Origin: Bacillus sp. Cs-700
GTDB lineage: Bacteria; Bacillota; Bacilli; Bacillales; Guptibacillaceae
Direction: 5' to 3'
Length of the DNA: 64,000 nt
NCBI RefSeq assembly: GCF_011082085.1
Contig: NZ_CP041063.1
Coordinates: 2,356,001-2,420,000 of the forward strand
How positions within the stretch are numbered: position 1 is the stretch's first letter; every line of letters starts with the position of its first letter. Of this stretch, positions 1 through 64,000 are shown in pieces. The translations under genes were made by a program, and so were the position numbers. A model generated the notes under the pieces. That model was not told the DNA's origin. It did no database searches and saw only the letters and a list, made by a program, of their open reading frames with translations.

Positions 1-2305
1 GTGCAATCGCAAGGGCATCAGGGAAATTCATTCCGTAAGCCACAACAGCTTTTTTAGCAGGATCCATCCGCTTTGCAATTTCGGCAGCTGTCTCAAATCG
101 GTCTTTACCACTAATACGCTCAACATCAAGCCCTAGTTTCTTTAGCTGGTCACGAACGGACTCCGAAACCGCGCCGCTTCCACCTAAAATGATCGCTTTT
201 GATGCGTTTAGACGCTTGATTTCATCCACCGTTTGGTCAGGAAGGCTTGATTTACCCGCTAGCAAAATCGGCGCCTTTAATTGATAGGCTAGTGGTGAGC
301 CTGCTAATGCATCAGGAAAATCTAACCCTCGCGCAATGAGCACGGTCGTTGCCGTATCATACGTATGCTCGCTGACAGCACTTGCAGTACCAAATCGATC
401 TGAACCTTTCACTCTTAAAATATCATGTAATTTCGTTTTCACAGTAACGGTTGGCCCATCCTTTGATTCATTGCCAGCAGAATCGACAGCTTGTACGGAA
501 AAACGATACGTGGTATTTGGCGCAAGGTTGGTTATTTTCATGCTGTTCTTATCGCTAACTGTTTGGATGACTTGATCATCCTGATAAATTTTATAATGGT
601 CGATTCCATCTTTATCTGATGCAGACGACCATGCAAGCTTTAATGAAAAAGCTTCTACTACACTTGCACGCAGGCTTTTGGTAGAAGGCCAGCTTGGTGG
701 CGTTGTATCCGTACCGATGCTAACTTCTATCCTCATGCCATCCATGCTACGGTCCAGGGCTTCTACAGATAGGTTTGAACTTGATCCATCATAAAGATTG
801 CTATTTGGTAAAGAAGAAGCATTAAAATTCGGATAATGATTCGCTGTGAAATAGTGCTCGTATTTTGAATGCCAATCTCCATTATCTAGCTCACTAAATC
901 CTCTTACAGCCTGGTTCGCTTCTTCCAAATCAACCAGCTTATTCCTTTCATTATCGTTTCCTCTATATTTCTGAGATTCATCAATGTGCCAGATTGCGAG
1001 TCCACCAGTTACAGTACGGTTTTGCAATCCTCGGTCATACCCGATATACTGCCGATTCTCAATTAAAAAATATTCGTCTGCTTTATCCGTGTTCACGCGA
1101 ATGGCCTTATAAGCCCCATCCTTGTTCGACTGAACCGAATACGTTCCTGACGAAGAAACGAGAGTAGGAATACTAAACCCTAGTTTTTCTTTTGACCATG
1201 CATCTAAATGAGTAGGCGTTTGTCCCTGGTATTCCCCATCCAAATAAGCCCACGATCCTTCTCCCATTAAGCTATGTACACCGACTCCAAGAGAAGAATT
1301 GTCGCGATCATATAAATCAGGTAACCCTAAATCATGGCCTAGTTCGTGAGCCATAATTCCAATTGTCGCCATATGGCCACCCTGCGTTTCACCAAACTGC
1401 ATGTATCCTCCCTTTCCTTCTAATGAAGCAACTTTCACGCCATCTAGCTTAGGAACATCGTTTAGGACAAGACTACTGCGGTGTCCCCACACGCTTGGAG
1501 AAGGATCGGAAAAGCTTCCTTCGCCTCCAGCTACGATTGTCACAATGTGAAGCTCGTTTGTGCTAATGTAGCCATCTTTGTTCGTGTCATAGGTTTTGTA
1601 ATCAACCTTTGCGTCGGACGCTTTCAAAGCGTCTGAAACAATTTTGTTGTATAGCGCGTTCTCCGTTTGTTTTCCAACAGGATCCGGATGATTATACGTT
1701 AAGGAGACAGTAGCGATTCCATTCGAAGTACCGCTTGATTCAGATGCTGGCTCGAATTGAAGCTTTCCGTTTGAGACCTCATCATAGTAATTCTTAACTG
1801 ATTTACCTGTAGGACTAAAAAAAGTATTATTCCAGCTTGCTTCAGAGTACTTTATTTTCTTATCTTGAAAGTTTACTAGCAGAACAAGCAATGGATGCTT
1901 GTCTACCTGATTCGTAGATTGAATCGTGACCTGATTGATCTCAGGCCGTTCAGTAAACCGTTTGCTATCTTCTGTATCAGGGAGCTTCAACATCTCATCG
2001 TGTCTAGCGGCTGATTCCGGTACGGCATCGATTCCTACCTTTGCTTCTGTACGAATTAATTTCTCGTCTTTTAACATGGCATAAACCCAGTAGTTGTTAT
2101 CTTCTTGTAAAATCACCTGGCCCTCAGCTGTCTCAAACCAGTGACGAACTTCATCCCCTGCAGCTTTTAATTCAAACTCCAATCCGTTTGGTTGGCTCTC
2201 CGACCTTGTTTGATCAGAAGCCGGTGCAGCATGTGTTGTGACGTTCAACATAAAGAACACAAGTATCGTTAGTAGTCCAATTTTGTCTAGTCGTGTGCTT
2301 TTCAT
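1..2305 (-). CDS. Secreted M6-family (immune inhibitor A-like) metalloprotease with CWB2 repeats, C-terminus cut by window edge
   Basis: The frame is open from an ATG at 2305, preceded by GGGGAG, to the left edge, giving 768 residues without a stop. A signal peptide (about 1-26) precedes an M6 peptidase domain. The zinc site is HELGH at 320-324 followed by D330 (HExGHxxGxxD). A calcium-loop-like segment, DTNKDGYISTNE (240-251), lies before it. A fibronectin type III-like domain (about 540-625) leads into CWB2 repeats from about 629; the window ends inside the repeat block. It should cleave proteins outside the cell while held on the wall by CWB2. It is the first of six minus-strand genes with the same C-terminal block. 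The family is secure; the substrate is unknown. Confidence 0.9.
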   Translation of the reverse strand, partial: MKSTRLDKIGLLTILVFFMLNVTTHAAPASDQTRSESQPNGLEFELKAAGDEVRHWFETAEGQVILQEDNNYWVYAMLKDEKLIRTEAKVGIDAVPESAARHDEMLKLPDTEDSKRFTERPEINQVTIQSTNQVDKHPLLVLLVNFQDKKIKYSEASWNNTFFSPTGKSVKNYYDEVSNGKLQFEPASESSGTSNGIATVSLTYNHPDPVGKQTENALYNKIVSDALKASDAKVDYKTYDTNKDGYISTNELHIVTIVAGGEGSFSDPSPSVWGHRSSLVLNDVPKLDGVKVASLEGKGGYMQFGETQGGHMATIGIMAHELGHDLGLPDLYDRDNSSLGVGVHSLMGEGSWAYLDGEYQGQTPTHLDAWSKEKLGFSIPTLVSSSGTYSVQSNKDGAYKAIRVNTDKADEYFLIENRQYIGYDRGLQNRTVTGGLAIWHIDESQKYRGNDNERNKLVDLEEANQAVRGFSELDNGDWHSKYEHYFTANHYPNFNASSLPNSNLYDGSSSNLSVEALDRSMDGMRIEVSIGTDTTPPSWPSTKSLRASVVEAFSLKLAWSSASDKDGIDHYKIYQDDQVIQTVSDKNSMKITNLAPNTTYRFSVQAVDSAGNESKDGPTVTVKTKLHDILRVKGSDRFGTASAVSEHTYDTATTVLIARGLDFPDALAGSPLAYQLKAPILLAGKSSLPDQTVDEIKRLNASKAIILGGSGAVSESVRDQLKKLGLDVERISGKDRFETAAEIAKRMDPAKKAVVAYGMNFPDALAIA

Positions 2306-2392
2306 TCATCCATCTCCCCGTGTTCGATATGTTAGATATTCCCTTTATAGTAGCATGCAAACGTCCTTACTGATAGAACTTTCGAACTACAA

Positions 2393-2431
2393 AAAATGAG
2401 AGATCGTCGTATAAAACGACACCTCTCATTT
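2393..2431 (-). terminator. Rho-independent terminator after the transglycosylase gene
   Basis: AAATGAGAG and CTCTCATTT pair, with an inner TCGT/ACGA helix. The A-run at 2391-2396 becomes a U-run on the minus-strand transcript, 13 nt past the stop at 2444. Confidence 0.8.
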
Positions 2432-2443
2432 CTAATAGATGAT

Positions 2444-4186
2444 TCACTTCAAGTCAGCTAAATCTTTTTCGATATCGATGACGCTATTCCCGCCCAGGAG
2501 ATTAAATTGATCATAAGAATTCTTTTCTAGAAGCATTCCTGTACCTGTCGGAAGTCGGTTTGACCAAGAGAGGTATAGAGGAGCGTCATTCTTTGCAGCA
2601 AGCACGGCTCCTGTTAATGCGTCAGCAAAACCTTTTCCAGTCGCAAAATACGCTTGCTCGTTTCCAAGAGGAAGGTTCTTAATAATTTCCTGGTTCGTTT
2701 CAAAGCGATCTTGCCCTGCATATCGCTCATAATCTGTTATTTCTGTGAGAGCTTTTTCACTAATCACGCCGTTACTTCCTACGACAATGACATTGTCATA
2801 GTTTTGGATTTCAGCAGCCGTTTCTTTTGGAAGCTTATCCGTTAAGGAAAGATAAATCGGATAAGCATTCCTCGCTGCAAATGGGGCAATCGATAAGGCA
2901 TCAGGATAATCCATACCATACGCAAGAACTGCCGTGTTATTCTTCTTTGGCAGGTTATCAGCGATGATCGCTGCTGTATCAAAGCGATTTTTTCCTCCGA
3001 AACGATCTACTTCAATCCCCATTGATTTGATTTCATTACTTACCTTGTCAGTGATCGCACCAGAACTTCCTAAAATGATCACCTTTTTCGGTCGTAATCT
3101 CTCTAACTCTTTCTTCGTTGAATCAGTAAGCTTATTATCCTCTGTTAAAAGCATTGGGGCGTCATGCTGATACGCAAGGGGCGTTCCTGCAAGTGCATCA
3201 GGGAATTCTCCGCCTCTTGCTAAAACAACAGTCTCCGCATGATCCCACCCTTTTTGTGAGATCGCAACGGCTGTTTTATAGCGATCTTTTCCAGAAAGGC
3301 GTTCTCCTAATTGCGTCATTTCGATAGAAGAGATATAGCCGATCGCACCATCGTCTGTCTCCGCTTTATACCAAACATAATGGTTGTTTAGCGGATCCGC
3401 TGAGCTATCATATAAGTTCGAACTGAGTAACGTTAAAGGACGAGGCGTCGTTGTCGATTCTTCGATGATGGAAGCACTTGTCGTTGGCGCTTCACGTAAT
3501 CTTGCTGAAGATAAGACAATCTCATTTTCTTGATACAGTTGAGACGTTTGATGAAGTTCACTTTCAGGAAGCTCGTAATGACTCTCTTTAAAATAAAGTT
3601 GATTACCGCTACCATATTCAAAATCTTCTAGCTCAAAATTAAATGGAATTGGATGAAATTCGCTATACAAGTTTGAATTCTCAATCGTTTGATAGACTTG
3701 CTCTTGATACGCCTCTAAGTTTCGTTCAGTTGAATCTTTACTTAAGAAGATTGGACTATTTTCCTGCACCTGCCCATTGTAGGCTAATACCGCGAAATAC
3801 CAGCTTTCAAGCACATCTCGTTCATTATCATTTACAGTTGGGAGCTTGCCACTTTTCCCCTCAAATTTCTCATTAAGAATTTGAAGGCCACTGCTAATGT
3901 TGTAAGCGACATCGTTTTTCAACCGCTCCTGGTCGAAACGAGAATCGTTTGTCACCTGCATGACCCCAATCCCACCATCTTCTGAAATGAGATCCTGGTT
4001 CCAGGCGCTTTCTTCAAAAGCGACTGCCTTTGCAATTTCTGGCGGAATGTCTTGTTTAATTGCTTCTTCTGTTAAGAGTTTACTAATCTCTGCTTTCGTA
4101 CTTGACTCTTTTGCCGCGACACCGCCAGTTCCAAATCCACTTACAATTAGTAAAGCGATAACTACTTGAATCACTCTTTTCTTCAT
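2444..4186 (-). CDS. Secreted lytic transglycosylase-like (SLT) protein with SH3-like segment and three CWB2 repeats
   Basis: 580 residues. A signal peptide (1-25) is followed by an SLT goose-lysozyme-like domain (about 31-150). That domain keeps the ES motif with catalytic Glu59 (FEESAW), the GVMQ motif at 74-77 and AYN at 135-137. An SH3-like stretch (about 225-290) comes before three CWB2 repeats (about 295-580). The expected role is cleavage of peptidoglycan glycan strands at the cell surface. The gene has its own terminator and is separated from its neighbours by 138 and 170 bases. CWB2 repeats also occur in the B. subtilis autolysin system (LytB/LytC). Fold and motifs support the call; activity is inferred. 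Confidence 0.85.
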   Translation of the reverse strand: MKKRVIQVVIALLIVSGFGTGGVAAKESSTKAEISKLLTEEAIKQDIPPEIAKAVAFEESAWNQDLISEDGGIGVMQVTNDSRFDQERLKNDVAYNISSGLQILNEKFEGKSGKLPTVNDNERDVLESWYFAVLAYNGQVQENSPIFLSKDSTERNLEAYQEQVYQTIENSNLYSEFHPIPFNFELEDFEYGSGNQLYFKESHYELPESELHQTSQLYQENEIVLSSARLREAPTTSASIIEESTTTPRPLTLLSSNLYDSSADPLNNHYVWYKAETDDGAIGYISSIEMTQLGERLSGKDRYKTAVAISQKGWDHAETVVLARGGEFPDALAGTPLAYQHDAPMLLTEDNKLTDSTKKELERLRPKKVIILGSSGAITDKVSNEIKSMGIEVDRFGGKNRFDTAAIIADNLPKKNNTAVLAYGMDYPDALSIAPFAARNAYPIYLSLTDKLPKETAAEIQNYDNVIVVGSNGVISEKALTEITDYERYAGQDRFETNQEIIKNLPLGNEQAYFATGKGFADALTGAVLAAKNDAPLYLSWSNRLPTGTGMLLEKNSYDQFNLLGGNSVIDIEKDLADLK

Positions 4187-4278
4187 TCGTTCCTCTCCTT
4201 TCCATCTTTTAGCATTGTAACAAATTCATAGATTGAAATGGGGGTAAATGGAAAGAAAGTAGAGAGAGGGGTGAGGAT

Positions 4279-4304
4279 GGGGGTCAGGTACGTACCTGAC
4301 CCCC
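4279..4304. repeat. REP-like palindrome copy a (perfect, 26 bp)
   Basis: GGGGGTCAGGTAC followed directly by its exact reverse complement, in the gap between two CWB2 genes. It shares the GGGGTCAGG arm with copies at 12787, 14883 and 15028, which surround the RAYT gene at 14096-14713. Confidence 0.8.
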
Positions 4305-4313
4305 GCTGCTTTA

Positions 4314-4353
4314 AACGACAAAAGAAGCTACCTCTGGCAGCTCCTTTTGTCGT
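4314..4353 (-). terminator. Hairpin terminator after the SGNH hydrolase gene
   Basis: AACGACAAAAG pairs with CTTTTGTCGTC-side sequence, with an inner AGCT/AGCT helix, directly after the stop at 4357. The U-tract on the minus strand is short. Confidence 0.6.
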
Positions 4354-4356
4354 CTT

Positions 4357-5976
4357 TTATTTGATTTTTTGGAGAGAGGTAATCACTTCTTGATTCACAG
4401 CTCCTTCTCCACCAAGAATCGTAAAATTCCTAACGCCAAGCTCAATAGCCGCTTTTTGAATGGACTCATCCATCTTCGTAGGCGGTACGAGGAGAAATGT
4501 ACTTTCTGATCTTGCAGCTAAAATCGATCCAGTTAAGGCATCTGCAAAGTTTGCACCCGTTGCTACGACTGCTTTATCAGCAGGGTTGAGCTTCATAGCA
4601 ATTTCCGCAGAAGTAGCATAACGATTAGCGCCACCATACCGCACCGGTGCTGGAAGCTGTCCAGCCACTTTTTCTGATACGACACCTTTTCCACCAACAA
4701 TAATACTATCCGCAAATTCTAGTAGTGCCGTTTCCGTAATTGCAGGAAGTTTAGTCTGCTGAGTTAATAGAATTGGGTACCCTTGCTTAGCCGCATAAGA
4801 AGCAATTGAAAGAGCATCTGGAAAATTCATTCCGTTTGCTACTACAGCTTTTGGAGGATTTCCATCCAGATAAGCTGCAATGTGGGCGGCTGTTTCAAAA
4901 CGATCTTTTCCTCCTAAACGCTTTGTTTTTAATCCTAACCCTTTCAATTCGTTCACCACATAATCAGAAACGGCACCGGTCCCACCCAAAACAATCGCAT
5001 GATGCGCACCAAGTCGATTAATTTCATTTTTCACAGCCAGGGGCAATGTTTCACCAGTTAATAAGATTGGCGCATTCTTTTTATAAGCTAGCGGAGCGCC
5101 CGACAAAGCATCAGGAAAATCATCTCCTCGTGCTAAAACCACCGTATCTGCTGCTTCAAAACTCGCCTCTGATATCGCCACAGCCGTTAAATAACGGTCC
5201 TTCCCAGCAATGCGCTCAATTCCAATCGGAAGGGCAGGTTTCATTTGTTTCCAGAATTCTGAAGCGATCGCTTGATATCCCGCCTGAGAAGGATGAACAT
5301 CGAGCGGATTCGGTAAGTAAGCTTGATAGTTTTCTGCAATCGCCTCATACGTTGGAACAAAGCCACTTCCTGAAGCCGTTGCGATACTTTCAATCCCTTT
5401 ATTAAGTTCTTTCGTAACATATGCAACTGCATCCTGCTGCTCTTTAGGATAAGCATAGAATGAATTGTAATAGCCCATTAGAAAAATAGATGCATCAGGA
5501 TTAAGTTTACGTATACCTGACATGATTTGGCCGTAATTATTTCTAGCTTTCGTAAGAATGGCACTGGCTACTGCAGGATCATTTAGTCCATTAGGATCCT
5601 TTTTCAATACCTCCAGCAGATCATTTGCACCAACACTTATCGTAATTAAATCTGTATTTGCAATAGCTAGTTGCAAATCTGCATTTGTTTGGAGCATCGC
5701 CAACATCTCTGAAGTAGTTAATCCTGAACGCGCATAGCTTTTATTAAATTGCTTTAATCGATCCAAATCTGTTAAATAATCCGCTATGTAGTCTGCATAG
5801 CTCAAACCATCTTTTCCATCGTATTGAAGACCATGAGCAAGGGAGTCACCAAGAGCGAGATAATCCCATTTTTGAACCTGAGCTTCTGCACTAACCGCAT
5901 TACTAAATGACGGAGAAATGATCATTAGAACAAGGCAAATGAGAAATACAAACTGTGCTTTTTTCTTCGCAACCAA
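4357..5976 (-). CDS. Secreted SGNH/GDSL-type hydrolase with three CWB2 repeats
   Basis: 539 residues in the longest frame, which starts with TTG. A signal peptide (about 1-30) precedes an SGNH hydrolase domain (about 36-250). Nucleophile Ser45 sits in ALGDSLAHG, block III is SVGAND (Asn119), and block V DVHPSQAG supplies Asp227 and His229. Three CWB2 repeats fill about 254-539. These enzymes are esterases or lipases; the substrate here is unknown. The start is odd. The good ribosome binding site GGAGGG serves an ATG near 5988 that is out of frame, and the TTG lies 19 bases from it. One more A in the A6 run near 5964 would put the ATG in frame. A frameshift or sequencing error at the 5' end is therefore possible. 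Confidence 0.85.
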   Translation of the reverse strand: MVAKKKAQFVFLICLVLMIISPSFSNAVSAEAQVQKWDYLALGDSLAHGLQYDGKDGLSYADYIADYLTDLDRLKQFNKSYARSGLTTSEMLAMLQTNADLQLAIANTDLITISVGANDLLEVLKKDPNGLNDPAVASAILTKARNNYGQIMSGIRKLNPDASIFLMGYYNSFYAYPKEQQDAVAYVTKELNKGIESIATASGSGFVPTYEAIAENYQAYLPNPLDVHPSQAGYQAIASEFWKQMKPALPIGIERIAGKDRYLTAVAISEASFEAADTVVLARGDDFPDALSGAPLAYKKNAPILLTGETLPLAVKNEINRLGAHHAIVLGGTGAVSDYVVNELKGLGLKTKRLGGKDRFETAAHIAAYLDGNPPKAVVANGMNFPDALSIASYAAKQGYPILLTQQTKLPAITETALLEFADSIIVGGKGVVSEKVAGQLPAPVRYGGANRYATSAEIAMKLNPADKAVVATGANFADALTGSILAARSESTFLLVPPTKMDESIQKAAIELGVRNFTILGGEGAVNQEVITSLQKIK

Positions 5977-6082
5977 CCTACCATCTATAAGCTATCCCTC
6001 CTAAACATCTGATCGTAATAAAGAACAGAACTTCACAATAAATATACGCCCTACGATTTAAAAATCCTTCTCCTAACGTAAA

Positions 6083-6115
6083 AAGAGGAGAGCCGAATCA
6101 TCAGCTTCTCCTCTT
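6083..6115 (-). terminator. Hairpin terminator after the 5'-nucleotidase gene
   Basis: AAGAGGAGA-GC pairs with GC-TTCTCCTCTT just past the stop at 6125. The minus strand reads into a T-rich stretch. Confidence 0.7.
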
Positions 6116-6124
6116 CATTCCATA

Positions 6125-8584
6125 TTATTCAGAAAGCTTTTTCAATACGTCGTCACTTACCGCACCAGTTCCACCAGTTACAGTAAAGTTCGTTGCATCT
6201 AATTCATCAATCGCATCTTCTGTTGCTTCAGGTAACTTGTTCGGCTGAACAAGTAGAATTGAAGCATTTTCTTTTGCTGCAAGTACGGATCCTGCTAATG
6301 CATCAGCAAAATCCATCCCAGTTGCGACAAATACTTTTGCAGAAGGATTCAAATCAGTTGCAATGGTTGCTGCTGTAGCAAAACGATCTTTACCAGCATA
6401 GCGTTTTGCATCTGGTAGCATGTCTTTTACTTTTTCACTTACGACGCCTGATCCACCTGCAACAATAGTGTGATCAATGCCACTAATTGCACGATCTGTT
6501 ACTTTCGGTAACTTGTCATCTTCCGTTAATAGAATCGGGAAGCCATTACGTGCTGCATAAGAAGCAACAGATAGGGCATCCGGGAAGTCCATACCGTTTG
6601 CAACAACGGCCTGCTCAGGTGAGCCGCCTAGACGCGCTGCAATATTCGCCGCTGTTTCAAAACGATCTTTCCCATTGATTCGCTCTGTGTCAATATCAAG
6701 TCCTTCAATTTGATACTCAACATAATTGCTAACTGCACCCGTGCCGCCAAGAATGAACACTTTCTTCGCGCCAAGACGCTGAATTTCTGCTCTTACTTCT
6801 TTATTCAAAGACTTTTGCCCTGTTAGAAGAATCGGGGCATCCATTTTATAAGCAAGAGGTGCTCCTGCTAACGCATCAGGGAACTGATCGCCGCGGGCTA
6901 ATACAACATAATCAGACTGCTCCCAGCCAGATTGTGAAACGTTGATCGCTGTTTCATAACGATCTTCTCCTGATAAGCGCGTTGTGTCAGCTTCAACGAT
7001 ACGAGCTTCCTCTTTTGCTTTTACTGTTCCAATCTCATCAAGGTATTCAGTGAATACTTCATAGTCGATTAAATAAAGCTCATTAATTCGACCTTCTGAC
7101 GCTGCTTTCCCCATTTCATCGTAGCCGTCTCCACCTTGTGCAATATAGGCATTCGTTGCTACTGTATACGTTGCTTCGGGATCGATATCCTTATAGCCGT
7201 CTTCTGTTTTCACATTCACGTCAAGAATACGTTCATCAGAAGGAAGATCCTTGTCAAAAGAATATTTCAATCCAGAAACTTGCGCGAATCGTCCTTGTTC
7301 CGTTTCCACACTGCTTACACCGTGCTCTAATGAATCAATAATTTCTTGACCGGTTAGATCGATGGTTACGAGATTATTCCCAAACGGCATAGTCGTTAAC
7401 ACTTCACCTAAAGTAATTGGCCCTTTATCAATAGACTCGCGAATGCCTCCACCGTTCGTGATGGCAATAGTTGCATCAGTGAGCTGCTGAGCTTTGTAAA
7501 GCATGGCGTCCGTAATTAAGTTTCCTAGATTCGTTTCACCTGTTCTTACTGATGCACGTTTACCGTCCAGATAAACGTCTGATTGTCCAACAACTTCTTT
7601 TTCGATTTCTTCAAGTGGTTTTTTAAGGTCATCATAAAGGTCTTGAGCTTCTGGGTCCGCTTCAAATCCTTTCCCTTCATCAAGATTAAGAAGTTCATTG
7701 TCCCATTCTGTTAAAACACCTTCTGAATCAAAGGTTACTTCCAAATCACCGAGGTATTTGCTATATTCATTGGCTTGAACAACAAGCGTAGGGTCCTCAA
7801 ATGTATCGACAACAACAGCTTCTTCGATTTTCGTATGGCTATGTCCACCAACGACCACGTCAATGCCTTCGACTGTTTTAGCAAGCTCTACTTCAACCGA
7901 CTTCCCAAGGTGAGTAAGCGCAATGATTTTGTTTACACCTTTATCCTGTAACATTTTCACCATCTTTTGCGCTTGCTCCTGATGGTTTAGAAAAGAGATT
8001 GTGTCGCCTGGGCTTGATAGTTCATCTGTCGATTCGATCGTTAAACCAAAGACACCCACTTCTTCACCGTTCACATCAAGAATTACCGCAGGATAAATCG
8101 TACCATCGTCGCCGGTCATCGCCATTTCGTTTTTGTATAGAGGGCTAAGGTCCGGGTCTTTGCTGTAGTCGATATTTGAGCTGACGATCGGGAATTTTGT
8201 TTGCTTCACAAATTCTGAAAACGTCTTTGGCCCTTCATCAAATTCGTGATTTCCTGGAACCATGGCATCGTAGTCCATCATGTTCATGAACTGCACATCT
8301 GCAAGACCTTTGTATTTATTAAAGAATAACGTTCCAGAGAAAACATCACCTGCATCCAGTAGAATCGTGTTTGCACGAGCAGCGCGAATCTCTTCAACCG
8401 CCGTTAGACGCCTTGGTGCATTATCCAAGTGGGCGTGCGTGTCATTCGTGTGCATGATCGTTAAATCGAAATCGCCTGTTGCAGCTTCTGCAGGAGTTGA
8501 CGGTGCAGCGGCAGCAACCCCCATTGCTAGTGCTGCTGTTGATAGAACGCCGAAAAGTGGTTTTTTCAAATTCATTTGTGTCAT
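6125..8584 (-). CDS. Secreted 5'-nucleotidase (UshA/YhcR-type metallophosphoesterase) with three CWB2 repeats
   Basis: 819 residues with a signal peptide (cleavage near 35). The calcineurin-like phosphoesterase domain shows DTH (48-50), D80, GNHE (111-114) and GGHSH, the usual dimetal ligands. A 5'-nucleotidase C-terminal domain (about 335-520, with NGGGIRES) binds the nucleobase. CWB2 repeats occupy about 532-819. The enzyme should dephosphorylate extracellular nucleotides to nucleosides and phosphate. The adjacent upstream gene is a large nuclease; in B. subtilis YhcR both activities are in one wall-anchored protein. The start could also be the in-frame ATG at 8575. Confidence 0.9.
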   Translation of the reverse strand: MTQMNLKKPLFGVLSTAALAMGVAAAAPSTPAEAATGDFDLTIMHTNDTHAHLDNAPRRLTAVEEIRAARANTILLDAGDVFSGTLFFNKYKGLADVQFMNMMDYDAMVPGNHEFDEGPKTFSEFVKQTKFPIVSSNIDYSKDPDLSPLYKNEMAMTGDDGTIYPAVILDVNGEEVGVFGLTIESTDELSSPGDTISFLNHQEQAQKMVKMLQDKGVNKIIALTHLGKSVEVELAKTVEGIDVVVGGHSHTKIEEAVVVDTFEDPTLVVQANEYSKYLGDLEVTFDSEGVLTEWDNELLNLDEGKGFEADPEAQDLYDDLKKPLEEIEKEVVGQSDVYLDGKRASVRTGETNLGNLITDAMLYKAQQLTDATIAITNGGGIRESIDKGPITLGEVLTTMPFGNNLVTIDLTGQEIIDSLEHGVSSVETEQGRFAQVSGLKYSFDKDLPSDERILDVNVKTEDGYKDIDPEATYTVATNAYIAQGGDGYDEMGKAASEGRINELYLIDYEVFTEYLDEIGTVKAKEEARIVEADTTRLSGEDRYETAINVSQSGWEQSDYVVLARGDQFPDALAGAPLAYKMDAPILLTGQKSLNKEVRAEIQRLGAKKVFILGGTGAVSNYVEYQIEGLDIDTERINGKDRFETAANIAARLGGSPEQAVVANGMDFPDALSVASYAARNGFPILLTEDDKLPKVTDRAISGIDHTIVAGGSGVVSEKVKDMLPDAKRYAGKDRFATAATIATDLNPSAKVFVATGMDFADALAGSVLAAKENASILLVQPNKLPEATEDAIDELDATNFTVTGGTGAVSDDVLKKLSE

Positions 8585-8680
8585 CCCTTCCCTTTCAATC
8601 CCTCTTTTTATAGAAAAACTAGATTTCTAGTTATTCAAACCAGGTTTGCCACTCTCTGCTACGAACAGAGAGCGACATCT

Positions 8681-11600
8681 TTAATTTTTGAATTGATTTA
8701 ATACGTCATCGCTAACCGGGCCAGTCCCACCAAGAACACGAAACTGGTTGATTTCAAGTTCTTCAATCGCTTGTTTCGTAGATTCTGGCACTTTATTCGT
8801 TTCTACGAGCAGCATCACTGCTTCATCTTTCGCTGCAAGAACAGAACCTGTTAGCGCATCTGCAAAGCCTTTTCCTGTTGCAATGTAAGCTGTATCTGTT
8901 TCACCAACTAATTCAGTTGCAATAGTAGCGGCCGTTTCATAACGATCTTTACCACTATAGCGCTTTGGTTCAGGAAGCTGTTTGAACACTTCCGCTCCGA
9001 TCACGCCAGTACCACCAACAACAATGGACTCATCAACTTCACGCAGTGCTGTTTTTGTTGCGGCAGGAAGTTTTGTTTTTCCAGATAGAAGAATCGGATA
9101 TCCTTTGACTGCTGCATAGGAAGCAACAGATAGAGCATCTGGATAGTTATATCCGTCAGCAATGACTGCTTTCGCCGGGTTACCATCTAAACGAGCAGCA
9201 ATGTTTGCGGCTGTTTCAAAACGATCTTTACCAGAAATACGACTAGCATCAAATCCGTAGCCTTCAAGCTGATATTCAACATAAGTCGATATCGCTCCTG
9301 AGCCGCCAAGGATAATCACCTTTTTCGCCTCAAGTCGCTGTAACTCTTCTAACACTTCTGCGTTCAACTTATTCTGCGCATTTAATAGAATAGGTGCATC
9401 GTATTTATAAGCAAGTGGAGCACCTGCTAACGCATCTGGGTAGTCATCTCCACGAGCGAGAACAACGGTATCAGACTTTTCCCAGCCCGCTTTCGACACT
9501 TCAATAGCTGTTTTGTAGCGATCTTTACCGGAAATCCGTTCCACTTTATTTTTAAATTGAATCTTCGCAAGCACCGGATCATGGTCACTTGCGCGTCCAT
9601 CTGCTTCACTAAAATCAGAGTTAATGTTAATGCTATCAATCATCGTACGTTTTGCTAGGTTGTTCGATACGAGAATATGATCGAGCACTTGCGCGTTACC
9701 TTGATAGTTGTACGTGTAACGTTGCTCTGTTGGAAGCTTATTGATCATGTTTGTTAGAACATCGCCTTCAAGTGTTTCGATTGGCTTCGAAAATTCAAAG
9801 TCATTCAAGTCACCGAGAACAACAACGTTGCCATCATCCATGTTCGTTACAACTTCATTTACAAAGTTGTTTACGACCGATGCTTGCTTCATGCGCTGTA
9901 CTTCACTTCCTAAAACAACAGGATGATCTGCACCAAATAGGGCACCGTCTCCCCCTTTTGAGTTGAAGTGATTTGCAACGACGACCACTTTTTCACCGTT
10001 AAATTCGAACTCGGCTGCAAGCGCTTTACGAGAATCGTCAAATGCTTCATTCGTTGGATCAATACGACCAGGGTTTAGCGTTAGACCGTTTTCATCTACG
10101 CCAACTGAAGTTGTTGCATCTCCTGATTTTTTCTCAGGAAAAGTCACGCGATCTGGGTTGTAGATGAAGCCTACTCGAATATTTCCGCCAGGCTGTCCGC
10201 CATCTGTTTTGTCCGCTGGTGCGATATCCGCAAACTTGTACGTTGGTCCGCCTGCTTCTTCAATCGCTTGAATAATCGCTTCGTAAGACTCGTTTGCCTT
10301 TGTCGTGCCATCATCTGTTGGACCGTTGTTATCTTGTACTTCGATTAAGCCAACGATGTCTGGTGTCTTCATGTTTTTTACGATTGATTCAGCAATTTTG
10401 CCTGTTTTCTCTTCTCCAACACCTGGATAGTAGTTTTCAATGTTATAAGAAGCAATCGTTAGATCACCATCTGTTGTTTCTATTTTTGTTACTTCGCGCT
10501 CCGTGTCTCCTTCAATAACAGAAGGGAATGTACCGGTTGGGCGAATTTTAAAGTTGCTGTAATCATAGCTCACGTTTCCAGTAACTGATCCGTCAAGGCG
10601 ATCGCCAGTCGTTACGTCAATATCAATGCCATCAACGTCAATTAATAGACGCTCAGGATTCGGATCGTCTGCCGTCAGCAGAAGTCCGTTTGCACGAGTG
10701 AACAGTTGATCTTCACTTGCATTTACGTAAACAGGAAGCTCATCGTATTTTACTGGACCTGTTACCGTTGCATCCGGAATCTCAATAAGCATGCCTTCAA
10801 GACTTTCGTAAAAGTCCAGTCCATCTGTTTTTGGATCAAATGTCTTCATTTCATCGTCTTCTACGATTTCAGTTGGAGGTGTGCGGTCTTCTCCAATCAC
10901 GATTGCTTCTGGTAGTGTGTTTCCTGAAGAAGCAACCGTTATACTTGAAGCTGTAATTTGAGTCGTTAGAAGATCTTTTGCATCGCTATAACCACCTTCA
11001 CGATACTCTTTTACCTGACCATCTACTTCTACTTTGTCACCAACGCTCACACCAGCTCCACCGCTTTTGTAAACGTAGATGCCTTCTGAAGTAGCGACGT
11101 TATCGTCCGGGTTTTCTTCTTGCATGTAGAATGCGTTATTGCCGTCTTTTGCTGTTACGATCCCAGCAATTTTCGTTACCGCTTTTCCTTCATAAGGAGA
11201 AGCGTGGCCTGCACCTTGAATGTCGTGGATGCTAATGCCATCAGCAGATTTTAGAACTGTGTAGCTGAACGTAGTCACTTCACTTGTTTGACCATCTTTT
11301 GCTGCAATTGCTTTAATTGTTGTATCTTCTGTTAATTCAATAGGAGCTGTGTATTCTGTGCTTTCAGCAGTTGGGTCGCTACCGTCTGTTGTGTAATGAA
11401 CCGTTGCGCCTTCTTCTGCTGTAGCCAGTTTGACCATTGTGCCTTCAAGAACAGATCCTGACGCAGGATTTGCTGTTACCGAGAAAGCTTTTTCGATGAC
11501 GTCAGCTGCGCTGCGAGGTACGAGTTTGTATTCGTTATAGTTGTAGTCGATAACACCTTTAAGGAGTTCGTACGTCTTTCCTACTTCTAGTAGCGATTTG

Positions 11601-12652
11601 TCTACTGGTTTAATGACAAATTCGCCCGTAGCGTCTTCAGCCGTGAAATTACCGTTGCTGTCGACTGATTTAATCATGACGTCTGTAAACTGTGTGAACG
11701 AAGCTTCGTGCTGTTCACCATTTTCTTTTGAAAGATCTGTTGATGTAAGTGGCTGAGGGGACGGAATGCCTTTGTCTTCTGTTGTCTTTACGACTTTAGA
11801 AGCGTCTGTTTGAATTTGCTGCATGCCATAATAATCTGACATGGTGCCTTCTGCGGTTACTTCATCACCAGGCTGAGCTGTAATACCTGCTGCACGAACA
11901 ATAATGGCTGCAGTATCATCCTGGATAAATAGGTTTGTTTGGCCACCAGTTTCAAAGGATGCAGTGGCAGTTCCTTTTATTTTCACTTGTGTACCGTTTG
12001 CTACTTTTCTAGCATCTGTAATGGTTGAGAGTTCGATAGGATCCGGATCTGGAGCTGTGCCGTCAGAAAGGTGGGCGCCGAGGTAGTCCGTCGTATCTTT
12101 TGCGTATTGCGTCCATCCACTTGTAACGTCGTAGGCATCAGTCGCATCTGTATCGCCTGATTTAATACCGTTATTACGAACAAGCGTCATATCTTTCGCA
12201 AAATCGTCAGCTGAACCAATTTGGCCGATGGAATCAATGACTGCGTCTGTTTTTTTGAGGACAACAACATCATTTCCGTTAAAATTCACGACGGATTGAT
12301 TTGTTACATCAGCCTGATCTAAAATCGACTGAATGGATTGATCGTGGGCGAGGACAAACACTTCTCCATCAGCAAGTTTTCCTTCTAGAGATAAGGAATA
12401 CTTTGGAGCTGTCTCCCCGTTGGAGTAAAGTTCAAGAGTGTAATTTGCTAAATCAAGTTCATTTCCTGTTCCATTGAAAAGTTCAAGCGCTTTGTTGTAG
12501 CTCCCGCCTTCAATGTACTCTGAAATAATCAAGTCCTGAAACGTCTCTTCAGCTGCTGACGCATACTGAGAAACAGGAGCTGCGAAAAAACTAAGAACCA
12601 TTGAGAATATTAGCGCAAAGCTAATAAAACGACTGGTTGATCTTCGTTTCAA
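8681..12652 (-). CDS. Very large secreted nuclease (lamin-tail, OB-fold, EEP) with three CWB2 repeats
   Basis: 1323 residues. The TTG start at 12652 has GGGGGG eight bases upstream. After the signal peptide (about 1-33) come a lamin-tail domain (about 35-150), a YhcR-type OB fold (about 205-375), a chitobiase-C-like segment (about 385-465), a second OB-like region and an endonuclease/exonuclease/phosphatase (EEP) domain (about 740-1035). CWB2 repeats end the protein. EEP motifs are intact: SYNIENY, GLIEVQ, ANHFNS, GDLNDF and SDHDPV. The layout resembles ExeM-type extracellular DNases. It should degrade environmental DNA or RNA and feed the 5'-nucleotidase encoded 96 bases downstream. Confidence 0.9.
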   Translation of the reverse strand: MKRRSTSRFISFALIFSMVLSFFAAPVSQYASAAEETFQDLIISEYIEGGSYNKALELFNGTGNELDLANYTLELYSNGETAPKYSLSLEGKLADGEVFVLAHDQSIQSILDQADVTNQSVVNFNGNDVVVLKKTDAVIDSIGQIGSADDFAKDMTLVRNNGIKSGDTDATDAYDVTSGWTQYAKDTTDYLGAHLSDGTAPDPDPIELSTITDARKVANGTQVKIKGTATASFETGGQTNLFIQDDTAAIIVRAAGITAQPGDEVTAEGTMSDYYGMQQIQTDASKVVKTTEDKGIPSPQPLTSTDLSKENGEQHEASFTQFTDVMIKSVDSNGNFTAEDATGEFVIKPVDKSLLEVGKTYELLKGVIDYNYNEYKLVPRSAADVIEKAFSVTANPASGSVLEGTMVKLATAEEGATVHYTTDGSDPTAESTEYTAPIELTEDTTIKAIAAKDGQTSEVTTFSYTVLKSADGISIHDIQGAGHASPYEGKAVTKIAGIVTAKDGNNAFYMQEENPDDNVATSEGIYVYKSGGAGVSVGDKVEVDGQVKEYREGGYSDAKDLLTTQITASSITVASSGNTLPEAIVIGEDRTPPTEIVEDDEMKTFDPKTDGLDFYESLEGMLIEIPDATVTGPVKYDELPVYVNASEDQLFTRANGLLLTADDPNPERLLIDVDGIDIDVTTGDRLDGSVTGNVSYDYSNFKIRPTGTFPSVIEGDTEREVTKIETTDGDLTIASYNIENYYPGVGEEKTGKIAESIVKNMKTPDIVGLIEVQDNNGPTDDGTTKANESYEAIIQAIEEAGGPTYKFADIAPADKTDGGQPGGNIRVGFIYNPDRVTFPEKKSGDATTSVGVDENGLTLNPGRIDPTNEAFDDSRKALAAEFEFNGEKVVVVANHFNSKGGDGALFGADHPVVLGSEVQRMKQASVVNNFVNEVVTNMDDGNVVVLGDLNDFEFSKPIETLEGDVLTNMINKLPTEQRYTYNYQGNAQVLDHILVSNNLAKRTMIDSININSDFSEADGRASDHDPVLAKIQFKNKVERISGKDRYKTAIEVSKAGWEKSDTVVLARGDDYPDALAGAPLAYKYDAPILLNAQNKLNAEVLEELQRLEAKKVIILGGSGAISTYVEYQLEGYGFDASRISGKDRFETAANIAARLDGNPAKAVIADGYNYPDALSVASYAAVKGYPILLSGKTKLPAATKTALREVDESIVVGGTGVIGAEVFKQLPEPKRYSGKDRYETAATIATELVGETDTAYIATGKGFADALTGSVLAAKDEAVMLLVETNKVPESTKQAIEELEINQFRVLGGTGPVSDDVLNQFKN

Positions 12653-12786
12653 ATTTCATCCCCCCGGATATGTAGTCGAATTTTGGTGATAGTCCCACCA
12701 ATTGTCAGTATACAATAACTTTTGACCTAAATGTGTAAAAATAGCGTAAATTGTCTAACTTTAGAATGCGCTTACATTATATAGGA

Positions 12787-12810
12787 GGGGTCAGGCTCGA
12801 ACCAGACCCC
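12787..12810. repeat. REP-like palindrome copy b (imperfect)
   Basis: Left arm GGGGTCAGGCTC, right arm GAACCAGACCCC. The right arm matches that of copy c and the left arm that of copy d, as if half-sites had been recombined. It lies between the nuclease and dprA-like genes. Confidence 0.75.
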
Positions 12811-13013
12811 CCTTAAAGACAAAACCGCTCTTCTCACTGCATTTGTCCACGCTGACGGGACACCCCTCATTGTAAAAATCCACCTTTATTGAATGCTTAT
12901 CAATGTAAAGATTATGTGAATTTAATATATGCCAATAGGTTTACTAGTTTAGCGCCGCTTAACTTACACACTAACGTACAAGTCGAAAGTACTAGTTCTG
13001 ATCATTAAAAAAA

Positions 13014-13045
13014 AACCACCTAATCGATGGCTCGATAGGGTGGTT
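13014..13045 (-). terminator. Rho-independent terminator after the dprA-like gene
   Basis: AACCACC pairs with GGTGGTT and ATCGA with TCGAT. The A9 run at about 13007-13015 gives a U-run on the minus strand. It is 147 bases from the stop at 13192. Confidence 0.75.
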
Positions 13046-13191
13046 CAGAGGCAGGTTTATCTTCTTCTTTCTTACATCTCTTCCTTGATGGGTTGGATCC
13101 ATCATGCTCTAGTTAAGGAATGATGTTCTTGAAGATCCTAGAGGGATCAAATCACGGTAAACTTGCGAAGGTTTTTCATTGTTTAGTGGTT

Positions 13192-14049
13192 TCAGAGACT
13201 AGGAAGAATCTCTTTTTCAATCGAATGAAAGCTATGATAAGGACGTATACCTTGATTCATTAGACAGGTTGTTCCCTGCCTGAATCGAGCGTCATTGCTT
13301 ATAAAAACAAAGACTTTTCTTGCATGCTTTCGAGCAAAGTGAGCGGTCGTCATCGCACCACTTTTTACGTCAGCTTCCATGACCACAACATGACTTGACC
13401 ATGCACTGATTAACGCGTTTCGCTGAATAAATTGCTTTGGAGTAGGTGCTGTGCCAGGTGGATACTGCGATATGACAGCGCCTTCATTAATGACTGCTTC
13501 GTAGAGCGAGCGGTGCTCTTTCGGGTAACAGTCGTCAACCCCCGTTGCAACAAAAGCAATCGGTTGCCCACTATTTGCGAGGCAGGCAATGTGAGCAGCA
13601 TAATCGATGCCTTTCGCGAGACCGCTAATAACAGGTATGCTCAGGCTTGAGAGTCTGGTGGATAACTCTTCGGCAGCATGTCGTGCGTGACCGGAACATG
13701 AACGGGAACCAACAATACTGACAGAAGGTAAGGATGGTTTAATATGACCTTTGACATATAAAAGGACAGGCGATTCAGCAACATCTTTTGCATAACTCGG
13801 ATATAGCGGGTCATCTCGGGGTAAAAGCCAGATCTCCTTTTGCTGAACAAGGTCAAGAATCCGCTTCGATTTTTCAAGAGAACGCGCAGCTGCAATAGCT
13901 TCGCGGGCACGAGGAGAGATTCCGATTTCCTTTAGTTCAGATGGAGAGGCATGATAGACTCGTTCTGGATTTCCGAAGGCGCCCAGTAATTTCTTTTGCG
14001 TTACAGGGCCAATATGCGGAATCGAACTTAGCCAGATCCAGCGCTCCAT
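13192..14049 (-). CDS. Divergent DprA/Smf family DNA-processing protein
   Basis: 285 residues. A short helix-hairpin-helix-like N-terminus (about 1-60) precedes a Rossmann DprA core (about 80-285) with GSRSCSGHAR, SGLAKGIDYAAH and QYPPGTAP. DprA binds single-stranded DNA and loads RecA during natural transformation. Some family signatures are changed: the usual FPxRNRIIAGLS reads FIQRNALISAWS, and the PGN motif after the last strand is replaced by ISN. There is no topA neighbour, unlike the usual Bacillus locus. It lies 46 bases downstream of the RAYT gene and may share its transcript. It could be a second, specialised Smf; whether another dprA exists cannot be seen here. Confidence 0.8.
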   Translation of the reverse strand: MERWIWLSSIPHIGPVTQKKLLGAFGNPERVYHASPSELKEIGISPRAREAIAAARSLEKSKRILDLVQQKEIWLLPRDDPLYPSYAKDVAESPVLLYVKGHIKPSLPSVSIVGSRSCSGHARHAAEELSTRLSSLSIPVISGLAKGIDYAAHIACLANSGQPIAFVATGVDDCYPKEHRSLYEAVINEGAVISQYPPGTAPTPKQFIQRNALISAWSSHVVVMEADVKSGAMTTAHFARKHARKVFVFISNDARFRQGTTCLMNQGIRPYHSFHSIEKEILPSL

Positions 14050-14095
14050 TCATTCACTTCTCTTTCCTGGTAAATTTTAGAGCAATATACTTTAT

Positions 14096-14713
14096 TTACT
14101 GCGGTAAATTGGAGAGCAGATAAACCTTTTTTCCTTTCCATTCTGGCAATTGTTGCACAAGACCTGGTGGCAATGATGGTTCCTCATTTTCGACGTAGCG
14201 CTGATAAGCTTCCCGTGAAGGTTTTTGAAACAATGAGAGTATGTAATCAGGGTAAGCATGTGGATTCTTTCGATATGAAATATACGCACAATAACTGCTC
14301 CACATATAGTCCGCTGGTTTAGCAACCATTCGGGCTTTAACTGGATTAAGGTGAATGTATTTACTTACATCAATTTCATAATCAATTGAATCTAGCAGTT
14401 CAGCTTTGTAGCGACCTTGAAAAACGTGTCCTGTGTACTCATATTTGTCGTTGAAATATCTAGCATAGTTGGAGTTGATCACTTTCATGATTTCACCAGG
14501 GGGATGGTCGAAGGTTTCGATGGAGAGATGCACATGGTTAGTCATGAGACAGTATACGTGTAGGCGAAATGGAAAAGTGAGACGAGCTTGTTCTAGAATT
14601 TGAAAATACTTTTGACGATCGATTCGTTCTTCAAACAACGGTGCTTTTCGATTTCCACGGCAGATAATGTGATACTTTGCACCAGGAAACCAGGTTCGTT
14701 TCTTACGAGGCAT
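14096..14713 (-). mobile_element. REP-associated tyrosine transposase (RAYT, Y1/HUH family)
   Basis: 205 residues, ATG start with GGAG upstream. It has the family's MPRKKR N-terminus, an HVH metal-binding HUH motif in TNHVHLSIE, a conserved Tyr-rich stretch (NSNYARYFND), and the GHVFQGRYKAELL and YIHLNPVKARM blocks. RAYTs are single-copy Y1 nucleases related to IS200 transposases. They cut short REP palindromes rather than their own ends. Four such palindromes lie within 10 kb, two of them in its upstream gap. No flanking insertion-sequence ends are visible, so this looks like a domesticated resident gene. The palindromes as its substrate are inferred from this proximity. Confidence 0.88.
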
Positions 14714-14875
14714 TCGAATGACTCCTTTGGCAAGGAAAATGGGGAATTTCTACTATAGCGGGGCTGATAATTGTAGTATACCACTTTTCAAGAATTTGGG
14801 AATAGTTAATTAATAAATTATTCAGAAATATTTTTTAATTGTTTTGAAGGAAATTGAAGAGAGAGGTAATAGAGC

Positions 14876-14915
14876 GGGCGAAGGGGGTCAGGTACGAACC
14901 AGACCCCCTTCGCCC
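14876..14915. repeat. REP-like palindrome copy c in an extended 40-bp hairpin
   Basis: An outer perfect 14-bp stem (GGGCGAAGGGGGTC and its complement) encloses AGGTACGAACCA. Its inner arms are GGTAC (as in copy a) and GAACCA (as in copy b). It is the most stable of the four and the nearest upstream of the RAYT gene. Confidence 0.8.
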
Positions 14916-14980
14916 CTCTTTCACCCTCAAACCCATATCCACCATAGCTTTTCAGCTTTTTGGAGATGATTTGCTATTGA

Positions 14981-15009
14981 AAAAGTGTCCACCTGAGATG
15001 GACACTTTT
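14981..15009 (-). terminator. Rho-independent terminator after the amylase gene
   Basis: An 11-bp perfect stem AAAAGTGTCCA/TGGACACTTTT, followed on the minus strand by TTTTTC. REP-like copy d lies between it and the stop at 15067, so that palindrome is in the mRNA 3' end. Confidence 0.85.
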
Positions 15010-15027
15010 GGGATTTTGTCTTTTGGA

Positions 15028-15051
15028 GGGGTCAGGCTCGAGCCTGACCCC
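15028..15051. repeat. REP-like palindrome copy d (perfect, 24 bp)
   Basis: GGGGTCAGGCTC followed by its exact reverse complement, 16 bases past the stop of the amylase gene and before its terminator. Confidence 0.8.
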
Positions 15052-15066
15052 CAATACCCAATACCT

Positions 15067-18000
15067 TTACCTCTCCATCATTTCCTTTACCACTTTCTCA
15101 CTAACTGCTCCTGTGCCACCTAAAATCGTAAATTCGTTTGCTTTTAAAGTTCCAACAGCTTCTTTCGTAGTTTCAGGTAATTTGTCAGGCTGTACTAGAA
15201 GCACTGTTGCTTCTTGTTTTGCAGCAAGGACTGATCCCGCTAAGGCATCAGCGAAGTCCATACCTGTCGCCACAAAAACGTGGTGAGAAGGATTTAATTC
15301 TGTTGCCACTTTTGCGGCTGTACCAAAACGATCCTTGCCAGAATACCTTGTTGGTTTTGGAAGAAGTTGCGCTACTTTTTCGCTCACAACTCCTGTGCCG
15401 CCTACTACAATCGTGTTCTCTTTTGATTTCAGTACTTTTTTCGTTTCATTCGGAAGCTTTTCTTTCATCGTAAAAAGAATCGGGTAGCCTTTTTCTGCAG
15501 CATAAGCGCCAGCTGACAGAGCATCAGGAAAATCGAGTCCATTTACAACGATCGCTTTTTCGGAATCTCCCATACGAGCTGAGATATTTGCGGCCGTTTC
15601 AAATCGGTCATGACCTCCAATTCGATCGACTTTGATGCCCATTCCTCGAAGTTGATAGGCAACATAATCTGAGACGACGCCTTCTCCTCCTAAAATAATC
15701 ACTTTCCCTGGAGTAAGACGCTGAATTTCTTTTTTAGTGCTACTAGTCAACTTGTCCTTACCTGTAAGAAGAATAGGAGCATCTAATTGATAAGCATAAG
15801 GAACACCAGCAAGCGCATCTGCGAACTCATCTCCCCTTGCCAGGATTACCGTGTCTGCTTTTTCCCAGCCTTCTTTAGAGATCTCAACTGCCGTTTCATA
15901 GCGGTCTGAACCTGACAACCTCACAGGCTCTTTCGCTTCCGCTTCCCCAGCCTTCGAAGTCACTTTCCACGTATATTTCTTTGTATTTTTTCCAATTGCT
16001 CCACCATCGTTGTTAAAGATGGCAGTTTTATTTTCTTCTGATGGTTCAATCGTGATCGGTATTTCATTTTCGCCATTTTCAAGCGTTACTTCATGCGTAA
16101 ATGTCATATCCTCATTTATTGCCACTTTTTCCCCATTGATGGTGAGGTTACCTTCTTTAATTGCATTTCCTTTGAACGTAACTGTGTCACCTTCCACAAC
16201 CGCTCCATTTTCAGGCGAATTCACGACAACCGGCATGTCGATCCAGCGGAGAATTTCATCCTGTACGACCATTTTATTACTGCCCTGATTTGTTACCGTT
16301 ACTTTAAGGTCTGTGCCTTCCGCTCCGTAACCATAGTAGCTCACGTCATCGTCTGACTTATCGTTACGTGTATGGTCCGCAAGACCCTCTTGCTCCCAAG
16401 ATTCTCCTTTTACATATTTGTACGTTAAAATCGTCCCTTCAGGGAAAGATTTTTGAATTTCCCAGTCTGGTGAAACCGCTCCGTTACGAGACATCTCCCA
16501 CGCGCTCGTACTCCATCCATTTTGATCACCTGGCATCGTTACTTTCGCGCTAAGCGGCGTATCGTCTGGGGCATGGACTTTAAACGTAACCTCAACCATC
16601 ACAATATCAGGCGTTATCTTCACTTCATTGGAAGCGGTTTGATTGCCAGCTTGATCATACGCCACGATGCGATATGTGTACGCTTCTCCATTCTGTACAG
16701 CAAAATCCGTGTAAGTAGTTGTCTCTGCATTTTCGATTAGATCAAGGGTTTCACCATTACGTTCTACCGCTAAAAGATAAGCACCGTCAGCGCCATCAAG
16801 CTTCCAGTTCAACGTCACTTGACCGGACTCTTTTAGTGGCTCCTCTAGTTTCACCGCATCCGCAGGCGCATTCGTATCTTCTTGGTTTTGGGTAAACGTT
16901 ACTTCTTCTGTGTTCGTTGTTTTCCACGTTGCACCACGATCGGTTGAAAAAGCAAGTCGATAAGCATAGGTCCCTTTTTCAATCGGACGGAAATTAGCTT
17001 TAAATTTGTTAAATGCTCCATCCTGACCCGTATAAATTGCCTTTGACTCCTGCCACTCGCCCTCACCCTGCTTCACTTGAAGCTTTCCAATTAAGCCCTG
17101 TGCAAGGTCAGTTTCCGTAGCGCCTTCCATTTTCACACCCGCTTCAATCGCAAAGGTGTTTGCTAGATCGAGCACCTGGTCTGGGATTGCCGTTACAGAA
17201 GAGATTTCATATTTTCCTTCTTTCCACTCAATGTGTGGAATGGTTGGTTCCGTCGTTTCGACCTTAACGGATTCATTTCCATCTTCATCTACTGCCGTTA
17301 CTGCAAAATAGTAGGCCTGGCCGTTTGTTAATCCGTCGACGGTCAGGTCATTGCCTTCTGTTACATCAACTTCTTCATACATCGCGCCTTGAAGCGTTGA
17401 GCGATACACTTTGTATTTCGCTGCGTCACCTGTCCATGACAGAGTTGCGCTTCCTTCTCCAGTAGCAACTTTTAAATCAGTTGGGGCTTTCGGAAGTTCA
17501 AGATTCTGTCCTTGATCCGCAATTAGCATGCGACCAGTCATCGCAGGAATGGTAACAGATACTTTACCGTCTTTGACCGATACGCTATACTCCTTCGCAA
17601 GTCCATCAGTAAAGGTGATTTTATTTTTCACAACATCTTTTACATCTAGATCGATCGTTTGTGCTTTCGCGCCGCGGTTCACTGCAATGATTGCTGCACC
17701 GTCCTCACTTGTACGCGCGAACGCATAAACATCTCCATCTGCATGCAGCGTTGTGAGCTTTCCATAGGCAAGAAGATCTGCATTTTCAGTACGAATTGCT
17801 CCTGCAGCTTGATAGTGCTCGATCAGATTTGTATTTTCATCACCCCATGGGTATGTGCGGCGGTCGTCAGGATCTTTAGAGCCCGTTACGCCAGCTTCGT
17901 CTCCATAATAAATTGTTGGAGCACCTGGATAGCCCATTTGTAGCACGGCAGCTAGCTTGAGACGCTGCACGCCAAGCTTATGATCGTAATTCGGATCGAA

Positions 18001-20586
18001 TTCTGCTCGCTCATACGTATCCGTTCCGCCGCCAAGAACGTAAATGGCACGCGGCGTATCGTGAGAGCCCATTAAGTTCATAAGCGCATGGAACGCTTCA
18101 TCAGGATAATCTTCCTCTACCGCCATCAGCTTCTCATCTGCACTCGCGGCATCTCCGCTTTTCAAGAAATTTAGAATGGCGCCTTCAAAGCGATAGTTCA
18201 TAACAGAGTCATATTGATCGCCAAGGAAGTACTTAGAAGCATCATCCCAGATTTCACCGAGAATAAGCGGTTCTTCTCCTTCTTTTAACGTCGCGCCCGC
18301 ACCGGACATTTCTTCAGACTTAAGTTCTTTTCGGAACTCACGCCAGAATTCCATATCCACTTCATTCGCTACATCAAGGCGCCATCCGGACGCACCATTA
18401 GTTAACCATGATTTGGATGCAGAATCTTTGTCATACATAATGTAATCCGCAAATTTTTCGTTGTTTAATTCGCTATCATAATCAACCGCATCGCCTTCAA
18501 TGCTTTTGATTTCAGGAAGGGAATCGTATCCCCACCATGCCTGGTATTCGTAACGTTCATTCCCATTTTCATCGGTTACTTTTTCATTTTTAAGATTAAA
18601 CCAGTTGTGGAATCCGTATTCGTCATTAAACGTTTGCCCTTCATTCTCGAGCTGTTTACGCGCTTCTGTTTTTGCTTCTTCTTCACTCATGCCCTCTTCA
18701 TTCATGAGATCATAAATGCGAGACCAGTATTCATAAGCACCCACTACCTCATATTTCCCGTAGCGGTCAAAATAGATGGAGTCATCGCCAACGTGATTAA
18801 ACACGCCGTCCATAATCAGATGCATGTCACGTTTTTCGAGTTCATCCGTAAACGCTGTAAATTCTTCCGGTGAGCCAAACATCGGATCAACCGCTTTCCA
18901 ATCCGTTGCATCATATTTGTGGTTTGATGCTGCCTTAGCGATTGGATTTAAATAGATTGTATTAACACCGAGTGATTGGATGTAGTCGAGCTTTTGCTGA
19001 ATCCCTTTAATATCGCCACCAAAGAAATCATTGCTCCAAATTCCATCACCATCGTAATTGGCACTATCCGCAAGCCTTGGATTATCCGGTAGCTCTCCCC
19101 AATCCTGATCTTCAATTGGCTCTGGACCACGCGCCGTTTCCTTTGCATCGTCATTGCCTTCATTTCCATTGTAGAATCGATCAGGGAAAATTTGATACAC
19201 AACAGCTTCCTTCATCCAGTCTGGCGTTTTATATCCTGGATCAAAGACCGTTAATTGGTAGAGTTCTGCATTCGCATCTACTGCTTTTCCTGCTTCACCC
19301 TGCTTCGTATCTTCTCCGTATTCCGCTTTAGCTGAACCATCACGAACGATAAATTTATAGCCATAAAGGCCTTTTTCTTCAGGCGTTACTGTCGCTTCCC
19401 AGTAATCTTTCCCGTCTGAAGTAGCAGCTTTTTCCATTGCAATCAATTTACTTGTACCTGTATTTTGATTTTTAATAGAAAGATCGGCTTTTGTTAAATC
19501 ATCTTTTTTTGCTGCTAGACGAAGTGTTACCGTCTTTCCTTCTTGCACGGCACCAAATGGAGATCGAAACGCTTCTTCCCACGAGTTATGTAGAAGACTT
19601 GCCTTCGAAATGGCGCCATCTGATCCTTCCGCTGTATAATCTGTACTTACTTCTTTTGTTTCTGTATTAAAAAAGAACGTAACGTCCGCCTTTTCAATCA
19701 CGTTTAATTTTGCATTATCTGTAGGATAATCTTCTCCCCAAGTATCTCCAAGCACAACTTTATACTCATAGTTTCCTTTAGGTACACTTGTTGAAAAGGA
19801 ATAAACGTTATCAAAATTATCATCAGTAAACAGCGCAGTAGACTGTTCAGGACTCCATTCAGCCCCCGCATCAATCCCAGGTTGAATCGAACCAACAAGT
19901 CTTGGTTGTTTATCTGTCGTCACCGGCGTATAGGTCGTTGAGTTCGCAATGGCGTGAGTTTCATCATGATAATAAAACGTCACTTTCGTCTTTTCATCTA
20001 GCGTTAGTTTCAAATTGTTCGCACCATCTCCATAGCTTTCTCCCCACGATTGGTTGATCGCTACCTTATACTCATACGTCCCAGCTGGGAGTTCACCAGA
20101 GAATTCATAAAACCCTTCTCCTTTTGCTTCCATCTTTGTTTCCTCAGACGCTGGATCCCATTCTCCCGCAGCTCCAAGCTCGTCCTGCAAATCACCGACA
20201 AGGGTTACAATCCGTTCATCCGTCGTCTCACCAATTATAAACGTACTGTTATCGCTACCATTTGGATTTAAAGGATCCTTCATCCATTCATCCCCTACGA
20301 TAAATTTGTACTGATGAAGTCCATCCGATAAATTATCTATCGTTAACTTCCAGACACCATCTACCTTCTCGAGTGGTAGCGCTCCTTCCTGCCAATTGGT
20401 AAAATCACCGGCTACAAGAACCGATTCCTCGCTCCCATCTCCTTCATAAATAAACGTTGCTGACGTTCCATCAATAACAGGACTACTAGCTGCCTTCACT
20501 GTTCCTGGAATAGCCCCAGCAAGTAGTTGTATAACAAGAATAATGACGAGTGACAGTGAGAGTTTTCTTCGATTACCCCTTTTCAT
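15067..20586 (-). CDS. Secreted multidomain alpha-amylase/pullulanase (GH13) with starch-binding modules and three CWB2 repeats
   Basis: 1839 residues from the ATG at 20586, which has AAGGGGGAAAAGG before it and opens a clear signal peptide. The frame extends 49 codons further but without signal-peptide or SD support. In order: a CBM48-like module, two X25-like starch-binding modules, a neopullulanase-type N-domain, a GH13 barrel, a fibronectin III domain, a second beta-domain, another fibronectin III, a CBM20-like module, and CWB2 repeats from about 1553. Catalytic Asp738 (GWRLDVANE), Glu778 (LGEIWD) and Asp843 (GSHDT) are present. It should hydrolyse starch or pullulan at the cell surface. 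Two LacI/CcpA-like operators lie upstream. Exact bond specificity is not clear. Confidence 0.93.
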   Translation of the reverse strand: MKRGNRRKLSLSLVIILVIQLLAGAIPGTVKAASSPVIDGTSATFIYEGDGSEESVLVAGDFTNWQEGALPLEKVDGVWKLTIDNLSDGLHQYKFIVGDEWMKDPLNPNGSDNSTFIIGETTDERIVTLVGDLQDELGAAGEWDPASEETKMEAKGEGFYEFSGELPAGTYEYKVAINQSWGESYGDGANNLKLTLDEKTKVTFYYHDETHAIANSTTYTPVTTDKQPRLVGSIQPGIDAGAEWSPEQSTALFTDDNFDNVYSFSTSVPKGNYEYKVVLGDTWGEDYPTDNAKLNVIEKADVTFFFNTETKEVSTDYTAEGSDGAISKASLLHNSWEEAFRSPFGAVQEGKTVTLRLAAKKDDLTKADLSIKNQNTGTSKLIAMEKAATSDGKDYWEATVTPEEKGLYGYKFIVRDGSAKAEYGEDTKQGEAGKAVDANAELYQLTVFDPGYKTPDWMKEAVVYQIFPDRFYNGNEGNDDAKETARGPEPIEDQDWGELPDNPRLADSANYDGDGIWSNDFFGGDIKGIQQKLDYIQSLGVNTIYLNPIAKAASNHKYDATDWKAVDPMFGSPEEFTAFTDELEKRDMHLIMDGVFNHVGDDSIYFDRYGKYEVVGAYEYWSRIYDLMNEEGMSEEEAKTEARKQLENEGQTFNDEYGFHNWFNLKNEKVTDENGNERYEYQAWWGYDSLPEIKSIEGDAVDYDSELNNEKFADYIMYDKDSASKSWLTNGASGWRLDVANEVDMEFWREFRKELKSEEMSGAGATLKEGEEPLILGEIWDDASKYFLGDQYDSVMNYRFEGAILNFLKSGDAASADEKLMAVEEDYPDEAFHALMNLMGSHDTPRAIYVLGGGTDTYERAEFDPNYDHKLGVQRLKLAAVLQMGYPGAPTIYYGDEAGVTGSKDPDDRRTYPWGDENTNLIEHYQAAGAIRTENADLLAYGKLTTLHADGDVYAFARTSEDGAAIIAVNRGAKAQTIDLDVKDVVKNKITFTDGLAKEYSVSVKDGKVSVTIPAMTGRMLIADQGQNLELPKAPTDLKVATGEGSATLSWTGDAAKYKVYRSTLQGAMYEEVDVTEGNDLTVDGLTNGQAYYFAVTAVDEDGNESVKVETTEPTIPHIEWKEGKYEISSVTAIPDQVLDLANTFAIEAGVKMEGATETDLAQGLIGKLQVKQGEGEWQESKAIYTGQDGAFNKFKANFRPIEKGTYAYRLAFSTDRGATWKTTNTEEVTFTQNQEDTNAPADAVKLEEPLKESGQVTLNWKLDGADGAYLLAVERNGETLDLIENAETTTYTDFAVQNGEAYTYRIVAYDQAGNQTASNEVKITPDIVMVEVTFKVHAPDDTPLSAKVTMPGDQNGWSTSAWEMSRNGAVSPDWEIQKSFPEGTILTYKYVKGESWEQEGLADHTRNDKSDDDVSYYGYGAEGTDLKVTVTNQGSNKMVVQDEILRWIDMPVVVNSPENGAVVEGDTVTFKGNAIKEGNLTINGEKVAINEDMTFTHEVTLENGENEIPITIEPSEENKTAIFNNDGGAIGKNTKKYTWKVTSKAGEAEAKEPVRLSGSDRYETAVEISKEGWEKADTVILARGDEFADALAGVPYAYQLDAPILLTGKDKLTSSTKKEIQRLTPGKVIILGGEGVVSDYVAYQLRGMGIKVDRIGGHDRFETAANISARMGDSEKAIVVNGLDFPDALSAGAYAAEKGYPILFTMKEKLPNETKKVLKSKENTIVVGGTGVVSEKVAQLLPKPTRYSGKDRFGTAAKVATELNPSHHVFVATGMDFADALAGSVLAAKQEATVLLVQPDKLPETTKEAVGTLKANEFTILGGTGAVSEKVVKEMMER

Positions 20587-20607
20587 CCTTTTCCCCCTTA
20601 AAGAAAA

Positions 20608-20623
20608 TGCGAAACCGTTTGCA
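20608..20623. promoter_or_regulatory. LacI/CcpA-family operator-like site
   Basis: TGCAAACGGTTTCGCA on the minus strand, 22 bases before the amylase ATG. It resembles cre and MalR-type operators with two departures from the cre consensus. Repression of the amylase gene by glucose or release by maltose is inferred. Confidence 0.4.
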
Positions 20624-20684
20624 CAAAATACTAAAAACAAGGAAATCGCTTGTCTATTAAAATAAACCAACGATTCCATCATTA

Positions 20685-20698
20685 AGCAAACGCTTTCA
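20685..20698. promoter_or_regulatory. cre-like site upstream of the amylase gene
   Basis: TGAAAGCGTTTGCT on the minus strand matches 12 of 14 cre positions (TGWAANCGNTNWCA). It is about 75 bases upstream of the second operator-like site, which makes carbon catabolite control of the amylase plausible. Confidence 0.45.
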
Positions 20699-20752
20699 AT
20701 CTTTATTTTGTCACAGGTTTTGAAAGGAAGCAACTATTTTTAGAATATTGTT

Positions 20753-21139
20753 TCATTTCTCATATAGTTCAATTGGTAGGTCGTCTGGATCAGCGAAAAA
20801 GGTAAAGCGCTTGTTTGTGAGCTCATCCACTCTTATGTTTTCAAGTGATGCAACGCCTTTTTCCTTAAGGTGTTGCACCGCCTCATCAAGATCGGTTACT
20901 TCAAACGCCACATGTCTTAATCCTCTCGCTTCAGGATAACTCGGTCTCTCCGGGGAGTTAGGAAAAGAAAACAATTCAATTTGAGTATGTTCCCCTACAG
21001 CTAAATCGAGTTTGTACGAATTTCGTTCTTTTCGATACGTTTCTTCGATAACTGTTAATCCCAGGGTATTCGTATAAAATTCTTTGGATCGTTCATAATC
21101 TGAACAAATAATCGCCACATGATGGACTTTTGTAAACAT
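20753..21139 (-). CDS. VOC (glyoxalase/bleomycin-resistance) family protein, YwkD/GloA2-like
   Basis: 128 residues from the ATG at 21139, which has AGAGAGG eight bases upstream; an in-frame GTG at 21148 overlaps that site and is less likely. The two beta-alpha-beta-beta-beta halves carry the expected metal ligands: His in KVHHVAII, Glu in IELFSF, His in LRHVAFEV and Glu in PIELYE. The protein is probably a metal-dependent lyase or isomerase acting on a small aldehyde or hydroxyacid; the substrate is unknown. It lies 72 bases downstream of an SDR gene in the same direction and is likely co-transcribed. Confidence 0.85.
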   Translation of the reverse strand: MFTKVHHVAIICSDYERSKEFYTNTLGLTVIEETYRKERNSYKLDLAVGEHTQIELFSFPNSPERPSYPEARGLRHVAFEVTDLDEAVQHLKEKGVASLENIRVDELTNKRFTFFADPDDLPIELYEK

Positions 21140-21211
21140 TTTCTTCACCTCTCTTCAACGATAATCCGGCGATCTCCTGACGTCAATATGAAACCTGGCT
21201 TCCGGCCTCCT

Positions 21212-21979
21212 TTACAATAGCGATTCTGCTCCATCTACAAACATTGCTGTACCTGTCACATGACTGGATGCATCAGAAGCTAGAAAATAAACCACATCCG
21301 CTACTTGTTCGGGAGAACCTGGCTTTTGCTCAAGAGGATGACTTCCTTCAGGATATTCAACCGGAATTTCGATATCTTCCACACTTTCTTTTTTGTCAGT
21401 ACTCTGATCAATGTTTGTTTCAATCGCGCCGGGACAAATTGCGTTAACACGAATGCGATACTGAGCCAGTTCAAGGGCAGCCATTTTCATAAAAGCCACT
21501 TGTCCTGCTTTGGACGTACTGTAGGCCGACATGCCGAAGTTTGAGAAGGTGCGATTGCCATTTATGGAGCTTGTAATAATCATGCTACCTCCATTTTCTT
21601 TCATATAAGGAATCGTGTGCTTGACCATTAAAAACGTACTTCGCAAGTTTGTTTCAATCGTTTGATCCCATTCCTCTACTTTCATTTCTTCTATTGGATT
21701 GAGCGTTCCGTTAATCCCAGCATTATTGAAAAGAATATCAATCCGGCCCCATTCACTGACAACTTGCTCTAAACCGTATGTAACTCGTTTTTCATCGGAA
21801 ACGTCCACATCAAGGACAAATGCTTCACCGCCGTCATTAATAATTTCTGCCTTCACGTGTTCTGCACGACTTTCTTTTAAATCAAATAAACAAACGCGAA
21901 TCCCCTCTTTCGCCATTCGCTTAGCTGTCGCTTCTCCAATGCCAGAACCGCCACCTGTAATTACTGCCACCTTGTTCAT
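21212..21979 (-). CDS. Short-chain dehydrogenase/reductase (SDR)
   Basis: 255 residues from the ATG at 21979, eight bases after AGGAGG; an ATG two codons earlier sits too close to that site. It is a classical SDR with TGGGSGIG nucleotide binding, NNAG, catalytic Ser in SSING and YSTSK. The acidic residue after strand 2 (FDLKES) suggests NAD rather than NADP. The conserved PGAIET follows. The natural substrate is not evident. Pairing with the VOC gene suggests joint handling of a small carbonyl compound, which is inference. Confidence 0.88.
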   Translation of the reverse strand: MNKVAVITGGGSGIGEATAKRMAKEGIRVCLFDLKESRAEHVKAEIINDGGEAFVLDVDVSDEKRVTYGLEQVVSEWGRIDILFNNAGINGTLNPIEEMKVEEWDQTIETNLRSTFLMVKHTIPYMKENGGSMIITSSINGNRTFSNFGMSAYSTSKAGQVAFMKMAALELAQYRIRVNAICPGAIETNIDQSTDKKESVEDIEIPVEYPEGSHPLEQKPGSPEQVADVVYFLASDASSHVTGTAMFVDGAESLL

Positions 21980-22046
21980 GTTCATAACCTCCTTTTTCTG
22001 CTTATTCCCGTTGCCAGGTTTTTTAGAACATTTTTCAAAAAGAAAA

Positions 22047-22069
22047 AAGAGACCTTATTAGGCCTCTTA
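22047..22069 (-). terminator. Terminator overlapping the lipoprotein stop codon
   Basis: On the minus strand AAGAGGCC and GGTCTCTT pair, followed by TTTTTTC. The stem begins in the TAA stop at 22067-22069. Confidence 0.75.
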
Positions 22070-22360
22070 CTGCTGATCTTCTGTTTCATCATTCGGCTGC
22101 TTCTCGGCGTCGTCCATATCGCCTTCCTCCATGTTGCCATCTTCATCTTGATCGCCTTCTTGCTTCCCATCCTGATTCATCGTATCGTCATCTTCTTCAT
22201 CAATTGTTCCGTCATCTTCATTGACATTCTCTTCATCTTCAGGCGTATTCTCCTGCATTTCTGGATCTTCAACAGGACCTTCTTCTTCATTTGCATTGGA
22301 GCATGCAGCCATGTTTAAAGCAAGTAAACAAGTAACTAATGATAGCATCCACTTTTTCAA
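22067..22360 (-). CDS. Small, strongly acidic lipoprotein
   Basis: 97 residues from a TTG at 22360 with AAGGAGG seven bases before it. A longer frame upstream has no SD. The signal peptide ends in the lipobox MAAC, so Cys20 should be lipid-modified and the protein anchored outside the membrane. The rest is almost entirely Asp, Glu, Gln and Asn with no predicted fold. Such tails can bind cations or space a protein from the wall. No family is recognised and the function is unknown. A second small lipoprotein lies at 24621-24794. Confidence 0.75.
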   Translation of the reverse strand: MKKWMLSLVTCLLALNMAACSNANEEEGPVEDPEMQENTPEDEENVNEDDGTIDEEDDDTMNQDGKQEGDQDEDGNMEEGDMDDAEKQPNDETEDQQ

Positions 22361-22709
22361 AATAACTCCTCCTTGTACCCTTAATAGTGGTATTTTTGCC
22401 ATCTCTTTGAAAAATATGTATCCATAAAACAAAACCACCGTCTGAAATGAGGATAAATTAAGCTGGTTTTTTACAAAAATAGTCAAAATCAATTGTTATT
22501 TTTTACAATTTTCTACACCTTTCGTAGGTTAAATGTCCTATGATAAAAGTAGTTATTTTCGTTGCTACTCGTTAATCGTACAAAGTACCCTCCAGAAAAG
22601 GGCAACCATTTTTGAAAAAAAGTGGACGCAAAGTAAACAGATCTAAGGAAGGTTTTGTTACACTTCTATGATGGCTGAACTACCTGGAATGAGTTGAAGG
22701 AGGAGTTAC
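22361..22709. other. 349-base gap between the lipoprotein and sinI
   Basis: It is AT-rich and holds the diverging start regions of the lipoprotein (minus) and sinI (plus). TATGAT near 22671 could be a -10 element for sinI, but no good -35 lies at 17 bases. No gene is seen. Confidence 0.4.
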
Positions 22710-22829
22710 ATGGGCGTACATACGGAGGAAAAACTTGATGAAGAATGGGTTGCACTAATCATTGAAGCGAAAGAACTTGGCATGGATATTAACGAAATTA
22801 AATCATTTCTTCATCAAAGTGGAAAGTAA
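22710..22829 (+). CDS. sinI: SinI-like antirepressor 1
   Basis: 39 residues, ATG with AAGGAGGAG nine bases upstream. The core LDEEWVALIIEAKELG followed by EIKSFL matches the SinI/SinR dimerisation motif. In B. subtilis SinI binds SinR and relieves repression of biofilm matrix genes. Here it precedes the first sinR by 113 bases, but a strong hairpin and a separate promoter lie between them. The two are therefore likely expressed separately. It is too short for default gene finders. Confidence 0.85.
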   Translation: MGVHTEEKLDEEWVALIIEAKELGMDINEIKSFLHQSGK

Positions 22830-22833
22830 CTTT

Positions 22834-22867
22834 AACGAAAGCGGCATCGAATTATGCCGCTTTCGTT
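22834..22867 (+). terminator. Strong hairpin between sinI and sinR
   Basis: A 14-bp perfect stem AACGAAAGCGGCAT and its complement, with loop CGAATT, 4 bases after the sinI stop. The following CTATTT is a weak U-tract. Its 3' arm runs into the SinR-type operator at 22865. Confidence 0.7.
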
Positions 22868-22880
22868 CTATTTACGGAAC
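22865..22880 (+). promoter_or_regulatory. SinR-type operator overlapping the sinR1 -35 box
   Basis: GTTCTATTTACGGAAC is a near palindrome whose arms match SinR half-sites (GTTCTYT). It covers the -35 element and nearly equals the operator before sinR2 (GTTCTGTTTACAGAAC). Autorepression or cross-repression is inferred. Confidence 0.6.
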
Positions 22881-22899
22881 AAAAACATACTGGTATAAT
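22871..22899 (+). promoter_or_regulatory. SigmaA promoter of sinR1
   Basis: TTTACG, 17-base spacer, TATAAT with an extended TGG before the -10. Transcription should start near 22906. Confidence 0.7.
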
Positions 22900-22916
22900 T
22901 AATAATTATAAGAGAT

Positions 22917-22925
22917 TTTGTCGAA
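22917..22925 (+). promoter_or_regulatory. 0A box (Spo0A~P binding site)
   Basis: TTTGTCGAA equals the consensus TTTGTCRAA. It lies about 10 bases past the predicted sinR1 start of transcription, a position where bound Spo0A~P would block transcription. Confidence 0.5.
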
Positions 22926-22942
22926 GTATCGGAGGGATAGAC

Positions 22943-23278
22943 GTGATCGGAGAAGAAGTTAAGAAGTATCGTTTACGCAAAGGGTTATCACTTTCAGAGC
23001 TAGCAGAACGCGCCAACGTTGCTAAATCGTATTTAAGTTCCATTGAACGAAATATACAATCAAATCCCTCTATTCAATTTCTTGATAAAATATCGAATGT
23101 ATTGGACGTTTCAGTCGAAGTACTTCTTCAAGGGGATGATCCTATTCACCAAAGTGAATTAGACGCTGAATGGAAGAAATTAGTGAAGGAAGCTATGGAG
23201 TCCGGTGTTAGTAAAGATCAGTTCAAGGAATTTCTTGAATTTAATAAATGGCGCGCAAAACAGGGGCCGAATCAATAA
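22943..23278 (+). CDS. sinR: SinR-like transcriptional repressor 1
   Basis: 111 residues, GTG start with GGAGGGATAG before it. An N-terminal helix-turn-helix of the SinR/Xre type (about 4-60, IERNIQSNPSIQFL) is joined to a C-terminal SinI-like dimerisation hook (LDAEWKKLVKEAMESG, about 73-90). In B. subtilis SinR represses matrix operons and is held off by SinI and SlrR. The upstream promoter is overlapped by a SinR-type palindrome and followed by a 0A box, so both feedback and Spo0A control are likely. It is one of two SinR paralogues in 1.7 kb. Confidence 0.9.
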   Translation: MIGEEVKKYRLRKGLSLSELAERANVAKSYLSSIERNIQSNPSIQFLDKISNVLDVSVEVLLQGDDPIHQSELDAEWKKLVKEAMESGVSKDQFKEFLEFNKWRAKQGPNQ

Positions 23279-23286
23279 AGTCCTGC

Positions 23287-23314
23287 AAGAGCCGACACCT
23301 TCTGGGAGGCTCTT
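23287..23314 (+). terminator. Hairpin terminator after sinR1
   Basis: AAGAGCC pairs with GGCTCTT, followed by ATTTC, 8 bases past the stop. Confidence 0.55.
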
Positions 23315-23541
23315 ATTTCATGCGCAAATAAATTCATTAGCCATTAGCAGTATAAATTAAAACCAGCGATTAGGCTGTTAACGGCACGATTAATAAAACC
23401 CGTATCATATTACTTTTACTCTTCGTATCTTCCTCAATCCTACGAGTTTCTACTGGGTTTATCTACCTCATTTATACGTTAATGATCCCACGAATATCTG
23501 AACGAACGCTACATCCATCATGAAAACTTTAGCCATTCTCT

Positions 23542-23808
23542 CTACTCATAATGAGGCGATATGATTTGGTTTTTAATGATTTTATTTAGTTCCTCGTACA
23601 TCATTTGCTCATCTTCTATAAGTCCTTTGATGTCTTGTTCTTTGTATTCGAGATGATGGATTTTCTCTAAGATAAACGCGAGATCACATTTGCCTTTATA
23701 CTCACCGTTAATGTAAAGTTTGCCGATTTCTTTATCGAGTGCAATCACTTTGATTCTCTTCCCAAGTATATAGGATACAAACGTCCCCTCACCTAACTTA
23801 ATCACCAT
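23542..23808 (-). CDS. Hypothetical small protein in a sinI2 operon
   Basis: 88 residues from ATG at 23808 (or GTG at 23805, which has better spacing to AAGGAGG). The N-terminal half looks like a short beta-rich domain (FVSYILGKRIKVIALD) and the C-terminal half is charged and helical (residues 48-85). I recognise no family. It follows the SinI-like gene by 9 bases with the ribosome binding site overlapping that gene's stop, so the two are surely co-expressed. It may act with SinI2 or be a matrix-linked regulator; both are guesses. Confidence 0.65.
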   Translation of the reverse strand: MVIKLGEGTFVSYILGKRIKVIALDKEIGKLYINGEYKGKCDLAFILEKIHHLEYKEQDIKGLIEDEQMMYEELNKIIKNQIISPHYE

Positions 23809-23817
23809 CACTCCTCC

Positions 23818-23940
23818 TTACTTTTTTGAGGAATTGATTAAAAACCGCTTCACTTCCTCCTTAGACAACCCTATATTTCTAGCGATTGACATAAGAGTCA
23901 CCCAATCCTGATCCAATTTTTCGTCAGTATACGTTCTCAT
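23818..23940 (-). CDS. SinI-like antirepressor 2
   Basis: 40 residues, ATG with GGGGGATGGGG upstream. The core LDQDWVTLMSIARNIG followed by EEVKRFL matches the SinI motif, as in SinI1, though the middle is less acidic. It is divergent from sinR2 with 303 bases between starts. A SinR-type inverted repeat lies 43 bases before its start. It could titrate SinR1, SinR2 or both. Confidence 0.8.
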   Translation of the reverse strand: MRTYTDEKLDQDWVTLMSIARNIGLSKEEVKRFLINSSKK

Positions 23941-23982
23941 TCCCCATCCCCCTTATCAAATTCAGCAATAATCGACACTAAT

Positions 23983-24001
23983 AAAGAACGTTTTGTTCTT
24001 T
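23983..24001 (-). promoter_or_regulatory. SinR-type inverted repeat upstream of sinI2
   Basis: AAAGAACGTTTTGTTCTTT: two GTTCTTT half-sites, each matching the B. subtilis SinR consensus GTTCTYT, facing each other across 5 bases. It lies in the sinI2/sinR2 divergent region. Confidence 0.6.
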
Positions 24002-24172
24002 ATTTAGAATGTACATCTAATATAGTCTTATTTTGGAAGATTAAAAAGAGTGAAAATTCTTTATTTTTAGCTGTATTTTTGGATAAACTTGCTATTTTCT
24101 AATAAATCCTCTACTATTCTTATTTTTTCACAATTTTTTTGCTCTCGTTCATTTGTAAAATCTATGACTTTT

Positions 24173-24188
24173 GTTCTGTTTACAGAAC
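24173..24188 (+). promoter_or_regulatory. Perfect SinR-type palindrome at the sinR2 promoter
   Basis: GTTCTGTTTACAGAAC covers the -35 box. An extra half-site GTTCTTG follows at 24194, between -35 and -10. Confidence 0.65.
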
Positions 24189-24207
24189 AATACGTTCTTG
24201 ATAAGAT
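24179..24207 (+). promoter_or_regulatory. SigmaA promoter of sinR2
   Basis: TTTACA, 17-base spacer, TAAGAT. Spacing and overlap with the operator are the same as at sinR1. Confidence 0.6.
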
Positions 24208-24243
24208 TAAATCATCAAATAAAGATGAAGTCGAGGTAAAGGG

Positions 24244-24585
24244 ATGATCGGTGAAAAAATTAAACTTTATCGTAATCGAATGGGATTGTCTTTGACAGAA
24301 TTAGCGAAGCGGGCAGGGGTAGCAAAGTCTTATCTAAGTTCCATCGAGCGAAATCAACAAGCAAATCCTTCCATTCAATTTCTTGAAAAAATCGCAGTGG
24401 AACTTAAAGTGCCGATTGAGGTATTCATTCTTGAAGAAGATCATGAGGAACCTGTGCTTGATACAGAATGGAAAGAATTGATTGAAGAGGCCATGCGCTC
24501 TGGCATTACAAAAGAAGACTTTGCAGACTATTTAGAGTTTAAAAAGTGGCAAATCCATCATGGAAAAAGCGAGCCGGAAAAATAG
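24244..24585 (+). CDS. SinR-like transcriptional repressor 2
   Basis: 113 residues, ATG after GAGGTAAAGGG. The helix-turn-helix domain (about 4-60) is nearly the same as in SinR1 in the recognition helix (AKSYLSSIERN), so both probably bind the same operators. The C-terminal hook (LDTEWKELIEEAMRSG) differs more, which would allow a distinct antirepressor preference. It may correspond functionally to SinR or to an SlrR-like partner; sequence alone does not settle this. Confidence 0.88.
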   Translation: MIGEKIKLYRNRMGLSLTELAKRAGVAKSYLSSIERNQQANPSIQFLEKIAVELKVPIEVFILEEDHEEPVLDTEWKELIEEAMRSGITKEDFADYLEFKKWQIHHGKSEPEK

Positions 24586-24588
24586 AAA

Positions 24589-24611
24589 CTCCTGTCCAGG
24601 ATGGACAGGAG
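24589..24611 (-). terminator. Terminator between sinR2 and the lipoprotein gene
   Basis: CTCCTGTCC/GGACAGGAG, 9-bp perfect stem. The minus strand continues TTTCTATTTTTCC, so it mainly ends the lipoprotein transcript; it may also slow the sinR2 transcript. Confidence 0.7.
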
Positions 24612-24620
24612 AGAAAGTTC

Positions 24621-24794
24621 TTATTCAGCAGAGTTCTCGGAGTTTTCGTTAGCTGCGGGCTCTTCGGTGTTACTTCCATTGTTCATAGAGTTGTTGCCGT
24701 TCTCTGAATCATTTTCACCGCTGTTACACGCTGTGATTAACATAACAGCTACTAACGAAGTTGCAATTTTGAGCATGAATTTCTTGTTATTCAT
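24621..24794 (-). CDS. Very small lipoprotein
   Basis: 57 residues, ATG with GGGAGGA ten bases before it. Basic N-terminus, hydrophobic stretch and lipobox ITAC (Cys23) show a lipoprotein signal peptide. The mature part is only about 35 residues, rich in Asn, Ser and Glu, without a fold. It has its own promoter-like sequence and terminator. The function is unknown; small lipoproteins of this type are common in Bacillaceae. Confidence 0.75.
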   Translation of the reverse strand: MNNKKFMLKIATSLVAVMLITACNSGENDSENGNNSMNNGSNTEEPAANENSENSAE

Positions 24795-24823
24795 TTCCAA
24801 AATTCCTCCCTGAACTCGATAAG

Positions 24824-24852
24824 TTTTTACCGCTATTGAACGGTTGAGTCAA
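24824..24852 (-). promoter_or_regulatory. Possible sigmaA promoter of the small lipoprotein gene
   Basis: TTGACT, 17 bases, TAAAAA on the minus strand, about 25 bases upstream of the start codon. Confidence 0.4.
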
Positions 24853-24962
24853 TCATATCAGGTCAAAAAGGGAAAAAGTTGAAATTTACATAGTCTCTAT
24901 GATGGTTTTACAATACGGATAATTGCTTAACATGCCATCAATAATTCCGTTCCGAGCAAAAA

Positions 24963-25006
24963 ATCCTCACGTTTTTGTGTCATCGTACGGACACAGACGT
25001 GAGGAT
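24963..25006 (-). terminator. Strong terminator after fabZ
   Basis: ATCCTCACGT pairs with ACGTGAGGAT, with an inner GTGTC/GACAC helix, then TTTTTT on the minus strand. Confidence 0.85.
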
Positions 25007-25012
25007 GTTGCC

Positions 25013-25435
25013 TTACTTCAGGGCAAACATAATTTCAGCTTCAGCAGCAACTTCACCATCAACAGTTGCCGTTGCTTTTCCTTTACCAATCGGTCCTTTA
25101 ATGCGGATAATTTCCACTTCAAGACGAAGCTGATCACCTGGTTTCACTTGTCTTTTAAAACGGCATTTATCAATGCCTGTAAAGAAAGCAAGCTTCCCCT
25201 GGTTCTCTTCTTTCTTAAGCATCGCCACTGCCCCTACTTGAGCAAGTGCTTCTACAATCAAGACACCTGGCATAACCGGGTAGTCCGGGAAATGGCCATT
25301 AAAGAATTCTTCATTTGCAGTTACGTTCTTAATACCGACCGCGCGTACTTCTTCTTCTACTTCAAGAATTCGATCAACAAGAAGGAAAGGGTAGCGATGC
25401 GGGATAATCTTTTTAATTTCCTGACTATCTAACAT
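25013..25435 (-). CDS. fabZ: 3-hydroxyacyl-[acyl-carrier-protein] dehydratase FabZ
   Basis: 140 residues, ATG after AGGAGAATAAG. It dehydrates 3-hydroxyacyl-ACP to trans-2-enoyl-ACP in fatty acid elongation in the cytosol. The hot-dog fold has catalytic His48 in [12 protein letters not shown] and Glu62 in LIVEALAQ. Length and sequence are typical. In B. subtilis the same gene (ywpB) is also near mbl, but flhO and flhP lie between; here an EpuA-family gene takes their place. It ends the short mbl-epuA-fabZ run. Confidence 0.96.
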
Positions 25436-25453
25436 ATCTTATTCTCCTATCTG

Positions 25454-25738
25454 TTACTCTTCTTTTTTTACAATATCACTGATCTTCACCCAGGTGCTCT
25501 TTTTAAACACATCGCCAGGACTACCATCACCAATTACACCGTAACCGATCATCGCGCCTGCAAGAAGGGATGCCATGAGCAAGAGGGCAACGAGAAGAAG
25601 GCGTAGCCAGATGGGAATTAACCGCACCTTTGGCTTACGCTCTTGCTCGTCGTGATTCTTATTCGTTTGTGCGACCTCTTTATTAAGAATGACTTTTTCT
25701 TCAGAGGCCTGGTTCACCTTTTCATGGTTGTTCGCCAT
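25454..25738 (-). CDS. EpuA-family single-pass membrane protein (often annotated DNA-directed RNA polymerase subunit beta)
   Basis: 94 residues. A charged cytoplasmic N-terminus (1-42) is followed by one membrane helix (about 43-68) and the family signature GYGVIGDG and VFKKSTW at the start of the outer part. EpuA is needed for membrane placement of the EndA nuclease in pneumococcal competence; in Bacillaceae the role is not known. The RNA polymerase name in databases is misleading. It lies between mbl and fabZ, 18 bases before fabZ. Confidence 0.82.
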   Translation of the reverse strand: MANNHEKVNQASEEKVILNKEVAQTNKNHDEQERKPKVRLIPIWLRLLLVALLLMASLLAGAMIGYGVIGDGSPGDVFKKSTWVKISDIVKKEE

Positions 25739-25774
25739 TATGATTACACCCTTACGAATAGTTTCGGTTCAAAT

Positions 25775-26776
25775 TTAGATTAATTTTTTCTTAGCAATCT
25801 TGTCAATATGTTCAAGCATAAGGCCTGTCCCTTTTGCCACACAGCTCATTGGCTCTTCTGCTACGAGAACTGGAACCATAAGCTCCTCAGCAAATAGCTG
25901 ATCGATCCCGTGGAGTAGTGCGCCTCCACCTGTCATAATGACACCACGGTCGATAATATCCGCTGAAAGCTCCGGAGGTGTACGTTCAAGGACACTTTTA
26001 GCAGCCATCACCATGTGGGAGATTGGCTCTTGAAGGGCCTGCTGAATTTCATCCGATTTTACAGTGATTGTCCGCGGAAGTCCTGATACCATGTCTCGTC
26101 CACGAATATCAAGTTCTTCATTCCGGCCGCCTGGAAATACCGTTGCTACATTGATCTTAATTTGTTCTGCTGTTCGCTCCCCGATGAGAAGCTTATACGT
26201 TTTCTTGATGTAATCCAGGATTTCGTAATCGAACTTGTCCCCTGCCATTTTAATGGAAGAGGCGGTGACAATATCGCCCATTGAAAGCACTGCGATATCT
26301 GTCGTTCCACCGCCAATGTCCACAACCATATTACCGCTTGGCTGAAAAATATCCATGCCAGCGCCAATTGCAGCTACTTTTGGTTCTTCTTCAAGAAAAA
26401 TTTGTTTCCCACCGCTTTTTTCAGCAGCTTCTTTAATCGCTTTCTTCTCAACAGATGTGATGTTCGTCGGCGTACAAATTAAAATACGCGGCTTTGATAG
26501 AAAGCTTTTTACATTAATTTTGTTCAAGAAATGTCTTAGCATCACTTCTGTAATATCGAAGTCTGCGATCACGCCGTCCTTAAGTGGACGCGTTGCAACG
26601 ATGTTTCCAGGAGTCCGGCCAACCATTTGTCTTGCTTCTTCACCAACAGCAAGCGCTCTTCCAGTACCCGTGTCTAGTGCTACAACAGACGGTTCATCTA
26701 AAACAATGCCTCTGCCTTTCACATAAATCAGTACGTTCGCCGTACCTAAATCGATCCCAATATCACGTGAAAACAT
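25775..26776 (-). CDS. mbl: Actin-like cell-shape protein Mbl
   Basis: 333 residues from the ATG at 26776 with GGGAGGATACG before it; the frame continues 10 codons upstream without SD. It is an MreB-family actin fold with phosphate loop DIGIDLGTANVLIY, a second nucleotide loop VVDIGGGTTDIA and the adenosine motif IMTGGGALLHG. It forms membrane-bound filaments that guide lateral wall synthesis. The position directly after spoIIID marks it as Mbl rather than MreB or MreBH. Confidence 0.95.
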   Translation of the reverse strand: MFSRDIGIDLGTANVLIYVKGRGIVLDEPSVVALDTGTGRALAVGEEARQMVGRTPGNIVATRPLKDGVIADFDITEVMLRHFLNKINVKSFLSKPRILICTPTNITSVEKKAIKEAAEKSGGKQIFLEEEPKVAAIGAGMDIFQPSGNMVVDIGGGTTDIAVLSMGDIVTASSIKMAGDKFDYEILDYIKKTYKLLIGERTAEQIKINVATVFPGGRNEELDIRGRDMVSGLPRTITVKSDEIQQALQEPISHMVMAAKSVLERTPPELSADIIDRGVIMTGGGALLHGIDQLFAEELMVPVLVAEEPMSCVAKGTGLMLEHIDKIAKKKLI

Positions 26777-26852
26777 GACGTATCCTCCCTGTATTCTAAC
26801 ACTCATCTATAGTTTCAGTACTAGTATGTTTAAACTACGTATCCATTAGTAT

Positions 26853-26861
26853 ATTGTACCA
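26853..26861 (-). promoter_or_regulatory. Extended -10 promoter of mbl
   Basis: TGGTACAAT on the minus strand, about 80 bases before the mbl start. No good -35 is present, which fits an extended -10 promoter. Confidence 0.45.
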
Positions 26862-26915
26862 TAAATTAAGAAACAGGAAGAAAGTATTTAGAAAAAATTG
26901 TCGTTTTTAGGCGCA

Positions 26916-27188
26916 TTATTTGACAGCTTCTTCTTTTTCCGTATCCTTTCTATATTTTATTCTCGTTGCTTCGCCGCCGCGGAGATGGCGTATTGATTTA
27001 TGATACTCGAGAATTCCCTTCACCTCATTGGCGAGGTCCGGATTAATTTCAGGAAGTCGTTCTGTTAAATCCTTGTGAACGGTACTTTTAGAAACGCCAA
27101 ATTCCTTTGCGATCACCCTCACCGTTTTCTTAGTCTCCACGATGTAATTTCCAATCTTGATGGTTCGCTCTTTGATGTAATCGTGCAC
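26916..27188 (-). CDS. spoIIID: Sporulation transcription factor SpoIIID
   Basis: 90 residues from the GTG at 27188 (GGGAGG eight bases before). It is nearly the same as the B. subtilis protein over HDYIKERTIKIG, TVRVIAKEFGVSKSTVHKDL and YHKSIRHLRGGEATR. SpoIIID is a mother-cell helix-turn-helix regulator that adjusts the sigmaE regulon and helps turn on sigK. The frame extends 20 codons upstream, but no homologue has that part. mbl follows as in other Bacillus genomes. Confidence 0.96.
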   Translation of the reverse strand: MHDYIKERTIKIGNYIVETKKTVRVIAKEFGVSKSTVHKDLTERLPEINPDLANEVKGILEYHKSIRHLRGGEATRIKYRKDTEKEEAVK

Positions 27189-27516
27189 ACCACTCGCCTC
27201 CCTAAATTGGATGTGAGAGATGCGAAATGAGACTGATAAAGTGATCATGCTACGAAGCTCTAGTCATCAGGTGACCTACTTGATGTCAGGAGTATTGCAT
27301 GCAAGAATACTTCGAAGCCTTACCACAACTTCTCACCTCTGCCCCTCATTTACTAAGTTTTGTAACATTTTATTAAAGCAAAGGTGGTTATATTCCTAAA
27401 AGTCAAGAGGGACAAGGGATTTTATTTAAATATTCTTTTAAATGGACCATGTTGGTTTTTTTGTATGTTTGCAAACAAAAAAAAGAACCTCCAGTTTACA
27501 ACCGGAGATTCTTTTT
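27189..27516. other. 328-base gap upstream of spoIIID
   Basis: No gene. A quasi-palindrome around GTATTGCATGCAAGAATAC lies at 27291-27311, about 100 bases before spoIIID. The symporter terminator is at the right end. I do not find a convincing sigmaE promoter. Confidence 0.4.
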
Positions 27517-27518
27517 TT
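27478..27518 (-). terminator. Terminator overlapping the symporter stop codon
   Basis: A-rich arm AAAAGAA-CTCC pairs with GGAG-TTCTTTT; the minus strand ends in a long U-run. Confidence 0.8.
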
Positions 27519-29178
27519 AGATGACCTCATCGTCTTTCCATACCTCTCCATCTCTGAATGTAAGCTGTTCAGGATACCTGAGATCCATCACTTCATTCTG
27601 AAGCTTCTCAGAAGGTGGTTTTGTACTTAACGATACGATCACATTTGTTAAAATGGCTGACGTAGCACCGAAGATTCCTGCTCCGGTGTCAATAATGCCT
27701 AAAATCGTAAAGCCGCCGTATTTTGCAAGGAAAATGTACGTTAAGGTGACCAATAATCCTACGATCATTCCTGCAATGACACCTGGTGCATTCGCTCTCT
27801 TCCACCACACCCCAAGTATCAGTGCTGGAAAGAACGTTCCTGAAGCAAGTGCAAACGCCCAAGCTACAATTTGCGTGATCACTCCCGGTGGATTTAACGC
27901 CACGACTCCCGCTACAATCGTCGCAATCAAAATAGACCAGCGCGCAACAGACATCCGCTTCCGCTCCGTTGCCCTAGGATTAATAATGCGGTAGTAAATA
28001 TCATGAGAAAACGACGAGGAAATTGCAATCAGTAACCCACCAGCCGTCGATAACGCTGCGGCCATCGCTCCTGCTGCAACGAGACCAATCACAAAAATGC
28101 CTAAGTCAGCAATTTCAGGTGTGGCCATAACCACAATATCATTGCTGATCGCAATCTCTTGCCACTGGAGAATGCCATCCCCACTCGTATCAGCCATCGT
28201 GAGAAGTCCGGTATTTACCCATTTGTCGGTCCATGCAGGCAAAGAGTCGATCGGACTGCCTGCTACTTGTTTCATCAAAATAAAGCGAGAAAAAGCCGCA
28301 TAGGCTGGAGCAGATAAATAGAGGAGACCGATAAAGAGTAACGCCCATGCGCCGCTCCACCGTGCTGCTTTCATCGTAGATACGGTATAGAAGCGAACGA
28401 TAACGTGCGGCAACCCAGCTGTTCCTGCCATTAAACTAAACATAAGAGCAATAAACTGCCACTTTGAAGCTGATTCAAACGGTGCAAAATACTCAGAGAT
28501 TCCGAGCTCCCGATCTAATTCACCAAGTTCTGATACGACATTCCCATAGCTTAGCCACGGAATCGGGTTATTCGTAATTTGAAGTGACATGAAAATAACT
28601 GGTATTAAGTAGGCCAAAATTAAAATAATATACTGCGCCACCTGGGTCCATGTAATTCCTTTCATCCCACCAAATGTTGCATAGATCGCGATAATAACGA
28701 CCCCAATCATAACGCCCACTCTGGCATCTACTTCAAACAGTCTTCCAATCACCACGCCAGACCCTGCTAACTGACCAATAGAATAGGTGAAGCTAATAAT
28801 GATTGTTGCAATGGCTGCGATAACTAAGGCTGTTTTGCTTTGAAAACGATCCCCAATAAATTCCGGAACCGTGTAACGCCCGTACTTCCGCAATTGCGGT
28901 GCTAATAGAAAGGTTAACAGCAAATACCCTCCTGTCCAGCCCATAATATAAGCAAGCCCATCATAGCCAAGGACCATCACTGTCCCAGCAAGACCGATGA
29001 ATGAAGCGGCACTCATCCAGTCCGCTCCGATCGCCATACCATTGTAAATCGCCGGTACGCCTCGACCGGCAACAAAGAACTCAGACGTTTGACGGGCGCG
29101 ATTAAAGACGGCAATCCCAATGTATAAACCAAATGATGCGACAATAAGTAGAAGTGAAACTAGAAATTGTGTATCCAT
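27517..29178 (-). CDS. Sodium:solute symporter of the cation/acetate (ActP, YwcA-like) branch
   Basis: 553 residues, ATG after GGGGGATAAGGG. About 13 membrane helices and SSS-family signatures (GRGVPAIYNGMAIGADWMS; AAALSTAGGLLIAISSS) are visible. It should take up acetate or another small monocarboxylate with a cation. The loop at 330-341 (DTSGDGILQWQE) fits the 12-residue EF-hand pattern and may bind calcium. It is preceded by its DUF485 partner and a small membrane ORF with 12- and 15-base gaps, as ywcA follows ywcB in B. subtilis. The exact substrate is not shown. Confidence 0.9.
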   Translation of the reverse strand: MDTQFLVSLLLIVASFGLYIGIAVFNRARQTSEFFVAGRGVPAIYNGMAIGADWMSAASFIGLAGTVMVLGYDGLAYIMGWTGGYLLLTFLLAPQLRKYGRYTVPEFIGDRFQSKTALVIAAIATIIISFTYSIGQLAGSGVVIGRLFEVDARVGVMIGVVIIAIYATFGGMKGITWTQVAQYIILILAYLIPVIFMSLQITNNPIPWLSYGNVVSELGELDRELGISEYFAPFESASKWQFIALMFSLMAGTAGLPHVIVRFYTVSTMKAARWSGAWALLFIGLLYLSAPAYAAFSRFILMKQVAGSPIDSLPAWTDKWVNTGLLTMADTSGDGILQWQEIAISNDIVVMATPEIADLGIFVIGLVAAGAMAAALSTAGGLLIAISSSFSHDIYYRIINPRATERKRMSVARWSILIATIVAGVVALNPPGVITQIVAWAFALASGTFFPALILGVWWKRANAPGVIAGMIVGLLVTLTYIFLAKYGGFTILGIIDTGAGIFGATSAILTNVIVSLSTKPPSEKLQNEVMDLRYPEQLTFRDGEVWKDDEVI

Positions 29179-29190
29179 CCCTTATCCCCC

Positions 29191-29490
29191 TTATGATTGT
29201 AAGGTTTGTCCTTTCGTTGCTTTCACTCGCTTTTCGACTAACCCATAATTTTGATCAATCTTATCCGATATGTAAGCGTTAACAAATAATAGAATAATAA
29301 AGACAACAATCGAACCTTGCGCGCCCATAAAATAATGAAGAGGAAATCCGTTAAACGTATATTGCGCAAGCGTTTCAGCAAACAGTACCATTCCAAAAGA
29401 CACGGCAAACCAGAAAAAAAGTAAGATAGAAATCAACCTTACTCTCGCATGAAAGTAAGCATCTGCCATTTTCTTATCAATCTTTTTCAT
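29191..29490 (-). CDS. DUF485 membrane protein, YwcB/YjcH-like
   Basis: 99 residues, ATG after AGGAGG. Two membrane helices (about 18-38 and 55-75) and the family's FAETLAQYTFNGFPLHYFMGA-like loop. DUF485 proteins are encoded with ActP-type symporters and are thought to be accessory subunits. It sits 12 bases before the symporter gene. Confidence 0.88.
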   Translation of the reverse strand: MKKIDKKMADAYFHARVRLISILLFFWFAVSFGMVLFAETLAQYTFNGFPLHYFMGAQGSIVVFIILLFVNAYISDKIDQNYGLVEKRVKATKGQTLQS

Positions 29491-29505
29491 CAGTGAACCT
29501 CCTAA

Positions 29506-29673
29506 CTATTTTAAGTTAAAAATAAGTTCGATTGTTTCGACAAATCCTAGCGGAACTCTAGCAATCTCAATAACAAAATAGATTCCCATAAGTGCAATTG
29601 GGAATAGTAAGTATACACCTTTTCGCTTTTTGATTGTAAAAATTAAACAGACTATTGCAGCAGCTAGCAACAC
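29506..29673 (-). CDS. Predicted small two-helix membrane protein upstream of the symporter genes
   Basis: 55 residues if it starts at the GTG at 29673; a rare ATT or an upstream codon nearer to AAGGAGAG is possible. Two hydrophobic stretches (1-13 and 20-38) are split by KKRKG. The stop is 15 bases before the DUF485 start and overlaps the sequence leading to its SD, so it appears to be the first gene of this operon. No family is recognised. Confidence 0.55.
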   Translation of the reverse strand: MLLAAAIVCLIFTIKKRKGVYLLFPIALMGIYFVIEIARVPLGFVETIELIFNLK

Positions 29674-29913
29674 ATATAAAATAAGTAGTCTCTCCTTTCT
29701 CGTGTAATTATCTGAATTTTCTAAAATACACTTCTCATTATGTTTCTATCATACGATGAAGTCAATGAGACTAAATTACCAGTAACTGTATATAGCGACA
29801 TGACAATAGACCTGTGTTCCCGACACTAAAAAGCGAATCTTTTCAATCGATAAGGAATGATAGCGCTATTTCCCGGGAAAGGTCGAATGGTGTCCGATTT
29901 CATTCCATACAAA

Positions 29914-29936
29914 AAGCCCCCGATCAATCGGGGACT
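29914..29936 (-). terminator. Terminator after spoIIQ
   Basis: AGTCCCCGAT/ATCGGGGGCT, then TTTTT on the minus strand, directly past the stop. Confidence 0.88.
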
Positions 29937-29940
29937 TCTG

Positions 29941-30843
29941 TTATTCTGAATCCTTTGTATCTGATTTTTGATCATCCGATTTCTGCTCGTTGCTTTTTTG
30001 CTCGTCGGATTGATCCTCGTCAGCACTGTTTGCATCTTCTTCGGCGTCTTTCTCAGCATCCATTTCGGATTCTGTACTGTTGTCCTGATTTTCAACGTCA
30101 GTACCTTCTGAGGCTGATGGGTTTGAAACTTCATCACCAGCGTCTGGCGCTTCAACTGCTGAAGAAGGCTGGTTAAATACATCAAGTGGGTTAACCGGCA
30201 CATCATCTTTACGTACTTCAAAGTGTACGTGGACACCTGCGTCTGTATCAAATGTGTTTGTTCCAGCTGTACCAAGCTTTTCGCCTTGCTTTACAGTATC
30301 GCCTTGTTCTACTTCAAGAGCTTCAAGCGATTCATATACAGTTACAACACCATCGTTATGTTCTAAATGAACAACATTTCCAAGTAACTGGTCATTAGTT
30401 GCTTTCACAACCTTACCACTCATCGCGGCTTTGACATCAAAACTAGCGCCATCTTCTTTAGCATAGTCGATTCCTGCGTTCTGGTAGTAGGTATTATTAT
30501 AGAAAACAAGGGCTGCTTGTTGTTCTTCCGTGCTAGCTGATGTGTCATAGAATTGTTTCTGCACAAATACGCCACTATCTTCGGATGCAGGTACTTTAAA
30601 GACTTCTGAATCACCAAGAACTGGAACAGACTCGTCATTTGTGTCAAAGGCACTTCTTTCTTCATCAATTCCACTTAAATCTTTTGCATTGTCTTGCCCG
30701 CCTTGCATCCATAGAACGGTTGCAAGAACAATTGCTGCAAAACCAAGATAGACTGCTGGGTAAATCCAACGTTTTCTTGCTAGCTTCTGCCATTTAGAAG
30801 CGCTTTTTTCAACAGGATGAGATCGTTGTTTTTCGTCTCCCAT
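29941..30843 (-). CDS. spoIIQ: Forespore membrane protein SpoIIQ (degenerate LytM/M23 domain)
   Basis: 300 residues, ATG after GAGGTGATG. One membrane helix (about 27-46) and an M23/LytM domain (about 110-222). SpoIIQ zips with SpoIIIAH across the two sporulation membranes during engulfment. The first zinc ligand of LytM, normally His before xGxD, is Asn122 here (QNAGID), while HVH (205-207) remains, so it should be catalytically inactive as in B. subtilis. The tail (230-300) is a long acidic, Ser/Gln/Lys-rich disordered stretch. Confidence 0.93.
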   Translation of the reverse strand: MGDEKQRSHPVEKSASKWQKLARKRWIYPAVYLGFAAIVLATVLWMQGGQDNAKDLSGIDEERSAFDTNDESVPVLGDSEVFKVPASEDSGVFVQKQFYDTSASTEEQQAALVFYNNTYYQNAGIDYAKEDGASFDVKAAMSGKVVKATNDQLLGNVVHLEHNDGVVTVYESLEALEVEQGDTVKQGEKLGTAGTNTFDTDAGVHVHFEVRKDDVPVNPLDVFNQPSSAVEAPDAGDEVSNPSASEGTDVENQDNSTESEMDAEKDAEEDANSADEDQSDEQKSNEQKSDDQKSDTKDSE

Positions 30844-30914
30844 TTGTTCATCACCTCAGCAACATTGTGGTCAGGTTGCGAGATTTATATACCTATTTCA
30901 AAAAAAAGTTCTAT

Positions 30915-30945
30915 TTATTTTTCGACAAGGGGGTTTCTTTTATGC
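30915..30945 (-). promoter_or_regulatory. SigmaF-like promoter of spoIIQ
   Basis: GCATA (matches GYWTA), 16 bases, CGAAAAATAA (8 of 10 with GGNRANANTW) on the minus strand, about 70 bases before spoIIQ. SpoIIQ is a sigmaF-dependent gene in B. subtilis. Confidence 0.5.
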
Positions 30946-31109
30946 ATGGATTTGAAATTTCTTTGTTTGCCTTAATGGATGAACGCATGATATCACTGAT
31001 TTCATTACCCAGTTCTTTACTCAATATGTAAGTGTTTCTTGTATCTATTTTGTTATCTATTTGTAAGAATGATTCCTTAGGCAATAGGGTATATAACCTT
31101 TATACGCTT

Positions 31110-31137
31110 TTGACAACAAAATCTATTTTGATAACAT
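31110..31137 (+). promoter_or_regulatory. SigmaA promoter of the glycosyltransferase gene
   Basis: Perfect TTGACA, 16-base spacer, TAACAT, 30 bases upstream of the ATG. Confidence 0.55.
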
Positions 31138-31167
31138 CAAAATGATCATAAAGGGGATTAACCATTA

Positions 31168-32655
31168 ATGAATTACGTGATTACGTCAACACTGCCTGAG
31201 CAATACGGAGGCAGAACAAAGTCCCTCCTTGACCGCACGAAGAAACTAGTTGAGCAAGCTGACATGTCATATACAATTATTACAACAAACTACAACCCAT
31301 ACTATGGAGAGATCTACGAGCAGTATTATAGCCAGAATAAAGTTCCGCGCTCGGTTAAAATGATTAATATTTACGATTATCTGGCCAATCGTTCTTATTC
31401 AGGTGATAAAGTAGAGCAACCAATTGAAGAAGAAGGCCTTACGTATCGTGAAGTAAAGAAAAATAAAGCCTACCGCTTTTTTGAAAACGGAGAGTACGTT
31501 CTTTATAAAAACTATGATACGGAAGACGGCTCTTTGAAATTTATCGACTTTATGGATTCTTACAACCGGAAACGGGCCTGTAGAAAAGAATTTAATAGCC
31601 TTGGGAAATGCCATAGAAAGATTAACTATAAGCAAGGAACGACAAATAAGCTTGAAGAAATCTATTATGATGATGCTGGAAATGCTTATGTAAATAAAAC
31701 GTTTGATGGTTCAAATGAAAGTAAATTGATTCGCATGCATCTCTTTAGTGGGCAAGACATTCTAGAATTTAAAACAGAAAAAGACTTCTTCCGCTATTGT
31801 CTTGAGCACATGATTGAAGATGGTTCTACCATTATTAATGATGCTCGTCTTCTTGATAAACCAATGTGTGAGATGAAGGGAAATGACGTAACGAAAATCG
31901 CCATCCTTCACAATACACACCTACAAAGCGAAGACATTCATGACGTCAAATCGTCTTATCAGTATTTGATCGAGCATGCGGAAGACGTCGATCATATTGT
32001 TGCGTTAACGTATGAACAGAAAAAAGATCTCTCTCATCATATCTTTAACAATGAAAAGATCAGCATTATTCCGCATTCCATTGCTCCTTCCACTCGAAAC
32101 AAGAGTGTTCAGAAGGAAAATAAATTTGTTTTCATCGGAAGGTTAACCGATGTGAAACAACCTGATCATTTGATTGAAGCGTATCAAATGGCAAGAGAAC
32201 AGCTATCCGATTTTACACTAGATATTTATGGAGAAGGACCGGTAAAAGAAAAGCTTGAAGAGCAGATTAAAGAATACAAGCTTGAAAACCACGTAACGCT
32301 AAAAGGATTAACCGATGATCCAGAAGGTGTCTTTGCTTCAGCAAAAGCTTCTTTCCTACCGAGTCAGTATGAAGGATTTGGGCTCGTGATTATGGAAAGT
32401 CTGAATAACGGCTGTCCTGTTGTGGCTTACGATATTAAATATGGTCCGAGAGATTTAGTGAAGGATCATGAAAATGGGCTTATCGTAGAGAAAAACAATA
32501 TTGAAGCACTATCAAAAGCAATGGTACAAGTAAAGGATATGGATTTTGGAACGATTGACGTCGAGAAAGAATTCCGAGAAGAAGCCTTTGTATCAAATTG
32601 GAGTGCTCTTCTAGGGAAACAACAGAAAAGATTTAAGCTTCCCTTCTTTAACTAA
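31168..32655 (+). CDS. Family 4 glycosyltransferase, TagE-like (teichoic acid glucosylation)
   Basis: 495 residues, ATG after AAGGGGATT. The N-terminal half carries the TagE-type insertion (YYDDAGNAYVNK, about 170-180) seen in poly(glycerol-phosphate) alpha-glucosyltransferases. The C-terminal GT-B half has FIGRLTDVKQPDHLIEA, YGEGP and the EX7E-type motif (SQYEGFGLVIMESL). It likely adds sugars to wall teichoic acid at the inner membrane face. It is a single plus-strand gene among sporulation genes, with its own promoter and a shared terminator. Confidence 0.82.
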   Translation: MNYVITSTLPEQYGGRTKSLLDRTKKLVEQADMSYTIITTNYNPYYGEIYEQYYSQNKVPRSVKMINIYDYLANRSYSGDKVEQPIEEEGLTYREVKKNKAYRFFENGEYVLYKNYDTEDGSLKFIDFMDSYNRKRACRKEFNSLGKCHRKINYKQGTTNKLEEIYYDDAGNAYVNKTFDGSNESKLIRMHLFSGQDILEFKTEKDFFRYCLEHMIEDGSTIINDARLLDKPMCEMKGNDVTKIAILHNTHLQSEDIHDVKSSYQYLIEHAEDVDHIVALTYEQKKDLSHHIFNNEKISIIPHSIAPSTRNKSVQKENKFVFIGRLTDVKQPDHLIEAYQMAREQLSDFTLDIYGEGPVKEKLEEQIKEYKLENHVTLKGLTDDPEGVFASAKASFLPSQYEGFGLVIMESLNNGCPVVAYDIKYGPRDLVKDHENGLIVEKNNIEALSKAMVQVKDMDFGTIDVEKEFREEAFVSNWSALLGKQQKRFKLPFFN

Positions 32656-32668
32656 GGTCTCTCCAGAG

Positions 32669-32700
32669 AAAGACCGCTACTGTTCACAGTAGCGGTCTTT
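32669..32700. terminator. Bidirectional terminator between the glycosyltransferase and spoIID
   Basis: AAAGACCGCTACTG pairs perfectly with CAGTAGCGGTCTTT. T-rich sequence follows on both strands, and the flanking genes converge on it. Confidence 0.88.
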
Positions 32701-32703
32701 CTT

Positions 32704-33705
32704 TTACCTTTGCGCCGTATAATCTGTCACGTAGTTTTCCATCTCACTAATCGCGACTCCTTGATAATAATGTTTCACAATATCAGCGTACGCCTTACCA
32801 TCTTCCGCCATTCCATTTGCTCCATATTGGCTCATGCCAACTCCATGTCCGTACCCCTTTGTTACCACGTTAATCGTGTCTCCCACTCGTTCCCATGTAA
32901 AGTCAGAAGACCTCAATCCGAGAAGATCTCTTATTTCTCTACCAGTAAACGTTTTACCACCTACTGAAACTTCGGCTACTCTTTTGCCTTCGGTCAAATT
33001 TTCAATGGATCCAATGGAATTGTTCGAAAGATCTACCCCAAGTTTCTGTTCAAATTCTGCCACTGTGAACGTTGCTTTATCTTCGTACTTTGGCGAATCA
33101 ACATCCCACGGACTTTCAACACTTCTTAAATAAGGTGCTTTATTTTCCCAATAGTCTTCTGAATTCTCTGTATAGCCATTACTTGTGGAGAAAAAAGAAG
33201 CATAGATTGGATTACCTTCATAGGTTAAAATTTGACCGCTCGTAGCTTGAACCGCTTCTTCAATTCTCGCAAACTTTTCGTCAAATTCTTCTCCCCACGC
33301 TTTTTTCAACTGTGCTTGATCCTTATATACCTGATCCTGGATCGTATCTGTGACGACAGCTTGATCAGGAAGATTGGCAGAAGGATTTTTAAGCTTCGTT
33401 ACAACAAACGTTCTTGCGGTAAGCGCCTGAGCTTTCAACGCCTCCAGATTAAAGTCTGAAGGCATTTCAGCAGCCACGACCCCCTTCACATAGTCTTCGA
33501 TCGGGATACTTATTGTTTTTTTCTGATCTGATCGAAAGACTGGTACGTCTACTTCAACCGCTTCTGTTATTTTCTCCTTCGTCATCTGATTCCCTTCACT
33601 AGTCTGTAGTTTCATCTCCGTTGCTCCAAAAGGTAAAACCAGAATAGATGGGAGAAGGATTAGAATCGCCGCAAACAGAATTAGTGAGCCAACAATTCGC
33701 TTCAT
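32704..33705 (-). CDS. spoIID: Stage II sporulation protein D (SpoIID), peptidoglycan lytic transglycosylase
   Basis: 333 residues. One N-terminal membrane helix (about 4-26). The SpoIID domain holds catalytic Glu80 in [10 protein letters not shown], the [13 protein letters not shown] helix, the zinc-region motif SNGYTE and the C-terminal [17 protein letters not shown]. With SpoIIM and SpoIIP it thins septal peptidoglycan to drive engulfment. It follows murA on the same strand, 176 bases on, as in B. subtilis. Confidence 0.96.
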
Positions 33706-33846
33706 TCACATGCCTCCTTCTCGATTGCTTACCCCTATCATCGTATGGAGATGGACAACCATTTAGAACAGAAACGGCAAGCAGATACAGAGTTTTTTTA
33801 CCATATATATGTAAACAATTGAACCCAAAGCCACTTTTGTACATAA

Positions 33847-33874
33847 AAAAGAGGAGGCCATGGCCTCCTCTTTT
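33847..33874 (-). terminator. Terminator after murA (28-bp perfect palindrome)
   Basis: AAAAGAGGAGGCCA and its exact complement, ending in a U-run on the minus strand, 8 bases past the stop. Confidence 0.9.
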
Positions 33875-33881
33875 ATTCACG

Positions 33882-35207
33882 TTATGCAAATTTAGGTTTC
33901 ACATTAACAGCTTGCTCAGAATCTTCAGTTGCAGGCTTTGCTGTCTCATCAACTGTTACACGTTCAACGTCAGCTCCAAGGCTTGCAAGCTTCCCAGAGA
34001 AGTTAACGTAACCGCGGTCAAGGTGCTTCAGCTCATCAACACGCGTATAGCCATCTGCGACAAGTCCAGCTAGAATTAAAGCAGCTCCAGCGCGCAAATC
34101 AGTAGCAGAAACTTCTGCACCTTGAAGTGTAGATGGTCCTTCAATGATAGCTGCACGTCCTTCAATCTTAATGTTTCCGTTCATGCGACGGAATTCTTCC
34201 ACATGCATGAAGCGATTTTCAAAGACTGTTTCCGTAATAACACTTGTACCCTTAGCTTGAAGTAATAGCGCCATCATCTGGGACTGCATATCCGTAGGGA
34301 ACCCAGGGTGAGGCATTGTTTTCAAGTCAACAGGCTTTAGCGTTTCAGGTCCAATAATGCGAAGGCCCTGACCTTCTTCAGTAATCTCTACGCCCATTTC
34401 TTCCATCTTCGCAATCAATGGACGAAGATGTTCTGAAACAGCATTTTCAATTAATACGTTACCACCTGTAATTGCAGCAGCTACCATGAATGTTCCTGCT
34501 TCAATACGGTCTGGGATAACAGCGTGCTCTGCTCCTACGAGCTTTTCCACACCTTCAATACGAATCGTACCAGTACCTGCGCCTCGTACTTTTGCACCCA
34601 TTGCATTAAGATAGTTCGCAAGACAAACGATTTCAGGTTCTTGAGCAACGTTCTCCATTACCGTTGTACCTTCTGCAAGTACAGCTGCCATCATAATATT
34701 TTCAGTGGCGCCTACACTTGGGAAATCAAGATAAATCTTTGCCCCTTGTAGTCTTCCTTTAATACCGGCTTCAATAAAGCCATTACCGATTGTTACTTCT
34801 GCACCCATCGCTTCAAAGCCTTTAAGATGCTGATCAATCGGTCTTGAACCAATTGCGCAACCTCCAGGTAGTGCAATACGGGCATGACCCACACGGGCCA
34901 AAAGTGGTCCCATCACAAGAAACGAAGCTCGCATTTTACGAACTGCTTCAAATGGTGCCTCTGTTTCCAAAGGTTTTGTTGCGTTTACTTTAATTGTGTT
35001 ACCTTCTATTTGCGTCTCAACATTAAGATAGCTTAATACTTCACTAATCGTGTGTACATCTGAAAGGGCAGGCACATCATTTAACGTGCTCGTGCCTTCA
35101 CCTGCTAAAATAGATGCTGTGATGACGGGCAAGACTGCATTTTTAGCTCCTTCTACTTTCACAGAGCCTGACAATCTCCTGCCACCTCGGACGATGATTT
35201 TTTCCAA
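33882..35207 (-). CDS. murA: UDP-N-acetylglucosamine 1-carboxyvinyltransferase MurA
   Basis: 441 residues. It transfers enolpyruvate from PEP to UDP-GlcNAc, the first committed step of peptidoglycan synthesis. Lys22-Asn23 (EGAKNA) and the fosfomycin-sensitive Cys116 ([10 protein letters not shown]) are present. A hydrophilic tail of roughly 20 residues past the usual end (after RVTVDE) is rich in Glu, Ala and Lys. Position between ywmB and spoIID identifies it as MurAA, the main paralogue. Confidence 0.96.
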
Positions 35208-35236
35208 CGTATTCCCCTCCGCGTCCTATTTGTATA

Positions 35237-35983
35237 TTAATATTCAGTCGTAATTATTGGTGTGCCAATTGTAGCGGTTATTCCGCCGCCTATTCCTGTA
35301 TTACGTAATGCTATTTGTATGTTCATTCTCTGGTTGTTCGTTACGAGATCTGCTTCCCACTCTTCATGGTATGCGGAAAGAGATACAAACGTCTCTTCAT
35401 TGATTTCTTCTACTTTTGAAGCGGAAAAAGCTCCTAACAGCTTGTCTGCTTCGTTGTACAAAACAATGTCCATTGTATCATTTTTCTCACCTACAAAACA
35501 AGAGAAAACTGGGGCTTCTTGCGTAACTAATTGTGACTTTTGCGCCTTAAATCGTTCGTACGTTGTTCGCCATTCCTCCTGATAAAACCCTTTAATTTCC
35601 ATGTTATAAATAAGATAAGAGCTAATGCGATTTTCTTCTGGATAAGACACGATTGTCAGTGTTTCTTTCGTACCCAATTCTGAATCGATTTTTGTCCCGC
35701 TTACTTTTACATTACCGTCTTCATTTTCCAAATCACCCCATTGAAAACCTGGTGCTCTTTTGGAAATCTCGGACATAATACCTTTGTACCCTAACGACTT
35801 TGGAATGAAACTCACTTTTTCTCGTGTGTAAAGCGACCACTTTTGTATCGAATAATTGTGGGTCAGTAGAACATTCGCCATCTCGGCAGTCTTTACTTCC
35901 GTTTCATCTTCAATTGAGACTGATGTACCATTCGAAAAGCTCGCTAGAAGTAAAATGGACAGTAATCCGATTAGAAGCCTCAT
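35237..35983 (-). CDS. ywmB: YwmB-family secreted protein
   Basis: 248 residues with a signal peptide (about 1-18). Members have a TATA-box-binding-like alpha/beta fold but are exported; the name does not mean DNA binding. The order ywmB-murA-spoIID is conserved in Bacillus, and this gene lies 29 bases before murA. The function is unknown; a link to wall or sporulation processes is suggested only by position. Confidence 0.85.
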   Translation of the reverse strand: MRLLIGLLSILLLASFSNGTSVSIEDETEVKTAEMANVLLTHNYSIQKWSLYTREKVSFIPKSLGYKGIMSEISKRAPGFQWGDLENEDGNVKVSGTKIDSELGTKETLTIVSYPEENRISSYLIYNMEIKGFYQEEWRTTYERFKAQKSQLVTQEAPVFSCFVGEKNDTMDIVLYNEADKLLGAFSASKVEEINEETFVSLSAYHEEWEADLVTNNQRMNIQIALRNTGIGGGITATIGTPIITTEY

Positions 35984-36114
35984 CTTAACCCTCTCCCGTT
36001 CTGGTCTTCTTATCTTTCAGTGTGACCATGGGAGGGGAAGGCATACATGGAAGTTGTAGTCAGATCCCGACAAATTCCGTACGAAGCTTCTGTATATGAA
36101 CTGTTTTGAGTTTT

Positions 36115-36170
36115 TCTAGCTCGCAACGCCTGTTTACATCCTGGGGATTAAACGGGCGCATTCGCTTTTC
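36115..36170 (-). repeat. Truncated copy of the structured Bacillaceae intergenic repeat
   Basis: Starts TCTAGCT and ends TTAAACGGGCGCATTCGCTTTTC like the full copies, but lacks the central hairpin. It abuts the full copy at 36173. Confidence 0.65.
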
Positions 36171-36172
36171 AT

Positions 36173-36292
36173 TGTCTAGCTGCTGCGCCCAGACCCTCGA
36201 GTCGCTTCGACTTTCAGCCTGAACACAAAGAGCGTGTTCAGGCTGAAAGCATCCAGCGCTTGTCGGGTTTAAACGGGCGTTTCCGCTTTTCG
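36173..36292 (-). repeat. Structured intergenic repeat, full copy 1
   Basis: 120 bases from TGTCTAGCT to CCGCTTTTCG, starting 3 bases past the ywzB stop. The central hairpin has a 16-bp perfect stem (CTTTCAGCCTGAACAC and complement). The outer helix is CGCCC/GGGCG. The same layout with different helix sequences recurs three times at 50251-50600. Confidence 0.8.
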
Positions 36293-36295
36293 TTT

Positions 36296-36529
36296 TTAAA
36301 AGAAATATTGTAGACGGAGTGACCAGTTGTAGTAATCTAGGAAGAAACTGCTTGCGAGGGAACCGATGCTTAGGGTTAGCAAGATCATGAGGACTTTCGC
36401 CTGTGGACTGTTCGGTTTTTTGAAAAAGACATCGAACCGAACGGTTTGTAACGCCCACCAGGTAATCATAATGAAAACCAGGTTAATCACAATCGTTAAA
36501 ATCGATTGTTGCGCCAGTGCTTCTGTCAT
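36296..36529 (-). CDS. ywzB: DUF1146 membrane protein YwzB
   Basis: 77 residues with two membrane helices (about 10-28 and 46-64) and the family segment WWALQTVRFDVFFKK. The gene lies between the nuo operon and ywmB; in B. subtilis ywzB lies between ywmB and the atp genes, so the nuo operon has been placed (or kept) between ywzB and atp here. The function is unknown. Confidence 0.88.
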   Translation of the reverse strand: MTEALAQQSILTIVINLVFIMITWWALQTVRFDVFFKKPNSPQAKVLMILLTLSIGSLASSFFLDYYNWSLRLQYFF

Positions 36530-36710
36530 CTTATCTACCCCCTATCTGCAAGTGCACCATTCGACAAACGTACATTTTTCCATCTAATAGCCTATTATAA
36601 GAGATTTCAACTCAAATGAATATCCTACTTTACCCCTAATAAACGTTTTTTTCTCACGCAAATAAGGCGTTTTCGCCATATTTTCCTTTTTCTTCGTTTA
36701 GAACACGGAA

Positions 36711-36734
36711 AAACAGCAGATTCCTCTGCTGTTT
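36711..36734 (-). terminator. Terminator at the end of the nuo operon
   Basis: AAACAGCAGA/TCTGCTGTTT, then TTTTTCC on the minus strand; the stem touches the nuoN stop. Confidence 0.85.
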
Positions 36735-38260
36735 CAGGGATTAAAGATTTCAAGGAATTGAAAGTGATCGTGAATAAAGGTTAAGGCAACGGAAGGAAAG
36801 ATGCCAAGTATAACGGTTCCTGCTGCAGTGATCGCGAGTACAGCGACAAGCCCATTTGAGGCAACGACTGGCTTTTTCGTTGCTGATGGACGGAAATACA
36901 TTTGAATGAATAAACCAAAATAATAAACATAGGAGAGGATTGTTCCAGTTAACATAGCGAGTGCTAGAACGAATCGCTTTGGCTCAGTGCCTAGTGCGCT
37001 CATGAAAATCTCAAACTTGCCAATAAAGCCAGCCGTTAACGGAATGCCTGCGAGCGATAAAAGGTAGATCGTCATCGCGATTGTGACATAAGGAGAGCGT
37101 TTAAATAAACCGGCAAAAGAATCGACTGTTACCTCTTTCGTTTCGTCACCTAGCGCATGAATCACGGCAAACGCCCCTAGATTCATTAACAGATAAGCGG
37201 CAAGATAAAACCATACGGCATCAAAGACGAGCTCTGATAATGCAACAAACGGAACGAGAAGGTAGCCGGCGTGCGCAATACTCGAATAGGCGAACAGCCT
37301 TTTCGCATTCACCTGCCTTAGCGCAATGAGATTTCCAACCAGAATTGTGAGAACAGCGAGTAACACAAGATAGGGACGAACCGAGACAAGTAGCGTCTCA
37401 TAGCTTACCCCATCTGGTGTAATGACTTTTCCAGTTCCAGGTGCAAAAACAAATGGAACCATGAGGAGTCTGAGCATGATCGCAAACCCTGCAATTTTCG
37501 AAACGACACTAAGATAGGCGGTGATCGGTGTTTCAGCCCCCTGGTAAACGTCCGGCGCCCACATATGAAATGGGGCCGCTGTTATTTTAAAGCTGAGACC
37601 AACAAAAATCATCAGAAAAGCAAACACGGCGATGTACCGATTCTCTGTTACAATGTCGCTACCCATTAAAGCTTGGATTTCATAAATGTTTGTTTCCCCT
37701 GTAAGGCCAAATAAGTAACTCATTCCAAACAGCGTGATGGCTGTCGCAATTCCGCCATTAACGATGTATTTAAAAGCAGCTTCATTCGCTAACTGGTTCT
37801 TTTTACGAATGCCAACAAGAATGTAGGATGAAAGACTAAGAAGCTCTAACCCGACGAAAAGCGTGATTAAATCTGCACTTGAAGCCATCATCATCCCGCC
37901 AAGTAAACCTGTTAGCAAGAGATAGGGATATTCTCCTTTCACCTCATCAAGGTCATTTGCTTTTATCCCTAGTAGTAGCACGAGACCCGTCCCAATGAGC
38001 ATAAGAAGCTTAAATGCTTTTGCGAAGGAGTCGAGTCGATACGTTTGATTTATTATCGTCACAACGCCATCATCAAGCTGAAAAATGAGAAAGACGATGG
38101 CCAGCGCAATGCCTGCGAGGGCAAACGAGACGAGAATCGCTCTATCCCTGTTCTTTGGCATAAACAAATCAAGTAGCGATAGCGTAACCGCCGTCAGCAG
38201 AATCGTAAATTCTGGCATCATGCTGCTCCATTGGTAGTTTAGTAACTCATTGATCTCCAT
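36734..38260 (-). CDS. nuoN: NADH-quinone oxidoreductase (complex I) subunit N
   Basis: 508 residues, about 14 membrane helices, proton-pumping antiporter-like subunit. The conserved Glu (FVGLELLSLSSYIL) and broken-helix lysines (AAFKYIVNGG) are present. It is the last gene of the operon, 3 bases after nuoM, and ends in the operon terminator. Confidence 0.95.
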   Translation of the reverse strand: MEINELLNYQWSSMMPEFTILLTAVTLSLLDLFMPKNRDRAILVSFALAGIALAIVFLIFQLDDGVVTIINQTYRLDSFAKAFKLLMLIGTGLVLLLGIKANDLDEVKGEYPYLLLTGLLGGMMMASSADLITLFVGLELLSLSSYILVGIRKKNQLANEAAFKYIVNGGIATAITLFGMSYLFGLTGETNIYEIQALMGSDIVTENRYIAVFAFLMIFVGLSFKITAAPFHMWAPDVYQGAETPITAYLSVVSKIAGFAIMLRLLMVPFVFAPGTGKVITPDGVSYETLLVSVRPYLVLLAVLTILVGNLIALRQVNAKRLFAYSSIAHAGYLLVPFVALSELVFDAVWFYLAAYLLMNLGAFAVIHALGDETKEVTVDSFAGLFKRSPYVTIAMTIYLLSLAGIPLTAGFIGKFEIFMSALGTEPKRFVLALAMLTGTILSYVYYFGLFIQMYFRPSATKKPVVASNGLVAVLAITAAGTVILGIFPSVALTFIHDHFQFLEIFNP

Positions 38261-38263
38261 ATC

Positions 38264-39754
38264 TTAACCCCCAATCCCGAGCGTACGCGCTATTTGAAGT
38301 GTGTTGGACAATACTGCAGGATAAACACCAATCCAGATAATGAGACTGAGAAGAACGGCGGATGGAACTAGTTCCATCGCTGATAAATCTTTTTGTTTAT
38401 CAAAATGCGATTTTCTTTCTCCAAATGTCACAGCTAGCACTGCCCGGAGCATATAAACCGCGGTTAAAATTAGACCAATTACACCGATACTTCCAATAAC
38501 AGGCATCGTTTCGAATAAACCGAGAAACGCGAGAAATTCACTAATAAACCCACTCATTCCTGGCAACCCAAGTGAAGCGAGACCTGCAGCAAGAAAGAAG
38601 CCCGCGAAAAGCGGTGTCTGACTTGCTATTCCCCCTAAATTCTCAAGCTCTGTTGAATGAAAGCGATCAATGATAACGCCAACAAGGAGGAACAGTAGCG
38701 CTGCGATCAAACCATGTGAAATTGTTTGAAAGATCGCTCCCTGTAGACCAGCCGTGTTAAAGGACGCCACTCCAATCAGCACAATGCCCATATGGGAGAC
38801 CGATGAGTAGGCAAGTAAGGCGCGCAACTCCGTTTGTACAAGGGCGTTAAAAGCTCCATAGAGTAAATTAACTACGCCAAGAATCGCCAGAACAACGGCC
38901 GTTTCTTTTAGCTGATCAGGGAAAAAACCTGCGCCGAAACGAATAAGACCATAAGCACCAATCTTCAGTAAAACACCCGCATGAATCATAACCACTGCGA
39001 TTGGAGCTTCGACATGCACACGAACCATCCATGTATGAAGTGGCACAATCGGAAGTTTTGTACCAAACGCGACTAGAAGAAGAACAAAGAGCCACATTCG
39101 CGTATTCCCTGATAGAAATTCATAAGAATCAGCTTCTTGCAAAAGAAGGGTTAGTTCACTAATATTCATCGTTCGCATCTCAACAAATAGCACAATGATG
39201 ACAATTAATAACAGAATTGAACCGATGCCGTTATAAACAAGGAAAGAAAAAGCAGCCTTTTCCCGCTCAAACCCTCCCCACTTTCCAACGAGGAAAAACA
39301 TTGCCACAAGTGTCACTTCAAAAAATAAGAAAAACAAAAATAAATTTTCACTAGAAAAGACGCCAAGAATCCCGAGTTCAAGAAGTAAAAACAGGATAAA
39401 AAACCCTTTTACACCCTCCTGGATCCGAACGGCAGCGAGTGAAGCGAGAAAGGTGATAAGCGCAGAAAGCAATAAAAACAATAGCGACAGACCGGTTACC
39501 CCAAGGTCATATGTGACCGAGTATGGTTCATTTGGACTAATTGCCGTCATCAGTTCAAACCACTGATAACTTTCAGCAAATTGAATACCTGAAAGTGTCC
39601 GATCATAAAAGCTAAAAACAATAATCGTTACCATTAGCGGTAGCACTGTTCCAAGAATACCAATCATTTTAATTGATCCATGCTTTGATGGCATGAGGCT
39701 AAGCACGATTACGCCGAGTAGCGGGGAGAGAATTAAGATCGTTAGCAAGCCCAT
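38264..39754 (-). CDS. nuoM: NADH-quinone oxidoreductase subunit M
   Basis: 496 residues, about 14 membrane helices. Antiporter-like subunit with the conserved Glu in FFEVTLVAMFFLVG and the LPIVPLHTWMVRVHVEAP segment. It overlaps the nuoL stop by one base. Confidence 0.95.
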   Translation of the reverse strand: MGLLTILILSPLLGVIVLSLMPSKHGSIKMIGILGTVLPLMVTIIVFSFYDRTLSGIQFAESYQWFELMTAISPNEPYSVTYDLGVTGLSLLFLLLSALITFLASLAAVRIQEGVKGFFILFLLLELGILGVFSSENLFLFFLFFEVTLVAMFFLVGKWGGFEREKAAFSFLVYNGIGSILLLIVIIVLFVEMRTMNISELTLLLQEADSYEFLSGNTRMWLFVLLLVAFGTKLPIVPLHTWMVRVHVEAPIAVVMIHAGVLLKIGAYGLIRFGAGFFPDQLKETAVVLAILGVVNLLYGAFNALVQTELRALLAYSSVSHMGIVLIGVASFNTAGLQGAIFQTISHGLIAALLFLLVGVIIDRFHSTELENLGGIASQTPLFAGFFLAAGLASLGLPGMSGFISEFLAFLGLFETMPVIGSIGVIGLILTAVYMLRAVLAVTFGERKSHFDKQKDLSAMELVPSAVLLSLIIWIGVYPAVLSNTLQIARTLGIGG

Positions 39755-41598
39755 TAGAAATACCCCCCTAATATGGCAATTAACAATATGACAACGACTA
39801 GACCCGAGAAGGCTACCGTTCCATAGGTTTGCACCTGACCGGATTGTACGTCTGATCCCGCTCTTCCGATTCGTTTTACAAGCACTGTGAGCGCCAGTGC
39901 ACCCCCTTCAATAATAAAACGATCAAAGTATATCCAGAAGTAGCCGAACACACGCGTTCCTTTTACGACGGTTTTATCATAAATCTCATCGAGAAAATAT
40001 CCTTTTGATAAAAGGCGGTGTAAGATACTTGAACTCTCTTCTAAATGTGGTCGCTTTTTCGCATACGTCCTCCAGGCAAGACCAATGCCTGCTAGTGAGA
40101 AAAGAATCGCACTTATTGGAATCCAAGTTGGCGCAGCGTGATGAACGACTGCCACTGGGTATGGACTGGTTTCTAACCAGTCTCCAAGAAACGAACCGAA
40201 CCAGGCTGTCTGCACATATCCTGCAACGATCGAAAGTACCCCGAGTACGAGCATTGGAATCAACATCACCCTTGAAGACTCCTTCGCTTCACTCGAACGG
40301 TCGCCAGAAAAGACGAGAAAGTAAAGACGGAACATATAAAAAGCTGTGAGAAAAGCCGTCAATAGCGCAATTGAGAATAAAACGTATCGCCCGTCGGCAA
40401 AGGTTGAAACGAGAATTTCATCTTTACTAAAAAAACCTGCGAAAAGCGGAAATCCAGAAATCGATAAACAGCCGATCAAGAATAATCCTGCCGTAATAGG
40501 AAGTTGCTTTCTAAGCCCACCCATTTTAAAAATGTTCTGTTCATGAACGGCATGAATCACACTTCCTGCCGCAAGAAACAGAAGCGCTTTAAAAAAAGCG
40601 TGCGTCGTTAAGTGAAAAATACCTGCTGTGTAACCTGCTGCACCTAATGCAAGCATCATATAACCTAGCTGACTAATCGTTGAATAAGCGAGAATCCGTT
40701 TAATGTCTCGCTGCACAAGAGCGATTGTGGCTGCAAAAATCGCCGTAAAGCCTCCCGTGATGGCTACAGTCGTCATTGCCGTTTCAGAGCTTGAGAAGAG
40801 TGGATACATCACGGCAACAAGGTAGACACCAGCTGCTACCATCGTAGCCGCATGGATCAATGCCGAGACTGGCGTCGGGCCTTCCATTGCATCCGGAAGC
40901 CACGTATGAAGCGGAAACTGTCCTGACTTTCCAACCGCTCCAACAAAAATTAGAATTGCGATAAGTGTAATCATCGATGGCGCGATGTCACCTGCTTGCA
41001 CTGCTGCAAAAATAACATCGAGCTCAAAGCTACCCGTTTGCCAAAACAATAAGAAAATCGCAACGAGCAAACCGATATCGCCTATTCTCGTTACGATAAA
41101 AGCTTTTTTAGCGGCTGCTTTTGCTTCAGGTTTGTAGAAATAAAATCCAACTAGAAGGAAGGAGCAAACCCCAACAAGCTCCCAAAAAATGTAGAGCTGC
41201 AGAAGGTTTGGTGAGAGAACTAGCCCCGTCATTGCAAACGTAAAGAGACCGAGGTAGCCAAAAAATGTGGCAATGCGCTCGTCATTCGCCATATAAGCGA
41301 TGGAATACATATGTACGAGAAAACTGACAAGCGTCACGATCACAAGCATTAACGCATTTAATGGATTTACTTCAAATCCCACCGTAATCATTACGGTATC
41401 GATCGATAGCCAATTGGTTTCTACGAGCATATTTCCTTGTATCAAATGACTAAAAAGAACAAGAAGCGCACAGCCAAAAGCAGCTCCAGCGAAAATCGTC
41501 CCAACAAAACCGGATTTTCGATAGAGGATCGGCCGAGTGAATAGAATGATAAGGAATGAGAGAAGCGGCAATATCGGGATAAGCCAGACAGCGTCCAC
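39754..41598 (-). CDS. nuoL: NADH-quinone oxidoreductase subunit L
   Basis: 614 residues, about 16 membrane helices including the lateral helix region near the C-terminus. Antiporter motifs: FWELVGVCSFLLVGF and GKSGQFPLHTWLPDAMEGPT. It is the distal proton channel of complex I. It is the longest gene of the operon and fits the usual length. Confidence 0.95.
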   Translation of the reverse strand: MDAVWLIPILPLLSFLIILFTRPILYRKSGFVGTIFAGAAFGCALLVLFSHLIQGNMLVETNWLSIDTVMITVGFEVNPLNALMLVIVTLVSFLVHMYSIAYMANDERIATFFGYLGLFTFAMTGLVLSPNLLQLYIFWELVGVCSFLLVGFYFYKPEAKAAAKKAFIVTRIGDIGLLVAIFLLFWQTGSFELDVIFAAVQAGDIAPSMITLIAILIFVGAVGKSGQFPLHTWLPDAMEGPTPVSALIHAATMVAAGVYLVAVMYPLFSSSETAMTTVAITGGFTAIFAATIALVQRDIKRILAYSTISQLGYMMLALGAAGYTAGIFHLTTHAFFKALLFLAAGSVIHAVHEQNIFKMGGLRKQLPITAGLFLIGCLSISGFPLFAGFFSKDEILVSTFADGRYVLFSIALLTAFLTAFYMFRLYFLVFSGDRSSEAKESSRVMLIPMLVLGVLSIVAGYVQTAWFGSFLGDWLETSPYPVAVVHHAAPTWIPISAILFSLAGIGLAWRTYAKKRPHLEESSSILHRLLSKGYFLDEIYDKTVVKGTRVFGYFWIYFDRFIIEGGALALTVLVKRIGRAGSDVQSGQVQTYGTVAFSGLVVVILLIAILGGYF

Positions 41599-41614
41599 GT
41601 TTCTACCCCCTTCG

Positions 41615-41929
41615 CTACTTTTTAAGTATGTTCATTTCATCAACATTGACTGTAGCCCTGTTTCGATAAAGGGCAATCAGGATAGCAAGCCCGACAGCCG
41701 CTTCAGCTGCCGCAACCGTAATCGTAAAAAGAGAAAATACCTGACCACGAATGGATGCGCCAACACCGTATTTTGCAAAAGCAACAAGATTTAAATTAAC
41801 GGCGTTCAGCATTAATTCAATCGAAATTAACACAATGACCGCATTTCGCTTCGTTAGCGCCCCGTATAGCCCTATACAAAACAGGAGCAAAGCGGTTAAT
41901 AAATAGGCGGAAAGTGGAATCGAGCTCAT
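41615..41929 (-). CDS. nuoK: NADH-quinone oxidoreductase subunit K
   Basis: 104 residues, three membrane helices. The conserved glutamates of the E-channel are in [13 protein letters not shown] and [10 protein letters not shown]. Starts inside the nuoJ stop (ATGA overlap). Confidence 0.95.
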
Positions 41930-42435
41930 GGCTTCTCACCTTCTTCATCATCCTTTTTGGCGAGGATAATGGCTCCAACAAGCGCAACGAGTAAAACGAC
42001 GGATACGAGTTCAAATGGAATGACATAATCTGTGAACAACATTAGCCCCACTTGTTCGGTATTGTTTTCATGAAGTTTCTCCGCTTGCGGACCGAGTGAA
42101 ATTGTCCGAATTCCTTTAAATACAATTAAAAAGAAAGCGGTGACCACTGTTAACACGATGCCTTTTTTCGCCCACCCTGTCTTCGGCTCTTCCTCTGAAT
42201 GTTTTGTCAGCATGATCCCGAATAACATAATGATCGTAATCGCTCCGGAATAAATTAAAATTTGAACGACCGCTACAAATTCAGCAGAAAGCATTATATA
42301 GAGTCCTGCAATGCCGAGAAACGTTAAGACGAGCGCCATCATCATATGGATCACTTTTGAGAGATTGATCATCAGCAAGCCGCCGGTCATCGTAATAAGA
42401 AATAGGAAAATAAATATGAGCAGCTCCCCGGTCAT
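41926..42435 (-). CDS. nuoJ: NADH-quinone oxidoreductase subunit J
   Basis: 169 residues, five membrane helices. It carries the family stretch [21 protein letters not shown] 4-base overlap joins it to nuoI and to nuoK. It forms part of the membrane proton path next to NuoK. Confidence 0.94.
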
Positions 42436-42851
42436 ACTTTGTTTTCCTTTCGAAGGTTCGTATCATTTTCATCGAGCCACTCTAAATTTTTAAATAGATC
42501 ATCGCGGCTATACGTCGCGAGCTCAAAATTATTTGTCATGATAATCGCTTCAGTCGGACAGACCTCTGTGCATAAATCGCACAAAATGCAAATTTCGAAA
42601 TTAATATCGTACGTATCGATAATTTTTCCTTTTTTAGTTGGATCGGGATGTTTGATACCTGTCAATGAAATGCAGTCTGTCGGACAAATCGCAACACACT
42701 GATTACATACAATACATTTTTCAGGATAAAATTTTTGAATGCCGCGAAAGCGATCTGGTAAAGCAAGGGGCTGATCCGGATACTGGTACGTCACTTTTTC
42801 CTTCGTCATGTTTTTGAGGGTGTAAGCTAATCCTTTCGCTAATCCACGCAT
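42432..42851 (-). CDS. nuoI: NADH-quinone oxidoreductase subunit I (2[4Fe-4S])
   Basis: 139 residues. Two ferredoxin motifs, Cys46/49/52/56 and Cys88/91/94/98, hold clusters N6a and N6b. These normally pass electrons from NuoG to the NuoB cluster. As NuoG is missing here, they would be the electron entry point for an unknown donor. Confidence 0.96.
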   Translation of the reverse strand: MRGLAKGLAYTLKNMTKEKVTYQYPDQPLALPDRFRGIQKFYPEKCIVCNQCVAICPTDCISLTGIKHPDPTKKGKIIDTYDINFEICILCDLCTEVCPTEAIIMTNNFELATYSRDDLFKNLEWLDENDTNLRKENKV

Positions 42852-42869
42852 GTTGGCTTCCTCCCTTGT

Positions 42870-43877
42870 TTAGAATGAGCGAATTATTTCGATCACAATG
42901 GTCGTTAGAAAAATGTTTAATAAAGCGAGCGGTAAAAGAATTTTCCATCCGAATGACATAAGTTGATCGGCTCGAAGTCGAGGAAACGTGCCTCGAATCC
43001 AGATCATCACGAATATGATGAAAATAAATTTAAGCGCAAACCAGACTGCGCCTGGTATAAAGGTTAAGAACGGAATCGCCTGCCATCCTCCAAGAAAAAG
43101 AATGGTAGTTAACGATGCCATCGCAAATAAATAAACATATTCCGCAAGCATAAAGAATGCAAAGCGAAATCCTGAATATTCAACGTGATACCCTGCGACG
43201 AGCTCTGATTCTGCCTCAGGTAAGTCAAATGGGGTTCGATTCAACTCCGCAACGGAAGCAATCAAAAAGATTAGAAACGCAAGCGGCTGTTTAAATAGAA
43301 AGGCAACGGACTCCTGCTCAGCAATAATGGTATTAAGATTTAACGACCCTGTTAAAAGCACAATTCCTACAACACTCATCACAAGCGGAATTTCATATGA
43401 GATCATCTGGGCCGCTGATCGCATGCTACCAAGCAAAGCGTATTTATTGTTCGATGCCCATCCTCCTGCTAGAATGCCTATCGTTGAAATCCCAGATATG
43501 GCAATGTAATAAAGCAAGCCCACGCCAATATTGGCAAAGGAAACCCGCTCGGTTAGCGGAAGGGCAGCGATTACGATAAACGCCGGTGCAAAGGCAACAA
43601 CAGGTGCAATAATAAATAGCGGGCGATCCGCATCGCGTGGAATCGTATCTTCCTTTATTAATAGCTTCAAAACGTCCGCTACCGTTTGTAATAATCCGAA
43701 TCGCCCACCAACTCTGTTTGGACCATGACGAAGCTGCATAAACCCAAGCACTTTTCGCTCAGCCAAAATGGCGTACGTCACGAACCCGAGTACAACCATT
43801 AACATGGCGGCACCGACAAGGAAAAAACTGAGCGTCTGCCAGTATCCAGGTGGTGAAGCAAGCATGTTGTTGATCAT
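42870..43877 (-). CDS. nuoH: NADH-quinone oxidoreductase subunit H
   Basis: 335 residues, eight membrane helices. Family signatures are the loop GLLQTVADVLKLLIKEDT and the acidic loop RTPFDLPEAESELVAGYH, part of the quinone chamber. It overlaps nuoD by one base. Confidence 0.96.
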   Translation of the reverse strand: MINNMLASPPGYWQTLSFFLVGAAMLMVVLGFVTYAILAERKVLGFMQLRHGPNRVGGRFGLLQTVADVLKLLIKEDTIPRDADRPLFIIAPVVAFAPAFIVIAALPLTERVSFANIGVGLLYYIAISGISTIGILAGGWASNNKYALLGSMRSAAQMISYEIPLVMSVVGIVLLTGSLNLNTIIAEQESVAFLFKQPLAFLIFLIASVAELNRTPFDLPEAESELVAGYHVEYSGFRFAFFMLAEYVYLFAMASLTTILFLGGWQAIPFLTFIPGAVWFALKFIFIIFVMIWIRGTFPRLRADQLMSFGWKILLPLALLNIFLTTIVIEIIRSF

Positions 43878-44974
43878 TAGCCGTCCACCTCCCCGAGCAC
43901 GATATCAATACCGCCGAGAATGGCGATTAAGTTTGAGATATTCTCTCCTTCTAGTAACTCAGGTAAGATTTGCAAATTATAAAAAGACGGTCGACGAAAC
44001 TTCAGGCGATAAGGTTCTTTTTTCCCTTTGGAGGCAATGTAGCAGCCAATTTCACCGCGCGGCGATTCAATGCGCACATACGTCTCACCTGCAGGAGGTT
44101 TAATAATGCGCGGTACTTTCGCCATAATCGGCCCTTCGGAAATTTGTTCAACTGCCTGCTCCACAATTTTTAGTGCTTCTTCTATTTCAGCCATACGACA
44201 GTTGTAGCGTGCCAGAGCGTCGCCTTGTGGAAAGACGGGAACTTCAAACTGAAAGCGATCATAAAGCGAATAAGGTTCGTTTTTCCTCAGGTCCCACTGA
44301 ACGCCTGTACAGCGTAGGTTCGCACCACTTAATGAGTACGCAAGCGCCTTTTGTTTCGAATAAGCGCCTACCCCTTTCATTCTCGCCATAAAAATTTCAT
44401 TCCCTGTTACGAGATCATGGTAGCCGGCGAGCTGCTCTCTCATATACGGCACAAACTCTCGCACCTTCTCGAGCCAGCCTTGAGGCGCATCCCATTTTAC
44501 GCCACCAACGCGCATATAATTAAAGGTCAGTCGTCCTCCTGAGATCTCCGTTAACAAATTAATGATCACTTCTCGTTCTCTGAAGGCATAAAGAAACGGA
44601 CTCATCGCGCCAATGTCGAGCAAATAGGTGCCGAACCAAACAAGGTGACTCGCTACTCTTCCAAGCTCCATCACAATGACGCGAAGGTAATCCGCTCGCT
44701 CAGGAATGTCCATTGCCATCATCGTTTCAACTGCATGGCAGAGAATGTAGTTATTCGTCATGGCAGCAAGATAATCCATTCGGTCTGTATACGGGATAAT
44801 CTGCGTGTATTGCAGGTTTTCTGCAATCTTTTCCGTGCCTCTATGCAGGTAACCGATAACAGGCTTTGCTTCTTTTATGACTTCTCCATCAATTGTAAGC
44901 ACGATGCGGAAGACGCCATGCGTACTCGGATGCTGTGGACCTACATTTAAAAGCATCTCCTCTGTCCGAATCAT
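43877..44974 (-). CDS. nuoD: NADH-quinone oxidoreductase subunit D (49 kDa)
   Basis: 365 residues, separate from NuoC. The start region GPQHPSTHGVFR contains the quinone-binding loop His, and the sequence is related to the hydrogenase large subunit. The nickel-ligand cysteines are lost, as in all NuoD. It begins 2 bases after nuoC. Confidence 0.96.
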   Translation of the reverse strand: MIRTEEMLLNVGPQHPSTHGVFRIVLTIDGEVIKEAKPVIGYLHRGTEKIAENLQYTQIIPYTDRMDYLAAMTNNYILCHAVETMMAMDIPERADYLRVIVMELGRVASHLVWFGTYLLDIGAMSPFLYAFREREVIINLLTEISGGRLTFNYMRVGGVKWDAPQGWLEKVREFVPYMREQLAGYHDLVTGNEIFMARMKGVGAYSKQKALAYSLSGANLRCTGVQWDLRKNEPYSLYDRFQFEVPVFPQGDALARYNCRMAEIEEALKIVEQAVEQISEGPIMAKVPRIIKPPAGETYVRIESPRGEIGCYIASKGKKEPYRLKFRRPSFYNLQILPELLEGENISNLIAILGGIDIVLGEVDG

Positions 44975-44976
44975 CG

Positions 44977-46110
44977 CTACACCTCCACATCATATGGCTC
45001 ATAATCTTTTCGAAGCGGATGGCCGACCCAGTCATCCGGCATCATGATTCGCGTCAAATTCGGATGCCCATTGAAAACAATGCCGAGAAGATCAAATCCT
45101 TCTCGCTCAGGCCAGTTTGCCCCAGCCCAAAGGGATGTCAACGAGTCAACGACAGGTTTGTCTCGATCAATCTTCACTTTTAAAGCAACACTCTGGCGAT
45201 TTTGATACGAATACAGGTGATTGTAAATTTCCATATGAGTCTCAAAGTCAGTGCCGTGCGTTTCAGAAAGATAATCAAAAGCAAGAAGCTCATTGTATTT
45301 AAGAAACTGCGCCACTTTTAAGTACGTTTCTTTCCTCGCCACAAGCGTTGGCACGTCTTTCGCCAGACGGTTAATATAGGCAGCTTCAAGAATGTCGTCC
45401 CCAAGGTTTTCTCGAATGATGTGCAGGTATCGGTCAAGCACAGGCTGATTTGGTGAAGGGCTTTCTTCTTTTAGAGGCTCTTCCGTTTCCGAAGCAACCT
45501 TCTTTGCTTTAGCAGCAGCGGCTTTTGCCTTTGCAGCAGCGATCGCTTTTGCTTTCTCATCCGAAGTATCGGAACTACCTGCCTCTTTTTGCTTTCGTAG
45601 GGCTGCCGCTTTCGCCTTTGCAGCAGCCACAGCTTTCTTTTTCGCAAGGGCTGACGCGTCTTCTCCATCTCCCTCTATTTGCTCCCCTTTTTCTTTCTGT
45701 TTTTTCAGCGCAGCGGCCTTCGCCTTTGCGGCAGCAACCGCCTTCTTTTTCGCGAGGGCAACATCGTCTTCTGATGCTTCCTGATCCGCTACGTTTTGGT
45801 TCATTTCTTTTTGTTTTTTCAGCGCCGCCGCTTTCGCCTTTGCGGCTGCGACGGCTTTCTTTTTCGCAAGTTCAACGTCATCTATCTCCGATACGCTATT
45901 CTGTTCACTTTGCTCCATTTCTTTTTGCTTTTTCAGTGCAGCAGCTTTTGCTTTAGCCGCCGCGACCGCTTTTTTCTTTTGAAGCTCAAGGTCATCAGCG
46001 GGATTTTCGGCTTCCGCCTTCTTTTTCCGTAACTCGGCCGCCTTCCGCTTTGCTTCTTCTACGGCTTTTCGTTTTTCTTCCGCCAACTCTTCAGGTGTTT
46101 GATCGCTCAT
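44977..46110 (-). CDS. nuoC: NADH-quinone oxidoreductase subunit C with long Lys/Ala-rich repeat extension
   Basis: 377 residues; typical NuoC is 150-200. The 30-kDa core (about 225-377) has the hallmark [18 protein letters not shown] near its end. Residues 11-206 carry six copies of a roughly 24-residue unit ([20 protein letters not shown] at 46, 84, 122 and 158, with weaker ends), each about 36 apart and split by acidic linkers. The units would form basic helices, like histone H1-type tails. Repeats are also visible in the DNA but with differing codons. nuoB overlaps by 4 bases. The role of the extension is unknown. Confidence 0.93.
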
Positions 46111-46625
46111 CGATTCGTCACCCTCTTCCCGGTGCGCGCTTCATAACGGATCTTTTCTTGCAGTTTATTTATGCCGTATATGAGGGCAGCTGGGTTTGGC
46201 GGGCAGCCAGGGATATACACATCAACAGGGACGATTTGATCCACTCCTTTAACCACAGCGTAGGAGTTAATATAAGGGCCGCCAGCAGTCGCACAAGAGC
46301 CCATCGCAATGACCCATTTTGGTTCAGGCATTTGATCATAAAGACGCTTTAGTACAGGAGCCATTTTTTTCGTTACGGTTCCTGATACAATCATCACATC
46401 AGACTGTCTTGGAGACGTTCGAAAAAACGTTCCAAAGCGATCAAGGTCATAGTGGGAAGCCCCTGAACCCATCATTTCAATGGCACAGCAGGCGAGACCA
46501 AACGTTAACGGCCAGAGCGAATTGCTTCTTGCCCAGGCCTTTACATTTTCAAGCGTTGCGAGAAAAACATTATGCTTCATTTCCTCATATTCTTCCGGCG
46601 TTATATTTTCTAAGTTCAAATCCAT
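46107..46625 (-). CDS. nuoB: NADH-quinone oxidoreductase subunit B
   Basis: 172 residues from the ATG at 46625 (AAGGTG upstream), which overlaps the nuoA end by 10 bases; the frame runs further up without support. Cys46, Cys47, Cys111 and Cys141 bind cluster N2, the last carrier before quinone. Usual length and sequence. Confidence 0.95.
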
Positions 46626-46993
46626 TTCAACACCTTCTTTTTCCATGCGTATAGTAAGCCAATTAATAGCATGACAATAAAGATCATCATTTCGATGAAC
46701 GCAAAGAAACCAAGCTTTTGATAGGCAACCGCCCATGGATACAAGAAAACGGTTTCGACATCAAAGATGACAAAAAGCAGTCCGAATAAATAATAACGAA
46801 CGTTATACTGAATCCAGCTTTGGTGAAACGGCTCAATGCCGCTTTCATAGGTTGTTTGTTTCTCAGATGTTGGTTTTGAGGGACGTAGGAATCTTCCTGC
46901 CGTTAGGGCAACAGCTGGAAGGAGAAGGCCAAGGAATAGGAACATGATTACGAAGAGGTAACTATTTTGGTACACGTTAAGTGATTCACCCAT
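46616..46993 (-). CDS. nuoA: NADH-quinone oxidoreductase subunit A
   Basis: 125 residues from the ATG at 46993 with AGAGGAGAG six bases before it; an ATG six codons earlier has the SD inside it. Three membrane helices and the family signatures YESGIEP and [14 protein letters not shown]. First gene of the operon, divergent from the DUF1722 gene. Confidence 0.94.
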
Positions 46994-47113
46994 GAAGGTC
47001 TCTCCTCTCATCGTGCTGTAAAGTTGCTAGTCTTGTATACTAATTCAACATCCCCACTCTTATTCTTGCTTTTATTTGTAAGTTTTTTTAAAATTTCGAA
47101 CAGAGGTGATTAA

Positions 47114-47599
47114 ATGAGCGATAAACGAATTCGAACACTGACAGAAAAGCTGTGGGCTAGAAATAAATATACGGTGATGGCCAAAGGCTATGAACATTAC
47201 AAAAACATAGGAGATTCATTAAAAAAAGCGCAATCTCCTGAAGAGCTCCTTTACGTCTATGACTTACTAAAGGAAACGTTAACTCTCCCCTATACTAAAA
47301 AAGGTATGCGGACAACACTCCAACATATGTGGGGCTATTTCAAAAAAAGAGCAACAAGTGAGGAAAAAGAAGAATTTATCGCTTTTATGAATAAACAACT
47401 ATCTGATTTAGACCCCTTAACCGATTACAACATTGAACTGTTTCGTAGGCAGCTTTGGAAGCTACTCGAAACCTATCCGTCTGATTATTTGTTACAAAGC
47501 AGCTTTGTTCAGCCACAGAGGAAATGGAATGAGGTGTATGATCAAAAACAGATGCGGATTGTCTCAAGAGAAGATTATTTAGGAAGTAATGAAAAATAA
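47114..47599 (+). CDS. DUF1722 (YbgA-like) family protein
   Basis: 161 residues, ATG after AGAGGTG. The N-terminal ARNKYTVMAKGYEHYKNIG matches the YbgA/DUF1722 pattern (K-Y-x-x-M-A ... Y). It is soluble and mostly helical. In proteobacteria this domain is often fused to DUF523; here it stands alone. The function is unknown. The next gene starts 50 bases on and may be co-transcribed. Confidence 0.78.
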   Translation: MSDKRIRTLTEKLWARNKYTVMAKGYEHYKNIGDSLKKAQSPEELLYVYDLLKETLTLPYTKKGMRTTLQHMWGYFKKRATSEEKEEFIAFMNKQLSDLDPLTDYNIELFRRQLWKLLETYPSDYLLQSSFVQPQRKWNEVYDQKQMRIVSREDYLGSNEK

Positions 47600-47648
47600 A
47601 AGGATTTCCACGTTGGTATCGCGTAGTTAACCAACAAAAGAAGGTGGG

Positions 47649-48215
47649 ATGAAAGTGACAACCTATGTCGGATTATTAAGGGGCGTTAATGTTGGCGGTA
47701 AAAATAAAATCAACATGTCCGAATTGCGCGATGCCCTTTCAAATGAAGGGTTTCAGCATGTGAAAACGTATATTCAAAGTGGTAACGTTTTGTTTCAATC
47801 AGAAGATGCCGAAAGCCTTTTAAGAAAAAAGATGGAAGAGATTATTCGTAAACGGTTTAAATTAAAGGTCCCCATCGTTTTAAGGACCGCTGTAGAGTGG
47901 AAGATCTTGATCGAAAACTGTCCTTTTCATGACGAACAAATTTCAAAAGCGCAGGAAACAGCGATTGGAGAAAGTCTTTATGTGGCAATGGTAGGAGAAC
48001 CTCTCTTAGCGGATGACGAAAAGAAACTTCTTACCTATGCATCTGAAACCGAAGAATGTGAGATTAGAGGTAGGGAAATTTATTTACTGTTTCATGAGAG
48101 CATTCGAAATTCAAAACTTGCGGCCTTCATCACTCGGTCTAATGAGTATGCGACCGTACGAAATTGGAAAACGATTAACAAAATGAATAGCTTATTACCG
48201 AATATACAGACTTGA
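47649..48215 (+). CDS. DUF1697 family protein
   Basis: 188 residues, ATG after AAGGTGGG. It carries the family start YVGLLRGVNVGGKNKI and YIQSGNVLFQS, and the ending NEYATVRNWKTINKM. DUF1697 is a two-domain ferredoxin-like fold of unknown role, common in Bacilli and actinobacteria. It is followed by a bidirectional terminator. Confidence 0.88.
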   Translation: MKVTTYVGLLRGVNVGGKNKINMSELRDALSNEGFQHVKTYIQSGNVLFQSEDAESLLRKKMEEIIRKRFKLKVPIVLRTAVEWKILIENCPFHDEQISKAQETAIGESLYVAMVGEPLLADDEKKLLTYASETEECEIRGREIYLLFHESIRNSKLAAFITRSNEYATVRNWKTINKMNSLLPNIQT

Positions 48216-48225
48216 ATGCAAAAAA

Positions 48226-48249
48226 CACCAGCGGAATTTTCCGCTGGTG
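48226..48249. terminator. Bidirectional terminator between the DUF1697 gene and atpC
   Basis: CACCAGCGGAA/TTCCGCTGGTG, 11-bp perfect stem with a TT loop; A-run to the left and T-rich sequence to the right serve both converging genes. Confidence 0.88.
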
Positions 48250-48257
48250 CTTTCCAT

Positions 48258-48686
<429 letters not shown>

Positions 48687-48716
48687 TTAGAAAAGTTGGC
48701 TTATCGCCCAAATAGC

Positions 48717-48760
48717 AAAAAGTGGGAGCGAATCCCTTATGAGTCTCCGGCCTACTTTTT
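48717..48760 (-). terminator. Terminator-like hairpin inside the atp operon (atpD-atpC)
   Basis: AAAAAGTAGG pairs with CCCACTTTTT on the minus strand (10 pairs, one G-U), followed by the U-run of the arm itself. It would end part of the transcripts before atpC. Confidence 0.5.
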
Positions 48761-48762
48761 AT

Positions 48763-50250
<1,488 letters not shown>

Positions 50251-50369
50251 TGTCTAGCTACACGAGCCAAATCCTGCGGCTGTTTCACCCATTCGATTGA
50301 GACATAAACCGTCTCATTCTCATGGCTTCCAGCAACCTGCGGATTTAAACCCGCTCGTTCCGCTTTTCG
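50251..50369 (-). repeat. Structured intergenic repeat, full copy 2 (atpG-atpD gap)
   Basis: 119 bases. Outer helix ACGAGC/GCTCGT, second helix AAATCC/GGATTT, central hairpin TGAGAC/GTCTCA. About 95% the same as the next copy. Confidence 0.8.
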
Positions 50370-50488
50370 TGTCTAGCTACACAAGCCAAATCCTGCGGCT
50401 GTCTCACCCATTCGATTGAGACATAAACCGTCTCATTCTCATGGCTTCCAACAACCTGCGGATTTAAACCCGCTCGTTCCGCTTTTCG
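50370..50488 (-). repeat. Structured intergenic repeat, full copy 3, tandem with copy 2
   Basis: 119 bases, begins where copy 2 ends. A G-to-A change in one outer arm (ACAAGC) gives a G-U pair only when read from the minus strand, the direction of atp transcription. Confidence 0.8.
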
Positions 50489-50490
50489 TT

Positions 50491-50598
50491 TGTCCAGCTA
50501 CAGTGGCCAGGCCCTCGAGTCGCTTCACCTTTTCGATTGAACGCAAGTGTTCATTCGAAAAGCCTCCAGCGCTTGTCGGGTTTAAACGGCCACTTCCG

Positions 50599-50600
<2 letters not shown>
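50491..50600 (-). repeat. Structured intergenic repeat, full copy 4
   Basis: 110 bases ending in the atpG stop codon. Outer helix AGTGGCC/GGCCACT, central hairpin CTTTTCGA-TGAAC with complement. CTCGAGTCGCTTC and AGCGCTTGTCGGGTTTAAAC are shared with copy 1. Confidence 0.8.
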
Positions 50601-51462
<862 letters not shown>

Positions 51463-51511
51463 TCATTTCACCACCTTTTAAGCTGGCCGCGGCGTTTCCG
51501 CCGCATCCCTC

Positions 51512-53026
<1,515 letters not shown>

Positions 53027-53039
53027 TCACCCCTATCTT

Positions 53040-54121
<1,082 letters not shown>

Positions 54122-54203
54122 TCATACAAAACGAATGGCGAAGGTTTCATTTCGAAACTTTCTCCGCCATCATGAAACAAATCCGTATCCTTATCTAATT
54201 GAA

Positions 54204-54437
<234 letters not shown>

Positions 54438-54480
54438 TCATAAATATTTTTATATAATAAAAACTCATTGATACCTTGTT

Positions 54481-55579
<1,099 letters not shown>

Positions 55580-55810
55580 TTAATCTTCCCCTGTAAACTT
55601 ATGTAGAAGACGAACCAATCCATAAACTCCTCCGCCCAAACCGAGCAAAAGACCAATTATGAGAAAAAGTGGAAAAGTGTCGAATAGGCGATCCATCCAT
55701 CTCCCCAAAAATACCCCCGTAAGGATCGATCCAACAAGATAAGAAAGGATTGTCGTATAGAGAGCCATCGCCTTCAATAAAAGCGCTCCTTTGCTATAAA
55801 GGTAAGTCAT
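55580..55810 (-). CDS. atpZ: AtpZ-family small membrane protein, first gene of the atp operon
   Basis: 76 residues, two membrane helices, GRWMDRLFDT and GGGVYGLVRL as in the AtpZ/gene 1 family. With AtpI it may form a magnesium or calcium pathway, as shown for Bacillus pseudofirmus. The operon promoter lies 50-80 bases upstream. Confidence 0.85.
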   Translation of the reverse strand: MTYLYSKGALLLKAMALYTTILSYLVGSILTGVFLGRWMDRLFDTFPLFLIIGLLLGLGGGVYGLVRLLHKFTGED

Positions 55811-55860
55811 TGAAAAGGATGTTTCGAGTAAATGAAAACCTTATCACTATACCCTTTGTA

Positions 55861-55889
55861 AGTCTACAATAGGGTGTACATGATGTCAA
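55861..55889 (-). promoter_or_regulatory. SigmaA promoter of the atp operon
   Basis: Perfect TTGACA (55884-55889), 17-base spacer, TAGACT (55861-55866) on the minus strand. Leader of about 45 bases to the atpZ ATG. Confidence 0.65.
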
Positions 55890-55908
55890 TGTGTTTGGAG
55901 GAAATGGT

Positions 55909-56013
55909 GTGATCAAATTCACAAATGAAAAAACGCTTAAAAAAGCCTGTAATACCAAGGATAGTAACGCTTACAGGAGCAGAGTTGTGTTAATCAAAGA
56001 AAACAGGGAATGA
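55909..56013 (+). CDS. Possible 34-residue ORF antiparallel to the atp promoter region
   Basis: GTG with TTTGGAGGAAATG just before it, 34 codons, Lys-rich (KFTNEKTLKKACN), stop inside the hairpin AACAGGGAA/TTCCCTGTT (56002-56023). The SD is strong, but there is no homology I know and no clear promoter. It may be chance. Confidence 0.25.
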   Translation: MIKFTNEKTLKKACNTKDSNAYRSRVVLIKENRE

Positions 56014-56075
56014 TTCCCTGTTATTTAAGGTGGAATTTGTCACTTTTTTTTCACATTTGTTGATATTCGACAAAA

Positions 56076-56103
56076 AAATCTCTTCCCGAGAAGGAAGAGA
56101 TTT
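56076..56103 (-). terminator. Terminator after upp
   Basis: AAATCTCTTCC/GGAAGAGATTT, 11-bp stem, U-run on the minus strand, 8 bases past the stop. Confidence 0.88.
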
Positions 56104-56110
56104 TTCCAAA

Positions 56111-56740
56111 TTACTTCGTTCCGTACAAACGATCTCCGGCATCGCCGAGACCTGGAACAATATATCCTTTTTCGTTTAGTTTCTCATCAAGACCTGCGAT
56201 GTAAATATCTACATCAGGGTGCGCATCGTTAAGAAGCTCTACGCCTTCAGGTGCTGCAATCAGACACATCATTTTAATGTTTTTCGCACCGCGTTTCTTA
56301 AGGGAGTTGATCGCTTCAACAGCCGAACCACCTGTAGCAAGCATTGGATCAATCACGATGAATTCACGTTCTTCAATATCAGCAGGAAGCTTTACATAGT
56401 ATTCTACCGGTTGAAGCGTTTCAGGATCACGATAAAGACCAACGTGTCCTACTTTTGCAGCAGGAATTAACTTAAGGATTCCGTCTGTCATGCCAAGACC
56501 GGCTCTTAGAATCGGAACTAGTCCAAGCTTTTTACCTGAAAGAACCTTTGATTTCGCTTCGGTTACAGGCGTTTTGACCATCACTTCTTCAGTCGGAAGC
56601 TCTCTTGTAATTTCATAAGCCATTAACGCTGCCACTTCGTCCACAAGTTCACGGAACTCCTTCGTTCCTGTTTTCTCATCACGAATGTATGTAAGCTTAT
56701 GCTGAATCAACGGATGATCGAACACGTATACTTTACCCAT
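56111..56740 (-). CDS. upp: Uracil phosphoribosyltransferase
   Basis: 209 residues from the ATG at 56740 (AAGGGGAG upstream); the frame runs 17 codons further without support. It makes UMP from uracil and PRPP. The PRPP loop is [10 protein letters not shown] and the uracil-binding end is [12 protein letters not shown]. It is monocistronic with its own terminator. Confidence 0.97.
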
Positions 56741-56899
56741 CGTATGCACTCCCCTTTTCGTTTTGGTTTCGTTCCTAAATCTTCTTCGCAATTTTACAGA
56801 AAAACGCGAGTTGATTCAAGGCTTTCAAAAATGATGAAATATTCACGCTCTTCCCACTGAGATTCATCGACAATTTAACAACCCATTATTGACTAAAAA

Positions 56900-56925
56900 C
56901 GCCGGGAAAAGATAGTCTCCCGGCG
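56900..56925 (-). terminator. Terminator downstream of glyA
   Basis: CGCCGGGA/TCCCGGCG, then TTTTTAG on the minus strand. It lies 180 bases past the glyA stop, beyond the repeat fragment. Confidence 0.75.
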
Positions 56926-56978
56926 TCAGTGTCTATTTAATACGCTCTTTTCGTAGATATTGTTGCTTTTGGATAACT

Positions 56979-57036
56979 GGTTAATTTCCGCTCCTACACG
57001 CTTTCCGCCGGGCGGGCGGTGAGCATCCTTCCGCTA
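56979..57036 (-). repeat. Fragment of a second Bacillaceae intergenic repeat type
   Basis: Read on the minus strand it has GCTCACCGCCCGCCC, GGCGGAAAGCG and GGAGCGGAAAT. This resembles the 3' end of a GC-rich repeat I know from many Bacillus genomes. The 5' two thirds are missing. Confidence 0.6.
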
Positions 57037-57105
57037 CAATTAGCAAAGTGTGGTTTTTTATTAAATAATAAAATCAAAAGCAATAATCTATTAGAAAAGA
57101 GCCAT

Positions 57106-58353
57106 TTAATAAGATAAGTTTTCATACATTGGAAATTTAGCAGTAAGGTCTTGAACACGCTTCTCTGCTTTTTGAAGAGCGTCCGCGTCTTCATGCTGCT
57201 TCAACACATCACCAATAATGCTTGCGATTTCTTCCATTTCTGCTTCACCAAACCCTCGAGACGTTACAGCTGCCGTACCGATACGAAGGCCGCTCGTTAC
57301 GAATGGGCTTTGTGGATCAAATGGGATCGTGTTTTTGTTCGTTGTAATGCCAATATCATCGAGGGCTTTTTCAGCTACTTTCCCTGTCAAATCAAGGCTT
57401 TGTAAATCTAGAAGGACAAGGTGATTGTCCGTGCCGTTTGAGACGAGGTTAATGCCCTCTTTTTCAAGTGCTGAAGCGAGTTTTTTCGCATTTGCAACGA
57501 CCTTTTCAGAGTAACCTTTAAAATCGTCAGAAAGAGCTTCACCGAATGCAACCGCTTTTGCTGCGATCACGTGCATGAGTGGTCCCCCTTGAATACCAGG
57601 GAAAATCGACTTATCAATTTTCTTCGCGAATTCTTCTTTACAAAGAATCATGCCGCCACGCGGGCCACGAAGGGTTTTATGTGTTGTTGTCGTTACGAAA
57701 TGGGCGTGTGGCACAGGATTTGGATGATGACCAGTTGCAACTAGACCTGCAATATGCGCCATATCCACCATCAAGTAAGCATCCACTTCATCTGCAATTT
57801 CACGGAATCGTTTAAAATCAATTTCACGCGGATAAGCACTCGCACCCGCAACGATTAGCTTTGGACGATGCGCTTTTGCTTTCTCAAGAACATCCTCGTA
57901 ATCAATGCGATGTGAGTCTTTGTCAACGCCATACTCCACAAAGTTATATTGCACGCCACTAAAGTTAACAGGGCTACCGTGAGTCAAATGCCCACCATGA
58001 GAAAGGTTCATGCCAAGAACAGTATCACCCTGCTCAAGAATCGTGAAATAAACAGCCATGTTAGCTTGCGCGCCTGAGTGAGGTTGCACGTTCACATGCT
58101 CTGCACCAAACAGTTGCTTCGCACGGTCTCTTGCAATATTTTCAGCGACATCGACATATTCACAGCCACCGTAATAACGTCGACCTGGATAGCCTTCCGC
58201 ATACTTGTTTGTTAAAACAGACCCTTGTGCCTCCATAACGGCTTCTGATACAAAGTTCTCTGATGCGATAAGTTCAATCTTGCTGCGCTGTCTACCAAGC
58301 TCGTCTTTCATTGCCTGTAAAAGTTCTTGATCCTGCTTTGCTAGGTTTTGCAT
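57106..58353 (-). CDS. glyA: Serine hydroxymethyltransferase
   Basis: 415 residues from the ATG at 58353 (AAAGGGGATATC upstream). PLP enzyme converting serine and tetrahydrofolate to glycine and methylene-tetrahydrofolate. The PLP lysine is Lys226 in [14 protein letters not shown]. Location after ywlG as in B. subtilis. Confidence 0.97.
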
Positions 58354-58490
58354 TGATATCCCCTTTCCATCCCACACAAATTACCATTCGTGAACACGAA
58401 CAGTTCGTATTTAATCTCGATTGCATTGTACCACAGAAGTTCGAATCCGTATATTAGATAAATGAACTAAAATATCGTTCGGTTTTAGGA

Positions 58491-59063
58491 CTAAAAGCAG
58501 TGCTCGTTTTTTCCTGGATACGACGCACGCTCTCCACCAATTAACTTTGGTCTTGAACGAACCATTGTCACATGAGCCTCACCGATCGACGTGTGTCGCC
58601 CTCTCACAGGTACTGCTACATGCCGGATGTGCATACCAATAAACGTATCACCTATATCAATCCCGGCGTCTGCTGAAATGAACTCCACAAGGACCGGATC
58701 TGCCATGTTTGCATACGCATGCGTTGCCATGGAACCGCCTGCTCGTGTTGTCGGAACTGCAGCGACAATGTCATACCCTTTCGCATAAGCTGTTTCACGT
58801 TCAACGACTAGTGCTCGATTTAAATGTTCGCAGCACTGAAAAGCAAGCTGAACACCTGTTTCTTTTTGAAAGACTTGAACACTTTCATAAATCGCTTCTG
58901 CAGCTGAAATGGTGCCTGCCGTTCCAATTCGCTGACCGACTACTTCACTTGAGCTCATCCCAACGACAAGTAAATGACGCTCTGAAAGACGCGCATCTTT
59001 CTGAAGGTCCCCGAGCGCTTCTAGCGTATGACGGGTGATTTGACGCGCTGTTTGTTCATTCAC
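58491..59063 (-). CDS. ywlG: YwlG, TIGR01440/DUF436 family protein
   Basis: 190 residues from GTG at 59063, eight bases after AAGGAGG. The SD and start overlap the 3' end of rpiB, so translation is coupled. Family motifs: GMSSSEVVGQRIGTAG, CCEHLNRALVVE and RHTSIGEAHVTMVRSRPK. The function is unknown; a role near one-carbon or wall metabolism is suggested only by position. Confidence 0.9.
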   Translation of the reverse strand: MNEQTARQITRHTLEALGDLQKDARLSERHLLVVGMSSSEVVGQRIGTAGTISAAEAIYESVQVFQKETGVQLAFQCCEHLNRALVVERETAYAKGYDIVAAVPTTRAGGSMATHAYANMADPVLVEFISADAGIDIGDTFIGMHIRHVAVPVRGRHTSIGEAHVTMVRSRPKLIGGERASYPGKNEHCF

Positions 59064-59076
59064 AGAAAACGCCTCC

Positions 59077-59520
59077 TTATCCCTTTGCTTCGTATTCCGT
59101 AATCTTACCCACTCGTTTTGCATGGCGACCTGCTTCATACTCTGTCTCAAGCCACACCTTCGCAATTTCAGTCGCAAGTCCTGGTCCAATAATTCGCTCG
59201 CCCATTGCTAGGACGTTTGAATCATTATGTTGCCTGGTTGCTTTCGCACTAAAAAGATCATGTACGAGCGCACAGCGAATGCCATTTACTTTATTGGCTG
59301 CAATCGACATACCAATCCCAGTACCGCAAATTAAAATGCCGCGATCCGCTTCACCAGTAGCTACTTTCTCGGCTACAGGGATCGCATAGTCAGGATAATC
59401 AACTGAATCATGGCAGTCACAGCCAAGATCGATCGGCTCCATCCCTAATTCTTGTATCACGTGAATAATGTCTTCTTTAATCTTCACACCAGCATGATCG
59501 GCACCTACGGCAACTTTCAT
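59077..59520 (-). CDS. rpiB: Ribose-5-phosphate isomerase B
   Basis: 147 residues. Interconverts ribose 5-phosphate and ribulose 5-phosphate. Catalytic Cys65 (ILICGTGIGMS), His98 (RQHNDSN) and start motif GADHAG are present. Its 3' end overlaps the ywlG leader. Confidence 0.95.
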   Translation of the reverse strand: MKVAVGADHAGVKIKEDIIHVIQELGMEPIDLGCDCHDSVDYPDYAIPVAEKVATGEADRGILICGTGIGMSIAANKVNGIRCALVHDLFSAKATRQHNDSNVLAMGERIIGPGLATEIAKVWLETEYEAGRHAKRVGKITEYEAKG

Positions 59521-59522
59521 GG

Positions 59523-60149
59523 TTATCCCTCCAATTCTTCTTGATCAAGCCGCTCAATCATTCGCTCAATCGCTTCCTCAATTTCTGCATAGGTTGTTCG
59601 ATATTGCTCGATGGTTCCACCAAAAGGATCCGATATATCCATCGAAGGTAACGCTTGTTCAAGCGTTTGCAACTCACTTAACTCTTTTCTCATTTCTGCT
59701 TCAAATTGTTGTCGCTTTTCAGTCTGTTTATCTGCATCCATCTTTGTGATGTCATGAAGAAACGCCGCTCGCTTCATTTCGATCTCAGCTGCTTTTTCCT
59801 GGTACTCATCGTACTTTTTTTCATTTTCTGTTGCGGCATATTCTTTTAAGGTATACACCTTATGAGAAATTTCAGGGAAATCTCGAAGCACGAGTGCTTT
59901 ATGACTACTCGTCATTGTCAGAAGCAAATCGCCCCATTCTGCTAGATTCCGATCCAACATTTTCGCTGTATGCGTAAATGGTACGTTTTTCTCTTCTAAA
60001 AGTATTTCTACCTGACGGCTTGCCGGTGCGCCATTCGCTGCAAAAACACCAGCCGATTTCGCTTCAATTTTGTTGTTTTTATTTTTTAAGATCACTTCCG
60101 CCATTGGGCTGCGGCATGTGTTACCTGTACACACAAATACAACTCTCAC
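59523..60149 (-). CDS. ywlE: Protein-arginine phosphatase YwlE with a long helical insertion
   Basis: 208 residues from GTG at 60149 (GTG at 60158 also possible); B. subtilis YwlE has about 150. Loop CTGNTCR holds nucleophile Cys7, Thr11, which selects phosphoarginine, and Arg13. General acid Asp174 is in DISDPFGG. The extra 60 or so residues (about 106-168) are charged and helical and sit just before the acid loop. YwlE removes the arginine marks made by McsB in protein quality control. The insertion is unusual and may form a coiled coil or lid. Confidence 0.9.
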   Translation of the reverse strand: MRVVFVCTGNTCRSPMAEVILKNKNNKIEAKSAGVFAANGAPASRQVEILLEEKNVPFTHTAKMLDRNLAEWGDLLLTMTSSHKALVLRDFPEISHKVYTLKEYAATENEKKYDEYQEKAAEIEMKRAAFLHDITKMDADKQTEKRQQFEAEMRKELSELQTLEQALPSMDISDPFGGTIEQYRTTYAEIEEAIERMIERLDQEELEG

Positions 60150-60296
60150 CTTGTCCACTTCCCTTCCCTTCTTATTATGAGAGAAGAAAGGGGATAAATC
60201 CACCCCTCGCGCGTAGCGAAAAAAACTTGAAGTTCTGAAACCTTTTTGTCATCTGTCCGTAATACTTGTAAGAAGCAAATCAAGGGGGAAAGTCGC

Positions 60297-61262
60297 ATGT
60301 CACAAAGAAAAGTCGTTATTTTAGCAGGAAGCATTGTTCTATTTCTTATTCTTGGCGTCATCCTCGTTACAAGCTGGTATACCGTGGATGAATCCGAGCA
60401 GGCTGTCATTATGACGTTCGGAAAAGTTGATGAAGAAATTAGCGACGCTGGTCTTCACTTTAAACTACCATGGCCGATCCAGCAGGTCGATACTCTACCA
60501 AGAGAGACATTCAGCTTAACGTTCGGATACGATGAGGAAGATGGGAAGATTGTGGACTATCCAGAGGAAACCAAAATGGTTACTGGAGATGAGAACATCG
60601 TGCTCGCTGACCTCGTCGTTCAGTGGCGCATCACGAATCCAAAACAATACTTATATTACTCAGACGAACCGAAAGAAATTCTCTACAATGCGACTTCTTC
60701 TTCATTAAGAGGCGTTATCGGTAGTTCCGAAATCGATGAAGCGCTAACGTCAGGAAAAGCGGAAATTGAAGGAAACGTCCGAGACATTCTTACAAAATTG
60801 ATTGATCGCTACGAAATCGGCATTTCCATACTTGATGTAAAGCTTCAAGACGTGGAACTCCCAAATGATGAAGTACGAAAAGCATTCACAAACGTTGTCG
60901 ATGCACGCGAACAAAAAGAAACGACCATCTATGGAGCGAAGAAATACAAAAACCAGGAACTGAGCGTTGTGGAAGGCCAAAAAGATGCGCGCATTTCCAA
61001 AGCAGAAGGTGAAAAAGCACAGCGAATCGAGCAGGCGCGTGGGGATGTCGCGACATTTAACGCTCTCTACAATGAATACAAGAACAATCCAGATATCACA
61101 AGACAGCGACTTGTCTTAGAAACGCTTGAAGAAGTGCTACCTGATACAAAGATTTATGTTACCGATGAAGGCGGAGACACGGTGAAGTATTTACCGATCC
61201 AACCGACGCAAGAGAAAACGACTGAAAAACCGAAGCCAAAGGAGAGTGAAAAGAATGAGTGA
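60297..61262 (+). CDS. hflK: HflK-type SPFH membrane protein
   Basis: 321 residues from the ATG at 60297 (AAGGGGGAAAG). One N-terminal membrane helix (about 7-27) and the SPFH band-7 domain with SEQAVIMTFGKV and DAGLHFKLPWPIQ. The C-terminal helix carries KAEGEKAQRIEQARGD. HflK with HflC forms a large membrane ring around FtsH in E. coli and limits its activity. The stop overlaps the hflC start by 8 bases. Confidence 0.92.
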   Translation: MSQRKVVILAGSIVLFLILGVILVTSWYTVDESEQAVIMTFGKVDEEISDAGLHFKLPWPIQQVDTLPRETFSLTFGYDEEDGKIVDYPEETKMVTGDENIVLADLVVQWRITNPKQYLYYSDEPKEILYNATSSSLRGVIGSSEIDEALTSGKAEIEGNVRDILTKLIDRYEIGISILDVKLQDVELPNDEVRKAFTNVVDAREQKETTIYGAKKYKNQELSVVEGQKDARISKAEGEKAQRIEQARGDVATFNALYNEYKNNPDITRQRLVLETLEEVLPDTKIYVTDEGGDTVKYLPIQPTQEKTTEKPKPKESEKNE

Positions 61263-62184
61263 GAACGTTTTTAATATGGATGAACATCGCCGCAAGATGA
61301 GTCCCGGCAAAATTGTGAAGAGCATTCTGCTCATTGTTCTCCTCCTCATTATCATTGGCAGCATTTTCAGCACTCTCTTCGTTGTAAAGGAAGGTGAGTA
61401 CAAAGTGATCCGCCAATTCGGAGACGTTGTTAAGATTGAAACGGAGCCTGGACTAAAGATGAAGGTGCCCTTTATCCAATCCGTGACGACACTTCCAAAG
61501 TATCAAATGCTTTATGATGTGAATCCAGAAGAAATCACAACGAAAGATAAAAAGCGGATGACTGTTGATAACTATGCAGTTTGGTCAGTTAGTGACCCAC
61601 AGGATATGATTACTAACGCAAGGACAATCGAAAATGCGGAAGCAAAAATGGGAGAATTCATTTTCTCGGTTATTCGCTCTGAGCTTGGTCAGCTTGAGTA
61701 CGACCAGATCATTAACGAAGAAAAGTCGAATCGAGGAAGTTTTAATGACAATGTGCGAGAGCGCGTGAATGAATTACTTGAGCGCGATTCATACGGCATC
61801 CAAGTGACTGACGTGCGCATGAAGCGGACTGACCTTCCTGATGCGAATGAACAGTCTGTTTACCAACGTATGATTTCAGAGCGTGAATCGAAAGCACAGG
61901 AATACTTATCTCAAGGGGATGCCGACTCCGATCGAATTAAAGCAGAAACAGATAAAGAGGTTGATACGATTCTTGCTAAAGCCGATGCGGATGCGGAAGA
62001 AATTCGTGCAGAAGGTGAATCCGAAGCAGCTAAAATCTACAATAAAGCATTTAGCAAAGACCCCGAATTCTATGAACTTTACCGCACGCTTGAGTCGTAT
62101 AAAACAACGCTAAACGACGAAACTGTGATTATGTTACCAGCAGATTCACCGTATGCGAGGCTTTTACAGGGCATTACGGAATAA
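61255..62184 (+). CDS. hflC: HflC-type SPFH membrane protein
   Basis: 309 residues from the ATG at 61255 with GGAGAG before it; an ATG three codons earlier overlaps the SD. One membrane helix (about 20-42), band-7 domain (EGEYKVIRQFGDV, PGLKMKVPFIQSV) and C-terminal AKADADAEEIRAEGESEAAKIY. Partner of HflK. Confidence 0.92.
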   Translation: MSENVFNMDEHRRKMSPGKIVKSILLIVLLLIIIGSIFSTLFVVKEGEYKVIRQFGDVVKIETEPGLKMKVPFIQSVTTLPKYQMLYDVNPEEITTKDKKRMTVDNYAVWSVSDPQDMITNARTIENAEAKMGEFIFSVIRSELGQLEYDQIINEEKSNRGSFNDNVRERVNELLERDSYGIQVTDVRMKRTDLPDANEQSVYQRMISERESKAQEYLSQGDADSDRIKAETDKEVDTILAKADADAEEIRAEGESEAAKIYNKAFSKDPEFYELYRTLESYKTTLNDETVIMLPADSPYARLLQGITE

Positions 62185-62283
62185 ATTTTTTCAGGGTGGC
62201 CGCTTGTATGACTGAGCGCCCTCCCTGAAGGTGCTTTATTGGCTAAACTGAGATTAATTGGCCAAAGAACCCCACCGCCATCA
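62185..62283. other. Gap between convergent hflC and mntP
   Basis: TTCAGGG and CCCTGAA (62191-62229) can pair around a long loop and may stop hflC transcription, but no U-run follows on the plus strand. Weak evidence. Confidence 0.35.
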
Positions 62284-62841
62284 TTACACGATCAACAACT
62301 TCAGCCCAAAACAAAATAAGATGCAGCCTCCAAGCAGTTCGCTATAAGAACCGATCCAGCGCTGGAACTTTCGACCCATCATTAAACCAGACCAGGTTAA
62401 AAACATGCTGATTAGGCCGAACAATAAAATCGTGACAAATACTCTTGCTCCATAAATACCAAGACTTAGACCAACGGAAAAACTATCAAGACTAACGCTC
62501 AACGAAAAAACAAGCAGGCCGAATCCGACAGGGGTTACAAACGGTTTATCTCGCGATGATAGCGAGGAAAGTCCCATTTGAATACCGAGTAACAGCAAAA
62601 GGGCGCCGCCGACCATCGTCGCGACCGTGCCAAAATGTTCGGATAAAACGCGGCCAATCATCATTCCGGCAAGAGGCATTCCCATATGAAAAAGTCCAAT
62701 CACCACACCGATTTTGGCAATTTGGCGGAGACGGAGCGGGATCATACCCATGCCAAGTCCAACTGAAAAAGCATCCATACCGAGAGCAAATGCCATTATG
62801 CTTAATGTGGCGAGCTCTCCAATTAATGCAGTGGAAATCAT
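62284..62841 (-). CDS. mntP: Manganese efflux pump MntP (YwlD-like)
   Basis: 185 residues, six membrane helices in two similar halves. The Asp residues in [14 protein letters not shown] and [14 protein letters not shown] are the MntP metal-site signatures. It exports Mn(II). No manganese riboswitch is visible upstream. Confidence 0.92.
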
Positions 62842-62984
62842 TCCATCTCCCCCCGGGACGTGCTATTCAACTTTTATGCACGTCCTCTTGAAAATAGAAG
62901 GGAAAGAATGAATAATAGATTAAGTAAGGCTCGTTAAGGGTAGTGTTTTAGTAATGATTGAGCCAAATTGGAGGAACGAATACA

Positions 62985-63245
62985 ATGAGTGTGCATAAAG
63001 GGATTTCGAATCAGCTTAGTCAAAAAAACAGGGAAATTAATTTGTTTATTCAATTAGATAAAGAGCGAGAAGCCGCAATTGCGCATGCCAGCGAATTATG
63101 TGCAGCTAACGAACCATTTACAACGGATCGCATTAACGAACTTTCTCTACAAATTAATGAACTCGCAAAACAAGGAAGCATTCCTACCCGTACGTACGTA
63201 ACACCGCAAATGGTAGAAGAGTTCGTCAACAAAAAACGCAGCTAG
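62985..63245 (+). CDS. DUF2533 (YpbS-like) family protein
   Basis: 86 residues from the ATG at 62985, nine bases after GGAGGA. Soluble, helical, with RTYVTPQMVEEFVN at its end. It resembles B. subtilis YpbS (DUF2533), of unknown function. In B. subtilis ypbS lies elsewhere, so its position between mntP and ywlC is different. Confidence 0.75.
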   Translation: MSVHKGISNQLSQKNREINLFIQLDKEREAAIAHASELCAANEPFTTDRINELSLQINELAKQGSIPTRTYVTPQMVEEFVNKKRS

Positions 63246-63254
63246 TCTATAGTA

Positions 63255-63283
63255 AAAACCCGCTCAAGGCCTGAGCGGGTTTT
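63255..63283. terminator. Bidirectional terminator between the DUF2533 gene and ywlC
   Basis: AAAACCCGCTCA/TGAGCGGGTTTT, 12-bp perfect stem, between convergent stops. Confidence 0.88.
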
Positions 63284-63284
63284 G

Positions 63285-64000
63285 TTATTCTTTGATCACA
63301 CGATTGCTGGCTGCTTTTGATAGCCGATTCATTACGGCTGCTCCTACGCCCTCATGTGTAAACATTTCACTATAAATTTCATCAACGTCTGATTCATCGA
63401 ACTGCCTTAGGACATCATACAAGCGGTTCGCAACTGAAATCAGATCTGCCCTTGATCCGCACGGGATAACCACGTCGGCACGGTACCTCGCTTTCGATTC
63501 TTCCGTGGCGAGAACACCAATCTTTTTACCTTCTGCTCTACGCTTGTCCACAAGTGATTGCAAGTATGACGAGGAACCATCCACAAGCGTGACCGGAGCC
63601 GTCGGAGCATAGTGTGTGTACTTCACGCCAGGGGATTTTGGCTTTTGCCCTTCGTCACTTAGCGCTGGATCCACGTTCACTTCCCCAACAACTTCTTCTA
63701 ACTGCTCTTTCGTCACACCACCCGGACGAAGGATCGTCACGTGATGGCCTGAACAATCCACGACCGTAGACTCTAGCCCAACACCTGTCGAACCGCCGTC
63801 CACAATACCAGCAATTCTGCCACTTAAATCATGAATCACATGTTTCGCTGTGGTTGGACTCGGTTTTCCTGATAAGTTTGCACTTGGCGCGGCAAGTGGT
63901 AAATTCGCCGCCTTTAGAAGCGCAAGTGCCACTGGATGGTCAGGCATGCGAATGGCCACCGTATCAAGCCCAGCGGTCACATTTGAAGCGACACTCTTAC
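63285..64000 (-). CDS. ywlC: Threonylcarbamoyl-AMP synthase (YwlC/Sua5), N-terminus beyond window
   Basis: The frame is open to the right edge; 238 residues are seen. The YrdC domain part has SVASNVTAGLDTVAIRMP, APSANLSGKPSPTTA and VGLESTVVDC. It is followed by a linker (SPGVKYTHYAP) and the C-terminal Sua5 domain (about the last 110 residues). It makes threonylcarbamoyl-AMP for t6A37 in tRNA. A GTG at 63980 is internal, not the start. Confidence 0.95.
   Translation of the reverse strand, partial: KSVASNVTAGLDTVAIRMPDHPVALALLKAANLPLAAPSANLSGKPSPTTAKHVIHDLSGRIAGIVDGGSTGVGLESTVVDCSGHHVTILRPGGVTKEQLEEVVGEVNVDPALSDEGQKPKSPGVKYTHYAPTAPVTLVDGSSSYLQSLVDKRRAEGKKIGVLATEESKARYRADVVIPCGSRADLISVANRLYDVLRQFDESDVDEIYSEMFTHEGVGAAVMNRLSKAASNRVIKE

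Follow-up and report, generated by a model that had tools for sequence, protein, structure and literature searches.

The window, a 64,000-nucleotide stretch of the genome studied here (G000), carries at its left edge six minus-strand enzyme genes, each ending in a C-terminal CWB2 block (PF04122). All six were found with the catalytic domains named in the original prediction, and their blocks measure 277-279 aa. The features are given below by position in the window; the anchor types A and B are described further on.

2..2305, minus: M6 (InhA-like) metalloprotease with Fn3 and CWB2, cut by the left edge of the window (914 aa in full, G000:C1:2355561-2358305)
2..415, minus: CWB2 block of the M6 protein as far as it lies in the window, type A
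2444..4186, minus: SLT lytic transglycosylase-CWB2 protein, 580 aa
2468..3301, minus: CWB2 block of the SLT protein, type A, with Ser at the third Gly site
4357..5976, minus: SGNH/GDSL hydrolase-CWB2 protein, 539 aa
4384..5214, minus: CWB2 block of the SGNH protein, type A
6125..8584, minus: UshA-like 5'-nucleotidase-CWB2 protein, 819 aa
6146..6979, minus: nucleotidase CWB2 block, type A (63% aa identity with G009; catalytic part 89%)
8681..12652, minus: ExeM/NucH-type nuclease-CWB2 protein with a lamin-tail domain, 1323 aa
8702..9538, minus: nuclease CWB2 block, type A (59% identity with G009, catalytic part 86%; 58% with G007, catalytic part 94%)
13192..14049, minus: DprA, without CWB2, not exchanged (87-95% nt identity with G009)
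14096..14713, minus: Y1_Tnp (IS200-like) gene, not exchanged (94-99% nt identity with G009)
15067..20733, minus: alpha-amylase with pullulanase-type X25, CBM20, CBM48-type and Fn3 modules and CWB2, 1888 aa from TTG
15091..15921, minus: amylase CWB2 block, type A, the replaced tract (51-72% nt identity with G009; flanks 84-99%)

An ATG at 20586 is the amylase gene end given in the original prediction. The dprA and IS200-like genes separate the nuclease from the amylase, and an NlpC/P60 neighbour also lacks CWB2. To the left of the window the cluster continues at 2348-2354 kb with two small CWB2 proteins (476 and 457 aa) and an LtaS-like gene. The full cluster consists of eight genes at 2348-2377 kb. 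It is present in 13/13 congeners, 12 of which have all six genes, and the nuclease and nucleotidase adjoin even in G020, a member of another family. The earlier claim that most of the genes have their own terminators was not supported: a consensus scan of positions 1-20000 gave 15 terminator-like sites, compared with 17.4 expected in shuffles, and one strong palindrome (14981-15009, plus-strand listing) lies below the amylase gene.

We found 42 CWB2 repeats in the genome, making up 14 proteins, and all 42 exceed the PF04122 gathering score. Three tandem repeats were present in each of these 14 proteins and in all 186 proteins extracted from 17 genomes; G003 also has a 197-aa frame of two repeats, which falls below the extraction size. 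The five complete window genes matched PF04122 with E-values of 1.1e-56 to 1.5e-67, each block again consisting of three repeats. In Clostridioides difficile, the "PILL" motif is required for anchoring. The corresponding P[ILV][ILV][LV] motif reads PILL or PMLL in repeat 1 of the five complete window blocks and PILL, PILF or PIYL in repeat 2, while repeat 3 is mostly without Pro (TVLL, VMLL, SILL, TFLL, PLYL). Against the S-layer SlpA model (NF033435, cut-off 650), the best of the six window proteins and a pullulanase encoded elsewhere in the genome reached 111 bits, mainly through the CWB2 part.

Origin of the enzyme-anchor fusions

The original prediction proposed that one anchor had been copied locally onto many enzymes, giving a modular digestive system. 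The shared anchor is real, and a phylogeny of the CWB2 blocks bears out part of the expected grouping, with the amylase, nuclease, nucleotidase and SGNH blocks forming one clade (99/98) that the M6 block joins at 85/84 in a tree of 72 blocks from eight genomes. The SLT block falls just outside, at an open fork. Local copying thus has in its favor that four of the six blocks lie in one clade, with M6 joining them, and that nuclease and nucleotidase are neighbours in another family too. However, the same clade holds the pullulanase, which is encoded about 120 kb away, and blocks group by orthologue across species rather than by genome, which indicates that the copying of the anchor is ancient. 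The orthologue-wise tree rejects the idea that the cluster arose by recent local duplication, and the enzyme-anchor fusions are older than the genus. A joint digestive function is plausible for the amylase, protease, nuclease and nucleotidase, but the SLT protein is not digestive; it and the NlpC/P60 neighbour look like wall-remodelling enzymes. Taken as a whole, the local-copying proposal appears somewhat doubtful, and it leaves unaddressed the pattern described next, which the original prediction did not see: a joint change of anchor type at two loci, one of them the cluster, in agreement with the wall-polymer locus.

Two anchor types and two wall-polymer loci

Two types of CWB2 anchor, A and B, exist in the genus, and almost every CWB2 protein fetched from a given genome belongs to the same one. 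G000 and G011 are type A, and close relatives such as G009 and G007 are type B. Complete CWB2 sets were available for G000, G007, G009 and G011; one or two proteins each are missing for G003, G006, G010 and G012, and only the cluster and nearby regions were covered in G001, G002, G004, G005, G008 and G013. Coverage outside the genus was 7/8 proteins in G014, 4/15 in G038 and 3 of about 9 in G020.

The catalytic part of the amylase is 94-96% identical between G000/G011 and G009/G007 (three pairs computed), yet the CWB2 blocks of G000 and G011 are only 51-63% identical to those of G009 and G007 and group instead with the distant G003 and G010. Catalytic and block identities between G000 and G009 are 95 and 63% for the amylase, 86 and 59% for the nuclease and 89 and 63% for the nucleotidase. 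The corresponding values within type A (G000-G011) are 95 and 95%, 91 and 98%, and 88 and 98%, and within type B (G009-G007) 95 and 95%, 86 and 92%, and 99 and 96%. Sliding identity along the amylase gene confines the difference to the anchor. Between G000/G011 and their close type-B relatives, the polymer locus has been replaced at 1984.2-2009.7 kb, where the flanks retain 97% and 94% identity, as has a tract of the SpoIID gene at 2013.5-2015.4 kb, with flanks mostly at 89-98%. The difference also takes in the CWB2 part of the amylase and nuclease, whose catalytic parts are kept, and whole neighbouring genes.

In AU tests, for groups picked after the first tree had been seen, the grouping G000+G011+G009+G007 was rejected for 4/4 block sets tested. 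The catalytic trees of the nucleotidase and SpoIID also rejected this grouping (p 0.017 and 0.011) and did not reject the type-A group (0.29 and 0.096), and the nuclease catalytic tree rejected both; the amylase is therefore the sole clean case. By a second marker protein, ABC-F, the type-B genomes G006 and G001 are nearer G000 (88-89%) than G009, G007 and G011 (82-83%). Since type A occupies only two places among the 14 genomes, the independent switches are few, one or two.

In 14/14 genomes, anchor type agrees with which of two alternative wall-glycopolymer loci occupies a given chromosomal position; eight of these genomes were compared by gene content and six by two marker genes (DegT and a 707-aa gene). 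The DegT orthologue was found in 4/4 A and 0/10 B genomes and the 707-aa gene of the B locus in 10/10 B and 0/4 A. The type-A locus combines Wzx/Wzy-type genes with WecB, dehydrogenase, MocA, DegT and hexapeptide-acetyltransferase genes. It is predicted to be Wzx/Wzy-dependent, as matches to PF00953, PF01943, PF04932 (59.6 bits) and PF03816 all exceed their cut-offs, which gives this locus a putative initiating phosphoglycosyl transferase, flippase, Wzy-type polymerase and LCP ligase. The type-B locus has putative TagH-like exporter genes and other glycosyltransferases; PF00953, PF03816 and PF00005 were found in it, the TagH model gave 207 bits (cut-off 320), and the ABC-2 permease, scanned as a 94-aa fragment, stayed below its cut-off. 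Type A has in addition the LtaS-like gene of the enzyme cluster, whose orthologue occurs in 4/4 A and 0/10 B genomes among the 14 searched in the genus. By sequence this gene is a member of the LtaS superfamily, with four further relatives in G000, and it scored 359 bits against the curated LtaS model NF053595, below the cut-off of 970.

Nine proteins differ between A and B at the same positions, three of them encoded about 340 kb from the cluster. Their shared-site score of 331 ranked first of 256 sign flips; SpoIID, S8long and S8short entered with 4 A and 4 B genomes only, the second M6 copies G013_M6_67 and G008_M6_2484 as well as G012_S8short_1517 were dropped, and the scoring did not extend to the pullulanase, the amidase, VanY, the small CWB2 proteins or strain-specific proteins. 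A negative-control split within B also ranked first of 256, but with a score six times smaller and at other sites. The four leading sites were identical in two separate contrasts. Diagnostic sites were placed by alignment to PDB sequences alone. Across all 172 blocks extracted from the genus, out of about 221 (663 matches divided by three), Gly occupies the three equivalent ILGGxGxVS sites in 58, 55 and 55 of 60 type-A blocks and in 1, 0 and 3 of 112 type-B blocks; at sites 81 and 177 it was present in 35/35 A rows and 0/72 B rows. Exceptions are the SLT protein of type A, with Ser or Asp at the third site, and a LytC-like amidase of G009 with A-like residues in a B genome, the LytC-like amidases tracking type poorly overall.

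Explanations of the matched change

We consider it likely that each CWB2 anchor is tuned to one of two wall polymers, and that a change of polymer is followed by exchange or mutation of the anchors. The triple CWB2 block would act as a polymer-specific non-covalent wall anchor; on a polymer change, unmatched anchors would lose their hold, and selection would keep recombinants and mutants with fitting anchors. The three pseudo-symmetric Gly sites, together with lysine/acid sites beside the GxDRY motifs, may touch the polymer, and type A might fit a bulkier or more anionic group. The A/B contrast may thus mark anchor residues as possible polymer readers. A more specific version, which we hold with somewhat less assurance but still think probable, is an "anchor code" in which Gly or non-Gly at three sites of the CWB2 trimer and a lysine/acid switch near GxDRY set the polymer, so that a wall change would re-fit the whole anchored surface proteome, through anchor-only exchange in some genes and substitutions in others. 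Under the general tuning explanation, the window enzymes would be conserved exoenzymes displayed on the wall as a set and adapted anew after the wall had changed.

It is also conceivable, but improbable, that the two types fit two protein lattices instead of polymers, the small CWB2 proteins being a putative lattice that the others must match. These small proteins do switch type as well, CWB2 triangles of the C. difficile S-layer tile by complementary charges (PMC8881574), and changes from K to D or E are compatible with lattice contacts. The polymer locus nevertheless switches in step, and each of the three repeats shows the strongest sites within one motif, as expected of a repeated ligand site.

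Less probable again is that large type-A donor segments were imported together and carried along anchors with no functional match to the polymer. The SGNH, SLT, M6, two small CWB2 proteins and LtaS-like gene do form one wholly type-A stretch, as such import would leave. However, the SpoIID tract and polymer locus are about 340 kb from the cluster and are themselves separated by about 4 kb of DNA that is 94% identical, the amylase catalytic part is kept, and the DNA between amylase and nuclease is unexchanged. The G000 pullulanase, whose catalytic part is 97% identical to that of G009, has 43 unevenly spread block differences from the G009 protein and carries Gly at 2/3 of the diagnostic sites, in place of the Ser and Ala of G009 and G007. 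In addition, in the B hosts G013 and G008, the three Gly sites of A-lineage M6 copies hold B residues. These pullulanase and M6 cases allow the lineage of a gene to be told apart from the type of its host.

Gene conversion among blocks within a genome is very improbable as the source of the shared residues: blocks can be copied, since the block region of an extra G011 protein is 94% identical to the G000 amylase block, and a short exchanged tract in the pullulanase may have this origin, but it is largely refuted by the orthologue grouping, by the mostly isolated shared sites with lower-scoring neighbours and by the Gly sites of B blocks, whose residues are varied (S, N, A, K, T, Q, D and others) where conversion would have left copies.

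If anchors are tuned to polymers, as we favor, natural A/B pairs that share the enzyme part but not the anchor offer about ten specific candidate residues in marine bacteria, which are not known to be harmful, and surface display could use A and B blocks as orthogonal anchors. Phages commonly use wall polymers as receptors, so a cost of re-fitting surface proteins, as suggested here, bears on how freely bacteria change them. Such a cost was not described among the papers listed in the literature search (titles and abstract starts, non-subscription journals), nor did any of those listed deal with CWB2 type switching with polymer. The S-layer cassette switching of C. difficile (Dingle 2013) is reportedly a recombinational exchange of a locus with CWB2 proteins; that cassette is said to be one contiguous unit through which surface proteins are exchanged, with no change of anchor specificity across the genome.

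Among the known systems close to this one is the C. difficile CWP family, in which many different surface proteins bear a set of three tandem CWB2 repeats at one end or the other, and anchoring to PSII, an anionic wall glycopolymer, requires the full set (PMC4973711). Binding is established for that polymer; the present blocks are linked genetically to polymer loci. PSII is the one ligand polymer described there, and a matched switch of anchor and polymer is not reported in the parts of PMC4973711 available to us. At the diagnostic site, C. difficile Cwp8 and SlpA have S or N in the first two repeats (type-B-like), and Cwp6 has G and Q. The CWB2 ligand site in C. difficile was, in 2018, hypothesised from docking alone (PMC6081394). 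SLH domains, which bind pyruvylated SCWP, are likewise pseudo-trimeric wall anchors with a conserved Gly in the ligand site, where Gly29-to-Ala deactivates the primary site, although structural resemblance to CWB2 is slight beyond a three-helix core (PMC6081394). Finally, wall teichoic acid loci of Bacillus subtilis are swapped whole by homologous recombination, as the polymer locus is here, and include lytC and lytB, which split into several orthologue clusters (PMC8753576); the text of that paper, as available to us, contains no mention of CWB2, co-evol or epistasis. Exchange in B. subtilis, as described there, is limited to the cassette, whereas here unlinked anchors change too.

The CWB2 enzyme cluster and its conservation

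The original prediction, that six neighbouring secreted enzymes share one CWB2 wall anchor, was borne out: the six genes are present on the minus strand at window 2-20733, and each encodes a terminal triple CWB2 block (PF04122). The whole genome of Cs-700 (G000; one contig, 4.30 Mb) encodes 14 CWB2 proteins with three repeats apiece (42 in all), and eight of these proteins, namely the six enzymes and two small proteins, lie within 2348-2377 kb.

CWB2 proteins of G000 and an associated gene
Window 2-20733, minus strand: M6 protease, SLT transglycosylase, SGNH hydrolase, UshA-like nucleotidase, ExeM/NucH-type nuclease and modular amylase, each with a triple CWB2 block at its end
Left of the window: two small CWB2 proteins (476 and 457 aa), the 457-aa one with a PPC match below the cut-off
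Left of the window, between the two small CWB2 protein genes: LtaS-like gene
G000 2003-2016 kb: two subtilases and a SpoIID-like protein, all with CWB2
G000 2217 kb: VanY with CWB2
G000 2228 kb: pullulanase with CWB2
G000 3448 kb: LytC-like amidase with CWB2

The cluster is ancient and conserved. Each of the 13 congeners (G001-G013) carries 39-58 CWB2 repeats, and the fetched regions of 12 of them include all six cluster genes, G011 being without the SGNH gene. Each of the 186 extracted blocks has three repeats, and phylogenetic analysis of 72 blocks (eight genomes) groups them by orthologue across congeners. Across the rest of the order CWB2 has a scattered distribution: 20 of 41 searched genomes are positive, 14 of those within the genus. 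Relatives of the nucleotidase in named organisms come from Pseudalkalibacillus hwajinpoensis and its near relatives (8 loci). In G020, from another family, a CWB2 nuclease adjoins a CWB2 nucleotidase (G020:C1:2938447-2944956), a pairing compatible with DNA-to-nucleoside scavenging.

Three neighbouring features were also recorded. An IS200-like (Y1_Tnp) gene beside dprA (window 14096-14713) is 94-99% identical to its counterpart in G009 and occupies the same position in G007, G011, G012 and G003; it looks like a resident gene and not a recent insertion. Between its amylase and nuclease genes G011 encodes one more CWB2 protein, of 1435 aa (G011:C4:201911-206218); the block of this protein shares 94% identity with that of the G000 amylase, which points to a copied anchor. 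Near the cluster, at G000 2340-2345 kb, lie putative genes, named from sequence starts, that resemble sulfate adenylyltransferase, SLC13 transporter, APS kinase and sulfotransferase; they are present in G007 and absent from the G009 region fetched.

Two anchor types and their discordance with the enzymes

The block occurs in two versions, type A in G000, G011, G003 and G010 and type B in the other ten congeneric genomes. Relative to G000, the NuoL marker is 96-97% identical in G011, G009 and G007 and 75% in G003 and G010, and the ABC-F marker is 88-89% in G006 and G001, 82-83% in G009, G007 and G011 and 57-60% in G003 and G010, the last two thus being farthest by both. The catalytic parts of amylase (94-95% for G009, G007 and G011; 76-77% for G003 and G010) and nucleotidase (88-89% against 71-72%) are concordant with NuoL, whereas the CWB2 blocks are discordant: identity to G000 is 94-98% in G011 (five genes), 65-80% in G003 and G010 (six genes) and 51-63% in G009 and G007 (six genes). 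For the type-B pair G009 and G007, catalytic and block identities are similar in five of six genes, with the SLT genes at 42/48 (catalytic/block, %).

At the nucleotide level, identity between the G000 and G009 amylase genes falls from 93% to 51-72% across the block and returns to 84-99% past it, through downstream DNA, the IS200-like gene and dprA. The nuclease falls from 97% to 52-71% and the nucleotidase shows a smaller step, from 76-89% to 61-73%, while SGNH, SLT and M6 differ from G009 as whole genes (catalytic part 44-52%). The N-terminal part of the nuclease (window 12100-12550) is 48-58% identical to G009 and 92-97% to G007, and appears to be a second polymorphism that does not follow anchor type.

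Approximately unbiased (AU) tests were applied to groups chosen after the block tree and identity table had been inspected, and the clade G000+G011+G009+G007 was rejected in all four block sets (p ≤0.0007). The amylase catalytic tree recovers that clade at 100 and rejects a type-A clade (p 7e-7). The nuclease catalytic tree rejects both clades (type A p 0.0016), perhaps owing to its variable N-terminal part. For the nucleotidase and SpoIID catalytic trees, G000+G011+G009+G007 is rejected (p 0.017 and 0.011, respectively) and a type-A clade is not (0.29 and 0.096). Amylase is therefore the clean case.

The same switch is seen in SpoIID, ~340 kb from the cluster, with identities of 80/56 for G000-G009, 97/97 for G000-G011 and 93/95 for G009-G007; the replaced tract runs from ~2013.5 to 2015.4 kb and includes part of the SpoIID domain. 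The two subtilases differ from G009 as whole genes (58/56 and 47/45), and stand at 79/80 and 58/64 against G003. Block exchange was not seen in the pullulanase (97/85) or the LytC-like amidase (98/95).

Residues that separate the types

We compared A with B in nine proteins of eight catalytic-domain kinds (two are subtilases) and looked for residues recurring across proteins, numbered by the amylase block. Of the 256 possible per-protein label assignments, the true one scored highest, with a sum of 331 (runner-up 271.7). The top sites, 81, 177 and 271, are the position two places past GG in ILGGxGxVS, one per repeat; Gly occupies them in 35, 35 and 31 of the 35 A rows, respectively, and in none of the 72 B rows. 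Next, from A to B, come 104 (Lys to Asp/Glu), 6 (Asp to Asn/Thr), 244 (Gln to Lys) and 196 (Lys to Glu/Asp/Ala). The leading four sites (81, 177, 271, 104) behave alike in G000+G011 vs G009+G007 and in G003+G010 vs four other B genomes. Masking the three Gly sites left the true labels in first place, by a narrow margin (213.6 vs 205.0). A control split within A ranked 89; one within B ranked 1, with a score of only 52.7 and every site ≤5.6, so rank alone is untrustworthy and effect size carries the claim.

Among all 172 in-genus blocks fetched, at least two of these Gly residues occur in 58 of 60 A blocks and 1 of 112 B blocks. That block belongs to the LytC-like amidase of G009, a type-B genome; its residues resemble type A, and it is the one clear exception. 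Gene ancestry and host type come apart in two cases. Two M6 copies from type-B hosts, G013_M6_67 and G008_M6_2484, fall within the A-type M6 clade (95) but match type B at the three Gly sites and at 244, and resemble type A at 6, 105 and 107; because they are sisters, this is perhaps one event. The pullulanases of G000 and G009 are 97% identical in the catalytic part and differ at 43 block positions; sites 81 and 177 are Gly in G000 and Ser and Ala in G009 and G007. Both cases are compatible with selection by the host wall.

The wall-polymer locus and a possible mechanism

A wall-polymer locus adjoins the subtilases. Its content differs between G000 (1984.2-2009.7 kb) and G009 (2937.2-2965.8 kb), with flanks 97% and 94% identical.

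Polymer gene sets
Set A, common to G000, G011, G003 and G010: initiating transferase, Wzy_C protein, PIG-L deacetylase, flippase, LCP, hexapeptide acetyltransferase, DegT aminotransferase, glycosyltransferases, WecB epimerase, sugar dehydrogenase, MocA oxidoreductase
Set B, common to G009, G007, G006 and G012: initiating transferase (58% identical), LCP (59%), glycosyltransferases, MurG-like protein, two sugar dehydrogenases, TagH-like exporter, amidase with CWB2, WecB

By comparison with the WbpA, B, E, D, I pathway of Pseudomonas, the genes of set A suggest that the polymer contains a 2,3-diacetamido-uronic acid. Across all 14 genomes, orthologues of DegT (83-100%; best in B 48%) and of the LtaS-like gene (65-100%; best in B 35%) are in 4/4 A and 0/10 B genomes, and a 707-aa B-locus gene (81-100%) is in 10/10 B and 0/4 A. 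Outside the genus, fetched blocks have Gly at 14/21 sites in G014 (DegT gene 84%), 0/12 in G038 (B gene 55%, DegT relative 48%) and 3/9 in G020, which is without either gene. Three A-locus glycosyltransferases (G000 1994549-1998190) are 48-69% identical between G000 and G011, whose anchors are nearly identical, and therefore probably do not determine anchor type; they may mark subtypes within type A.

In Clostridioides difficile, anchoring requires three CWB2 repeats, and the ligand is the anionic polymer PSII (PMC4973711); the ligand site comes from docking only (PMC6081394). The three Gly sites with the lysine/acid sites may form the polymer-reading part of the CWB2 trimer, type A could accommodate a larger or more anionic group, and a change at the polymer locus would force a change of anchor. 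The main rival is that the diagnostic residues serve contacts within a surface lattice into which CWB2 proteins pack, as described for the C. difficile S-layer (PMC8881574). Among the papers listed from the open-access literature, none was seen to describe anchors that switch together with the polymer. Exchange of cassettes for wall teichoic acid is already known in B. subtilis (PMC8753576).
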